Assembly (NCBI GenBank): GCA_017480345.1
Contig: JAFVAU010000012.1
Location: 1 to 45,380 of the forward strand
Source of the DNA: Bacteroidales bacterium
GTDB taxonomy: Bacteria > Bacteroidota > Bacteroidia > Bacteroidales > UBA932
Reading direction: 5' to 3'
Length of the DNA stretch: 45,380 nt
A program made the translations under genes and the position numbers. Under the pieces are notes generated by a model. That model searched no databases and was not told the DNA's origin. It saw only the letters and a list, made by a program, of their open reading frames with translations. This document shows positions 1 to 45,380 of the stretch, piece after piece; position 1 is the stretch's first letter, and each line of letters starts with the position of its first letter.

Positions 1-114
1 ACCAATGCGGCGGCGGAGTCGCTTAACTCCAAACTCAAAGGCTTTCGAGCTCAGCTACGAGGAGTATCAGATCTACCATTCTTCATGTACAGAGTCTGTC
101 ACATCTTTGGGTAG
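1..114 (+). CDS. C-terminal fragment of an ISL3-like (ISAon1-type) transposase
   Basis: The window opens inside a reading frame of 37 codons ending in TAG at 112-114. The peptide begins TNAAAESLNSKLKGFRAQ and ends in RVCHIFG, which matches the conserved C-terminal block of DDE transposases of the ISL3/ISAon1 group (NAAAES-N-K-K-FR-Q-RG, then a hydrophobic FF-Y/F-R stretch). The asparagine/glutamate block is part of the last catalytic region of these enzymes. Only the end of the gene is visible, so I cannot tell whether the copy is intact upstream. No inverted repeat marking the right end of the element could be identified with confidence in the following bases. Family assignment rests on remembered motif similarity. 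Confidence 0.7.
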   Translation, partial: TNAAAESLNSKLKGFRAQLRGVSDLPFFMYRVCHIFG

Positions 115-175
115 TCATACCCGGAACTTTGCCGGTGAGCCGTCTTGTTTCATAAGCATATAGGTTAATAATGAA

Positions 176-203
176 AGATTCTTCACTGCGTTCAGAATGA
201 CAG
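176..203 (-). repeat. Dispersed repeat module A (TGTCATTCTGA... type)
   Basis: On the minus strand this reads CTGTCATTCTGAACGCAG followed by TGAAGAATCT. The same module occurs twice inside the OstA-like gene at 40421-40447 and 40481-40507. Its outer parts are inversely complementary enough (AGATTCTTC...GAA) to form a small hairpin. It is a short interspersed repeat without coding capacity. Confidence 0.7.
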
Positions 204-204
204 A

Positions 205-229
205 TACCCGGTCAGGCCGGGTATGACGG
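205..229 (+). repeat. Dispersed repeat module B (CCCGGTCAGGCCGGG hairpin)
   Basis: The core is TACCCGGTCAGGCCGGGTA followed by TGACGG. The arms TACCCGG and CCGGGTA pair into a short hairpin. Nearly the same 25 bases (TGCCCGGTCAGGCCGGGCA, TGACGG) lie inside mutL at 13106-13130, with both arm bases changed so that pairing is kept. It directly follows module A here, so the two may travel together. Confidence 0.7.
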
Positions 230-508
230 AAGGCCCGCCGGGTATAACAACCCCCGCGAAGATCCCGAAGGCCTCGCGTTCGCAACTGAGAAAATATCGG
301 CTAAATAGTGATTCTCACCCCCCCCAGAAACCGGGAGGACGTGTCGGAAACAAGCTTATATGCAGCAAACCCTGCCATTCCGAACAATTCAAGTCGTAAA
401 AATAGCATTTTCCCCGCAATTCTCCAAATTTTGGCAAGGCAACACGACTGTTTCTAAAATGGAAACTGTCGCACGGATGGGATTCTGCAGTCTTCGATAA
501 TAACTGTC

Positions 509-757
509 TTATGCCGGAATGCCGTATTCCAAGATGGTATCGGAGGGGAGATCAACGCGCTCTGTCCAATACACATAGGTACGGGACGAGTCCAAACGGA
601 CATTACGGAACAGGCCATACTCCGTTTCCAGCACACGGAAATCGGCCAAGGTCTTTATATCGTCCTTGACATCATAGGCCACTTTCTTCCCGTTATCAAA
701 TTCTACGAGAAGAATGAAATTATCCAAAGGCTGTATGCTCTTTATTCTGGGTATCAT
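509..757 (-). CDS. DUF2442 domain protein
   Basis: A protein of 82 residues beginning MIPRIKSIQPLD. It shows the DUF2442 pattern: an N-terminal beta-strand region ending FDNGKKVAYDV, then a middle helix (LADFRVLE) and a C-terminal YVYWTERVDLPSDTILEYG block. I chose the start at 757 because its ATG overlaps the TAA of the DUF4160 gene (TAATG), a usual translational coupling arrangement; a longer frame from 799 would overlap that gene by 43 bases. DUF2442 proteins are often encoded beside DUF4160 proteins, and such pairs have been proposed to be toxin-antitoxin-like, but the biochemical role is not established. The pair is noticeably AT-richer than the neighbours, which suggests acquisition by transfer. 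Confidence 0.8.
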   Translation of the reverse strand: MIPRIKSIQPLDNFILLVEFDNGKKVAYDVKDDIKTLADFRVLETEYGLFRNVRLDSSRTYVYWTERVDLPSDTILEYGIPA

Positions 758-1011
758 TATTTCAGCGGTTCCAGCTTGGTAATAATCTGCGTGTTCCACA
801 TTTCAAGAAGGGCTTTATAATTGGTTTCCAGCCACTCCTTTACCATGTTCTGTGCCTTCACAGGAAGGTCACCATCCGTCATTTGAAACGTGTGAATATC
901 AAAGATGCCAACGTATTCGTTATAAATTGCATGGATATGCGCTGGTTCATGTTCTTTGGGCTTGAAGAACATTTTGATAATAATCCCGTAAAATCTACAA
1001 ATCTCCGGCAT
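757..1011 (-). CDS. DUF4160 domain protein
   Basis: An 84-residue protein starting MPEICRFYG. The family signature is seen at about residues 11-33: a hydrophobic strand (GIIIKMFF), then KEHEPAHIHAIYNEY with closely spaced histidines, and a C-terminal helix with KEWLETNYKALLEMW. DUF4160 proteins are small cytoplasmic proteins of unknown activity; the histidine block suggests a metal or nucleic-acid site, but this is inference. The gene is first in a two-gene unit with the DUF2442 gene (one-base overlap) and has its own promoter at 1051-1058. Low GC and closeness to a transposase tail mark it as accessory DNA. Confidence 0.8.
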   Translation of the reverse strand: MPEICRFYGIIIKMFFKPKEHEPAHIHAIYNEYVGIFDIHTFQMTDGDLPVKAQNMVKEWLETNYKALLEMWNTQIITKLEPLK

Positions 1012-1050
1012 GGTTTATAACTTCCTGCATATTAGATGCAAGAACTATGG

Positions 1051-1058
1051 CAAATGTA
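1051..1058 (-). promoter_or_regulatory. -7 promoter motif for the DUF4160-DUF2442 unit
   Basis: Minus strand TACATTTG fits the Bacteroidetes -7 consensus TAnnTTTG. It leaves a leader of about 35 nt before the ATG at 1011. Confidence 0.55.
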
Positions 1059-1100
1059 ACAAATAATCCTGACAAGACAAAATATTGAGTGGGGTAGCCG

Positions 1101-1595
1101 CTAAAACGCGTAAATAATGATGTAAAACAGCATCACGGCGCTGGAAATGAGCTTGATGCCGGTGCCGAACATAAAGCCCAGGAAGGCACCAATGGCCGAT
1201 TTCACGGAGGTCATGGTGTCTTTCCGCGCAAACAGGAGTTCGGCCACGAAGGCGCCCGCCACGGAGCCCAGAATCATGCCCACGGGGGGATAGATGAGGC
1301 CGATGAACAGGCCGATGACGGCCCCCCAGCCGCCGTATTTGGAGCCGCCGGTGACCTTGGTGAACCAGGCCGGCACAAAATAGTCCAGGATGCTCACCGC
1401 AATCACGATGCCCAGCCAGACCAGGAGGAAGGTGGTGCTCATGGGCTCTCCGGCGCCGTTGGTTCCGCCGCCCCAGATATACAGGCACAGCAGGCCCACC
1501 CAGCTCAGGGGAGGCCCGGGCAGGGCCGGCGCCACGGAGCCGATAATGCCCAGTACGCCCAATATGATGGCGGCAACAGCCACAAAAGTTTCCAT
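1101..1595 (-). CDS. DUF456 family membrane protein
   Basis: A 164-residue, strongly hydrophobic protein starting METFVAVAAIILG. About five membrane segments are visible (roughly residues 3-22, 30-42, 54-75, 90-122 and 138-163) with many glycines, including PALPGPPLSWVG after the first segment and YGGWGAVIGLFIGL in the middle. This order of features is that of DUF456 proteins, inner-membrane proteins of unknown function. A much longer open frame runs upstream on the same strand, but it is antisense to the aminopeptidase gene and has no family features, so I start at the METFV methionine. The gene is divergent from the aminopeptidase P gene, with only 48 bases between the start codons. Confidence 0.82.
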   Translation of the reverse strand: METFVAVAAIILGVLGIIGSVAPALPGPPLSWVGLLCLYIWGGGTNGAGEPMSTTFLLVWLGIVIAVSILDYFVPAWFTKVTGGSKYGGWGAVIGLFIGLIYPPVGMILGSVAGAFVAELLFARKDTMTSVKSAIGAFLGFMFGTGIKLISSAVMLFYIIIYAF

Positions 1596-1612
1596 GCTAT
1601 GAAAATATTTTT

Positions 1613-1620
1613 TATCTTTG
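1613..1620 (+). promoter_or_regulatory. -7 promoter motif for aminopeptidase P
   Basis: TATCTTTG. Its position rules out the upstream in-frame ATG at 1599 as a start and supports the ATG at 1644, 23 nt downstream. Confidence 0.6.
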
Positions 1621-1643
1621 AGGAAACAAAAGCCATACCAAAA

Positions 1644-3041
1644 ATGTTCGCTAAAGAAGTATATATCCGCCGTCGCCAGACCTTGCTGGCCAAGATGAGA
1701 GAAGCCGGGCAGTCCGGCCTCATTCTTTTTGTGGGAAATGCCGAGGCCCCGGCCCAGTATAAAGACAACTGTTACAAATGGCGTCAGGACAGCTCCTGGC
1801 TTTACTTCATGGGCCTGGATGAACCCCTGATGGCCGCCGTCCTGGACATTGATTCCGGCAACGAGACCCTTTTTGCCGATGATGTGGAGATAGACGACAT
1901 CATCTGGATGGGCCCCCAGCCGTCGGTCCGCTCCAAGGCCGATGCCGTGGGCCTTGCCCACACGGCTCCCTACGGAGCACTGGGGCAGGCGATAGCGCTG
2001 GCCCGGAAATCGGCCCGGAATATCCATTTCCTGCCGCCGTCCCGTTATTACAACACCCTCAAGCTCATGGAACTGCTGGGTTGCCAGCACATAGAGAAGA
2101 AAGTGTCCGAAGAGCTTGTGAAGGCCGTCATTTCCATGCGGCTTGTGAAGGAAGACATTGAGATAGAGGCCCTTGACGCCGCCTGCGCCCTGGGATACGA
2201 GATGCACTCCGTGGCCCGGGACGCCATTGTGCCCGGCATTGTGGAGCAGGAGATTGTGGGCAAGATGGAGAGCGTGGCCCTGGCCAAGGGCTGGGGCGTC
2301 TCCTTCCCCACCATCCTCACCCAGCACGGGGAAACGCTTCATAATCACGGACATGCCGCGGTGGTGGAGCCCGGCAAACTGATGGTGATAGACGCAGGCG
2401 TGGAAAGCAATGAGCACTATGCATCGGATTTCACCCGCACCTATCCCACCGGCGGCAAGTTCACTGCCAAGCAGCGGGAGATTTACCAGATTGTCTATGA
2501 CTGCAATGAGCTGGCCTTCAGCCTCACGCGTCCCGGCATCACCTACCGGGAGGTGCATCTGGCCACGGCCCGGAGGATGCTGGAGGGGTTATCGGCCCTG
2601 GGCATTGTGAAGGGAGATTTGGACGAGATGGTGGCTTGGGGCATTGCCGGCCTGTTCCAGCCGCACGGCCTGGGCCACAACATGGGCCTGGACGTGCACG
2701 ACATGGAAGACCTGGGAGAAAACCTGGTGGGTTACGACCCCGACCAGACCCGCGCCAAACAGCTGGGCCTGGGCTCCCTGCGCATGGCCCGCCGCCTGGT
2801 CCCCGGCCACGTGATAACGGACGAGCCCGGCATCTACTTCATCCCCGCCCTCATAGAGAAATTCAAGAAGGAAGGCCTGGGCTACGACTTCGTGAACTAC
2901 GCCAAGCTGGAAAGCTACTACGACTTCGGCGGCATCCGCATAGAGGATGACGTGCTGGTAACGGCCGATGGCGCCCGCCGCCTGGGCCCTCGCCGCCTCC
3001 CCGGCAGCCCCGACGACGTAGAGGCCGCCATGGCTCGTTAG
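1644..3041 (+). CDS. pepP: Xaa-Pro aminopeptidase (aminopeptidase P, M24 family)
   Basis: A 465-residue enzyme that removes N-terminal residues preceding proline and uses two metal ions. Residues 1 to about 170 form the aminopeptidase P N-domain (YIRRRQTLLAKM, then SSWLYFMGLDEP). The C-terminal pita-bread domain shows all five metal ligands: D250 in VIDAG, D262 in SDFTRTYP, H345 in HGLGHNMGLDVHD, E394 in TDEPGIY and E434 in GIRIEDDVL. The start at 1644 is chosen because a -7 promoter box lies at 1613-1620. Length is usual for the family. The protein has no signal peptide and is cytoplasmic. It is monocistronic; a palindromic element follows 12 bases after its stop. Confidence 0.93.
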   Translation: MFAKEVYIRRRQTLLAKMREAGQSGLILFVGNAEAPAQYKDNCYKWRQDSSWLYFMGLDEPLMAAVLDIDSGNETLFADDVEIDDIIWMGPQPSVRSKADAVGLAHTAPYGALGQAIALARKSARNIHFLPPSRYYNTLKLMELLGCQHIEKKVSEELVKAVISMRLVKEDIEIEALDAACALGYEMHSVARDAIVPGIVEQEIVGKMESVALAKGWGVSFPTILTQHGETLHNHGHAAVVEPGKLMVIDAGVESNEHYASDFTRTYPTGGKFTAKQREIYQIVYDCNELAFSLTRPGITYREVHLATARRMLEGLSALGIVKGDLDEMVAWGIAGLFQPHGLGHNMGLDVHDMEDLGENLVGYDPDQTRAKQLGLGSLRMARRLVPGHVITDEPGIYFIPALIEKFKKEGLGYDFVNYAKLESYYDFGGIRIEDDVLVTADGARRLGPRRLPGSPDDVEAAMAR

Positions 3042-3052
3042 CCTCCCTAAAA

Positions 3053-3165
3053 TTGGTGACAGCTAACTTCCTAATTCTCATAGACTTGCAGTACATTTCT
3101 CGTTCAAATTTTGAACGAGAAATGTTGTATAAGTGACTATGGGACAATAAGTTAGCTGTCACCAA
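3053..3165. repeat. Long palindromic element, copy 1 (about 110 bp)
   Basis: Outer arms TTGGTGACAGCTAACTT and AAGTTAGCTGTCACCAA are perfect inverted repeats of 17 bases. The centre contains ACATTTCTCGTTCAAA and TTTGAACGAGAAATGT, again a perfect inverted repeat. The stretches between arms and core are imperfectly complementary, so the whole unit could fold into one long hairpin. It separates two co-directional genes (pepP and ahcY). Copy 2 lies at 9316-9423. It could be a terminator-like or MITE-like element. Confidence 0.85.
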
Positions 3166-3210
3166 AAATAAGGGTATCATGCGCCATTAGGGAATGTGGC
3201 GGGTTTTTGT

Positions 3211-3218
3211 TACCTTTG
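3211..3218 (+). promoter_or_regulatory. -7 promoter motif for the ahcY operon
   Basis: TACCTTTG, 21 nt before the ATG at 3240. It excludes the in-frame start at 3207. Confidence 0.6.
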
Positions 3219-3239
3219 CAGACTATAATCTTATGCACT

Positions 3240-4478
3240 ATGGCCAGTCATATTAAAGACATAAGCCTGTGGGAAAACGGAGAACTCAAGCTGGGCTGGG
3301 TGCGCTCCCACATGCCCCTTCTGGACGGCATTCAGAAGGAATTTGAGAAAACGCAGCCTTTCAAGGGCCTCAAGGTGGCCCTGAGCGTGCATCTGGAGGC
3401 CAAGACGGCCCACCTCTGCGAGGTGCTCAAAGCCGGCGGGGCCACCATGTATATCACCGGCTCCAACCCGCTGAGCACCCAGGACGATGTGGCCGCCGCC
3501 CTGGTGCACGAGGGCCTCAATGTTTTTGCCATCCACGGCTGCAACGAGCAGGAATACTTTGATGATATCAGAAAGGTGCTGGAAGTGGGTCCCAACATCA
3601 TCATCGACGACGGGGGAGACCTGGTAACCACCCTTCACAAGGAGTTCCCTCAGCTCATTCCCGGCGTCATTGGCGGCTGTGAGGAAACCACCACCGGCAT
3701 CCTGCGCCTGAAGGCCATGGACGCCGCGGGCGCCCTGCAGTTCCCCATGATGCTGGTGAACGACGCAGACTGCAAGCACCTCTTTGACAACCGCTACGGC
3801 ACGGGCCAGAGCGTGTGGGACGGTATTAACCGCACCACCAACCTCATAGTGGCCGGCAAGAACGTGGTGGTGGCCGGCTATGGCTGGTGCGGCAAGGGCG
3901 TGGCCATGCGGGCCAAAGGGCTGGGTGCAGCGGTGATTGTGACGGAGGTGGACCCCATCAAGGCCATGGAGGCCGTGATGGACGGCTTCAAGGTGATGAC
4001 CATGGAGCAGGCCGCCCCGGTAGGAGATTTCTTCGTGACGGTGACGGGCTGCGAGGACGTGATCGGCCCTTCCCATTTCCTCAAGATGAAGGACGGGGCC
4101 ATCTGCTGCAACGCCGGACACTTTGACGTGGAAGTGGCCGTGGCCAAGCTCAAGGCCATGGCGGTGTCCCATCGGCCCGCCCGCGCCAATATTGAGGCCT
4201 ATACCCTGGAGAACGGAAATAGCGTCTACATCCTTGCAGAAGGCCGATTGGTGAACCTGGCCGCCGGAGACGGCCATCCCGCAGAGATTATGGACATGTC
4301 CTTCGCCATCCAGGCGCTCAGCGCCAAGTACCTGGTGGACAACAAGGGTAAGCTGACGCAGAGACTCAACAATGTGCCTGTGGCCGTGGACCGGGAGGTG
4401 GCCCGCCGGAAACTTGCCCACTGGGGCATCCGGATAGACACCCTCACCCCGGAGCAGGAAAAATACATTTACGGATAA
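3240..4478 (+). CDS. ahcY: Adenosylhomocysteinase (S-adenosylhomocysteine hydrolase)
   Basis: A 412-residue NAD-dependent enzyme that splits S-adenosylhomocysteine into adenosine and homocysteine, relieving product inhibition of SAM-dependent methylation. Visible features: N-terminal substrate domain (GLKVALSVHLEAKTAHL, then TGSNPLSTQDDVAAAL), the DDGGDLV and EETTTGILRL blocks, the NAD-binding glycine motif AGYGWCGKG at about residue 205, the CNAGHFDVEV block, and a C-terminal NAD-contacting tail ending EQEKYIYG. It is shorter than the 430-470 residue forms common in proteobacteria and eukaryotes and lacks their internal insertion, as in archaeal-type enzymes. It is first in an operon; its TAA overlaps the nhaA ATG by one base. 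Confidence 0.95.
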   Translation: MASHIKDISLWENGELKLGWVRSHMPLLDGIQKEFEKTQPFKGLKVALSVHLEAKTAHLCEVLKAGGATMYITGSNPLSTQDDVAAALVHEGLNVFAIHGCNEQEYFDDIRKVLEVGPNIIIDDGGDLVTTLHKEFPQLIPGVIGGCEETTTGILRLKAMDAAGALQFPMMLVNDADCKHLFDNRYGTGQSVWDGINRTTNLIVAGKNVVVAGYGWCGKGVAMRAKGLGAAVIVTEVDPIKAMEAVMDGFKVMTMEQAAPVGDFFVTVTGCEDVIGPSHFLKMKDGAICCNAGHFDVEVAVAKLKAMAVSHRPARANIEAYTLENGNSVYILAEGRLVNLAAGDGHPAEIMDMSFAIQALSAKYLVDNKGKLTQRLNNVPVAVDREVARRKLAHWGIRIDTLTPEQEKYIYG

Positions 4479-5893
4479 TGGCATTGATTCCCATTTACTG
4501 GTGGAACAAAGAGGTCCACAATTTCAAGATTTCCCAGGACAGCTTCCGCAAGCAGCCCTGGGCCAACGGCGTCATCCTGCTGGGCTGCGTGGCCATTGCC
4601 ATGCTGCTGGCCAACCTGCCGTTTACCAAAGATATCTACCACAATTTCCTGCATACAGAGTTCACCATGCACATTGCGTCTCCGGACGGCCTGGTGGACT
4701 GGGTGTTCCCCAAGGACATGACCATGGAGAAGTTCATCAACGACATCCTCATGGTGATTTTCTTCTTTACCGTGGGCCTGGAAATCAAGCGCGAAATGGT
4801 GTGTGGGGAGCTTTCTTCCTTCAAGAAAGCCATCCTGCCAGTGATTGCCGCCTTTGGCGGCGTGGTGATGCCGGCCCTCATCTATACCGTGGTTAACCAC
4901 GGCACGCTGGCTTCTTCCGGCTGGGGCATTCCCACGGCCACGGACATTGCCTTTGCGGTGGGCATCCTCTCCATCCTGGGAGACAAGGTGCCCGTATCCC
5001 TGAAGGTGTTCCTCACGGCCCTGGCCATCGCGGACGACCTCATCGCCATCCTGGTGGTGGCTCTCTTCTATGGCGGCACCATCAACCTGCCCCTGCTGGG
5101 GATAGCTCTGGTGGTAATTCTGTTCGTGGCCATGATGAAGCACCTGGGAGAGAAGCGGATAGGTTTCTACATGATACCGGCCATCCTGGTGTGGTTCCTC
5201 TTCTACTACAGCGGCATCCACGCCACCATGACGGGTGTGGTGATGGCCCTCCTCATCCCCATGGAGGCCCGCTACAACAAGGCCAAGTTCCACCGTCGTG
5301 CCAAAATCCTCTACGACGGCCTGATAGAGGCCGAACAGGTCCAGACCAATGAAGACTTTCCCAACGGTCCGGAGCGCCATCACCTGCGCCGCCTGAGCAG
5401 CCTCACCAAGAAGACCATTCCGCCGTCCTACCGGCTGGAGCACAAGCTCAACCCCATCGTGAACTTTGCCATCATGCCCATCTTCGCCCTGGCCAACGCC
5501 GGCGTGGAGATTACGGACCCGTCCTATTTCAATGTGTTCAAGGGCATAGACCCGGTGCTGGGCAGCGTGGGGCTGGGTATCTTCCTGGGCCTGCTCCTGG
5601 GCAAACCCATCGGCATCACCCTGGCCTCCTGGCTGGCCATCAAGTTCAAGGTGGGCGCCATGCCCTCCAAGGCCAGCTGGCCCATGCTCTTTGCCGTGGC
5701 CTGCCTGGGCGGTATCGGCTTTACCATGAGCATCTTCGTGGATACGCTTTCCTTCGCCGGGGAGGGGATTGACCCGGCCGTTACGCAGCACCTCAGAGAT
5801 GCCGGCAAGATTGCCATCCTGCTGGGCTCCCTGGCCTCCGGCGTACTGGGTTCGCTGCTTATTACCATCGTTGCAAAATTGAAAAAGAAATAA
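4478..5893 (+). CDS. nhaA: Na+/H+ antiporter NhaA
   Basis: A 471-residue inner-membrane antiporter that exports Na+ in exchange for protons. About eleven to twelve hydrophobic segments are seen. The diagnostic ion-site aspartates are present: IPTATDIAFAVG in the fourth segment region, and D186-D187 in ALAIADDLIAIL, matching D163-D164 of the E. coli protein. A polar cytoplasmic loop at about residues 265-320 (HRRAKILYDGLIEAEQ onwards) is longer than in the E. coli protein and is usual in the longer NhaA forms. It overlaps ahcY and fabG by one base each (TAATG), so the three are probably translationally coupled, although the metabolic link is not obvious. Confidence 0.95.
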   Translation: MALIPIYWWNKEVHNFKISQDSFRKQPWANGVILLGCVAIAMLLANLPFTKDIYHNFLHTEFTMHIASPDGLVDWVFPKDMTMEKFINDILMVIFFFTVGLEIKREMVCGELSSFKKAILPVIAAFGGVVMPALIYTVVNHGTLASSGWGIPTATDIAFAVGILSILGDKVPVSLKVFLTALAIADDLIAILVVALFYGGTINLPLLGIALVVILFVAMMKHLGEKRIGFYMIPAILVWFLFYYSGIHATMTGVVMALLIPMEARYNKAKFHRRAKILYDGLIEAEQVQTNEDFPNGPERHHLRRLSSLTKKTIPPSYRLEHKLNPIVNFAIMPIFALANAGVEITDPSYFNVFKGIDPVLGSVGLGIFLGLLLGKPIGITLASWLAIKFKVGAMPSKASWPMLFAVACLGGIGFTMSIFVDTLSFAGEGIDPAVTQHLRDAGKIAILLGSLASGVLGSLLITIVAKLKKK

Positions 5894-6639
5894 TGGGACT
5901 TTTAGACGGAAAAGCCGCCCTCATCACGGGCGCTGCGCGTGGAATCGGCAAGGCCATCGCGCTTAAATTTGCCTCCGAAGGGGCCGATGTGGCCTTTACG
6001 GACCTGGAAATCAACGAGGCTGCCCTCCAGACCATCCGGGAGTTGGAAGCCTTCGGCCACAAGGTGAAGGGATATGCCTCCAACGCGGCCGATTTTGAAG
6101 CCACCCAGCAGGTGGTGGCCCAGGTGGAGAAGGATTTCGGCCGCATTGACATCCTGGTGAACAACGCCGGCATCACCAAGGACGGCCTGGTGATGCGCAT
6201 GAGCGAGCAGCAGTGGGATGCCGTCATTGCCGTGAACATGAAATCGGCCTTTAACTTCCTGCATGCCGTGGTGCCTGTGATGGCCCGCCAGCGCAGCGGA
6301 AGCATCATCAACATGGCTTCCATTGCCGGCCAGACGGGCAACCCCGGGCAGGTGAACTATGCGGCATCCAAGGCCGGCCTCATTGCCATGGCCAAGTCCG
6401 TGGCCAAGGAGATGGGCCCCCGCGGCATCCGCGCCAACGCCATCGCCCCCGGCTACGTTCTCACGGAGATGACGGAAGTGCTGCCGCAGGCCGTGAAGGA
6501 CGAATTCATCAAACTGATCCCGCTCAAACGCGGCGCCACCGTGGAGGAGATTGCCAATACGGCCCTGTACCTGGGCTCGGACCTCTCTTCCTATGTTTCC
6601 GGCCAGGTGATTGCCGTAAACGGCGGAATGTATTGCTAA
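5893..6639 (+). CDS. fabG: 3-oxoacyl-[acyl-carrier-protein] reductase, SDR family
   Basis: A 248-residue short-chain dehydrogenase that reduces 3-oxoacyl-ACP with NADPH in fatty-acid elongation. The Rossmann motif TGAARGIG lies at about residues 12-19, NNAG in the middle, and the catalytic residues are S143 (NMASIAG), Y156 and K160 (NYAASKAG). The C-terminal part (LGSDLSSYVSGQVIAVNGGMYC) closely matches the FabG subgroup. It begins on the TAATG shared with nhaA. Being located away from other fab genes, it might serve another 3-oxoacyl substrate, but the sequence is typical FabG. Confidence 0.9.
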   Translation: MGLLDGKAALITGAARGIGKAIALKFASEGADVAFTDLEINEAALQTIRELEAFGHKVKGYASNAADFEATQQVVAQVEKDFGRIDILVNNAGITKDGLVMRMSEQQWDAVIAVNMKSAFNFLHAVVPVMARQRSGSIINMASIAGQTGNPGQVNYAASKAGLIAMAKSVAKEMGPRGIRANAIAPGYVLTEMTEVLPQAVKDEFIKLIPLKRGATVEEIANTALYLGSDLSSYVSGQVIAVNGGMYC

Positions 6640-6642
6640 GTT

Positions 6643-7566
6643 ATGCGTAAACTGCTATTCCTTCTCCTCTTGCTGGGTTTCCTGAGCCCCCTGAAGGCCC
6701 AGGAGACGCATCTTTTTGCCCATAGAGACACCTGCGACCTGTATTTGGACATCTTCCGTCCGGCCGATGGCGCCCCCACCACCCTCCAGGGCATTCAGAA
6801 GCCGGTGATCCTGCATGTCTTCGGCGGCGGCTTCGTGCAGGGGGAGCGTTCCGGCTCCTTTATCCGCTCGTGGATAGACATTCTGAACAAGGACGGCTAT
6901 ACGGTGGTCACCGTAGATTACCGCCTGGGCATGAAAGGCTATAAGGTAAAGCGCGGCCTCTCCGGCCTCATGAAGGCTTCGGAGCGCTTCGAACTTTCGC
7001 AGGAGGTGGGTAAGGAGGACGTCTTTGCCGCCATCCGTTTCCTGGCCGATAATCCCTCTCTGGGCGTACCAGTGGACAACCTGGTGCTGGCGGGAAGCTC
7101 CGCCGGAGCCATCATCACGCTGGCATCGGCCTTTTCCCTGGCCAACGGGACGGCGGAAGGCCTCCCCGAAGGCTTTGCCCTCAAGGGTGCCATGTCCTTC
7201 GCCGGAGCCATCATCAGCAATTCGGGCTCCCCGCAGTTCAAGGCGGCCCCCTGCCCGCTGCTGCTCATGCACGGAACGGCCGACGGCGCCGTGGCCTACA
7301 ACAAGCTGGCCGTCTTCGGGAAGGGCCTCTGGGGCAGTGACTACCTGGCCCGCCAGCTCAAGCGCAAAGGCTTTGACAACTACTGCATCTACCGTTTCAA
7401 AGACCGTACGCACGACGTGGCGGCCTATCACCATGTTCTCTGGCCCTTGGAGAAGCAGTTCCTGGAAGAGAATGTGATTTTGGGCCACAAGCGCACCGTG
7501 GATGCCGTGGTGGATGACGAGTCCCTTCCCACCTGGGGCGGCATATCCCTGAAGGATATTTATTAG
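6643..7566 (+). CDS. Secreted alpha/beta-hydrolase (esterase/lipase-like)
   Basis: A 307-residue protein with an N-terminal signal peptide (MRKLLFLLLLLGFLSPLKAQ), so it probably acts in the periplasm. The alpha/beta-hydrolase fold is shown by the oxyanion-hole block HVFGGGF, the nucleophile elbow GSSAGA with S153, an acidic region MHGTADGAVAYN and a late histidine in RTHDVAAYHH. This order fits the acetyl-esterase/carboxylesterase group. It starts 3 bases after the fabG stop and is the last gene of the ahcY operon. The substrate cannot be told from the sequence. Confidence 0.8.
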   Translation: MRKLLFLLLLLGFLSPLKAQETHLFAHRDTCDLYLDIFRPADGAPTTLQGIQKPVILHVFGGGFVQGERSGSFIRSWIDILNKDGYTVVTVDYRLGMKGYKVKRGLSGLMKASERFELSQEVGKEDVFAAIRFLADNPSLGVPVDNLVLAGSSAGAIITLASAFSLANGTAEGLPEGFALKGAMSFAGAIISNSGSPQFKAAPCPLLLMHGTADGAVAYNKLAVFGKGLWGSDYLARQLKRKGFDNYCIYRFKDRTHDVAAYHHVLWPLEKQFLEENVILGHKRTVDAVVDDESLPTWGGISLKDIY

Positions 7567-7573
7567 AAATTGT

Positions 7574-7581
7574 TATCTTTG
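7574..7581 (+). promoter_or_regulatory. -7 promoter motif 4 nt before a start codon
   Basis: TATCTTTG, then TGAT, then ATG at 7586. Known Bacteroidetes spacing would place the transcription start at or next to the ATG, so a leaderless mRNA is likely. Confidence 0.6.
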
Positions 7582-7585
7582 TGAT

Positions 7586-7828
7586 ATGGAAAACGTAGAT
7601 CTTGAAATCTGGTGGTCCTCCCTTCCCATCAGCGAGAAGGAACGCATTGCCCTCAAAGGCATCCGCAAAGCCGGCGGGGCCGACGAATCCCAGGCGCAGT
7701 ACCCGGCCTGCACGGCCTGGTGGAACGCCCTGGAAGCAGAGCGCAAACTCTTCATTTACAAGCACTGCGTGCTGGCCCACGGTGACGAAATGAAGGAGTG
7801 GCGGGAAGAAAACCCCTACGGAGATTAG
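7586..7828 (+). CDS. Small conserved protein of unknown function
   Basis: An 80-residue acidic protein starting MENVDLEIWWSSLPISEKE. It has tryptophans at both ends (WW near residue 9, TAWWNALEAERK in the middle, KEWREENPYGD at the end) and looks fully helical, without signal peptide or membrane segment. I do not recognise a characterised family. It has its own promoter with a 4-nt spacer and lies 9 bases upstream of the ComF-like gene, so the two are probably co-transcribed. Confidence 0.7.
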   Translation: MENVDLEIWWSSLPISEKERIALKGIRKAGGADESQAQYPACTAWWNALEAERKLFIYKHCVLAHGDEMKEWREENPYGD

Positions 7829-7837
7829 TTCCTTCCC

Positions 7838-8551
7838 ATGTGGAAGGAGCTCACAGACCTCCTGATGCCGCGCACCTGCCTGGTGTGCGGCGCTCCCTTG
7901 GGTGCGCAGGAAGCGCACCTTTGTCTTTCCTGTGAAGCCCATCTGCCGCTCACTTACTACTGGGAGCGGCCCCACAATCCCATGGCCGACGAATTCAACG
8001 CCGTACTGGAGCGGCACCGGCTGCCCGGCGAGGCGCTGCCGTATTCTTATGCCACGGGCCTGCTCTTCTATCACCACCAGAACCCCTACAAACGCATTCC
8101 CCAGGCCTTGAAGTATGGCCGGGACGCGGCTGCCGGCCGCCATTTCGGCGCCCTTCTGGGCCGATACCTGGCCACCGCCCCCCATTTTGCCGATGTGGAT
8201 GCCGTGATTCCCGTCCCCCTGCACTGGCTCCGGCGCCTGAGGCGGGGGTACAACCAGGCGGCGGTGCTTTCCGAAGCCATCGCCGGTGTGCTGGGCGTGC
8301 CCGTGCTGGAGGACGTGCTGGTGCGCGCCCGCCGCACCCGTTCGCAGACCTCGCTGTCGGCCGAAGACCGCCTGAAGAACGTCTCGGGCGTGTTTTCCGT
8401 CCGGCGGGCGCCCCAGGCCCGCCACATCCTCCTGGTGGACGACACCTTCACCACCGGCGCCACCCTGGCCGCCTGTCACCAGGCCTTGCGACGGGTTTTG
8501 GATGCATCGGCCCGCATTTCCATTGCCACCCTGGCCGTGGTGGATACGTAA
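7838..8551 (+). CDS. ComF family protein (phosphoribosyltransferase-like)
   Basis: A 237-residue protein with an N-terminal zinc-binding pattern (C14, C17, C29, C32) and a C-terminal phosphoribosyltransferase domain holding the PRPP-type loop HILLVDDTFTTGATL at about residues 195-209. The middle block RRRGYNQAAVLSEAIA followed by RTRSQTSLSAEDR is characteristic of ComFC. In naturally competent bacteria ComF helps internal handling of transforming DNA; in many others its role is unknown. The gene may interest readers because the window also carries a highly iterated short DNA motif. It follows the 80-residue gene by 9 bases. Confidence 0.9.
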   Translation: MWKELTDLLMPRTCLVCGAPLGAQEAHLCLSCEAHLPLTYYWERPHNPMADEFNAVLERHRLPGEALPYSYATGLLFYHHQNPYKRIPQALKYGRDAAAGRHFGALLGRYLATAPHFADVDAVIPVPLHWLRRLRRGYNQAAVLSEAIAGVLGVPVLEDVLVRARRTRSQTSLSAEDRLKNVSGVFSVRRAPQARHILLVDDTFTTGATLAACHQALRRVLDASARISIATLAVVDT

Positions 8552-8559
8552 ATTATTCT

Positions 8560-8567
8560 TATCTTTA
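8560..8567 (+). promoter_or_regulatory. Weak -7 motif for rsmE
   Basis: TATCTTTA, one mismatch from TAnnTTTG, 19 nt before the ATG at 8587. Confidence 0.4.
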
Positions 8568-8586
8568 CAGCGTTAAACGAGAGACG

Positions 8587-9327
8587 ATGGAACTGTTTTA
8601 TTCAAACGATATCGATGCTTCCCGCTGCCGCTTGGACGCCGAGGAAAGCGCCCACTGCGTGCGGGTGCTGCGGCACCGCGTGGGGGACACCATCCATGTG
8701 ATTGACGGGAAGGGAACGCTGCTCACTTGCCGCCTAACGGATGACAATCCCCGCGGCGCAGAGGCCGCCATCCTGGAAAGGCAGGCCCACTGGGGCGCGC
8801 ATCCCTACCGGCTCACCATCGGCTGCTGCCCCACCAAGAACAACGACCGCTTCGAGTGGTTTGTGGAAAAGGCCACCGAGGTGGGTGTAGACCGCATTGT
8901 CCCGCTCATCGGCGAGCGCTCGGAGCGGAAAGTCTACAAGCCGGAGCGGGCGCAGCGGATTGCCCTGTCGGCCACCAAACAGTCCCTGAAGGCGCGCATC
9001 CCGGAGATTACCGACCCCGTAAGCGTGAAGGAGTTTATCGCGCGGGAGACCCCCGGTCAAGCCTGGGGTGACGTAAAACTCATCGCCTACTGCTTCGAGG
9101 ACGCGGAGCACCCCCGCACCAGCATCAGGGAGGCGCTTTCTGCCTTCCGGGGCACGGACGTGACGGTGCTCATCGGCCCGGAAGGGGATTTCTCCCCGGA
9201 GGAGGCGGCTCTGGCCCTGCAGAACGGGTATATCCCCGTGCACCTGGGCCCCTCGCGCCTCCGCACCGAAACCGCCGCCGTCACCGCCGCCGTAGCCGTC
9301 TATCTGGCCTTTTTAGGTGACAACTAA
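8587..9327 (+). CDS. rsmE: 16S rRNA m3U1498 methyltransferase
   Basis: A 246-residue SPOUT-class methyltransferase that N3-methylates U1498 of 16S rRNA. The N-terminal PUA-like part contains HCVRVLRHRVGD at about residues 23-34. The knot region shows CPTKNNDRFEWFVEKATEVG, then VLIGPEGDFSPEEAALA (about residues 194-210) and LGPSRLRTETAAV (about 219-231), all diagnostic. The last codons (Gly-Asp-Asn-stop) are formed by the left arm of the palindromic element at 9316-9423, so the native C-terminus may have been replaced or lengthened by the element. Confidence 0.94.
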   Translation: MELFYSNDIDASRCRLDAEESAHCVRVLRHRVGDTIHVIDGKGTLLTCRLTDDNPRGAEAAILERQAHWGAHPYRLTIGCCPTKNNDRFEWFVEKATEVGVDRIVPLIGERSERKVYKPERAQRIALSATKQSLKARIPEITDPVSVKEFIARETPGQAWGDVKLIAYCFEDAEHPRTSIREALSAFRGTDVTVLIGPEGDFSPEEAALALQNGYIPVHLGPSRLRTETAAVTAAVAVYLAFLGDN

Positions 9328-9423
9328 GTAATTGACTATTATGTACTTATAATACATTTCTCGTTCAAGAAACGAACGAGAAATGTATAGGAAGTCTATG
9401 ACTATCAATAGATTAGTTGTCAC
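9316..9423. repeat. Long palindromic element, copy 2 (about 108 bp)
   Basis: Outer arms GTGACAACTAA and TTAGTTGTCAC are perfect inverted repeats. The core has ACATTTCTCGTTC and GAACGAGAAATGT, identical to copy 1 at 3053-3165. Compared with copy 1, the arm has A for G and the other arm has T for C, so pairing is kept. It lies between the convergent rsmE and P-type ATPase genes. The rsmE stop TAA and the ATPase stop TGA are both inside its arms. Confidence 0.87.
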
Positions 9424-11390
9424 GCCTTCAAGGCGCGCATGGCGTTGAGGACGGCCAGGACGGTGACGCCCACGTCGGCAAAGACGGCCATCCACATGGT
9501 GGCAAGGCCCAGGGCGGCCAGCACCAGTACCAGCACCTTGATGCCGATGGCGAAGATGATGTTCTCCTTGGCAATGCGGATGGTCTTGCGCGCGGTGCGG
9601 ATGGCCTGGGCAATCTTGGAGGGCTTGTCGTCCATCAGGACCACGTCGGCCGCTTCGATGGCGGCGTCGGAGCCCAGGGCGCCCATGGCGATGCCCACAT
9701 CGGCCCTTGTCAGGACGGGCGCGTCGTTGATGCCGTCTCCCACGAAGGCCAGGGTGCCCTCCTTCAGGAGATTCTCCACCTGGGACACCTTGTCGGCCGG
9801 GAGCAGCTGGGCATGGAATTCGTCCATCTTAAGGGCCGATGCCACCGCTGCGGCCACGCTCTGCTGGTCTCCGGTGAGCATGACGGTCTTCCGGACGCCT
9901 TCCTTATGGAGGGCTTCGATGGCCTGGGCGGAATCTTCCTTGATGCGGTCGGAGATGACCACATGGCCGGCGTAAGTGCCGTCGATGGCCACATGGATGA
10001 TGGTGCCTTCCTGCTCGCAGGGATGCCAGGCGGCGCCCACCTTTTCCATCAGCTTGGAATTGCCCACGGCCACCTTCTTCCCGTTCACCGTGGCGATGAT
10101 GCCGTGGCCGGCGGTTTCCTGGATGTCCTCCACGGAGCAGTCATCGGCCTCATTCGGGTAAGCGTTCCTAAGGGCCATGGCGATGGGATGGGTGGAATGG
10201 CGTTCCACATGGGCGGCCAGGTGCAGAAGCTCCTTCTGGTCAATTACTTCCGGATGCACGGCCGTTACTTCAAACACGCCCTCGGTAAGGGTGCCGGTCT
10301 TGTCAAAGACCACGGTATTCACCTTGGCCAGGGTGTCCAGCAGGTTGGAGCCCTTGATAAGGATGCCTTTTTTGGAGGCACCGCCCAGGCCGCCGAAGAA
10401 CGTGAGCGGCACGGAAATGACCAGGGCGCAGGGGCAAGAGACCACCAGGAACATGAGGCCGCGGTAAATCCACGTGGCCCATTCTCCGGTGATGAGGCCC
10501 GGCACAACGGCCACCAGCACGGCCAGAGCCACCACGATGGGGGTATAGATGCGGGCGAATTTGGTGATGAAGCTCTCGCTCTTGGATTTGGCCGATGCGG
10601 CGTTCTCCACCAGGTCCAGGATCTTGGCGGCGGTGGATTCGCCGAAGGCCTTGGTGGTTTTCACCTTGAGCACGCCGCTCAGGTTCACGCAGCCGGAGAG
10701 GATTTCGTCGCCCTCATGGATGCTGCGGGGAACGCTTTCGCCGGTGAGGGCCACGGTGTCCAAACTGGAGCTGCCCTCCAGTACAATGCCGTCCATGGGC
10801 ACTTTCTCGCCGGGCTGGACCAGGATGGTCTCTCCGGTTTTCACCTCTTCCGGATGCACGGTCTCCAGCTTGCCGTCCCGCTCCACGTGGGCGGTGTCGG
10901 GCCTTATGTCCATCAGGTGCGAGATGGATTTGCGGCTGTTTCCTTCGGCCTTTTCCTCAAACCATTCTCCCACCTGGAAGAACAGCATCACAAAGACGGC
11001 CTCCGGGAACTGGGTTTCCGCTCCGGGCATGAAGCCGATCCCCAGCGCGCCCAGCGTGGCAATGCTCATGAGGAAGTCTTCACTGAGGGCCTCGCCTTTG
11101 ATGAGCCCTTCGCCCGCTTCCTTGAGGGTGTCCCAGCCCACGACCAAATAGGGGATGAGGTACAGCAGAAGGTACTGCCAGGTGGCCCAGTCGGTCTTTT
11201 TTTCGATGATGACGGCCACCACAAGCAGCGCGGCTGCCACCAGAATCTTCACGCCCCGGTTCTCACCCTCCTCATGATGGTGGTGATGCTCGTGGCCGTG
11301 GTGGTGTTCGTGCTCATGCTCATGATGGTGTTCATGATGATGGTGCTCATGGCACTCACATTCATGCTCGTGTTTATGTTCTTTTTCCAT
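9420..11390 (-). CDS. Heavy-metal P1B-type ATPase, Zn2+/Cd2+ class
   Basis: A 656-residue metal-exporting ATPase of the inner membrane. The N-terminus has no HMA domain; instead residues 5-39 hold 22 histidines plus a CEC motif, probably a metal-binding tail. Then come membrane segments (about 47-63, 70-86, 102-140), the actuator motif TGES at 216-219, segments around 279-330 with the CPC motif C319-P-C321, the phosphorylated D363 in DKTGT, the HP dipeptide 401-402 and GDGINDAP at 551-558. K618 and D639 in the last two segments match the Zn/Cd/Pb selectivity residues of ZntA. The gene has a promoter and a candidate operator at its 5' end. Confidence 0.93.
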   Translation of the reverse strand: MEKEHKHEHECECHEHHHHEHHHEHEHEHHHGHEHHHHHEEGENRGVKILVAAALLVVAVIIEKKTDWATWQYLLLYLIPYLVVGWDTLKEAGEGLIKGEALSEDFLMSIATLGALGIGFMPGAETQFPEAVFVMLFFQVGEWFEEKAEGNSRKSISHLMDIRPDTAHVERDGKLETVHPEEVKTGETILVQPGEKVPMDGIVLEGSSSLDTVALTGESVPRSIHEGDEILSGCVNLSGVLKVKTTKAFGESTAAKILDLVENAASAKSKSESFITKFARIYTPIVVALAVLVAVVPGLITGEWATWIYRGLMFLVVSCPCALVISVPLTFFGGLGGASKKGILIKGSNLLDTLAKVNTVVFDKTGTLTEGVFEVTAVHPEVIDQKELLHLAAHVERHSTHPIAMALRNAYPNEADDCSVEDIQETAGHGIIATVNGKKVAVGNSKLMEKVGAAWHPCEQEGTIIHVAIDGTYAGHVVISDRIKEDSAQAIEALHKEGVRKTVMLTGDQQSVAAAVASALKMDEFHAQLLPADKVSQVENLLKEGTLAFVGDGINDAPVLTRADVGIAMGALGSDAAIEAADVVLMDDKPSKIAQAIRTARKTIRIAKENIIFAIGIKVLVLVLAALGLATMWMAVFADVGVTVLAVLNAMRALKA

Positions 11391-11412
11391 GGTTGCAGGG
11401 TTTTAACTGATG

Positions 11413-11420
11413 CAAAGGTA
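11413..11420 (-). promoter_or_regulatory. -7 promoter motif for the metal ATPase
   Basis: Minus strand TACCTTTG, 22 nt before the ATG at 11390. Confidence 0.6.
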
Positions 11421-11432
11421 GTGCATCTTCCG

Positions 11433-11447
11433 TGCAACCCGGTTGCA
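11433..11447. promoter_or_regulatory. Candidate operator in the metal ATPase promoter
   Basis: TGCAACCCGGTTGCA is a perfect dyad with 7-base arms around one base. It sits just upstream of the ATPase -7 box, where the -33 element would be, so a repressor or MerR-type activator binding here would control transcription. No regulator gene is adjacent. Confidence 0.4.
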
Positions 11448-11503
11448 AACCTGATTTTGCCCGTATCCGTATGAGTTTTATTGTGAAATATGGCTTTTTT
11501 TGG

Positions 11504-11511
11504 TACTTTTG
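11504..11511 (+). promoter_or_regulatory. -7 promoter motif for the small membrane protein (and perhaps mutL)
   Basis: TACTTTTG, 19 nt before the ATG at 11531. Confidence 0.55.
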
Positions 11512-11530
11512 CATACTAAAGAATTGAATT

Positions 11531-11842
11531 ATGGCCAATCTGTTCAACTTTGGTTTTTTCGGCAACCAGCCGCACCGCGTATTCAACTATAAGCCCCGCT
11601 ACTACGACCCAGAGGAGGAAAAGCGGCGCCAGATGTTCGGAGACGTGGACGGAACCAACGAGAAGGCCCGTGAAAGCGGAGAGTATGTGCCTGGCAGCAG
11701 CCTGCGGGGTGCTTTCCGTAACGGTAACTACCAGAAAACCCGCTCGGATATGAAAGCGGCCCACACCATTATCACCATCGTAACCCTGGTGCTCATCGTG
11801 GTGGTCCTCATATTCATGGCCAAATTCTTTGAACTGCTGTAA
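11531..11842 (+). CDS. Small membrane-anchored protein of unknown function
   Basis: A 103-residue protein. The first 75 residues are polar (FNYKPRYYDPEEEKRRQMFG, then a glycine/serine-rich stretch and NGNYQKTRSD), and residues about 79-99 form one membrane segment (IITIVTLVLIVVVLIFMAKFF) with the C-terminus just beyond it. It therefore looks like a tail-anchored inner-membrane protein with its body in the cytoplasm. I know no characterised function. It precedes mutL on the same strand, separated by a 21-bp inverted-repeat element. Confidence 0.75.
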   Translation: MANLFNFGFFGNQPHRVFNYKPRYYDPEEEKRRQMFGDVDGTNEKARESGEYVPGSSLRGAFRNGNYQKTRSDMKAAHTIITIVTLVLIVVVLIFMAKFFELL

Positions 11843-11852
11843 TTTTTTGGAA

Positions 11853-11972
11853 GGGCCTATACCCTCTGAAACCTGTGGCCACCCTCGGCCGCATTAGAGG
11901 GAGGGGCCCGTCGCGAAGCGATGGGAAGGACGGAGGGGCGAAGCCCCGGAGGGTTTCAGAGGGTATAGGCCC
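11853..11972. repeat. Inverted-repeat element with perfect 21-base ends, upstream of mutL
   Basis: Bases 11853-11873 and 11952-11972 are perfect inverted complements over 21 bases (left arm begins GGGCCTATACCC, right arm ends GGGTATAGGCCC). The inner 78 bases contain smaller hairpins such as CCGTCGCGAAGCGATGG and GGGGCGAAGCCCC. The element ends 13 bases before the mutL start. It has the look of a small non-autonomous repeat; no other copy is seen in this window. Confidence 0.8.
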
Positions 11973-11985
11973 TGGAAAAAAGGAT

Positions 11986-13839
11986 ATGGAACTGAAGATT
12001 CTACCGAAGAATATTGCAGACATGATTGCTGCGGGAGAGGTGGTCCAGAGACCGGCTTCCGTGGTGAAGGAACTCATGGAGAATGCGGTGGATGCCGGTG
12101 CCACGGACGTGAAAGTGGTGGTGGCCGATGCCGGCCGCACCCTTGTCCAGGTTATCGACAACGGCTGCGGCATGACGCCGGACGACGCCGTGCTGTGCTT
12201 CGAGCGGCATGCCACCTCCAAACTGGCATCGGCCGAAGACCTGCATCACATCCTCACCTTCGGCTTCCGCGGAGAGGCCCTGGCCTCCATCGCCGCCGTG
12301 GCGGAGGTGACCCTCCGTACCCGCATGGCCGGCGAGGAGCTGGGCGTGGAAGTGACCATGGCCGCCTCCGAGAACAAGGGCACCCGGGAGGTTTCCTGCC
12401 CCGTGGGCACCAACCTCTCCGTGCGGAACCTCTTTTACAACATCCCCGCCCGCCGCAAGTTCCTCAAAAGCGACAACGTAGAGCTCCGCCATATCGTGGA
12501 GGAGTTCCAGCGGGTGGCCCTCACCCGCCCGGACGTGGCCTTCACCCTTACCCACAACGGCAAGGACATCCATGTGGTGAAGCCCGCCCAAAGCTTCAAA
12601 TTCCGCATCCAGGACCTCCTGGGGCCCGCCCTCATCGGCGAGCTCATGGACATATCGGCCGATACCACCATCGCCTCGCTGCAGGGGTATATCGGCAAGC
12701 CCGAAAGCGCCCGCAAAACCCTTGGAAACCAGTTTTTCTTTGTCAACGGCCGCTATTTCCGCAGCCCGCTGCTGCACAAGGCCGTGATGAAGGCCTATGA
12801 GAACCAGGTGCCGGAGGGGAGTACCCCGTCGTATTTCATCTACCTGGACGTGGACCCCGCCACCGTGGATGTGAACATCCATCCCACCAAGGCGGAAATC
12901 AAGTTTGAGGAGGATCAAATTCTCTTCCAGACGGTATTTGCCGCCGTGAAGGAGGCCCTGGGTAAGCTGGGGGTGGCCGGCTCCATCGAGTTCGACAACC
13001 CCGAGGCTCGGGAGATTCCCGTGATGGGCTCGCGCTTTGAGGAGTATCGGCCCACATCCGTGCCCTCCGCCGGGGTGGACTGGAATTACAATCCTTTTGA
13101 CCAGATGCCCGGTCAGGCCGGGCATGACGGAATGGGACTGGCCGGGCATGACGCCGCGCCCGACTTTGGCTCCGGTGCGCCCGTCACCCCCGACCCGGTC
13201 GGGGGGCTCCACACCCGCCGCTATACAGACCCCAATCCCAATTACGGGGCCCTGTTCGAAGACCGGACGCTGCCCACGCAGCAGATTCTGGTGGTGAAGG
13301 GGAAGTACATCCTTACCCAGAGCGCCGGCGGGCTCATGGTGGTGAACATCCGCCGGGCGCAGGAGCGGCTCCTGAACGACCGCTTCCTGAAGGCCCTCAC
13401 GGCCAATGCGCACGTGTCGCAGACGGCCCTTTTCCCCGTGCAGGTGACGGTGGGCGTGGATGCCTGCCTGCTGCTGCAGGAGCATTCGGAGACGTTGAAG
13501 AGCCTGGGCTTTGACATCGTCCCCTTCGGCACGGATACCGTGGTGGTGTCCGGCGTGCCGGAAGGCTACAGCGCCCAGCAGGGGAAAGTGGAAACCCTCA
13601 TCGGAGACATCCTTCTCATCCTTCAGGACGAGCACGGCGGCCTGCCGGGCGTGATGGAGCAGGCGCTGGCCCAGAAATTCGCCTTCCTGGGGGCTTCCGG
13701 CGGGGATCCTGTCACTTCGCCCTTAGAGGCCCAGCGGCTGGTGGATGCCCTGCTCCAGTGCCAGAATCCGGAGTTTACATCGGCCGGAAAACGTATCATT
13801 TCCATTGTTCCGCTGGAGGAACTGGACAAGAAATTTTAG
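11986..13839 (+). CDS. mutL: DNA mismatch repair protein MutL
   Basis: A 617-residue GHKL ATPase that links mismatch recognition to strand removal. N-terminal ATPase motifs are intact: ENAVDAGA, DNGCGM and FGFRGEALASI within the first 105 residues, and NIHPTKAEIKF near 300. The linker at about residues 372-400 contains QMPGQAGHDG, read from a dispersed DNA repeat. In the C-terminal domain the place where endonuclease-type MutL proteins have DQHA-E reads NIRRAQERLL (N454-I455-R456), and the late cysteine block reads CQNPEFT instead of C-HGRP, so endonuclease activity is doubtful. Start at 11986 is chosen because MELKILPKNIADMIAAGEV is the family N-terminus; the open frame upstream runs through the inverted-repeat element. 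Confidence 0.93.
   Translation: MELKILPKNIADMIAAGEVVQRPASVVKELMENAVDAGATDVKVVVADAGRTLVQVIDNGCGMTPDDAVLCFERHATSKLASAEDLHHILTFGFRGEALASIAAVAEVTLRTRMAGEELGVEVTMAASENKGTREVSCPVGTNLSVRNLFYNIPARRKFLKSDNVELRHIVEEFQRVALTRPDVAFTLTHNGKDIHVVKPAQSFKFRIQDLLGPALIGELMDISADTTIASLQGYIGKPESARKTLGNQFFFVNGRYFRSPLLHKAVMKAYENQVPEGSTPSYFIYLDVDPATVDVNIHPTKAEIKFEEDQILFQTVFAAVKEALGKLGVAGSIEFDNPEAREIPVMGSRFEEYRPTSVPSAGVDWNYNPFDQMPGQAGHDGMGLAGHDAAPDFGSGAPVTPDPVGGLHTRRYTDPNPNYGALFEDRTLPTQQILVVKGKYILTQSAGGLMVVNIRRAQERLLNDRFLKALTANAHVSQTALFPVQVTVGVDACLLLQEHSETLKSLGFDIVPFGTDTVVVSGVPEGYSAQQGKVETLIGDILLILQDEHGGLPGVMEQALAQKFAFLGASGGDPVTSPLEAQRLVDALLQCQNPEFTSAGKRIISIVPLEELDKKF
13105..13152 (+). repeat. Repeat module B inside mutL
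   Basis: Contains TGCCCGGTCAGGCCGGGCA followed by TGACGG (13106-13130), then a second partial unit GCCGGGCATGAC at 13141-13152. The same module is intergenic at 205-229. The insertion keeps the mutL frame and lies in the flexible linker. Confidence 0.75.
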
Positions 13840-13842
13840 ACT

Positions 13843-14505
13843 ATGGCTTCGCAGAACGGCTTTTTGCAGAATCTTCCTCCGGTAACCCGGAACCTCCTTT
13901 ATGTGAACGTAATCATGTTCATAGCCACCCTCATCAACCCCGTGTTCATGAAGGGAACCTTCTCCATGGCTTTTCCGCTGTCCACGGAGTTCCGCTGGTG
14001 GCAGCCCGTCACCCACATGTTCATGCATGACGGCTTCATGCACATCTTCTTCAACATGTATTCGCTGGTGATGTTCGGCATGGTGGTGGAAAGGGTGCTG
14101 GGAACCCAAAAGTTCATCTGGTTCTACCTCATTACCGGTTTCGGGGCCGTGCTTCTGCACATGGGCGTGGAGTTTTGGCAGGCGCAGCAGTTGGTGGCCC
14201 ATAACCCCGGCGTCCCGGCGCAGGTCATCTACAACCACATGCCCGGCGTGCTGGGTGCCTCCGGCGCCGTTTACGGTGTGCTGGTGGCCTTTGCCATGCT
14301 GTATCCGGAGGCCCGGCTCACCCTCATCTTCCCGCCCGTCACGCTGGATGCCAAGTGGTGGGTGATTATCTTTATCGGCATTGAACTGGTGACGGGCATT
14401 ACCGGCACCCAGATGGGTGTGGCGCACTTCGCGCACCTGGGCGGCGCGCTGTTTGGCTGGCTGCTCATCCGTTACTGGCGCAAGACCGGCAAACTGTACA
14501 GATAA
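13843..14505 (+). CDS. Rhomboid family intramembrane serine protease
   Basis: A 220-residue membrane protein with about six hydrophobic segments. The rhomboid hallmarks are present: a HMFMHDGFMHIFFNMYSL block in the second segment region (His and Asn of the oxyanion hole), the catalytic serine S140 in GASGAVYG and the catalytic histidine H198 in AHLGGALFG. It cleaves membrane-spanning substrates inside the bilayer; the substrate is unknown. The gene starts 3 bases after the mutL stop, and the next gene starts immediately after its own stop, so mutL, rhomboid and the EEP gene form one operon. The same rhomboid-EEP order is familiar to me from other Bacteroidetes. Confidence 0.92.
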   Translation: MASQNGFLQNLPPVTRNLLYVNVIMFIATLINPVFMKGTFSMAFPLSTEFRWWQPVTHMFMHDGFMHIFFNMYSLVMFGMVVERVLGTQKFIWFYLITGFGAVLLHMGVEFWQAQQLVAHNPGVPAQVIYNHMPGVLGASGAVYGVLVAFAMLYPEARLTLIFPPVTLDAKWWVIIFIGIELVTGITGTQMGVAHFAHLGGALFGWLLIRYWRKTGKLYR

Positions 14506-15585
14506 ATGGCCGAGCGTAAAAAACGGCACTGGCTTTCCCGGCTTTCCTTCGGCTCCGTCTGCCTGCTGGCTTCGGCGTTGCTGGTGCTGGCCTATGTGTC
14601 CGTGATTGTGGATCCGGCCAAAGCCTGGTTCTTTACGTTCTTCGGCCTGCTGTATCCGCCGGTGCTGGTGTTCACGTTTGGCCTGTTTGTGTGGGCCCTC
14701 ATCCGCCGTTCCTCCATGCGCGGCCTCCTTCTGACGGTGCTCCTTCCCTCCTTTTTCTTTGTAGGCCGATATTACCAGCCCCACTGGAAGACCCTGGAAG
14801 GGGAGTCTTCCCTGAAGGTGGTGAGCTACAATGTGGGCCTCTTCGCCCACTCCGACGGCGCTCAGGACCGTTTGGCCCTGGCCGATTCCGTCTGCGCCTT
14901 CCTGCTGAAACAGGATGCGGACATCATCTGCCTGCAGGAATTCTATCTGCCTTCCGGCGAGAACCCAGACCGCTGGCTGCGGCGGCATTTCCCCGGCTAT
15001 AAGGCGGAATACTACCTCCTTACCGGCAAGAGCGGCCGGGCTGGGAACCTTACCCTGAGCCGCCGGGGCGTCCATGACCGCGGAAAGGAAGTCTTTGAGA
15101 AATCCACCAACATGGCGGTGTGGACGGACGTGAAGCTGGACAGCAGCACCGTACGCATCTACAATTGCCATTTCGAGAGCTACAACATCTCCCTGAGCGG
15201 TCTGGTGAAGGGCCTCCGCAACGATGCCTTCCTGGAAGAGACCGGCCTCAAGATGCGCCGTTCCATTACCAGCCGCCCCAAGCAGGTGGCCCACGTGCTG
15301 CAGAGCATGGAGAAGGCTCCGGTGCGTTCCCTTGCGGTGGGAGACTTCAACGACAGCCCGCTCTCCTACACCTATTTCCGCCTCCAGCGTGGCCGCAAAG
15401 ACTCCTTCGTGAAGGCCGGCAAGGGCTTCGGCGCCACCTACCGTGCCCTCTGGCCCCTCCTGCGGATAGACTACATCCTCTATCCCAAGAACCTGGAGGC
15501 CATATCCTTCGAGGTGCTTTCCGCCCCCTACTCTGACCACAATCCCATCGTGGCCACCTACTTCGAAACCTCCCGTGGGGAATAA
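14506..15585 (+). CDS. Membrane-anchored endonuclease/exonuclease/phosphatase (EEP) family protein
   Basis: A 359-residue protein. Residues about 13-90 hold three hydrophobic segments, followed by an EEP domain from about residue 98 (LKVVSYNVGLFAH). Catalytic-site residues are visible: N105 in SYNVG, E145 in CLQEFY, D280 and N282 in VGDFND, and D344-H345 in YSDHNPIVA. The domain hydrolyses phosphodiester bonds in DNA, RNA or phospholipid head groups, and the membrane anchor with probably periplasmic domain suggests a non-genomic substrate. It begins directly after the rhomboid stop (TAA-ATG). A repeat element begins on the base following its stop. Confidence 0.88.
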   Translation: MAERKKRHWLSRLSFGSVCLLASALLVLAYVSVIVDPAKAWFFTFFGLLYPPVLVFTFGLFVWALIRRSSMRGLLLTVLLPSFFFVGRYYQPHWKTLEGESSLKVVSYNVGLFAHSDGAQDRLALADSVCAFLLKQDADIICLQEFYLPSGENPDRWLRRHFPGYKAEYYLLTGKSGRAGNLTLSRRGVHDRGKEVFEKSTNMAVWTDVKLDSSTVRIYNCHFESYNISLSGLVKGLRNDAFLEETGLKMRRSITSRPKQVAHVLQSMEKAPVRSLAVGDFNDSPLSYTYFRLQRGRKDSFVKAGKGFGATYRALWPLLRIDYILYPKNLEAISFEVLSAPYSDHNPIVATYFETSRGE

Positions 15586-15673
15586 GTGCGAGTAACGTCC
15601 CAAAAACCGGGACGTCACTGCCAAAATCGGCCTTTTTTGCGAGTAACGTCCCATTTTCAGGGACGTCACTAAC
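15586..15673 (+). repeat. REP-like double-hairpin element, copy R1
   Basis: Unit a is GCGAGTAACGTCCC, a short loop, GGGACGTCACT. A spacer with AAAATCGGCCTTTTTT follows, then unit b with GCGAGTAACGTCCC and GGGACGTCACT. Both units are hairpins in direct orientation, 51 bases apart. It starts at the base after the EEP stop codon. Other copies: 16851-16940, 28592-28679, 31668-31754, 33324-33412. Confidence 0.9.
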
Positions 15674-15747
15674 GCCCGAGGCCGTTCACCATTATGTCTG
15701 CGGCAAGGAAGGAGGACAAAAAGGTAGCGATTTTATGGAAAAATGCC

Positions 15748-15755
15748 TACTTTTG
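15748..15755 (+). promoter_or_regulatory. -7 promoter motif 4 nt before the tsaC start
   Basis: TACTTTTG, then TACT, then ATG at 15760. It rejects the longer in-frame start at 15694 and suggests a leaderless mRNA. Confidence 0.6.
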
Positions 15756-15759
15756 TACT

Positions 15760-16362
15760 ATGAAACCCGAAGAGATTCTAAATGAAGCGCTCCGCACGCT
15801 CAAAGAAGGCGGAACCATCCTCTATCCCACGGACACCGTATGGGGTCTGGGCTGCGATGCCACCAACCCCGACGCCGTGTCCCGCATCTTTGAAATCAAG
15901 CACCGGGCCGATTCCAAGTCCCTGGTGCTCCTGGCCAGTGACCTGGACATGGTAGCCAAGTATGTGCGGGAGATTCCGTCCATCGCCATCGACCTGGTGG
16001 AGGTGAACGACGCGCCCATGACCATCATCTATCCGGAGGCCCTCGCCGGCGTGGCCGGAGAGCCCGGAGACCGCTGGCACCTAGCCCACAACACCGTGGC
16101 GGAAGATGGCTCCGTGGGTATCCGCATCCCGCTCATGGACTGGTGCAAGCAGCTGGTATACAAGCTGGGACGGCCCATCGTGAGCACATCGGCCAATATC
16201 TCCGGAGAGCCCACGCCGCAGCGTTTCTCCGACATTCCGCAGGAGATCAAGGACGCCGTGGACTTTGTGGTGCCGCCGTCCGTGGACACCCAGAGCACCG
16301 GCAAGGCTTCGCAGATTCTCAAGGTGGGCCTGAAGGGAGAAATTGAAATTATCAGAAAGTAG
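15760..16362 (+). CDS. tsaC: Threonylcarbamoyl-AMP synthase (TsaC/Sua5/YrdC)
   Basis: A 200-residue single-domain enzyme that makes threonylcarbamoyl-AMP from threonine, bicarbonate and ATP for the t6A modification of tRNA. Seen motifs: TILYPTDTVWGLGCDAT near residue 20, KHRADSKSLVLL around 50 and STSANISGEPTP around 147-158, which form the substrate and nucleotide site. It is the short form without the C-terminal Sua5 domain. The start follows from the -7 box ending 4 bases upstream. It is co-transcribed with ispF, whose ATG follows one base after the stop. Confidence 0.92.
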   Translation: MKPEEILNEALRTLKEGGTILYPTDTVWGLGCDATNPDAVSRIFEIKHRADSKSLVLLASDLDMVAKYVREIPSIAIDLVEVNDAPMTIIYPEALAGVAGEPGDRWHLAHNTVAEDGSVGIRIPLMDWCKQLVYKLGRPIVSTSANISGEPTPQRFSDIPQEIKDAVDFVVPPSVDTQSTGKASQILKVGLKGEIEIIRK

Positions 16363-16363
16363 T

Positions 16364-16843
16364 ATGGATATCAGAATAGGTAACGGATACGACGTGCACG
16401 CCCTGGCCCCGGACCTTCCCATGTGGCTGGGCGGCATTCAGATACCCTCCGCCACGGGTTTCGTAGCCCATTCGGACGGAGACGTGGCCATCCATGCGCT
16501 GTGTGACGCCCTGCTGGGCTGCCTGGCGCTGGGGGATATCGGGCATCTTTTCCCGGATACGTCCGACGAGTGGAAGGGCGTGGACAGCAAGATTCTGCTG
16601 CGGAAGGTGATGACCATTATCCGGGAAAAAGGCTACAGTGTGGGGAATGTGGACATCACCATCGCCCTGCAAAAACCCAAGCTGGCACCGCACATTGCCG
16701 CCATGCGTGCCACCCTGGCCCCCCTACTGGGCGTGGCCGAAGACTGCGTCTCCATCAAAGCCACCACCACCGAGCGGCTGGGCTTCGTGGGCCGCTGCGA
16801 GGGCTGCGAGGTCTGGGCCACGGCGCTTATCCTCCGAAAATAA
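16364..16843 (+). CDS. ispF: 2-C-methyl-D-erythritol 2,4-cyclodiphosphate synthase
   Basis: A 159-residue enzyme of the non-mevalonate isoprenoid pathway that cyclises CDP-methylerythritol 2-phosphate. Metal ligands D10, H12 (GYDVHAL) and H44 (DGDVAIHALCDALLG) are present, followed by GDIGHLFPDT and the C-terminal ATTTERLGFVGRCEG block. Length is normal. Two bases remain between the tsaC stop and the ATG, and the seven-codon upstream extension of the frame overlaps tsaC and is not needed. A repeat copy (R2) follows the stop by 7 bases. Confidence 0.96.
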   Translation: MDIRIGNGYDVHALAPDLPMWLGGIQIPSATGFVAHSDGDVAIHALCDALLGCLALGDIGHLFPDTSDEWKGVDSKILLRKVMTIIREKGYSVGNVDITIALQKPKLAPHIAAMRATLAPLLGVAEDCVSIKATTTERLGFVGRCEGCEVWATALILRK

Positions 16844-16850
16844 CGGCCGG

Positions 16851-16940
16851 GTGCGTAAGGTGTCCCTGAGAATGGGACGTTACTCGCAAAAAAGGCCGAT
16901 TTTGGCAGTGACGTCCCGGTTTTTGGGACGTTACTCGCAC
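16851..16940 (-). repeat. REP-like double-hairpin element, copy R2
   Basis: Inverse orientation relative to R1. On the minus strand: GTGCGAGTAACGTCCC, loop, GGGACGTCACT, spacer with AAAATCGGCCTTTTTT, GCGAGTAACGTCCC, loop, then GGGACACCTTACGCAC. The last arm departs from the consensus GGGACGTYACT. Located between ispF and the radA promoter. Confidence 0.9.
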
Positions 16941-16967
16941 TTATTCGGTTTTTCCGCAGAAAATTCG

Positions 16968-16975
16968 TAAGTTTG
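16968..16975 (+). promoter_or_regulatory. -7 promoter motif for radA
   Basis: TAAGTTTG, 7 nt before the ATG at 16983. Confidence 0.55.
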
Positions 16976-16982
16976 CAGTACT

Positions 16983-18350
16983 ATGGCAAGTGCAAAGACA
17001 AAGACGCTGTGGTTCTGCAGCAACTGCGGCAATGAATACTCCAAATGGATGGGCCGATGCCCGGCCTGCGGGGAGTGGAACACCATGGTGGAAAGGGAAG
17101 TGGTGACGGGGAGCTCCAAGGCGGCGCCCATGACATCAGCCCCCGGGAACGCCCGGAAGCCCATGCGGCTGAAGGACGTATCCACCACCGTGGAGGACCG
17201 CGTGTCCCTGGGCAGCGCAGAGGTGGACCGGCTCCTGGGAGGCGGCATCGTGAAAGGTTCGCTGGTGCTCATGGGCGGAGAGCCTGGCATTGGCAAGAGT
17301 ACGCTTTCGTTGCAGCTGCCCCTGCATTCCCCGGCCCTCAAGACCCTCTATGTGACGGGTGAGGAAAGCGTGAAGCAGGTGAAGATGCGGGCGGACCGCC
17401 TGGGCGGGCAGGACGACAACTGCCTCATCCTGAGCGAGACGGACATGTCCACCATCCTGAAGGAGGCGGAGGAAGCCGCTCCGGACCTGATGATTGTGGA
17501 TTCCGTGCAGACGATGTACTGCCAGCACATCGATTCCACCGCCGGTTCCGTGAGCCAGATCAAGGAGGTGGCGGCCCAGTTGCTGCGCTTTGCCAAGAGC
17601 ACGGGAGTGCCGGTAATTCTGATTGGCCATATTACCAAGGAGGGCACCATTGCGGGGCCCAAGATCCTGGAGCACATTGTGGACGTGGTGTTGCAGTTTG
17701 AAGGGGAGAACCGCGGGGCGTACAGGGTTCTGAGGAGTATCAAGAACCGCTTTGGGTCCACTTCCGAGCTGGCGGTGTTCGAGATGACGGGCACCGGCCT
17801 CAGGGAGGTGGCCAACCCTTCCGAGATGCTCATCCCCATGCACGAAACGGGCCTCAGCGGAACGGCCATATCGGCCATGCTGGACGGCAACCGTCCCTTC
17901 CTCTTCGAGGTGCAGGCGCTGGTGTCAAGCGCGGTCTATGGAACAGCGCAGCGCAGCGCCACGGGTTTTGATGTGCGGCGGCTGAACATGCTGCTGGCGG
18001 TGCTGGAGCGCCGGGCGGGCTTCAAGCTTGGCCAGAAGGACGTGTTCCTGAACATGGCCGGCGGCCTGCGCATCACGGACCCCGCCTGCGACTTGGCCGT
18101 CATCTGCGCCGTGCTTTCCTCCACCTTCGACTATCCCATATCGGCCGATATCTGCTTTGCCGGCGAAGTGGGCCTCAGCGGGGAAATCCGCCCCGTGTCA
18201 CAGGCCGCCCGCCGCGCGGTGGAAGCCGCCCGCGTGGGTTTCAAACGCATTTTCGTGAGTTCCTACACCCACTTCGACCAGAAGCCGGAAGGCATAGAAG
18301 TGGTGAAAGTGGCCGATATCCCCGCCCTGGTAAGGGCTTTATTCAAATAA
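16983..18350 (+). CDS. radA: DNA repair protein RadA
   Basis: A 455-residue RecA-like ATPase and branch-migration helicase that processes recombination intermediates and, in competent species, extends D-loops. The N-terminal zinc finger has C12, C15, C26 and C29. The Walker A motif GGEPGIGKST places the lysine at 105. The RadA-specific KNRFG motif is present (SIKNRFGSTSELAVFEM), and the C-terminal Lon-like domain follows (VFLNMAGGLRITDPACDLAV onwards). Normal length. It is followed after 4 bases by the thioredoxin-like gene. Confidence 0.96.
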   Translation: MASAKTKTLWFCSNCGNEYSKWMGRCPACGEWNTMVEREVVTGSSKAAPMTSAPGNARKPMRLKDVSTTVEDRVSLGSAEVDRLLGGGIVKGSLVLMGGEPGIGKSTLSLQLPLHSPALKTLYVTGEESVKQVKMRADRLGGQDDNCLILSETDMSTILKEAEEAAPDLMIVDSVQTMYCQHIDSTAGSVSQIKEVAAQLLRFAKSTGVPVILIGHITKEGTIAGPKILEHIVDVVLQFEGENRGAYRVLRSIKNRFGSTSELAVFEMTGTGLREVANPSEMLIPMHETGLSGTAISAMLDGNRPFLFEVQALVSSAVYGTAQRSATGFDVRRLNMLLAVLERRAGFKLGQKDVFLNMAGGLRITDPACDLAVICAVLSSTFDYPISADICFAGEVGLSGEIRPVSQAARRAVEAARVGFKRIFVSSYTHFDQKPEGIEVVKVADIPALVRALFK

Positions 18351-18354
18351 GGTT

Positions 18355-18864
18355 ATGAAACGCAGACTTTTCACATTGATGGCCGCCCTGCTTGCGGGTG
18401 CCTTCACCCTCGGGGCCCAGGACCTGGACGCCCAGTATGCCGCCAACCTCATCAAGAGCGGTCCCGCCCCGGAGTTTTCCATCCAGGGCACTGACGGCAA
18501 AACCTATACGCTCAAGGATTTCAAGGGAAAGACCGTTATCCTGGACTTCTGGGCCACCTGGTGCCCGGACTGCCGGGAGGAAACCCCGCAGCTCAAGGCC
18601 CTTCAGAAGAAGCTCAAAGGCCGAAAGGACGTGGTGCTGGTGGGCGTCTCCTTTGACACGGACCCCGCCGCCCTGGCCTCCTATGTGAAGGAGCAGGGCA
18701 TCACCTGGCTCCAGCTCTCGGAGTTCAAGAAGCGCAAGGACAGCGCCATCGCCGCCGCCTATCACATCCAGTGGATCCCCACCAAATACGTGATCGGCCC
18801 GGACGGCCGAATCCTCCTGGCCACCGTGATGCAGGACAAGGTGGAAGCGCTGTTGGCCGAGTGA
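18355..18864 (+). CDS. TlpA/ResA-like secreted thioredoxin-fold protein
   Basis: A 169-residue protein with a signal peptide (MKRRLFTLMAALLAGAFTLG-AQ) and a thioredoxin-like domain of the TlpA/AhpC-TSA type. The redox motif is C70-P-D-C73 in FWATWCPDCREE, and the cis-proline is in QWIPTKYVI. It is expected to reduce or exchange disulfides in the periplasm. The gene follows radA closely and is probably co-transcribed, without an evident functional link. No terminator was recognised after it. Confidence 0.9.
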   Translation: MKRRLFTLMAALLAGAFTLGAQDLDAQYAANLIKSGPAPEFSIQGTDGKTYTLKDFKGKTVILDFWATWCPDCREETPQLKALQKKLKGRKDVVLVGVSFDTDPAALASYVKEQGITWLQLSEFKKRKDSAIAAAYHIQWIPTKYVIGPDGRILLATVMQDKVEALLAE

Positions 18865-18933
18865 AGGACCTCAAGGTCAGCCCGGTCTCCAGGCGAGTAT
18901 CGGCCCATTGCATCATTATTCAAGAAAAATCAC

Positions 18934-18941
18934 TATCTTTG
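18934..18941 (+). promoter_or_regulatory. -7 promoter motif for the 95-residue protein
   Basis: TATCTTTG, 22 nt before the ATG at 18964. Confidence 0.55.
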
Positions 18942-18963
18942 CAGCGACAAATTTGCAAAAGAT

Positions 18964-19251
18964 ATGAATCTCAGAGACATCAAGAAAGACATTCAGTATG
19001 TGATTGGCGCATTCATCGACGACTGCACCCTGTTCCTGAACATCAATCCCGGCAAGAACGCCGACGAAATAGCCGGCCTTATTGACAAGGCTGTAGATTT
19101 GTACAATGACCTCCGGGACAAGGTGGTGAAGAGCGCCGGCGCCGAGAAGCCCAAGCAGTGCTACACCAGCATCCGCAAGGAGCTCTTTGAAAAGACGGAT
19201 GCCCTGTACGACGAGCTGAGCGCCGCCGCCAAGAAGGGCCTGGGCAAGTAG
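18964..19251 (+). CDS. Small conserved cytoplasmic protein of unknown function
   Basis: A 95-residue, probably all-helical protein (MNLRDIKKDIQYVIGAFIDD at the start, then DKAVDLYNDLRDKVVKSAG and a lysine-rich C-terminus AAAKKGLGK). No signal peptide, membrane segment or catalytic motif is visible. It resembles small proteins I have seen in Bacteroidales without an assigned role. It is monocistronic with a clear promoter and a terminator at 19270-19307, and faces the Na/Pi cotransporter gene. Confidence 0.72.
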   Translation: MNLRDIKKDIQYVIGAFIDDCTLFLNINPGKNADEIAGLIDKAVDLYNDLRDKVVKSAGAEKPKQCYTSIRKELFEKTDALYDELSAAAKKGLGK

Positions 19252-19269
19252 CCTGCCGCCCCACACATA

Positions 19270-19307
19270 AAAACCGCCAGAGACTGAAACCGGTCCCTGG
19301 CGGCTTT
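19270..19307. terminator. Bidirectional rho-independent terminator
   Basis: The inverted repeat AAACCGCCAG-A-GAC and GTC-C-CTGGCGGCTTT has one mismatch and ends in a T-run on each strand (TTTTTATG on the minus strand, CTTTGTATT on the plus). It lies between two convergent genes. Confidence 0.75.
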
Positions 19308-19325
19308 GTATTGCACCCCGGACGG

Positions 19326-20993
19326 CTACAGTCCCAGCCGGGCCTCGGCCACGTTGAGGACGTAGTCTCCCACCTTTTCGTACTCGTTCACCAGGTCCAT
19401 GAAGACGGTGCCGTTGTCGTAGGTGTACACCTGGTTGTCCAGGTCTTGGATGTTCTGCTGCTTGAGGTTGCCGCGAAGCTCGTTGATGCTCTGCTCGTAG
19501 GAGGAGGACAGGCCAATGTCGAAGTCTTCCTTGCGACCGTCCAGTATCTGGTTCATGCGGGTCATGGCGGCGTCCACCAGATTGTACATCTCGATGATGC
19601 CCTTGGTCTGGGATTCGGAGAACTCAATCTTGTTGTCCTGTTTGCGCTGCAGGATGCGGCCCAGGTTGAAGCCGCTGTCTCCGATGGATTCCAGCTCCCC
19701 GATCTGGCGGAGCATGCCGCTGAGTTTGGCCTTGGAATCGTCGGAGAGGTGGGCCTGGCCCACTTCCTCCAAGTATCGGCCTATCTCATTCTCCATCTGG
19801 TCGGAGAAGTCTTCATACTTGCGGATGCGCTCGAAGAGTTTGCCGAAGGCGTCGGCCTCCGTGGTTTGGGCCAGCTCCTTCACCAGACCTATCATCTGCT
19901 GCATGTGCTGCCCGAACATGGAAATTTCTTTCTGGGCCTGCAGGAGGGAGATTTCCGGGGTCTTCATGATACCGCCACGGATATACTTGAGGCTGAAGCT
20001 GTCTTCCCGCTCTTCCTTGGAAGGCTGGATGAGGAAGCACACCAGCTTCTCAATCTGGGGAATGAACCAGATGAGCACGGCGGTGTTGATGACGTTGAAG
20101 GCCGAATGGAAGGCCGCCAGAGCGAAGGAAAGCTGCACCGGACTCTGGGTTTCGGCCGACGGGTCCAGCCCCACCAGGCTGCACACGAAGGTGACGAAGG
20201 GGAAGAAGAGGATGAGCACCCAGATGACGCCGAACACGTTGAACACCAAGTGGGCCAAAGCCGTGCGGCGGGCCTGCACATTGGCGCTGAGGGCCGCCAG
20301 GTTGGCCGTAACGGTGGTGCCTATGTTCTCACCCATCACCAGCGCGATACCCTGGTAGATGGAGATGGCACCGGTGGAACAGAGCACCATGGTGATGGCC
20401 ATGAGGGCGGCCGATGACTGCACCAGGGCGGTGAGCACGGAGCCAATCAGGAGGAACAGCAGGATGGTGCCATAGTTGGTGGAGAAGCTGGAGAAGAAGT
20501 TCATCACCGCCGGGTTGTTGGCCAGATCCATCTCCGTTCCCGTCTGCTTGAGCATGCCCAGGGCGAAGAGCAGGAAGGACAGGCCGAAGAGGAAGTCTCC
20601 CACGTAGCGGTGTTTTCCTGTCTGGATGAGGATGATGCCCACCAGGAAGACGGGCCACACCACGTCCATCACGTTGAAGGAGAAGCCGGCGCTCATGATC
20701 CAGGCGCTCATGGTGGTTCCTATGTTGGCACCCATGATGATGGAAATGGCCTGCGAGAGGGTGAGGAGGGCGGCATTCACGAAGGACACCGTCATGACGG
20801 TGGTGGCGGCCGATGACTGGACGGCGACGGTGACCAGCGCACCCGTGGCAACTCCGGTGAAACGGTTGGTGGTCATGGCTCCCAGCATGTGCCGCAGCTG
20901 CGGGCCTGCCATTTTCTGCAGGGCCTCGCTCATGACCTTCATTCCGTAAATCAGGAGGGCGATGGAGCCCAGGAGTTTCAGAATTATTAGCAT
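19326..20993 (-). CDS. Na+/phosphate cotransporter family protein with PhoU-like C-terminus
   Basis: A 555-residue inner-membrane protein. The N-terminal half has two homologous NptA/PNaS units with the signature QSSA at residues 59-62 and 192-195, each followed by small-residue-rich helices, as in type II Na/Pi cotransporters. Residues from about 330 to the end are polar and helical (MKTPEISLLQAQKEISMFGQ onwards) and resemble PhoU. It probably imports phosphate, or controls a phosphate-linked process, driven by sodium. The -7 box at 21013-21020 supports a start at 20993 rather than 21011 or 21035. It faces the VTC polyphosphate cluster divergently, a possible link through phosphate. Confidence 0.9.
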   Translation of the reverse strand: MLIILKLLGSIALLIYGMKVMSEALQKMAGPQLRHMLGAMTTNRFTGVATGALVTVAVQSSAATTVMTVSFVNAALLTLSQAISIIMGANIGTTMSAWIMSAGFSFNVMDVVWPVFLVGIILIQTGKHRYVGDFLFGLSFLLFALGMLKQTGTEMDLANNPAVMNFFSSFSTNYGTILLFLLIGSVLTALVQSSAALMAITMVLCSTGAISIYQGIALVMGENIGTTVTANLAALSANVQARRTALAHLVFNVFGVIWVLILFFPFVTFVCSLVGLDPSAETQSPVQLSFALAAFHSAFNVINTAVLIWFIPQIEKLVCFLIQPSKEEREDSFSLKYIRGGIMKTPEISLLQAQKEISMFGQHMQQMIGLVKELAQTTEADAFGKLFERIRKYEDFSDQMENEIGRYLEEVGQAHLSDDSKAKLSGMLRQIGELESIGDSGFNLGRILQRKQDNKIEFSESQTKGIIEMYNLVDAAMTRMNQILDGRKEDFDIGLSSSYEQSINELRGNLKQQNIQDLDNQVYTYDNGTVFMDLVNEYEKVGDYVLNVAEARLGL

Positions 20994-21012
20994 AGGTGTA
21001 TTTTTTCGCATA

Positions 21013-21020
21013 CAAAGATA
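21013..21020 (-). promoter_or_regulatory. -7 promoter motif for the Na/Pi cotransporter
   Basis: Minus strand TATCTTTG, 19 nt before the ATG at 20993. Confidence 0.6.
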
Positions 21021-21163
21021 ATCAGAAATGCGCAAATCTGAAAACCCTCCGTTTCCATCGGCCCCGATTCGCTGAAAAAAAGGCGGCGTTGGCTGAAAAA
21101 CGCACTTTACGGCCGGGATTTTGATATAAATGCAGCTGACGTGTATTTTAAAACCTTAACGCC

Positions 21164-22894
21164 ATGAAGACGGTTCATTATTTTTTCCTGGCCACGGCCG
21201 TGCTTGCCCTGGCAGGATGTGGGAAAGAGTCTCTCCCCTGGAGTGACAATGGTAGCAACAATAACAATGGTGAAGGCGGCAGTTCCGGTGTAACGGGCGC
21301 CACCACCATGGCCGTAACGACGGACGAGGAAGACCTCATTGCCAATACCAAATTCGCCCGTACGATATCCATTGTTTTCTCTGACAGCGGCAGCGCCACT
21401 GTTACCGGAGATGAGAACGGCATAGTGACGGTGGTGGGCAACCAGGTCACCATTGACAATACCTCCACCTCCGAAAAAGTGAAGTATGAACTTTCCGGAA
21501 CCACTTCCAACGGTTTCCTGAAGATTTATTCCAAGAACAAGCAGGCGCTGGTGCTCAATGGCGTCTCCATCACCAACCCCAACGGCGCCGCCATCAACAA
21601 CCAGGGCAAGAAGCGCTGTTTCGTGGTGGTGAGCGGCAAGAATTATCTGGCCGATGGCCCTTCCTACACCGCCACCCCTGACGATGAAGATGAGAAAGCC
21701 GCCTTCTTCTCCGAAGGCCAGCTCCTGTTCAGCGGCGACGGCACCCTGACGGTGAAAGCCAGCGGCAAGGCCGGCATCACCTCAGACGACTACATCCATT
21801 TCCTGGACGCCCCCGCGGTGGAGGTGAGCTCGTCGGCCGGACATGCCATCCGCGGCAAGGATGCCGTGATTGTGTCCGGTGGCACTGTTGACGCCCTCTC
21901 CAGCGCCGATATGAAAAAGGCCATGTGCTCGGATTCCCTGGTGCTCCTGAACGGCGGCGTCACCACCGTGAAAGTGACCGGCGGAACGGCCTACGACAGC
22001 GAAGACAAGGATTACAAGGCCGCTGCGGGCGTTAAGGCCGACCAGCTCTTTGTCATGAACAAGGGCAGCCTCACCGCCACCAGCACGGGTGCCGGCGGCA
22101 AGGGCATCAGCGGCGACGGTCCGGCCTACTTCCAGGGCGGCACGGTGAAAGTGAGCGTGACGGGCTCCAACTACGGCAGCTCTTCTTCCAAGAACTCCAC
22201 CAGCGCCAAGGGCATCAAGTTTGACGGCAATATTTATATCTCCGACGGCACCATCGAAGCCACCGCCACCAACCATGAGGCCATCGAGTCCAAGGGCAAG
22301 ATAGAGATTGCCGGCGGCACGGTGTACGCCCAGTCCCGGGACGACGCCATCAATTCGGCCGGCATGATGGCCATCATCGGCGGCCAGGTGTGCGCCTATT
22401 CCACGGGCAACGACGGCCTGGACGCCAACGGCAACATGTATATCGAAGGCGGCGTGGTGTATGCCGTGGGTTCCGGCGGGGCCGAGGTGGCCCTGGATGC
22501 CAACACCGAAGGCGGCTACAAACTCTATGTGAACGGCGGCACGCTCTTCGCCATCGGTGGGCTGGAAAACGGCGCTTCCCTGAGCCAGGCCTGCTATCAG
22601 GCATCCTCCTGGAGCAAGAACACCTGGTACGGCATGACGGTGGGAGATACCACCTACGCCTTCAAGACGCCCTCATCCGGCGGCACCGGCCTGGTGGTTT
22701 CCGGCTCTTCGCAGCCCAGCCTGCTCTCCGGCGTGAGCGTGAGCGGCGGCACCCAGGCCTTCAACGGCATGGCGGCCTTTGGCGCCAGCGTTTCCGGCGG
22801 CTCCTCCGTGAGCCTGAGCGCTTACAGCGGCGGTTCCGGCATGGGCGGCCCCGGTGGCGGTGGTTTCCCCGGCGGCGGTGGTCCCGGTCACTGA
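21164..22894 (+). CDS. Cthe_2159-type carbohydrate-binding lipoprotein
   Basis: A 576-residue exported protein with a lipoprotein signal (LALAGC, lipid-modified C19) followed by a serine/asparagine/glycine linker. The body is made of repeating glycine-rich turns (GGTV, GNMYIEGGVVYAVG, DDAINSAGMMAIIGG), consistent with the right-handed beta-helix of the Cthe_2159/DUF4353 family, which binds polysaccharides. The block GHAIRGKDAVIVSGG followed later by DDAINSAG and GNDGLDANGNM is characteristic. The C-terminus is a glycine/proline tail (GGPGGGGFPGGGGPGH). Family members often lie beside VTC and DUF4956 genes, as here. No convincing -7 box was found upstream. Confidence 0.85.
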   Translation: MKTVHYFFLATAVLALAGCGKESLPWSDNGSNNNNGEGGSSGVTGATTMAVTTDEEDLIANTKFARTISIVFSDSGSATVTGDENGIVTVVGNQVTIDNTSTSEKVKYELSGTTSNGFLKIYSKNKQALVLNGVSITNPNGAAINNQGKKRCFVVVSGKNYLADGPSYTATPDDEDEKAAFFSEGQLLFSGDGTLTVKASGKAGITSDDYIHFLDAPAVEVSSSAGHAIRGKDAVIVSGGTVDALSSADMKKAMCSDSLVLLNGGVTTVKVTGGTAYDSEDKDYKAAAGVKADQLFVMNKGSLTATSTGAGGKGISGDGPAYFQGGTVKVSVTGSNYGSSSSKNSTSAKGIKFDGNIYISDGTIEATATNHEAIESKGKIEIAGGTVYAQSRDDAINSAGMMAIIGGQVCAYSTGNDGLDANGNMYIEGGVVYAVGSGGAEVALDANTEGGYKLYVNGGTLFAIGGLENGASLSQACYQASSWSKNTWYGMTVGDTTYAFKTPSSGGTGLVVSGSSQPSLLSGVSVSGGTQAFNGMAAFGASVSGGSSVSLSAYSGGSGMGGPGGGGFPGGGGPGH

Positions 22895-22902
22895 TAATTT
22901 TG

Positions 22903-22910
22903 TATCTTTG
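22903..22910 (+). promoter_or_regulatory. -7 promoter motif for the VTC-DUF4956-DUF2490 operon
   Basis: TATCTTTG, 8 nt before the ATG at 22919 and 8 bases after the preceding stop. Confidence 0.6.
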
Positions 22911-22918
22911 CATTTATC

Positions 22919-23335
22919 ATGAAACGCATACTTATACTTATGGCCTCGGCCCTGCTGCTTCTCCCCTTGGCGGCAGGGGCCCAGGAGGCCGCCAAGATCA
23001 ACAAGAAGAACTTGGTCATCAAGGAGTGGAACACAGACCCAAAAGGCAACAACAAGGTCCTGGACCATGTAACCACCTACAATCCGGAAGGAAAAAAGAT
23101 TGAGGAGATTGAGTACAACAGTGATGGCCAGAAATGGCGCAAACGCTATGAGTACGGGGCCGACGGAAAGCTTTCCAAGGAATTGGTCTATGATGGCCGC
23201 AACCGCCTTCAGACCTACAAAAAGTTCGAATTCAACGAGTTCGGCCGGAAGAAAATCCAGTACACCTACAATGCCAAGGGAAAACTGATCAGCATAAAGC
23301 AGTACGAATATCTTGCGCAAGATGGCGGAAAGTAG
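22919..23335 (+). CDS. Small secreted protein with YD/RHS-like repeats
   Basis: A 138-residue protein with a signal peptide (MKRILILMASALLLLPLAAG-AQ). The mature part has several short repeats of the form Y-x-x-x-GK/R-x-x-x-x-x-Y/F (YNPEGKKIEEIEY, YGADGKLSKELVY, FNEFGRKKIQYTY, YNAKGKLISIKQY), like single YD repeats and able to form a small twisted beta-sheet. Binding partners are unknown. It is first in the operon; its end overlaps the VTC gene start by 14 bases, implying translational coupling with the polyphosphate polymerase gene. Confidence 0.78.
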   Translation: MKRILILMASALLLLPLAAGAQEAAKINKKNLVIKEWNTDPKGNNKVLDHVTTYNPEGKKIEEIEYNSDGQKWRKRYEYGADGKLSKELVYDGRNRLQTYKKFEFNEFGRKKIQYTYNAKGKLISIKQYEYLAQDGGK

Positions 23336-24119
23336 CCATATATCCTTTTCCCGGGAGCTGGATGCCTTTCAGCCCATCACGCTGGAGGAGATGAACTCCG
23401 TGAAGCTGATGAACCGCGTGGACGCCAAGTTCCTCACCAATGAAGCCACGCTACGCAGCGTCCTCCGGGACGCCGCTGCAGCCGGCTACCGAGTGCTGGT
23501 GACGGAAGGGGAGCGGCAGAGCCCGTACGATTCGGTGTATTTTGACACACCTCAGATGCGGATGTTCTACGACCACCACAACCGCCGCCTGGTGCGCCAG
23601 AAGGTGCGCACCCGCTGCTATGTGCATTCCCACCAGGCTTTTCTGGAAATCAAGCGCAAGAACAACCACGGGCGCACCAGCAAGAAAAGGATTGCCATTG
23701 AGCCCATTGAAACTATGGAGTTTGCCGGGAACCGGGACGCCTGCGCTTACCTGGCCAAACACTCCTGGTTCACGGTGGGGGACATTTCCCCGGTGCTGGA
23801 AACCCTTTTTACCCGCATCACCCTGGTGAATCCGGGCCTCACGGAAAGGCTCACCATAGACACCTGTCTGGCTTTCAAGAACTTCCGGACAGGGGAGTGT
23901 GCAGATTTGCAGGATGCGGTGATCATTGAACTCAAGCAGGACGGGCGCGCTCAAAGCCGGATGCGCAGCATTTTTCTGGAGCACCGTATCAAGCCCGCCC
24001 GGGTGAGCAAATACTGCATAGCCGTCACCCTCACGGATCCTCAGGCCAAGAGCGGCCGCTTCAAGGTGAAGGTGCGGACCATTGAAAAAACCATAGGAAA
24101 AAAGCTTAAGACAATATGA
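23322..24119 (+). CDS. VTC domain protein (polyphosphate-polymerase-like)
   Basis: A 265-residue protein of the VTC domain family, related to the catalytic tunnel domain of yeast Vtc4 that makes polyphosphate from ATP. Typical blocks are seen: NRVDAKFLTNEATLRSVL (about 32-49), YDSVYFDTPQMRMFYDHH (about 70-87), then RRLVRQKVRTRCYVHS with basic residues lining the tunnel, FLEIKRKN, TSKKR, and a late EIKQDG-like block IIELKQDGRAQSR. Start at ATG 23322 rather than the TTG at 23313. Bacterial VTC proteins usually lie next to DUF4956 membrane proteins, as here (4-base ATGA overlap). The product and direction of export are unproven. Confidence 0.88.
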   Translation: MAESSHISFSRELDAFQPITLEEMNSVKLMNRVDAKFLTNEATLRSVLRDAAAAGYRVLVTEGERQSPYDSVYFDTPQMRMFYDHHNRRLVRQKVRTRCYVHSHQAFLEIKRKNNHGRTSKKRIAIEPIETMEFAGNRDACAYLAKHSWFTVGDISPVLETLFTRITLVNPGLTERLTIDTCLAFKNFRTGECADLQDAVIIELKQDGRAQSRMRSIFLEHRIKPARVSKYCIAVTLTDPQAKSGRFKVKVRTIEKTIGKKLKTI

Positions 24120-24907
24120 TAGACAAGTTATTCCGCTTTGTCCAGGAAGATCTCTCCTCCTTCGGGAACGTAGATGCCGCAGACGACATGCTCCTGGACG
24201 TGCAGACCATCACAGATGCCATGATGACCACCTCCCAGAAGGTGGCGGAACTGGGCATCCGCTTTGCCCTGAACCTGTTGGTATGCTGGATTCTGGTGCA
24301 TTTCTTCTATTACCGGAAGAGCCGCCGCAGGGACTATTATTTCACCTTCATGGTGTTCTCGTCGGCCATGCTGGTGCTGCTTTATATCATGGGCAATGTG
24401 GAGGTGGGCGTGGGCCTTACCCTGGGCCTGTTTGCCATCTTCGGGGTTATCCGTTACCGCACGGAGACGGTGCCCATCCGGGAGATGACCTATCTGTTTG
24501 TGATCATTGCCCTGGCGGCCGCCAACGGCCTGGCTCCCGTGTACCACGCGGTGGGCCTGGATACGCCGGCTCCGCACTATGCCCTCAGTTGGGGCAGCGT
24601 GGGCGTGATGGCCTTGGTGAACGCCCTTATCGTATGCCTGGTGGCCGTTCTGGAAAGCGAGCGCCTGGTGGCCCACACCGCCACCAAGTTGGTACTCTAT
24701 GACAAGATAGACCTCATTGTGCCGGAAAAACGTGAGGAACTCAAGGCCGATTTGGAAAAGCGCCTGGGCTTCCCCATCCAGAATCTGGAGGTGGGCCATG
24801 TGGACTTTCTCAAGGATGCGGCCTTCATCAAAGTGTATTATCACCTGCCCAAGGGGGAATCCAATTCCGTGAATATGGTTACCCGGGCCAAAGACTACGT
24901 GGAATGA
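24116..24907 (+). CDS. DUF4956 membrane protein
   Basis: A 263-residue inner-membrane protein. A short N-terminal cytoplasmic part is followed by membrane segments at about 44-61, 72-90, 97-110, 123-140 and 155-180, then a soluble C-terminal domain ending in KVYYHLPKGESNSVNMVTRAKDYVE. The hallmark of DUF4956 is the glycine-rich GLTLGLFAIFGVIRYRTETVPIREMTY block, here at about residues 101-127. It is encoded between VTC and DUF2490 genes with 4-base overlaps on both sides (ATGA), so the three proteins are probably made in fixed ratio. The family is suspected to work with VTC in moving or anchoring polyphosphate. Confidence 0.9.
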   Translation: MIDKLFRFVQEDLSSFGNVDAADDMLLDVQTITDAMMTTSQKVAELGIRFALNLLVCWILVHFFYYRKSRRRDYYFTFMVFSSAMLVLLYIMGNVEVGVGLTLGLFAIFGVIRYRTETVPIREMTYLFVIIALAAANGLAPVYHAVGLDTPAPHYALSWGSVGVMALVNALIVCLVAVLESERLVAHTATKLVLYDKIDLIVPEKREELKADLEKRLGFPIQNLEVGHVDFLKDAAFIKVYYHLPKGESNSVNMVTRAKDYVE

Positions 24908-25695
24908 TGAAAAAGTTAGTATATCTTCTGGCCCTGCTGCTCCCGATAGGGGCTGCGGCACAGACGCAGAGCGGCGCCCGCGCTTCCATAGGGGCCGATT
25001 GGAAAATGGCCAAGGGTATCCACCTCACCGTGGAAGAGGAAATCCGCATGGACGGCGTGTTCAGCTCCCTGGGCAGGCTCCAGACCACCATCGGCCTGGA
25101 TTACAAGGTTTCCAATTATTTCAAGCTGGGAGCGGGGTACGTGCTCATCAACCCCTATAGCGCCAATAACCTGCTTTTCAAAGAACCCCGCCACCGTTTC
25201 TATGTGGATGGAAAGCTTCATTACAACCTCAGCGGCTTTGACTTTTCCCTGAAGGAGCGGGTGCAGCTTACGCACCGCACCGGAGACTTCAACGCTTTCC
25301 AGAGCACGCCCAATCTGGTGGGCCTGAAAACCCGTCTGGGTGTGTCCTACAAGGGTTGGACGTACTTTGAGCCGGGAGTGTTCTTTGAGATGAGAACCCA
25401 GCTCAATGCCCCCTGGGGCAGCACTTCGGGTTCCCTCCAGACCAAGAGTGACGGCACCACCTACTATGCCTACACCCCTGCCGGTTACACCCACACGTAC
25501 AACGACCGCTACCGCGGCATCATCCGCACGGACATCAAGTTTAACAAACACCATGTCCTTCGGCCGTACGTCCTGCTGGACTATGTTTCCGAGTACGACA
25601 TAGACACCAACTCCGAGGGTACGCGCCTTTTCAGCGCCGCCTACAACAATTACTTCAAGGTTAGCATCGGCGTCGGTTATACCTTCAAGTTCTAA
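24904..25695 (+). CDS. DUF2490 outer-membrane beta-barrel protein
   Basis: A 263-residue protein with a signal peptide (MMKKLVYLLALLLPIGAAAQ) followed by alternating strands typical of a beta-barrel (HLTVEEEIRMDGVFSSLGRL, NYFKLGAGYVLINPY, and a C-terminal KVSIGVGYTFKF ending in phenylalanine, a usual barrel-assembly signal). The order of strands fits DUF2490, a Bacteroidetes outer-membrane family of unknown function. It completes the operon with VTC and DUF4956 and would give that system an outer-membrane component. A hairpin terminator follows at 25715. Confidence 0.85.
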   Translation: MMKKLVYLLALLLPIGAAAQTQSGARASIGADWKMAKGIHLTVEEEIRMDGVFSSLGRLQTTIGLDYKVSNYFKLGAGYVLINPYSANNLLFKEPRHRFYVDGKLHYNLSGFDFSLKERVQLTHRTGDFNAFQSTPNLVGLKTRLGVSYKGWTYFEPGVFFEMRTQLNAPWGSTSGSLQTKSDGTTYYAYTPAGYTHTYNDRYRGIIRTDIKFNKHHVLRPYVLLDYVSEYDIDTNSEGTRLFSAAYNNYFKVSIGVGYTFKF

Positions 25696-25714
25696 AATAA
25701 TCCATAGTTGTTTT

Positions 25715-25755
25715 ACTCCTCAGGATGACAGTGGTTCATTCTGAGGAGTATTTTT
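25715..25755 (+). terminator. Rho-independent terminator after the DUF2490 gene
   Basis: ACTCCTCAGGATGAC pairs with GTTCATTCTGAGGAGT (one wobble, one extra base) and is followed by ATTTTT. Part of the stem resembles repeat module A. The next promoter begins 3 bases later. Confidence 0.7.
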
Positions 25756-25757
25756 CT

Positions 25758-25765
25758 TATCTTTG
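25758..25765 (+). promoter_or_regulatory. -7 promoter motif 5 nt before the LytTR gene
   Basis: TATCTTTG, then CAGGG, then ATG at 25771. It supports a leaderless or nearly leaderless mRNA. Confidence 0.6.
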
Positions 25766-25770
25766 CAGGG

Positions 25771-26565
25771 ATGGACGCTTTGCGAAAGAAGGAAATGGGC
25801 CTGTATGCGGGCGTATGGATGGTGCTTTTTGCGCTGTCCTTCGTGTCTGGTTTTCCGTCCTGGAAGTCGCTCCTGCCTTACTTTGTCCTCTTTGCCCTTC
25901 ACGAGATTCTCGCCGTTCCTTTCCTTACACGGAAGCAAGTTCTGCCCTATCTGGCGCTTACCCTCACCTTTGTGGCGGCCTTCGCGGTGTATTGCTTTTT
26001 CGGGGAGGCGCATTCGCTGCCTCCGCACGGATTTGACGGGCCTTTCCCTCCGGGAGGAGAGGAGGACTTCCGTCCGGAGGATGATTTCCGGCCCATGAAG
26101 CCGGAGGTGATGCGCGTGATTGTGGGCGTGCTCATGCTGCTGGTGAATCTGGGCGTGCGGGCCATGTTCAAGAGTAAGAAATCGGCTCAGGAAACGGTTC
26201 CTGTCCCGCTTCCTGCCCCGGCCCCGGAGGAACCCCGGGAGGAGGTACTGCACTTCAAGTCGGACTACAGGACGGTGCCGGTGAGGCCGGAAGAGATTGT
26301 GTATGTGGAGAGCATGAGCGAATACATCAAGATTCACCGGGAGGGGGACGCCGCGCCCCTGGTGGTGCTGTACAGCCTCAAGCACCTGATGGAGCAGCTT
26401 CCGGCGCAGCAATTCATGCGCATCCACCGCTCCTATATCATCTCCCTGGCCCATATCCGGGAAGCGTCCCGCACGTCTGTCACCCTCTCCGACGGCACTT
26501 CTTTGCCTGTGGGAGAGATGTATCGGCCCGCATTCCGGGAATATTTGCAAGATTTTTCTGCATAA
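25771..26565 (+). CDS. Membrane-anchored LytTR-domain transcription regulator
   Basis: A 264-residue protein. Four hydrophobic segments (about residues 10-28, 32-47, 55-74 and 110-129) enclose a proline/aspartate-rich loop (LPPHGFDGPFPPGG, then FRPEDDFRPMKPEV) between segments three and four. After a linker rich in proline, a LytTR DNA-binding domain spans about 165-262, with VRPEEIVYVESMSEYIKIH and QFMRIHRSYIISLAHI. The N-terminal part resembles the sensor region of Bacteroidetes LytS-type kinases, but there is no kinase or receiver domain, so a membrane signal would act directly on DNA binding. Neighbouring VTC-cluster genes are possible targets. Confidence 0.88.
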   Translation: MDALRKKEMGLYAGVWMVLFALSFVSGFPSWKSLLPYFVLFALHEILAVPFLTRKQVLPYLALTLTFVAAFAVYCFFGEAHSLPPHGFDGPFPPGGEEDFRPEDDFRPMKPEVMRVIVGVLMLLVNLGVRAMFKSKKSAQETVPVPLPAPAPEEPREEVLHFKSDYRTVPVRPEEIVYVESMSEYIKIHREGDAAPLVVLYSLKHLMEQLPAQQFMRIHRSYIISLAHIREASRTSVTLSDGTSLPVGEMYRPAFREYLQDFSA

Positions 26566-26590
26566 ACCTTGCAGATTCAGAAAAAAGTCG

Positions 26591-26598
26591 TACATTTG
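26591..26598 (+). promoter_or_regulatory. Promoter of tRNA-Gln
   Basis: TACATTTG, with TTG at 26569-26571 as the -33 element (19-nt spacer). It is followed by CAGTCCCGTTTTGCGGGACT, a perfect hairpin before the tRNA, closely like the leader of the 23S rRNA promoter at 45095. Confidence 0.65.
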
Positions 26599-26621
26599 CA
26601 GTCCCGTTTTGCGGGACTCAT

Positions 26622-26692
26622 TGAGATATGGTGTAATGGTAGCACTACAGATTCTGGCTCTGTCAGTGAGGGTTCGAGTCCTTCTATCTCAA
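26622..26692 (+). tRNA. tRNA-Gln (anticodon CUG)
   Basis: Cloverleaf read by eye: acceptor TGAGATA with TATCTCA, D-arm around GTGTAATGGTAGCAC, anticodon stem ACAGA/TCTGT with loop TTCTGGC giving anticodon CTG, T-loop TTCGAGT between GAGGG and CCTTC, discriminator A. CCA is not encoded. The anticodon reads CAG, the codon preferred by the GC-rich genes here. Confidence 0.93.
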
Positions 26693-26802
26693 CACACTTT
26701 CATGTCGCCTGCAGGCGACCGGCCGGGCCGGGACTTTCGAAGAAAGTTGGAAAGGTGAAAGGCCGCAGGGGTGTATGAGGGGGCGGCGCCCCCTGTATTA
26801 AT
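26693..26802 (+). other. Spacer between the two tRNA genes
   Basis: Holds a perfect 16-base palindrome GTCGCCTGCAGGCGAC at 26704-26719 and a GC-rich hairpin GGGGCGGCGCCCC at about 26782-26794 followed by a weak T-run (TGTATTA). These may be processing or termination structures. No coding sequence is seen. Confidence 0.5.
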
Positions 26803-26876
26803 GGCGGGGTAGCTCAGCTGGTTAGAGCGTCGGATTCATAATCCGGAGGTCGTGGGATCGTGACCCACTCCCGCTA
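26803..26876 (+). tRNA. tRNA-Met-type (anticodon CAU)
   Basis: Cloverleaf read by eye: acceptor GGCGGGG with TCCCGCT (G-U pairs at both ends), D-stem GCTC/GAGC, anticodon stem TCGGA/TCCGG, loop TTCATAA giving CAT, T-stem GTGGG/CCCAC, discriminator A. The paired first base and the anticodon stem lacking three G-C pairs argue against an initiator; elongator Met is likely, though a lysidine-modified Ile-CAU cannot be excluded. The T-loop ATCGTGA is odd (A54 and T58 where T54 and A58 are expected). Confidence 0.88.
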
Positions 26877-26967
26877 CCCGACAATCAACATATGCGTGCA
26901 GTCCAGTACGTCCCCTGCAAGCAAACTTCAGATACACCCGGCGCTTTGCACAGCGGCGGTTTTTTGT

Positions 26968-26975
26968 TATCTTTG
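26968..26975 (+). promoter_or_regulatory. -7 promoter motif for the AsmA-like gene
   Basis: TATCTTTG, 24 nt before the ATG at 27000. Confidence 0.55.
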
Positions 26976-26999
26976 TACCTTGGTTAGTCAGAATTGTAT

Positions 27000-28574
27000 A
27001 TGTCTAAAAAGTCTTTCATCATCGGAGTGGCTGCGGCGGTGGCGGTGGTGGCCATCGGCAGCGTGGCGGTGAACGGCATCGCCGGAAAAAAGCTTCGCTC
27101 GGCCCTGGCCGATATCCCCGGCGCCCGGGTGGATTTCAAAAAGGCGAGCGTTTCCCTGATTGGGGGCAATGTGGAGCTGCGGGAGGTGGATTTTGCACTT
27201 GCGGACTCCACCGGCGTGTCTCCGGAGGTGAAGGGGCATGTGAAGGCCCTTCGGCTGGAGCGTGTTCGTTGGTTCCGCCTGCTGAAGGGAGAGGCCGATG
27301 CGGGTCGCCTGCTCATCCGGGAACCCGATGTGCAGCTGGTCCTGAAGGGCGGCGAGGCTCCTGAGAAGGAGGACACGGCATCGGCCCAAAAACCTTTCCT
27401 GAAGAAGGTTTCCCTGGGGGAACTGCGGATAGAGAAGGGCGCGGTGGGTCTTCGAAGCCTGAAGGATTCCACCAAGGTTTCCGCGCAGGGGCTTGATTTC
27501 TCCGCGCGGGAAATCGGGCTGGCGTTTCCGGAAGGGGTGCTTTCCTACAATGACAGCACCTACAGCGTGGCCCTGGACAGCCTGGATTATATTGACGCCC
27601 AAGGACTTTCGCGCTTCCTGGTTGGACATATGGAGACGGCCGATGCAGGCCCTGTCACGGCGCAGGCCATGCGTCTTTACAGCTGCGTGGGGCAGGAAGA
27701 GCTGGCGGTGCGGCTGGGGAAGGTATCGGCCATGTGGTACGATGTGCAGCTGGACAGCCTGTACGTGAGCCCGCTTAACATCCCTCGTCTGATTGGCTCG
27801 GAGCAGGTGGTGGTGGACAGCATCAGCCTGTCCGGTCCCCGTGCCGTGATCCTGCAGGACGACCGCTATGCCCCGGCCGTTCCCTATGCCACCATTCAGG
27901 AGGGCTTGAACTCCGTTTCCTGGCCACTGCAGATTCGGAAAATGGACGCCCGCCTGGAAGATTTCACCTTCCTTTGGGAGGTCACGCGTAAGAACCGGGG
28001 CGTTTACCCTATGAAGAACGTCCGTCTGGCCGTGAATTCCGTGAGCAATGCGCCGGGCAATGTGATGAAGGCAGACCTTAAATCCGGGCACAAGGGCCAC
28101 AGCCGGCTGGACATGACCCTGAACATCCGCAACGACAAGTCGGAAAGCACCTGGGGCAGGATACAGGTTTACAACCTGGACGCCTCCAAGATGGACGGCT
28201 TCCTGCGGCCGCTCTTCGGCGCCACGGCCCAGGCTAAAATCCACAAGATAGACTGCAACTTCAAGGGAGACAAGCACAAGATGACGGAAGACTTCTGCAT
28301 GGAGTATAACAAGCTGAAAGTCAAGGTCTGGAAGGATGAGTACGCCCCTTACCGGGTAGTGGCCAAAAACAGCGGCGCCATCACCTTCCTGGCCAACCTG
28401 GCCTTGCCCAATGCCAATCCCCTCGCTGCCGGCCGGGAGCCCAAACGGGTGGCCGTGGAATTCTCGCGGGACCCCATGCTGCCCTATCCCTCCTACCTTA
28501 TCCAGAACATCACCATGGGCGCTCTGCGCACCGTCCTTCCCGGCGGCCGCATCCACAAGGTGCACGAAAAGTAG
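27000..28574 (+). CDS. AsmA-like single-span envelope protein
   Basis: A 524-residue protein with one N-terminal membrane segment (about residues 6-26, SFIIGVAAAVAVVAIGSVAV) and a long periplasmic part. Directly after the anchor come features of the AsmA/DUF748-type repeating beta-groove: KKLRSALADIPGARVDFKKA, then SVSLIGGNVELREVDFAL and repeats of the form LRLERVRWFRLLKG. A late block LDMTLNIRNDKSESTWGRIQ continues the pattern. Such proteins may guide lipids across the periplasm, but the assignment is by overall pattern only. I start at ATG 27000 (upstream TTG at 26994 rejected). It is convergent with the large outer-membrane protein gene. Confidence 0.65.
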   Translation: MSKKSFIIGVAAAVAVVAIGSVAVNGIAGKKLRSALADIPGARVDFKKASVSLIGGNVELREVDFALADSTGVSPEVKGHVKALRLERVRWFRLLKGEADAGRLLIREPDVQLVLKGGEAPEKEDTASAQKPFLKKVSLGELRIEKGAVGLRSLKDSTKVSAQGLDFSAREIGLAFPEGVLSYNDSTYSVALDSLDYIDAQGLSRFLVGHMETADAGPVTAQAMRLYSCVGQEELAVRLGKVSAMWYDVQLDSLYVSPLNIPRLIGSEQVVVDSISLSGPRAVILQDDRYAPAVPYATIQEGLNSVSWPLQIRKMDARLEDFTFLWEVTRKNRGVYPMKNVRLAVNSVSNAPGNVMKADLKSGHKGHSRLDMTLNIRNDKSESTWGRIQVYNLDASKMDGFLRPLFGATAQAKIHKIDCNFKGDKHKMTEDFCMEYNKLKVKVWKDEYAPYRVVAKNSGAITFLANLALPNANPLAAGREPKRVAVEFSRDPMLPYPSYLIQNITMGALRTVLPGGRIHKVHEK

Positions 28575-28591
28575 ATTATGCTGCGCCCCAA

Positions 28592-28679
28592 GTGCGAGTG
28601 ACGTCCCAAAAACAGGGACGACACTGTCAAAATCGGCCTTTTTTGCGAGTGACGTCCCAAATTCCGGGACGTTACTAAC
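28592..28679 (+). repeat. REP-like double-hairpin element, copy R3
   Basis: GTGCGAGTGACGTCCC, loop, GGGACGACACT, spacer with AAAATCGGCCTTTTTT, GCGAGTGACGTCCC, loop, GGGACGTTACTAAC. Located between two convergent genes. Confidence 0.9.
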
Positions 28680-28690
28680 AGGCGGCGCAC

Positions 28691-31570
28691 CTACCAGACC
28701 ATATTCCAGGCGGCCTGCTGGGCACGGCGGCTGTGGGCGGCGTTCATCTTGCCGAAGTTCCACTTAACGCCCAGGAGGATGTATCGGCCCATAATGAGGC
28801 GGTAGGTGTCTTCCATGTAGTTGGCCGTAACCGTGTGGGTGAGGTTCCGGGTCTGGTTCAGGATGTCGTGCACTTTGAGGCTCAGGTTGAAGGCGCCGAT
28901 ATTCTTGGAGATTTCCGCGTTCCACTGCCACTCGGGCTGGCCGTAACCGGCCTGGTAGCCTTTATAGAAGACGTAGGAGATGTCTGTGAGGAACTCGAAT
29001 TCGTGCTTGGTGGTGTAGGAGCCGCGGGCGGTGAGGCGGGTGTCCAGCGTGTTCATGTTGGCCCGGGGATCCAGCGAATAGCGGGCAATCCGGCCCTGGG
29101 TGCTGGCTCCCAGGCTAAAGGAATAGCGGTCCGGATTGAATTTCACGCTGAAAGTCACATACGGGGAGAACACATTTGTCTTGCTCTCCTCAAAGCCGCT
29201 TTCCCCGCCGTAGAAGCGCTCTCCGGAAGTGCCCCAGAAATGGGCCATGAAGGCGGAGTAGTCAAAGCTGTCCTTGTCCAGGCCGGCCAGGGTCTGGCGC
29301 GTCTGGTAGCTGGTGGCGGTATTGAAGGAGGCGCTTCCGCCCAGGGTGAGGGACCAGAGTTTCTTGCTGTCCAGCGGCGTGGTGTAATTGGCCACCAGGT
29401 TGGCCGTCAGGCTGGGCTTCTTGGCATTCACCGGCACGCTGTACAGGATACCGTCCGCGTCGTACCACTGCGCGTTGATGATGGGAGAGGACGACACATA
29501 GCCGTAGAAATAGACCATGAGGGTAGAGAATCGCTCCCGGTCATTCAGGGTCCAGTCTGCGTTGAGGTAGGTTTGCGTATAGGGCTTCAAGTACACGTTA
29601 CCCACGCTCAGGCGTGAAGGGTCCGTGATATTGAGCACCGGCTGCATCCGGGCCGATGAAGGCTGCTGGGCGTTGCCGGACACATAGACGGAAAGGTGGT
29701 GGTTCCCCTTGCCGTAAATGAAGCGGACTTGGGGCGTCACATGCCAGAGCCACTCGCCCTTCCCGGTGGTGTTCTCAATGCCGAAACTCTTGGAGAAGGT
29801 CTCGTTCAGGGTGCCCAGCACATTGGCTCCCAGGGTAATGTAGCTCCTTTGAGCAAACTGATACTGCGCCGTGATGCCGTATGTCTGCTCCAGATAATTG
29901 TTGCGGCTCACCGAACTGTAGTAGTCGTTCTTCCCGGCAGCGTCAAAGGCGTCGCGGGCACTGTTCCGGCCCGACCAACGCAGCCCGGCCCGCACTCCTA
30001 TCGTCCATTTCTCTCCTAGCGGCTCCGTGTAGCTTAGGTTGCCTCTTGCACCGCCATTCCGTCCGTCGGAAACATAATTCATGGAACGGGTGCTGGTTTC
30101 CGTATTCAGGGTGAGCAGGGAGGTCTCGTCACTCTTTCCATTGCTATCCCCATAGCTTCCGGACAGGTCCAGGGTCAGTGACCGCTTGGCTTTCCCGCCT
30201 ATTTCCCGGAAGGTGACATCCCCGCTCAGATAGGCATTCCTGCTGGCCGTCAGACTGTGATTCGTATTCTCTGCGCTGTTGAGGAAAATCCCGTTCTGAA
30301 GGGTCTGGGAGCTGCCATTGCTGTACGCGTCCGTTTTGGAATAGCGGAAGTCCGGTCGCAGGTGGAACCACACTTTTCCTTTCTCTTTCTTGAGCTCCAC
30401 ATTGGCCGATACGGAGTTGTTGTAGGAACGTCCGCTATTTTGGGAGGAGGCGTTCAGGTTACCATCGTCCTTGAATGTGGTGCGCTCCGTCTTGTTTCCG
30501 GAGCGGGTGTCCGCGTACTTGTAATTGGCGCTCACCGCCGTTTCCGTATCCTTGATGCGGGAGGTGTTGGCGTTTACGCCCAGCTGGGCCGCCGTGGACA
30601 GCCCCTGGTTCAGGGAACTCTGCTCCCCGTCCCCGTCAATCATGATAAAGACGGCGTTGGAGTCATTGATATTCTGCGCATTGCCTATCACCGTCACCTG
30701 GTCCTTCTCTCCATAGGCCGATACCAGCGCATTCCCGCTCCAGAGGAAGCCCCGGCCGTCCCGGAGCTCCTTGTCATCGGCCTTGGGGGTAAGGGTGGAA
30801 CCTCCCTTGACGCCGGCATTGCCGAACCAGCCCTTCTCGTATTCCTTCTTCAGGGCCACGTCCAGCACTTTCTCGCGGGAGCCGTCCTGCAGGCCGGAAG
30901 CCCGCGTGGCCTCCGAGTCGCGGTCTATCACGCGGATTTTGTCCACCACGGCCGCCGGCAGGTTGTTCAGGGCCGTACTCTGGTCGTTGAAGAAAAAGGT
31001 GCGCCCGCCGATGGTGAGCTTGTCAATTTCCTCGCCGTTGAACTTCACCTTGCCGTCTTCCGTGATTTCCATGCCGGGCATGCGCTGCAGCAGGTCCTTG
31101 AGCATGGCGTTGGCGCCCACCCGGAAGGAGGAGGCGTTGAACTCCACGGTGTCTTTCTTCACCACAATGGGATTGCCCACGTCGGAGACCACGGCCGCCT
31201 CCAGGTAGTGCTCGTCCACTTGCAGGCGGATGGTACCCATGTCCACCCTCCGCTCCCGGAAGTACTTTTCCCTGACGAAGGGCTTGTAGCCCATCATCTC
31301 CACATGGAAGACGTAACTGCCGTAGGGGACCTCGTCCAACTTGGCCTCTCCCTTGGCGTCCGAGAGCGTGAAGTTGGTGATGGTAGTGTCCTTGGACGGA
31401 ATCACATACACGGAGGCAAAGCCCACGGGCTCGTTGGTGAGGGAGTCCAGTACGGTGGCCTTGATCTCGCTCAATCGGCCCGTCATCATGTTGTCGTTGA
31501 TGATGAACACCTGTCCCCGGGCCGACAGCCCCAGCAGCAGGCAAAATGCAAACAGCAGAAACTTCTTCAT
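28691..31570 (-). CDS. Large outer-membrane beta-barrel protein with carboxypeptidase-like and plug domains
   Basis: A 959-residue protein with a signal peptide (MKKFLLFAFCLLLGLSARG-Q). Residues about 35-115 form a carboxypeptidase regulatory-like domain (ATVLDSLTNEPVGFASVYV, then GYKPFVREKYF). Residues about 130-225 form a plug-like domain (LKDLLQRMPGMEITEDGKV, LPAAVVDKIRVIDRDSEAT). The rest is a barrel of many amphipathic strands ending in a strand with LLGVKWNFGKM. This architecture is that of Bacteroidetes TonB-dependent-receptor-like or OMP_b-brl_3 proteins, but no TonB box or SusD partner is adjacent, so transport substrate is unknown. The open frame extends 62 codons upstream through a repeat copy; the signal peptide fixes the true start at 31570. 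Confidence 0.87.
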   Translation of the reverse strand: MKKFLLFAFCLLLGLSARGQVFIINDNMMTGRLSEIKATVLDSLTNEPVGFASVYVIPSKDTTITNFTLSDAKGEAKLDEVPYGSYVFHVEMMGYKPFVREKYFRERRVDMGTIRLQVDEHYLEAAVVSDVGNPIVVKKDTVEFNASSFRVGANAMLKDLLQRMPGMEITEDGKVKFNGEEIDKLTIGGRTFFFNDQSTALNNLPAAVVDKIRVIDRDSEATRASGLQDGSREKVLDVALKKEYEKGWFGNAGVKGGSTLTPKADDKELRDGRGFLWSGNALVSAYGEKDQVTVIGNAQNINDSNAVFIMIDGDGEQSSLNQGLSTAAQLGVNANTSRIKDTETAVSANYKYADTRSGNKTERTTFKDDGNLNASSQNSGRSYNNSVSANVELKKEKGKVWFHLRPDFRYSKTDAYSNGSSQTLQNGIFLNSAENTNHSLTASRNAYLSGDVTFREIGGKAKRSLTLDLSGSYGDSNGKSDETSLLTLNTETSTRSMNYVSDGRNGGARGNLSYTEPLGEKWTIGVRAGLRWSGRNSARDAFDAAGKNDYYSSVSRNNYLEQTYGITAQYQFAQRSYITLGANVLGTLNETFSKSFGIENTTGKGEWLWHVTPQVRFIYGKGNHHLSVYVSGNAQQPSSARMQPVLNITDPSRLSVGNVYLKPYTQTYLNADWTLNDRERFSTLMVYFYGYVSSSPIINAQWYDADGILYSVPVNAKKPSLTANLVANYTTPLDSKKLWSLTLGGSASFNTATSYQTRQTLAGLDKDSFDYSAFMAHFWGTSGERFYGGESGFEESKTNVFSPYVTFSVKFNPDRYSFSLGASTQGRIARYSLDPRANMNTLDTRLTARGSYTTKHEFEFLTDISYVFYKGYQAGYGQPEWQWNAEISKNIGAFNLSLKVHDILNQTRNLTHTVTANYMEDTYRLIMGRYILLGVKWNFGKMNAAHSRRAQQAAWNMVW

Positions 31571-31618
31571 ATAGCGGAGGCTTGCTACAAATACTATTCC
31601 TTCCCCTTTTTTGGTAGT

Positions 31619-31626
31619 TAAAGATA
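31619..31626 (-). promoter_or_regulatory. Weak -7 motif for the outer-membrane protein gene
   Basis: Minus strand TATCTTTA, one mismatch, 48 nt before the ATG at 31570. Confidence 0.35.
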
Positions 31627-31667
31627 GACGCAAAAACCGGAAAAAGTTAAGCCGGAATCCAGAAAAA

Positions 31668-31754
31668 CGTGTGAGGTGTCCCAAAAACAGGGACGACACT
31701 ACCAAAATCGGCCTTTTTTGCGAGTGACGTCCCAAATTTCGGGACGTTACTAAC
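31668..31754 (+). repeat. REP-like double-hairpin element, copy R4
   Basis: CGTGTGAGGTGTCCC, loop, GGGACGACACT, spacer with AAAATCGGCCTTTTTT, GCGAGTGACGTCCC, loop, GGGACGTTACTAAC. The first arm is the variant GAGGTGTCCC, the same as the outer arm of R5 at 33324. R4 and R5 are in opposite orientation around the glycosylase and RAYT genes. Confidence 0.9.
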
Positions 31755-31784
31755 ACCTGCCGTTTATTAACACCTGCCGTTTAT
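31751..31784. repeat. 17-bp tandem duplication
   Basis: TAACACCTGCCGTTTAT occurs twice head to tail. The first copy overlaps the end of repeat R4 and the second covers the stop codon of the glycosylase-like gene. Confidence 0.85.
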
Positions 31785-32347
31785 TTTAGAGAGAAAAGGC
31801 GGCGGTATGCATCGGCCTTTTTCTCCAGAGGGAGCGGATAGGCGCGGGATGTGGAAGGCATGCGCCAGAAGCGGAGCGTCCGCGGGCCGATGCGCACCTC
31901 AACGCTTCCGCCAAGCGGGGGCATCTCGCACTGAAAGGTCTCTGAGAGCACCTCGGTGGCCTTCTGGCCCGTGGTTACCACCGTGTCGCAGAGCGGCAGG
32001 CGCGCCAGAAGTCCCGGCACATCCGTGGGCGTAACCACTTCCAGGAACGCATCCGAAGCATTGTCTTTCAGGCGACGGACCTCGCAGGCAGTGTCGTAGA
32101 ACGCCAGTCCGTGGGAGGAACAGAAGGCGCGGACGGCCGTTTCGTCAAAGCGCTTTTCCCCGGGAACACAAAAAAAATTTCGCTCTCCGAAATGGATGAG
32201 TCCCATGACCCGCCAGAAGTCATTTATCCAATTGGGGTAGTAGAAAGGCATACTCCAGCGGTGCGGCTGGGGTGGAAAACTGCCCAGAAAGAGTATTTTT
32301 GCCCCGTCCGGCAAGAAGGGTTCGAAAGGATGTTTTTCTGTTAACAT
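31781..32347 (-). CDS. Uracil-DNA-glycosylase superfamily protein
   Basis: A 188-residue protein starting MLTEKHPFEPFLPDGAKILFL. The UDG fold is shown by the first active-site motif ILFLGSFPPQPHRWSMPFYYPN, a central strand CDTVVTTGQKATEVL and the second motif FWRMPSTSRAYPLPLEKK. This pattern fits the bacterial group annotated as hypoxanthine/uracil glycosylase-like proteins of MUG/DUF type rather than classical Ung. It would excise damaged or deaminated bases, but the exact substrate is not visible. It lies head-to-head with the RAYT gene and its 3' end meets repeat R4. Confidence 0.8.
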   Translation of the reverse strand: MLTEKHPFEPFLPDGAKILFLGSFPPQPHRWSMPFYYPNWINDFWRVMGLIHFGERNFFCVPGEKRFDETAVRAFCSSHGLAFYDTACEVRRLKDNASDAFLEVVTPTDVPGLLARLPLCDTVVTTGQKATEVLSETFQCEMPPLGGSVEVRIGPRTLRFWRMPSTSRAYPLPLEKKADAYRRLFSLK

Positions 32348-32417
32348 ATTCGTTCTCAGGCAAATATAGTGAAATTATTTAATGGTTCAAAAAATTGGAG
32401 GAAAGCGAGCAGACAAT

Positions 32418-32425
32418 TATCTTTG
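32418..32425 (+). promoter_or_regulatory. -7 promoter motif 5 nt before the RAYT start
   Basis: TATCTTTG, then CCCGC, then ATG at 32431. It excludes the frame extension to 32395. Confidence 0.6.
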
Positions 32426-32430
32426 CCCGC

Positions 32431-33303
32431 ATGAGAAAAGTGTATCTGCTTTCCACGGCCCATCTGGAGGACCGTCTCTGGTTCCGGGAAGAAGAAGACT
32501 TCCGGGTGGGAATGAATTACGTGGCTCTTGAATCGGCCTGCCGGAAAGAGGTGGGCGTGCTGGCTTTTGTGCTCATGTCCAACCATTTGCACTTTGTGCT
32601 GAAAGGCTACCCGGAAGATGTTTTGCTGTTTGTGAACCGGCTCAAGCACCGATATGCGCTCTACTACAGACGAAAGTACGGCGTCAAGGAATTCCTGCGC
32701 GGAAACGAGGTGGATGTCCGGGAGGTGCCGTACGAGGACGAAGCGGTGGAAAGGGCGGTGGCGTACGTCCAGATGAATCCGGTGGCCGCCAACATCTGCT
32801 CCCACCCCAGCCAGTATCCCTGGGGCAGCGGAAACTGCTTTTTCTGCGTATCTCCGCCCGGCGGCCGGCCGGTCCATGACTTCTCCGTGCGCTCTTTGGA
32901 ACGCATGATGCACAGTTTCCGCCCCGTCCTTCCCCCAAAGTGGGTATTGAGTCCGGAGGGTTATATTCTCCCGTCCTCCTATGTGGACGCAGAGGACGTG
33001 GAAGCTTGTTTCCGCACGCCCAAGCGGATGAATTTCTTCCTGTCCAACTCCTCCAAGGCACGCAAAAGGATGGAAAGTGCCGACGCCAACCTGCCGGCCT
33101 TCCGCGACCAAACCATCCTGACGGCCCTCCCGGAACTATGCCGCAGCCTCTTCGGAAAAGAAACGTTCCGCACCCTCCAGGCCGATGAGCAGGCGGAACT
33201 GGCCCGCCAGCTCCGCCTCCGTTTCAGCGCCGACGCCAACCAGATTGCGCGTGTCTGCGGCCTCACTTATGCCGATGCTGCCCGCCTCCTGGACCGGCTT
33301 TGA
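32431..33303 (+). CDS. REP-associated tyrosine transposase (RAYT, Y1/HUH family)
   Basis: A 290-residue protein. The Y1 transposase domain spans about residues 1-150: a first strand KVYLLSTAHLEDRLWF, the HUH motif in MSNHLHFVLKG (H-L-H), a helix with NRLKHRYALYYRRKYG, and the RAYT-type block AVAYVQMNPVAANI followed by YPWGS, the usual Y-I-x-x-NPV / WPWSS pattern in which the tyrosine is catalytic. The C-terminal part (about 200-290) is helical and ends in a possible helix-turn-helix (DANQIARVCGLTYADAARLL), common in Bacteroidetes RAYTs. RAYTs cut and move REP hairpins. This gene is bracketed by inverted copies of the double-hairpin element, R4 and R5. Confidence 0.88.
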   Translation: MRKVYLLSTAHLEDRLWFREEEDFRVGMNYVALESACRKEVGVLAFVLMSNHLHFVLKGYPEDVLLFVNRLKHRYALYYRRKYGVKEFLRGNEVDVREVPYEDEAVERAVAYVQMNPVAANICSHPSQYPWGSGNCFFCVSPPGGRPVHDFSVRSLERMMHSFRPVLPPKWVLSPEGYILPSSYVDAEDVEACFRTPKRMNFFLSNSSKARKRMESADANLPAFRDQTILTALPELCRSLFGKETFRTLQADEQAELARQLRLRFSADANQIARVCGLTYADAARLLDRL

Positions 33304-33323
33304 GCGTTCTTTCGCCGGTTAAG

Positions 33324-33412
33324 CGTGTGAGGTGTCCCGGAATTTGGGACGTCACTCGCAAAAAAGGCCGATTTTGACAGTGTCGTCCCTGTTTTTGGGA
33401 CGTCACTCGCAC
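33324..33412 (-). repeat. REP-like double-hairpin element, copy R5
   Basis: On the minus strand: GTGCGAGTGACGTCCC, loop, CAGGGACGACACT, spacer with AAAATCGGCCTTTTTT, GCGAGTGACGTCCC, loop, GGGACACCTCACACG. It begins 21 bases after the RAYT stop codon. Confidence 0.9.
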
Positions 33413-33443
33413 CTGGGCCCGGGGGAAGTTCCCGGAAAAGTGT

Positions 33444-33451
33444 TAACTTTG
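33444..33451 (+). promoter_or_regulatory. -7 promoter motif 4 nt before the CapA-like gene
   Basis: TAACTTTG, then TGGT, then ATG at 33456; leaderless mRNA likely. Confidence 0.6.
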
Positions 33452-33455
33452 TGGT

Positions 33456-34496
33456 ATGCGCAAGGTGCTCATACTGATTCTGACATTCCTGCTGCCGCTG
33501 AAGGGGTACGGCCAGCTGCACTTCCCGGTGGAGTTCTGGCGGGCCCGGCCGCCCGCGGACACGCTCACCTTCTACGCGGTGGGAGACATCATGAGCCACG
33601 GCGCCGTCATCCGCGATGCCGCCAAAAACGGCTACGAGGGCTTCTTCAAATACATAGAGAAGGATATCCGGGGGGCCGATATCGCCATCGGCAACATGGA
33701 ATTCCCCCTGGCCGGGAAGCCCTATTCCGGCTACCCCAACTTCTCAGGACCGGAGGCCTATGCGGAATACCTCTCGCAGGTGGGATTTGACGTGTTCCTC
33801 ACCGCCAACAACCACATCCTGGACCGGGGAGATGCCGGTCTGGCACGCACCATCCGGGAGCTCGATGTCCGGGACCTGTGGTACACGGGCATAGCGGACA
33901 CCCCCGGGAAAGACACGCTGCGGAACCCCCTCATCCTGCCCCTGAAGGGCATCCGCGTGGCCATCGTGAACTTCACCTACGGCACCAACCTGGGCTCCTC
34001 CAAGGCCTGGCCCAAGGTGCAGCGCATGGACACCCTGGCCCTGAAGCCGGTAATGGAGCGCGCCCGCAGCAAGGCCGACCTTGTTCTGGTGTTCCCGCAC
34101 TGGGGCGTGGAATACGCCCAAAAACACAGCGTCCGTCAGGAAGAGGTGGCCCGCTGGCTCATCGCGCAGGGAGCCCATGCCATCGTGGGCGCCCATCCGC
34201 ACGTGGTGCAGGACGTCCAGTGGATAGACGGCGTGCCGGTGTTCTACTCCCTGGGGAACGCCCTTTCCAACCAGAACGACCTTCCGGCCCGCCTGGAAGC
34301 CGCCCTCACGCTGCGGTTCGTAATCCGTCTGGGAGAGGCCCCACAGCTGCTGGAACACCGCCTGGACTACCTCTGGTGCACCAAGCCCGGCATGGTGGAA
34401 GACTCCTTCAGCGCCGTCCCCGTCATCCTTCCGGAAACATACTGGAAAGTCCCCTCGGATTACGGGCAGATGATTTCTACCCTGAAAGCCCGTTAG
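33456..34496 (+). CDS. CapA-family metallophosphatase-like protein
   Basis: A 346-residue protein with a signal peptide (MRKVLILILTFLLPLKGYGQ). The CapA/PGA-synthesis-type calcineurin-like domain follows, with metal-site motifs in order: FYAVGDIMSHG, IGNMEFPL, FLTANNHILDRG, VFPHWGVEY and GAHAIVGAHPHVVQ. CapA proteins take part in poly-gamma-glutamate anchoring in Bacillus, but many Bacteroidetes members have no known product; no capB or capC gene is present here, so a more general phosphoesterase role is likely. It has its own promoter and lies 40 bases upstream of dacB. Confidence 0.88.
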   Translation: MRKVLILILTFLLPLKGYGQLHFPVEFWRARPPADTLTFYAVGDIMSHGAVIRDAAKNGYEGFFKYIEKDIRGADIAIGNMEFPLAGKPYSGYPNFSGPEAYAEYLSQVGFDVFLTANNHILDRGDAGLARTIRELDVRDLWYTGIADTPGKDTLRNPLILPLKGIRVAIVNFTYGTNLGSSKAWPKVQRMDTLALKPVMERARSKADLVLVFPHWGVEYAQKHSVRQEEVARWLIAQGAHAIVGAHPHVVQDVQWIDGVPVFYSLGNALSNQNDLPARLEAALTLRFVIRLGEAPQLLEHRLDYLWCTKPGMVEDSFSAVPVILPETYWKVPSDYGQMISTLKAR

Positions 34497-34524
34497 TCTG
34501 GCATTATTTATGCGGAAAAAGCTG

Positions 34525-34532
34525 TACTTTTG
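34525..34532 (+). promoter_or_regulatory. -7 promoter motif 4 nt before dacB
   Basis: TACTTTTG, then TAAA, then ATG at 34537. It excludes the in-frame ATG at 34510 as start and suggests a leaderless mRNA. Confidence 0.6.
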
Positions 34533-34536
34533 TAAA

Positions 34537-36009
34537 ATGAAAAAGACCGTAAGCATCCTTCTGGGCCTGGCCCTCAGCATGAGCGCCGCCCTGGCGCAGA
34601 ACGCCCAGCAATACGTGAACCAAGCCGCCGCACGGGAGCCCCTCAAGGGCTCTTCCTGGGCCATTTATGCCCAGGACGCCGCCGGCAACGTGCTGGCCAG
34701 CCACAACCCGGGCATGCGCCTGATGCCGGCCTCCAACCGCAAGCTGGTCACCACCGGCGTGGCGCTGCATGCCTTCGGCCCGGCCTACCGCTTCAGAACC
34801 GGCCTGGGCTATACCGGCACCGTTGAGGACGGCACCCTGAAAGGAGACCTTTACATCATTGGCGGGGGAGACCCCACCACGGGCACGCAGGACTCCATCG
34901 CCCTGAAGCCGGACGCCCTTTTCTGGAAGTGGAAGACCATCCTCAGGAGCAACGGCATCGAGCGCATCCACGGCCGCATCATCGGCGACGGAAGCGCCTA
35001 CGAGGGCCACCTGGAGCACCCCTCCTGGGACTATGACGACACCGGCACCTACTACGGCACCGGCGGCAACGCCCTCTGCTTCTACGAAAACACCATAGAC
35101 ATGGACGTGCGGGCCACGGAGGTGGGAAAGCCCATCGGCCTCACCCAGACCTATCCTGAGACCCCCTGGCTGCAGGTGAGCAACTTGGGCATCACCGGTC
35201 CCAAGGGCAGCGGCAACAGCCTGTATCTCTTCACCACGGACCTGGCCCCCTACGCCCAGATGCGCGGCACCTTCGCCGTAGACCGCCGTCCCAAGACGGA
35301 GAACACCGCCAACAAATACGGAGACCTCACCTGCGCCTATTATTTCTGGAAAAACCTCAAGGACACCGGCTGGGAAGTCACCGGCGGTTATGCCCACGTG
35401 AGCCGCGCCGGATACATCCAGGGCTCGGACTTCGTGGAGCAGGAAAAGGCCGGCAAGCCCAAGGAGATAGGCTTTACGGAGAGCCCCACCCTGGCCGATA
35501 TCGCCCGCATCACCAACGAGAGGAGCGACAATTTCTACGCGGAAAGCATGCTCCGGGCCATGGGAGAAAAAGCCTGCGGCGTGGCCGTTTACGACAGCTG
35601 CCTGGTGGCGGAAAGCGTGGTCCTCAGGGACCTGGGCCTCCAACTAGACCAGATAGAATTTGCCGACGGCAGCGGCCTCTCCCGCATGAATTACGTGACG
35701 GCGGAGTGGATGGTCTCCTTCCTGAAGGCCATGCAGGAGAGCCCGGCGTTCCCGGCCTTCCTCGCCTCCCTTCCCAAGCCCGGCGAGGGCACCCTCTCCA
35801 TGATCCGCTTCCCCGGCTGTGAACGGGTGCGCATGAAGAGCGGCTCGCTTTCCGGCACCCTGTGCTATTCCGGCTACATCCTGGGCAGGGACGGGAAACC
35901 GGCGGTCACCTTTTCCATTCTCACCAACAATGCCCTCGTGGGCGCTTCCGAGGTGCGTCCCATCCTGATGGAAATGCTCAAAAAATTAGTATCTTTGCAA
36001 GATAGATGA
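34537..36009 (+). CDS. dacB: D-Ala-D-Ala carboxypeptidase/endopeptidase (PBP4, peptidase S13)
   Basis: A 490-residue periplasmic peptidoglycan hydrolase with a signal peptide (MKKTVSILLGLALSMSAALA-Q). The three penicillin-binding motifs are present: S66-N-R-K69 (SxxK, in MPASNRKLVTTG), S330-D-N332 (SxN, in ERSDNFYAES) and K434-S-G436 (KTG equivalent, in MKSGSLSG). The insertion domain between the first and second motifs is of S13 length. It trims or opens peptide cross-links in the wall. It is first of an envelope operon: its TGA overlaps the ATG of the next gene (ATGA). Confidence 0.94.
   Translation: MKKTVSILLGLALSMSAALAQNAQQYVNQAAAREPLKGSSWAIYAQDAAGNVLASHNPGMRLMPASNRKLVTTGVALHAFGPAYRFRTGLGYTGTVEDGTLKGDLYIIGGGDPTTGTQDSIALKPDALFWKWKTILRSNGIERIHGRIIGDGSAYEGHLEHPSWDYDDTGTYYGTGGNALCFYENTIDMDVRATEVGKPIGLTQTYPETPWLQVSNLGITGPKGSGNSLYLFTTDLAPYAQMRGTFAVDRRPKTENTANKYGDLTCAYYFWKNLKDTGWEVTGGYAHVSRAGYIQGSDFVEQEKAGKPKEIGFTESPTLADIARITNERSDNFYAESMLRAMGEKACGVAVYDSCLVAESVVLRDLGLQLDQIEFADGSGLSRMNYVTAEWMVSFLKAMQESPAFPAFLASLPKPGEGTLSMIRFPGCERVRMKSGSLSGTLCYSGYILGRDGKPAVTFSILTNNALVGASEVRPILMEMLKKLVSLQDR
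35990..35997 (+). promoter_or_regulatory. -7 promoter motif inside the 3' end of dacB
   Basis: TATCTTTG, 8 nt before the ATG at 36006. It may give the downstream chaperone genes a promoter independent of dacB. Confidence 0.5.
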
Positions 36010-36902
36010 AATGGAAAGCATACATAGGAGTTCTGGTTCTTGTGAGCCTGGCGTCCTGCAAGGCCGTGGGCCGGCTGCAGGAAACCACCAGTGAGCTCTT
36101 CGGAGGGGAAGTGGTGGCCAAGGTGGGCAACCAGCGCCTCTACCGCAGCCAGCTGGAAAGTTATATCCCTGCCGGCGCAAGCCCGGAAGACAGTTCCGCC
36201 CTGGCCCGCCAGTACATCCAGTCCTGGGCCCAGGACATCCTCCTGATGGATATGGCCGAAGAGCAGCTCTCCCCCCAGGAGAAAGACGTGAGCGCAGAGC
36301 TGGAAGAATACCGCAGGAACCTTATCAAGTACCGCTACGAGCAGCTTTACATCCGCCAGCGCCTGGACACCCTGGTCACCGCGGAGGAGATTGACCGCTA
36401 CTACCAGGACAACCCGGAGCGCTTCCGCCTGGAGCGGCCGGTGCTCAAGGCCCGCTACTTGATTATCCCGGCCGATGCCCGCATCCTCAAGGTCCTGAAG
36501 GAGAAAATTTCCTCCGACGACGACATGGAGGTGATGGAAGTGGATTCCCTGGCTTCCTCCGTAGCCCTCAAATATGTAGACCAGGCCGATACCTGGGCCG
36601 ACGCCCTCTCCCTGGCCCGCGACGCGGGGGTGGAATACCGGACGCTGGTGCAGGGAATCAAGGGCCTGTCGGCCAAAAATCCCTTTGTGGAAACGGAGGA
36701 CGAGGCCGGCAACAAGCACGTGATTTATGTGGCGGAGGCGGTGCCCGAAGGCAAGACGGCCCCGCTGGAATACTGCCAGGAAAGAATCCGCGAGATTCTC
36801 CTGAGCGCCCGCAAGCATGCCCTGGAGGAAGGATTGGAAAAAAGCCTCATGGAGGATGCCTTGCGCAACAACAAGTTTGTGATTTATGAAAATGAGAAAT
36901 AG
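36006..36902 (+). CDS. Lipoprotein related to peptidyl-prolyl isomerase/SurA N-domain
   Basis: A 298-residue lipoprotein (signal ending LVSLASC, lipidated C18). Residues about 35-140 resemble a SurA/PrsA-type N-terminal chaperone domain (VVAKVGNQRLYRSQLESYIP, then helices with EELEEYRRNLIKYRYEQ and the typical VTAEEIDRYYQDNPERF). The part where a parvulin domain would be is short and lacks a clear GGxLG block, so isomerase activity is doubtful. It probably assists folding of outer-membrane proteins together with the following SurA-like protein. It overlaps dacB by 4 bases and the next gene by 17 bases. Confidence 0.78.
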   Translation: MKWKAYIGVLVLVSLASCKAVGRLQETTSELFGGEVVAKVGNQRLYRSQLESYIPAGASPEDSSALARQYIQSWAQDILLMDMAEEQLSPQEKDVSAELEEYRRNLIKYRYEQLYIRQRLDTLVTAEEIDRYYQDNPERFRLERPVLKARYLIIPADARILKVLKEKISSDDDMEVMEVDSLASSVALKYVDQADTWADALSLARDAGVEYRTLVQGIKGLSAKNPFVETEDEAGNKHVIYVAEAVPEGKTAPLEYCQERIREILLSARKHALEEGLEKSLMEDALRNNKFVIYENEK

Positions 36903-38271
36903 CTTTGTATTGGCGGCGGCCGGGCTTCTTATGGCCTGCCTCCCCCTGAGCGCCCAGAAGTACAAGGGCGTGGCGGACAAGACGGTGGCCATTGTGGGTG
37001 GGGAAACCATCCTCCTCTCGGACATCGAGGCGGAAGTGCAGCAGCGTCGTGCCGGCGGCTCTTCCAGCGACAAGGACCTCCGCTGCGAAATCCTGCAGCA
37101 GATGATGGAAAGCAAGGTTTTCCTGATGCAGGCCCGCATAGACTCCCTTTCCGTGGGGGCCGATATGGTGGAAAGCAACCTGTCCCAGCGCATGGACTGG
37201 TTCCGCACCCAGCTGGGAGGAGACGAGGAGATGGAGAAGTACTTTGGCAAGCCCCTCTTCAAGCTCCGTCAGGAGTGGCGCAAGGCCCTGGAAGAGCAGA
37301 GCCTCACGGAGCAGGAGCGCTTCAACGTGGCCAGCAAAATCTCCGAGGTAACGCCCTTCGACGTACAGGAGTACATCAAGAAAACGGACCCTCAGGACCT
37401 TCCGGTGGTGCCTGTGAAGTATCAGTTGAGCCAGATTTGCATCTACCCCGACCGCGAGGCGGCCGCCGTGGTGGTGCGGGAAAAGCTCCTGAGCCTGCGT
37501 GAACGCATTATGAACGGAGAGAAGTTCTCCACCCTGGCCCGCATCTATTCCGAGGACCCTGGCAGCGCCCGTCGCGGCGGTGAGCTGGGCATGGCCTCCA
37601 AGTCCATCTTCTGGCCGGCCTTCTCGGATGCCGCCATGGCCCTCCGCCCCGGCATCATCTCCCAGATTGTGGAAACGCCCGACGGCTTCCACATCATCGA
37701 GGTGATAGAGAAGAAGGGAGACATGTTCAACGCCCGCCACATCCTGATTAAGCCGCAGTACACGGCTCAGGACCAGGAAAAGGCCTTCCACACCCTGGAC
37801 AGCCTGAAAACCCAGATAGAGGCCGGTGAGATTGAATTCCCGCTGGCCGCCCGCTTCTTCTCCGAAGACCCGGCCACCCGCACCAACGGCGGCCAGATGG
37901 CAGACCCTTCCACCGGCTCCGCCTATTTTGAGATAGACCAGCTGAAGCCGGCCGATTACGCCGCCATCAAGGATCTCAAGGTGGGAGAAATCTCCAAGCC
38001 CGTGGAATCGGCCGACAATGAGGGCTACCTCCAGGGCCGGCAGGGCAACCTGGTATACAAGATTGTGAAGGTGGACAAGATCCTGCCCGCCCACACCGCC
38101 ACCTTTGAGAACGACTACACCCAGATTCTGGAGAGCGTGACCGCCATCAAGCAGCAGGAGGCCGTGGACAAGTTCCTGGAAGGGAAAATCAAGGGAACCT
38201 ACATTGTGATAGACCCTCTGTTCTCCCAGTGCGAATTCACCCGTGACGTCTGGAACGCCCATAAACAGTGA
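36886..38271 (+). CDS. SurA-like periplasmic peptidyl-prolyl isomerase with two parvulin domains
   Basis: A 461-residue protein with a signal peptide (ending LPLSAQ at about residue 24). Residues 30-170 form the SurA-type N-domain (DKTVAIVGGETILLSDIEAE onward). Two parvulin units follow: about 178-285 with FSTLARIYSEDPGSARRGGE and LGMASKSIFWPAF, and about 288-405 with FNARHILIKP and FPLAARFFSEDPATRTNGGQ. The C-terminal segment folds back on the N-domain in SurA. It escorts unfolded outer-membrane proteins. The operon order lipoprotein-SurA-OstA-like suggests a joint role in outer-membrane assembly. Confidence 0.92.
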   Translation: MKMRNSFVLAAAGLLMACLPLSAQKYKGVADKTVAIVGGETILLSDIEAEVQQRRAGGSSSDKDLRCEILQQMMESKVFLMQARIDSLSVGADMVESNLSQRMDWFRTQLGGDEEMEKYFGKPLFKLRQEWRKALEEQSLTEQERFNVASKISEVTPFDVQEYIKKTDPQDLPVVPVKYQLSQICIYPDREAAAVVVREKLLSLRERIMNGEKFSTLARIYSEDPGSARRGGELGMASKSIFWPAFSDAAMALRPGIISQIVETPDGFHIIEVIEKKGDMFNARHILIKPQYTAQDQEKAFHTLDSLKTQIEAGEIEFPLAARFFSEDPATRTNGGQMADPSTGSAYFEIDQLKPADYAAIKDLKVGEISKPVESADNEGYLQGRQGNLVYKIVKVDKILPAHTATFENDYTQILESVTAIKQQEAVDKFLEGKIKGTYIVIDPLFSQCEFTRDVWNAHKQ

Positions 38272-40790
38272 TCCTGAGGGGCTCTCATAAATGGTTTATC
38301 CCCGTGCTGCTGCTGCCTTTCGCAGTGGCGGCATTGGCTTATGGCCCCCGTCCCCAGGACGGTCCGGACAAGCAGAAAGTCTATCTCCTGAGTTCCCAGA
38401 GCGCCCAGCTCATCGAGAAGGACGGAGAGAGCTACCGCAAGGTGGTGGGTCCCGCCAAATTCCTGCATAACAACACCTATCTCCTCTGCGACACGGCCCT
38501 CTGGAACGTCCAGACCAACATTATCGACGCCACGGGCCATGTGCGCATTATCCAGGAGAACACCCAGCTGTCTTCCAACACCCTGCAGTATGTAGTGGAC
38601 GACAATATGGCCAAGTTTCGCGGAGACCTGGTGCAGCTGGAAGACGCCGACCACAACACCCTCCGCACCCGTTACCTGGACTACAACACCAAGGATTCCG
38701 TGGCCATTTTCTCCGGCGGCGGCGCCATGCGGGACAAGGACGGCCAGGTTATCGAGAGCATCTACGGCACCTACGACTCCAAGGCCCGCCTCTTCGTGTT
38801 CAACGACCAGGTGAACATGTACCTGGACACCACCTTCATCAAGACCTCCCGCCTGGAATACCGCTCCGACCTGTCCACCGCCTACTTTGGCTACGGCACG
38901 GACATGTTGCAGGACAAGGAGATGCTGAGCGCCAACGACGGCTGGTACGACCGTCCCCGCGAGCTGTTCTTCTTCCGCCGCAAGGTGCACGCCCTTACCC
39001 AGGACCAGGAAGTCTGGTGCGACTCCCTCTACTACTCCCGCGTTACCAAGGACGTGGTGATGCTGGGGAACGTGGAAATCATGGACACCACCCGCAACGT
39101 CTTCGGCCTGGCCGGAAAGATGGAATACACGGACTCCCTCTCCCAGATCCGGATGACCCGCGACCCCGCCATCATGAGCATCACGGAGGAGGAAGAAAAC
39201 AGGGATTCCGTCTACATAGGGGCCGATGTCCTCCTTTCCCGCGCCATCCGCCGCTGTGATATCCCCGACGCCTGGGTGGCCGATGCCCAGACCCGCTTGA
39301 AGGACATTTCCGGAGACCCGGTGATGGAATACCGCAAGAAGGCCGCGGAAGCGGCCGCCCAGGCAGCGGCCGAAGCCGCCAAGAACAACCCTGAACTGGC
39401 CGCGGCGGAAGCCGCCCGCGCCATCCGCGAGCAGCGGCAGAAAGAGGCCGGAGGGAAGTCCGGCAAGATAGCGGAGCCGGAAACGAAGCCGGAGGAGCAG
39501 CCGGAGGAAGTATCGGCCGATACCACAGCGGCGGTAACGGCGCCGGTGGACACCCTTCCCCCGCCTCCGGATACCACCAAGATCAATTTTGTCTGGGGCT
39601 CCGGCAACGTGCGCATGTTCCGCCGCAACATGCAGATGGCCTCCGACTCCCTCTCTTACACGGACCTGGACTCCCTGGCCCGCCTGTACAAGAACCCCAT
39701 TTTCTACAATGAGGGCAACCGCCAGTACGCCTCCGACAGCATGTACGTGGTTATCCGGGAGAAGCGCATGCAGCGGGCCCACCTGCTGTCCAACGCCTTC
39801 ATCACCATTGAGGAGGCCCCCGGCGCCTACGACCAGATTCGCGGAACGGAGATGGTGGCCTATTTTGACAGCACCAACGCCCTCACGCGCTTCGACGCCC
39901 TGGGCGGCGCTTCCTCCCTCTTCTACCTGGAGGAGAACGGGGCCCTGGCCACGGTGAACAAGGTGGAATCCAAGATGATTTACGCCACCTTCTCGGGTGG
40001 GCAGATGGAGCGCATCTATTACTACGACAACCCCAAGAACGACGGTTATCCCACCGTGCAGCTTCCTCAGGAGGACAAGACCCTCAAGGGCTTCCGCTGG
40101 GACCCGGACCGTCGTCCTTCCTCTCCGCTGGACGTGACGGCCCTGGTGCCCCGCAAGAGTGAGCGAATGGCCTACCTGGCCCGCCCGCATGCGGCCTTTG
40201 TACAGACGGAGGATTATTTCCCCGGCCATATTGGCAAGGTGTACCGGGACATTGCCCTGCGGGATTCCCTGGCCATAGAGCAGGAGAGGGAGCACCAGCG
40301 CACGGAGGCCCTCCGGAAGGAGCTGGAAGCCTTCAAACAGGCCCAGGCCGATTCCCTCACCGCCCGTGCCGACAGCCTTGCCGTCCCTTCGGACACCCCT
40401 GTCATTTTGAGAGACACATCTGTCATTCTGAGCGAAGCGAAGAATCTCCCGGACACCACGGCCACCCAGAGGGACACTTCTGTCATTCTGAACGAATCGA
40501 AGAATCTGTCGGCCAAAGAGTTACGCAAGCAGGAAAAGGAGAAACAGCGTGCCCTCAAGGAGGCGGAGCGCAAAGCCCGCTGGGAAGAGAAAGACCGGCA
40601 GGATGCCCAGAGACGCGCCGCCAAGGAGGCCAAGCGCCTGGAGCGGGAGCGCGCCAAGAAACTGAAGGCCCTTCAGAAACTGGAGCGCAAGGCGCAGAAA
40701 GAGCGGGCCCGCTTTGAAAAATACTTGCAAAAAGAGAGGGAGAAAGCCCTCAAACGTGCACTGAAACAACAAAAACAGACAAAGAAATGA
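38268..40790 (+). CDS. OstA-like protein (LptA/LptD N-domain family)
   Basis: An 840-residue exported protein starting at GTG 38268, which overlaps the SurA TGA (GTGA); no in-frame ATG is near. A membrane/signal segment lies at about residues 9-24 (FIPVLLLPFAVAALAYG). Two OstA-type beta-jellyroll regions are seen: about 35-330 (SAQLIEKDGESYRKVVGPAK, HNNTYLLCDTALWN, GHVRIIQENTQLSSN) and about 440-620 (KINFVWGSGNVRMF onward), separated by an alanine/glutamate-rich linker. The last 100 residues are a lysine/arginine/glutamate coiled coil. Between them, about residues 708-745 are read from dispersed repeats (SVILSEAKNL, SVILNESKNL). It is expected to bind lipopolysaccharide during transport. Confidence 0.85.
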   Translation: MILRGSHKWFIPVLLLPFAVAALAYGPRPQDGPDKQKVYLLSSQSAQLIEKDGESYRKVVGPAKFLHNNTYLLCDTALWNVQTNIIDATGHVRIIQENTQLSSNTLQYVVDDNMAKFRGDLVQLEDADHNTLRTRYLDYNTKDSVAIFSGGGAMRDKDGQVIESIYGTYDSKARLFVFNDQVNMYLDTTFIKTSRLEYRSDLSTAYFGYGTDMLQDKEMLSANDGWYDRPRELFFFRRKVHALTQDQEVWCDSLYYSRVTKDVVMLGNVEIMDTTRNVFGLAGKMEYTDSLSQIRMTRDPAIMSITEEEENRDSVYIGADVLLSRAIRRCDIPDAWVADAQTRLKDISGDPVMEYRKKAAEAAAQAAAEAAKNNPELAAAEAARAIREQRQKEAGGKSGKIAEPETKPEEQPEEVSADTTAAVTAPVDTLPPPPDTTKINFVWGSGNVRMFRRNMQMASDSLSYTDLDSLARLYKNPIFYNEGNRQYASDSMYVVIREKRMQRAHLLSNAFITIEEAPGAYDQIRGTEMVAYFDSTNALTRFDALGGASSLFYLEENGALATVNKVESKMIYATFSGGQMERIYYYDNPKNDGYPTVQLPQEDKTLKGFRWDPDRRPSSPLDVTALVPRKSERMAYLARPHAAFVQTEDYFPGHIGKVYRDIALRDSLAIEQEREHQRTEALRKELEAFKQAQADSLTARADSLAVPSDTPVILRDTSVILSEAKNLPDTTATQRDTSVILNESKNLSAKELRKQEKEKQRALKEAERKARWEEKDRQDAQRRAAKEAKRLERERAKKLKALQKLERKAQKERARFEKYLQKEREKALKRALKQQKQTKK
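40421..40447 (+). repeat. Repeat module A inside the OstA-like gene, copy 1
   Basis: TGTCATTCTGAGCGAAGCG followed by AAGAATCT. A degenerate further start of the module (TGTCATTTTGAGAGA) lies at 40400-40414. The same module is intergenic at 176-203. Confidence 0.85.
40481..40507 (+). repeat. Repeat module A inside the OstA-like gene, copy 2
   Basis: TGTCATTCTGAACGAATCG followed by AAGAATCT, exactly 60 bases after copy 1 and in the same reading frame. Confidence 0.85.
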
Positions 40791-41815
40791 AAAAGACAGT
40801 ACTTGTGTCCGGTGGCGCCGGTTTCATTGGCAGCCATGTGACGGTTGAACTCATTGAGGCAGGGTACGACGTGGTGGTGGCCGACAATTTCTCCAATTGC
40901 GACCGCACCTGCTTCGAAGGCGTGAAGAAGATTACCGGCCGGCAGGACATCCCGCTGGAAGTGGTGGATTTCTGCGACCAGAAGGCCACCCAGGCCCTCT
41001 TTGCCAAATACCCCATAGACGCTGTCATCCACTTTGCCGCCTTCAAGGCTGTGGGTGAGTCTGTGGCCCAGCCCGTCAAGTACTACAAGAACAACCTCAC
41101 CAGCTTCCTGAATGTGCTGGAGGCTGCCCAGAACAAGGGAGGCTGCAACGTGCTCTTCTCTTCATCGGCCACCGTGTATGGAGAACCCGAGGCCGTGCCC
41201 GTGACGGAAAATACGCCCCGCCAGCCCGCTACATCCCCCTATGGCAATACCAAGACCATGTGCGAGGACATTCTGAGGGACACCGTGAAGGCTTCCGAGG
41301 GCAAGATCAAGGGCATCCTGCTGCGCTATTTCAACCCCATCGGCGCGCATCCCAGCGCCCTCATTGGCGAACTGCCCCGCGGTGTGCCCAACAACCTGGT
41401 GCCCTACATCACCCAGACGGCCATTGGCAAGCGGGAATGCCTGTCCATCTTCGGGAACGACTATCCCACCCCCGACGGCACCTGCCTCAGAGATTACATT
41501 GACATCGTGGACCTGGCCAAGGCCCATGTATTCGCCGTCACCCGCATGCTGGAAGGCAAGATGAAGCAGGACTGCGAGGTGTTCAACGTGGGCACCGGCC
41601 GCCCGGTGAGCGTGCTGGAACTGGTGAACGCCTTTGAGAAGGTGAACAACTTGAAGCTCAATTACAAGTTCGCCCCCCGCAGGGCCGGAGACGTTACCGC
41701 CATCTGGGCCGATCCCACCCTGGCCGAAACCGAAATGGGCTGGAAGGCCACCCGCACCGTGGAAGAGACCCTCAAGGCCGCCTGGGCCTGGGAGTGCCAC
41801 CTGGCCGGCAAGTAA
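40787..41815 (+). CDS. galE: UDP-glucose 4-epimerase
   Basis: A 342-residue extended short-chain dehydrogenase that interconverts UDP-glucose and UDP-galactose with bound NAD+. The NAD motif GGAGFIGSH is at residues 9-17; the catalytic serine/threonine is in FSSSATVYG and the YxxxK pair is in SPYGNTKTM. The sugar-binding block RYFNPIGAHPSALIGE and the C-terminal NVGTGRPVSVLELV and RRAGDVTAIWADP blocks are typical of GalE. It overlaps the OstA-like gene by 4 bases (ATGA), so it belongs to the envelope operon and may supply UDP-galactose for surface polysaccharide. Confidence 0.95.
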   Translation: MKKTVLVSGGAGFIGSHVTVELIEAGYDVVVADNFSNCDRTCFEGVKKITGRQDIPLEVVDFCDQKATQALFAKYPIDAVIHFAAFKAVGESVAQPVKYYKNNLTSFLNVLEAAQNKGGCNVLFSSSATVYGEPEAVPVTENTPRQPATSPYGNTKTMCEDILRDTVKASEGKIKGILLRYFNPIGAHPSALIGELPRGVPNNLVPYITQTAIGKRECLSIFGNDYPTPDGTCLRDYIDIVDLAKAHVFAVTRMLEGKMKQDCEVFNVGTGRPVSVLELVNAFEKVNNLKLNYKFAPRRAGDVTAIWADPTLAETEMGWKATRTVEETLKAAWAWECHLAGK

Positions 41816-41827
41816 TCATTACGCTTT

Positions 41828-43816
41828 ATGGAAGAGAAAAAACAAGTCCAGCTTCCGGAGAATGCCCACCGGGAGCTCAAGCCGGGAGAAACGTACCAAC
41901 CCATCCTGGACCCCGCGGGAAAGTACACGGAGGCAACGCCTTATTCCGTGGCCGTGGGCCTTCTGATGGTGATTCTGTTCAGTGCCGCGGCGGCCTATCT
42001 GGGCCTCAAGGTGGGCCAGGTGTTCGAGGCGGCCATCCCCATCGCCATCATCGCGGTGGGCCTTACGGGCGCCCTGGGCCTCAAGCAGGGGCTTAGCCAG
42101 AACGTGATTATCCAGAGTGTGGGCGGCTGCTCCGGCGCCGTGGTGGCGGGAGCCATCTTTACCCTGCCGGCCATCTACATCCTGGGTGTGGAGGTGAATT
42201 TCTGGCAGATGGTCCTGAGTTCCCTCCTCGGAGGCGTGCTGGGCATCCTCTTCCTCATTCCCTTCCGCAAATATTTCGTGAAGGAGATGCACGGGAAGTA
42301 CCCCTTCCCGGAGGCCACCGCCACCACGCAGGTGCTCATCAGCGGCGAGGGCGGCGGCTCCAGCGCCAAGACGCTCATATCGGCCGGTCTCATCGGCGGC
42401 CTGTACGACTTTGCCGTGGCCACTTTCGGTACCTGGGCGGAGACGGTTTCCACCACGGTGACGGGCTGGGGCGCCGCCCTGGCCGACAAAGCCAAGCTGG
42501 TCCTGAAGATGAACACCGGCGCCGCCGTGCTGGGCCTGGGCTATATCATCGGCCTCAAATATTCCTTCATCATCTGCTGCGGCTCCCTGCTGGTGTGGCT
42601 GGTGATTATCCCCCTGATGAACCTCATTTGGGGGGCCGATGTCATCGACCTCATGGGAACGGGCGTGTCACAGACGATAGGCCAGATGGCACCTGAGCAG
42701 ATTTTCAAGGACTATGCACGGCATATCGGCATCGGTGGCATCGCCACGGCCGGCATCATTGGCATCGTGAAGAGCTTCGGTGTTATCAAGAGCGCCGCGG
42801 GCCTGGCGGTGAGCGAATTCAAGCGCAAGCCGGGCACCCTGGACGAGAAAGCGCTCCGCACGGAGGAAGACCTGCCCATTAAGACCATCGTTTTTGGGGT
42901 GGTGGTAGCCCTGCTGTGCATCTTCGCCTTCTTTGCCTTCGGCGGCGTGGTGAACAACGTCTGGCAGGCCCTGGTGGGCCTTCTGGTGGTGGCCGTGGTG
43001 AGTTTTCTCTTTACCACCGTGGCGGCCAACGCCATTGCCATCGTGGGCTCCAACCCGGTGAGCGGCATGACGCTGATGACGCTTATTATTGCGTCTTTGA
43101 TTCTGGTGGCCGTGGGCCTGAAAGGGAATGCCGGCATGGCTGCGGCGCTCATCATCGGCGGCGTGGTTTGCACGGCTCTCTCCGTGGCGGGCAGCTTTAT
43201 CACAGACCTCAAGATTGGTTACTGGATTGGCTCCACGCCCAAGGTGCAGGAAGGCTGGAAATTCCTGGGCGTGGCGGTATCGGCCGTTACCGTATGCGGC
43301 GTGATGCTGGTGCTCAACAAGACGTACGGATTCACCGGAGACAACGCCCTGGTGGCCCCGCAGGCCAATGCCATGGCGGCCGTGATTCAGCCCATGTTCT
43401 CCGGCGGCGGCGCACCCTGGCTGCTGTACGGAATAGGTGCGGCCATTGCGCTGGTGCTCAATTTCTGCAAGGTGCCGGCCCTGCCCTTTGCCCTGGGTAT
43501 GTTCATCCCTATCGACCTGAACCTGCCCCTGCTGGTTGGCGGCGCCATTTCCTGGTACGTGAGCACCCGCTCCAAGGACGCAGCCGTGAACACGGCCCGG
43601 CAGGAGAAAGGCACCCTCATCGCCTCCGGCTTCATCGCCGGTGGCGCCCTCATGGGCGTGGTGAGCGCCATCCTCAAGTTCGCTTCTGTGGACCTGTATC
43701 TGAGTGATTGGGCCGCCAGCTACGGCGAGGCCGTGGCCCTCCTTCCCTTCCTGGCCATCGTTGCTTATATGGAGTATGCTTCCTTACGCGTTGACGTACA
43801 GAGAGATGATGTTTAA
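41828..43816 (+). CDS. OPT family oligopeptide transporter
   Basis: A 662-residue inner-membrane protein with about 15 hydrophobic segments. OPT-family blocks are visible: the N-terminal AAAYLGLKVGQVFEAAIPIAI, the SQNVIIQSVGGCSGAVVAGA stretch, GKYPFPEATATTQVLISGEG in the third region and VGSNPVSGMTLMTLIIASLI in the second half. It probably imports oligopeptides with protons. It follows galE by 12 bases with no promoter box seen. Its last 33 bases overlap, tail to tail, the 3' end of peptidase T on the other strand, and the two products may act in succession: peptide uptake and tripeptide cleavage. Confidence 0.92.
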   Translation: MEEKKQVQLPENAHRELKPGETYQPILDPAGKYTEATPYSVAVGLLMVILFSAAAAYLGLKVGQVFEAAIPIAIIAVGLTGALGLKQGLSQNVIIQSVGGCSGAVVAGAIFTLPAIYILGVEVNFWQMVLSSLLGGVLGILFLIPFRKYFVKEMHGKYPFPEATATTQVLISGEGGGSSAKTLISAGLIGGLYDFAVATFGTWAETVSTTVTGWGAALADKAKLVLKMNTGAAVLGLGYIIGLKYSFIICCGSLLVWLVIIPLMNLIWGADVIDLMGTGVSQTIGQMAPEQIFKDYARHIGIGGIATAGIIGIVKSFGVIKSAAGLAVSEFKRKPGTLDEKALRTEEDLPIKTIVFGVVVALLCIFAFFAFGGVVNNVWQALVGLLVVAVVSFLFTTVAANAIAIVGSNPVSGMTLMTLIIASLILVAVGLKGNAGMAAALIIGGVVCTALSVAGSFITDLKIGYWIGSTPKVQEGWKFLGVAVSAVTVCGVMLVLNKTYGFTGDNALVAPQANAMAAVIQPMFSGGGAPWLLYGIGAAIALVLNFCKVPALPFALGMFIPIDLNLPLLVGGAISWYVSTRSKDAAVNTARQEKGTLIASGFIAGGALMGVVSAILKFASVDLYLSDWAASYGEAVALLPFLAIVAYMEYASLRVDVQRDDV

Positions 43817-45007
43817 TATCACCTCTGTGGCCTTCTCCATGCTCTGAAGCGGCACAAATTCCATCTTCCCGTGGAAATTGAGGCCGCCGGCGAAGATGTT
43901 GGGGCAAGGGAGGCCCTTGAAAGAGAGGTTGGCGCCGTCCGTTCCGCCGCGGATGGGCTGGATCTTGGGCTTGATATCGGCCATTTCCATGGCCTTCACC
44001 GCCTTCTCTATAATATGGTAGTGGGGCTCCACCTGCTCACGCATATTATAATATTGGTCTTTTACCTCCAGGACAATGGTTCCTTCTCCGTATTTGGTGT
44101 TCAGGAAGGAGGCCACAAAGCCGATGAGCTTCTTCTTCTCCTCGAACTTGGCGTGATCGTGGTCCCGGATGATGTAAGAGAAATCCGCCTCCTCCACGCT
44201 TCCCTTGAAGGAGATGAGGTGGAAGAAGCCCTCGTAGCCTTCCGTGAATTCCGGGCGCTGGTCCACGGGCAGCAGGGAATTGAACTCCTGCCCAATGAGG
44301 AGGGCGTTTTTCATCTTGCCCTTGGCGCTGCCGGGATGCACGTTCCGGCCCTGGATATGGATTTTGGCCGATGCTGCGTTGAAGTTCTCAAACTCCAGCT
44401 CTCCAATCTCTCCGCCGTCCATGGTGTAGGCATAATGGGCCCTAAAACGCTTCACGTCGAATTTCACCACGCCCCGGCCAATCTCCTCGTCGGGGGTGAA
44501 GCCTATCTTGACGGGCCCGTGCTTCACCTCGGGATGCTCCATGAGGTACTGCACCGCCGTCATGATTTCCGCCACGCCGGCCTTGTCATCGGCCCCCAGG
44601 AGGGTGGTGCCGTCGGTGGTGATGAGGGTCTGGCCCACGTAATGCAGCATTTCCGGGAATTCCTCCGGCTTGAGTTGGAGGCCGGGAACGCCCTTGAGGT
44701 CGATGGCGCCGCCGTCATACTTCTCGATGATCTGCGGCTTCACGTCCTTGCCGCTGGCGTCCGGGGCCGTGTCCACATGGGCGATGAAGCCCACGGCGGG
44801 CACCTCGTAGTCCACGTTGGAAGGGATGGAGGCCATCACATAGCCATATTCGTCCAGAGTCACCTCCACGCCCATCTCCTGCAACTCGTCACGGAGCATT
44901 TTCAGCAGGTCCCACTCCTTGGCGGCGGAGGGCTGGGTCTGGGATTCCTCATTACTCTGTGTGTCCACCGACACGTAACGCAAAAAACGGTTCAGAATTT
45001 TTTCCAT
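43784..45007 (-). CDS. pepT: Peptidase T (tripeptide aminopeptidase, M20B)
   Basis: A 407-residue cytoplasmic dizinc enzyme that removes the N-terminal residue of tripeptides. Metal and catalytic residues are present: H77 and D79 in AHVDTAPD, D140 in LGADDKAG, E174-E175 in TPDEEIGRG, D197 in YTMDGGEIGE, and H379 in NFHGKMEF. The dimerisation domain lies in between (about 205-315). Length is that of the family. The 33-base overlap with the OPT gene places part of both C-termini on the same DNA. Upstream on the minus strand is an A/T-rich region with a weak -7 candidate (TAACTTCG). Confidence 0.95.
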   Translation of the reverse strand: MEKILNRFLRYVSVDTQSNEESQTQPSAAKEWDLLKMLRDELQEMGVEVTLDEYGYVMASIPSNVDYEVPAVGFIAHVDTAPDASGKDVKPQIIEKYDGGAIDLKGVPGLQLKPEEFPEMLHYVGQTLITTDGTTLLGADDKAGVAEIMTAVQYLMEHPEVKHGPVKIGFTPDEEIGRGVVKFDVKRFRAHYAYTMDGGEIGELEFENFNAASAKIHIQGRNVHPGSAKGKMKNALLIGQEFNSLLPVDQRPEFTEGYEGFFHLISFKGSVEEADFSYIIRDHDHAKFEEKKKLIGFVASFLNTKYGEGTIVLEVKDQYYNMREQVEPHYHIIEKAVKAMEMADIKPKIQPIRGGTDGANLSFKGLPCPNIFAGGLNFHGKMEFVPLQSMEKATEVILNIISLYVNA

Positions 45008-45094
45008 ATAGATATAGTATCTTTTGTCTTTCTTGCGAAGTTACGATTTTTTGAAAAAAAGTGAAAAAAAATTTGCCAGGTTAAAAAAAGTTAG

Positions 45095-45102
45095 TACCTT
45101 TG
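45095..45102 (+). promoter_or_regulatory. rRNA promoter directly upstream of 23S
   Basis: TACCTTTG with TTTG at 45072-45075 as the -33 element (19-nt spacer). A hairpin CCCGTTT-G-AAACGGG follows at 45107-45121, then GTTCATTGAC at 45125, which resembles a boxA antitermination site. Confidence 0.65.
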
Positions 45103-45264
45103 CAGTCCCGTTTGAAACGGGGTAGTTCATTGACAATACTGAGAGAATAGATTAGAGGTAAAGCAAAAGATAGAGTTAGTCTGATAAAGAAGTTATCAAA
45201 AACGGAATTTTCGGACTACAATTTCAATAGGCAAGAGCAAAAAAATGATTCACAAATAATCAGA
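45103..45264 (+). promoter_or_regulatory. Leader region of the 23S rRNA transcript
   Basis: About 160 A/T-rich bases between the promoter and the 23S start. They contain the hairpin at 45107-45121 and a boxA-like stretch, but no 16S rRNA or tRNA gene. Confidence 0.6.
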
Positions 45265-45380
45265 GAAAGAAGTTAAGAGCGAACGGAGGATGCCTAGGCT
45301 ATCCGGAGGCGATGAAAGACGTGGTAAGCTGCGAAAAGCCGCGGGGATCTGCAAACAGGAATTGATCCGCGGATATCTGA
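45265..45380 (+). rRNA. 23S rRNA, 5' end (partial)
   Basis: The sequence GAACGGAGGATGCC, then GGAGGCGATGAAAGACGTGG and TAAGCTGCGAAAAGCC match the universally conserved 5' domain of 23S rRNA (E. coli GUACACGGUGGAUGCC and GAGGCGAUGAAGGACGUG). The 5' boundary is approximate to a few bases. The gene continues past the window end. Confidence 0.93.

Follow-up and report, generated by a model that had tools for sequence, protein, structure and literature searches.

The heptamer GGCCGAT (ATCGGCC on the complementary strand) is a real, genome-wide and maintained feature of the Bacteroidales genome studied here, apparently oriented in this genome and in its sister species, and shifting among relatives. 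In the window, by which we mean the whole 45,380-nt stretch of DNA that was analysed, 49 copies of GGCCGAT and 43 of ATCGGCC, 92 in all, occur both in and between genes, close to the roughly 90 (about 49 plus 41) of the original prediction. The chance figure of about 9 given there agrees with the zero-order expectation for both strands, 8.4, and the control word GGCCGAC, then put at about 11 on the plus strand, was recounted at 12. Expectations for both strands are 10.3, 9.8, 16.5, and 32.2 at Markov orders 1 to 4, and at orders 1-3 GGCCGAT tops the z-scores of all window 7-mers. A model of order 5, the order proposed with the prediction for the full genome, leaves almost no excess in the window (92 observed vs. 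85.1 expected, z 2.2); yet this excess is small because the GGCCGA and GCCGAT counts within the model are inflated by the motif itself, and we therefore do not take it as a refutation. The whole source genome (assembly of 2,220,095 bases in 46 contigs, 91.45% complete) holds 1,664 + 1,669 = 3,333 copies, a density of 1.50 per kb, or roughly one copy in 1.3 kb on each strand, against 274 (117 + 157) of the reversed control word.

Table 1. GGCCGAT sites and associated elements in the window
Feature	Position	Strand	Basis or remark
Field of 92 GGCCGAT copies	1..45380	49 on +, 43 on -	word count, Markov z-scores
Palindromic double site TATCGGCCGATA	12653..12664		sequence match
Palindromic double site ATATCGGCCGATAT	18138..18151		sequence match
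Palindromic double site GTATCGGCCGATAC	39510..39523		sequence match
GGCCGAT at double-hairpin centre (element 15584-15673)	15626..15632	-	repeat search, word match
GGCCGAT at double-hairpin centre (element 16849-16938)	16894..16900	+	repeat search, word match
GGCCGAT at double-hairpin centre (element 28590-28679)	28632..28638	-	repeat search, word match
GGCCGAT at double-hairpin centre (element 31665-31754)	31707..31713	-	repeat search, word match
GGCCGAT at double-hairpin centre (element 33321-33410)	33366..33372	+	repeat search, word match
Three intergenic same-strand GGCCGAT copies (1194, 1298, 1310)	1194..1316	+	local exception to same-strand avoidance

Composition combined with codon or codon-pair usage can hardly account for this count alone. 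Such an explanation can draw on the order-5 model of the window, which leaves 92 copies against 85, but it conflicts with a five-fold excess that survives within-gene synonymous shuffling in all frames but one (576-577 in-gene copies observed vs. 112-114 shuffled, in a 399,954-base sample of the source genome) and with a nine-fold excess between genes. All six reading frames are used, as first noted from the sequence, but usage is far from even, ranging from 3 to 243 copies: 193 observed vs. 5 shuffled for Ser-Ala, 243 vs. 49 for Ala-Asp, 28 vs. 2.6 for the frame with the rare Arg codon CGA, and 96 vs. 45 for Ile-Gly, the single frame without excess having 3 vs. 4. Between genes, GGCCGAT is the most enriched 7-mer (50 vs. 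5.6 expected at order 2 and 8.0 at order 3); in an 800-kb sample, double-hairpin elements contain 11 of the 78 intergenic copies. The early statement that codon bias is insufficient thus holds on the shuffling (577 vs. 112), on the intergenic excess, and on the codon-matched conservation given below. The excess varies with gene G+C, from 2.1 at 42-48% to 5.5 and 6.4 at 58-64% and 4.9 above 64%, and copies run with the gene in 274 cases and against it in 303. The flank contexts listed keep a 3.7- to 8.8-fold excess over shuffling (GGCCGATG 313 vs. 49, GGCCGATA 146 vs. 24, GGGCCGAT 166 vs. 19, CGGCCGAT 140 vs. 19, AGGCCGAT 146 vs. 40); the core of the signal is 7 bp, with no required flank seen among these contexts. 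With sites masked, one-base neighbours differing at position 2 are low in the source genome (0.3-0.6); a general depletion of neighbours in the unmasked analysis was discarded as partly an artefact of inflated expectation, and masking was applied on repeat. GATC is itself strongly avoided in the window (43 sites, or 86 over both strands, vs. about 380 expected at order 1), and this avoidance removes most GGCCGAT copies that would have C next. CGATCG is absent from the window, and the genome has no PF02086 match.

Comparison with the sister species (G440) covered 108,580 aligned bases at 91.4% identity; alignment blocks of at most 300 columns or at most 84% identity were dropped, overlapping blocks were dropped from the site-conservation analysis, and the pair alignments did not include locus L042. 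The two genomes have 151 GGCCGAT sites in common, with 41 in the source genome only and 40 in the sister only. The resulting conservation frequency, 0.789 (other 7-mers reach 0.595, anagrams 0.612), is exceeded by 98 of 1,526 frequent 7-mers, so that the word is well but not most conserved. At synonymous sites, where the original prediction had suggested looking, a codon-matched test found 327 of 350 in-word codons identical vs. 282.2 expected (z 6.5); the CGA codon, for instance, was retained in 0.89 of 19 cases inside GGCCGAT vs. 0.31 of 29 outside. Divergence is 2-5% at positions 1-6, 13% at T7, and 9.6% in the flanks, the T7 value equalling that of ordinary third positions. Biased mutation or context-dependent repair is a very unlikely maker of the word: it would suit the exchange between T7 and C7, which makes up 26 of the 53 single-base differences from the sister species, as well as the number of mismatches per changed site, similar to that of anagrams. 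Those differences, however, are spread over all seven positions, codons within GGCCGAT change less than the same codons elsewhere, and the same-strand avoidance described next has no place in a mutational model.

Among pairs of GGCCGAT copies within 200 bp, excluding those at most 3 bp apart (palindromes), same-strand pairs are outnumbered by opposite-strand pairs in the source genome (135 vs. 204; 0 of 2000 strand permutations as low in same-strand share) and in the sister (109 vs. 173), although the two results are not independent because many sites are common by descent. The 120 commonest 7-mers have a median same-strand share of 0.65; of these, GCCGATA, which overlaps the motif, is alone in falling below GGCCGAT. 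The avoidance was not significant in genomes G036 (250 vs. 284, p 0.15), G416 (34 vs. 50, p 0.10), and G029 (277 vs. 286, p 0.74), nor in 58 relative loci (L043-L100; 58 vs. 79, p 0.087). Given the avoidance in the source and sister genomes, reading of GGCCGAT would appear to be unidirectional, and from these two genomes we infer that diminishing returns of an oriented signal would underlie it. No leading-strand polarity was seen: the strands of the long contigs sampled are balanced, seven contigs with 92-158 sites having forward shares of 0.47-0.54, and the strand or replichore skew originally suggested for checking did not appear on them. KOPS, the sequences that guide FtsK, would need polarity along the chromosome, and none was seen on these seven contigs. 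Spacing, another of the suggested checks, differs little from random (coefficient of variation 1.15-1.17), and no clear pile-up of copies at gene ends was found in the samples of the source genome.

Three extended palindromes had been reported in the window, and all were recovered at their coordinates (table 1); in a 400-kb sample of the source genome, 14 such double sites occur among 626 copies. The window also holds five double-hairpin elements, each 90 nt, and GGCCGAT is central in 5 of 5, in line with its description as the centre of every such element. The segment between the first two (~15720-16853) is inverted in two relatives (L041, L042), which suggests inversion through the double-hairpin repeats.

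More than 1,000 copies of the word were found in 8 of the 61 genomes of its genus, the source included, and many genomes lie near their control count. A family search (249 genomes) added one further congener above 1,000 (G144) and 0 of 218 genomes in other genera; in an order search (149 genomes) the highest density outside the family was ~0.36 per kb (G634) vs. 1.50 in the source. Those relatives that carry names are uncultured bins assigned to Bacteroidales or Bacteroidia, and for many of them the sample came from rumen or reticulum. Because a raw count reflects composition as well as motif, nulls preserving protein and codon usage were also used. For instance, the raw count near 1,000 in G127, from another genus, proved to be composition (14 observed, 14 expected in a 38-kb coding sample). 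By synonymous shuffling, GGCCGAT is enriched in the sister species (550 vs. 109), G027 (82 vs. 18), and G416 (149 vs. 21, with TGCCGAT 60 vs. 20); in G036 GGCCGAT, GGACGAT, and TGTCGAT are enriched, and in G029 GGCAATG (232 vs. 61), with all eight KGNCAAT words up 1.8- to 4.0-fold. The same scan gave no enriched word in G333 and G127 and a weak signal only in G013. Over the whole of G029, KGNCAATG occurs 2,731 times vs. 300 for its control, and KGNCGATG 886 vs. 456; smaller KGNCAATG excesses appear in several other genomes (e.g. G049, 830 vs. 119). Thus, related species use dialects, GGCCGAT, KGCCGAT, and KGNCGAT, with KGNCAAT in one. When 81 proteins (from 80 loci plus the window) are placed on a tree, word preference varies by clade, single-locus dialects being unsure with loci of ~7 kb each. 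L169 and L170 (G003), whose sequence consisted of N, were left out. GGCCGAT is nearly absent from G085, G079, G125, and G561 (2, 4, 14, and 0 copies; control words 253, 185, 375, and 226), perhaps through avoidance of GGCC. Within the source genome, 12 stretches of at least 3.5 kb lack the word, and the proteins of five were scanned for families. The longest (8 kb) is a ribosomal-protein and SecY operon, which fits codon constraint; two of the five carry mobile-element genes (integrase and primase in one, relaxase in the other), which fits recently arrived DNA. One of the remaining two has a fibronectin type III domain and the other no family match.

What reads the word? A Chi-like signal is favoured by three features: the strand-specific avoidance, the core of 7 bp, and the AddA-like and AddB-like proteins encoded in the genome. 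We tentatively suggest, at somewhat less than even confidence, that GGCCGAT is such a signal read by AddAB. An AddAB/RecBCD-type enzyme is encoded in the source genome, at family-level similarity, with the AddA and AddB matches below curated cut-offs. The AddA-like protein (L007:16088-19060) matches UvrD-helicase (E 1.6e-34), PDDEXK_1 (PD-(D/E)XK) weakly, and a RecB-like family below cut-off. The AddB-like protein (L229:2184-5018) matches addB_alphas (E 1.6e-18, below the curated cut-off), with PDDEXK_1 in its orthologues, and is 94% identical to that of the sister and about 62% to that of G036. The AddB-like protein was identified in three genomes, the AddA-like in one, and no gene could be tied to the dialects. 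Sequence searches found no solved relative of AddB, giving one chance-level match at most, and a structure model built from three sequences was unusable (mean pLDDT 39.6). On contig C7 an ftsK gene, a DUF4290 gene, and the addA-like gene adjoin on one strand (L007:13020-19060).

Under the Chi-like reading, GGCCGAT would be a short chromosomal signal with one reading direction, held at high density by selection or drive. AddAB would enter a broken DNA end, meet the word in the right orientation, cease degradation there, and begin recombinational repair; a second copy nearby in the same orientation would add little, whereas one on the opposite strand would serve the other break end. Related species may have shifted the word recognised by AddB, giving dialects around K-G-N-C-R-A-T. 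Several properties accord with this. Like Chi, the word is short, non-palindromic, and over-represented (3,333 vs. 274 copies; 577 vs. 112 against shuffling), and two of the five word-free stretches scanned carry mobile-element genes. The avoidance in the source and sister genomes hints that the word may be read in one orientation; the AddAB Chi of Caulobacter works in a single orientation (PMC5443536). In B. subtilis, the locus that recognises Chi belongs to the helicase-like part of AddB (PMC4824097). Tabulated Chi words have 5-8 bases (B. subtilis AGCGG, L. lactis GCGCGTG, S. aureus GAAGCGG, P. syringae GCTGGCGC; PMC5959072). Lack of replichore skew is shared with the Chi of several species: it is not significantly skewed in B. 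subtilis, S. aureus, and H. influenzae, and P. fluorescens has 1,119 vs. 1,122 copies (PMC5959072). Conversely, the missing leading-strand polarity differs from E. coli Chi, and the density exceeds that of Pseudomonas Chi, one per about 3 kb (PMC5959072); both count against Chi, as do the divergence at T7, the below-cut-off AddA and AddB matches, and the four sets in which avoidance was not significant. GGCCGAT also resembles no word in the table of that paper and, unlike the words listed there, has dialects within one genus; its Chi activity is putative. A broader proposal, which we regard as doubtful, is that the Chi code is diverging within a single genus of uncultured Bacteroidales living largely in the rumen: AddAB words differing by species, each written hundreds to thousands of times per genome, would let the repair enzyme of each species tell its own chromosome from foreign or sister-species DNA.

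Other readers were weighed against AddAB. As a DNA uptake sequence, GGCCGAT would be bound on free DNA by a surface receptor, own-species DNA would be preferred in natural transformation, and the word would accumulate by drive and selection. This is unlikely in our judgement, despite likeness to the DUS of Neisseriaceae, which also occur on both strands in thousands of copies (3,333 is within their range) and form dialects around a constant core (PMC3630211). ComEC is encoded in the source genome, one of 12 matches among 13 genomes (also 10 of 14 control genomes), two of the word-free stretches carry mobile-element genes, and Riemerella columbina, of the same phylum, favours its own DNA, with no established signal word (PMC7965970). 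Yet a 7-bp core that showed no need for a flank contrasts with the 10-mers counted for DUS; the receptor is hypothetical here; and a receptor of double-stranded DNA would not be expected to produce strand-specific avoidance. There is likewise no in-gene orientation excess (274 vs. 303) or clear gene-end pile-up, features reported for known uptake words or those of Pasteurellaceae (PMC2346458). A nucleoid-structuring or segregation protein, or some other DNA-binding protein that needs chromosomal GGCCGAT sites, seems rather unlikely as the reader. Word-level maintenance in and between genes together with dialects would fit any sequence-specific reader, and palindromic double sites turn up fairly often, 14 times in 400 kb; spacing, however, is near random (1.15-1.17), the contig polarity that a segregation signal would need is lacking, and an avoidance reaching ~200 bp far exceeds the width of a bound protein.

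A HIP1-like word tied to DNA methylation is a still more improbable identity. The HIP1 and alternate HIPs of cyanobacteria are, like GGCCGAT, highly iterated and different between relatives, and accompany orphan methyltransferases (PMC4390886). GGCCGAT, unlike HIP1, is non-palindromic, and the source genome (91.45% complete) gave no match to PF01555 and PF00145, in a search of 61 genomes, or to PF02384 and PF02086, in a search of 13; the control genomes matched these families in 11, 10, 13, and 4 of 14 cases, respectively. Of the roles initially offered for the word, the Chi-like one has therefore gained from the avoidance, the 7-bp core, and the AddA-like and AddB-like proteins, methylation has lost ground with these four families, and uptake keeps a minor share.

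No mention of GGCCGAT as a whole word was found in open-licence PMC papers; in the same literature, uptake sequences were not found with Bacteroidetes, nor was such a word in Bacteroidales among the matches listed. Should GGCCGAT prove to be Chi, Chi words would become available for a large group of gut bacteria, along with a natural dialect series for mapping AddB residues to the bases recognised. An uptake role would instead bring such words to a phylum in which a preference for own DNA is reported, with no signal word established (PMC7965970). On either reading, one word could help to split resident from mobile DNA in metagenome bins. Two further sequence features were recorded. An interspersed repeat with CTGTCATTCTGAGCGAAG is tandem at 40390-40509 and inverted near 173 (173-204) of the window. 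Finally, TATCTTTGCA/TGCAAAGATA, together with its sub-words, is enriched in intergenic DNA of the source-genome sample, and resembles the Bacteroidetes -7 promoter element.
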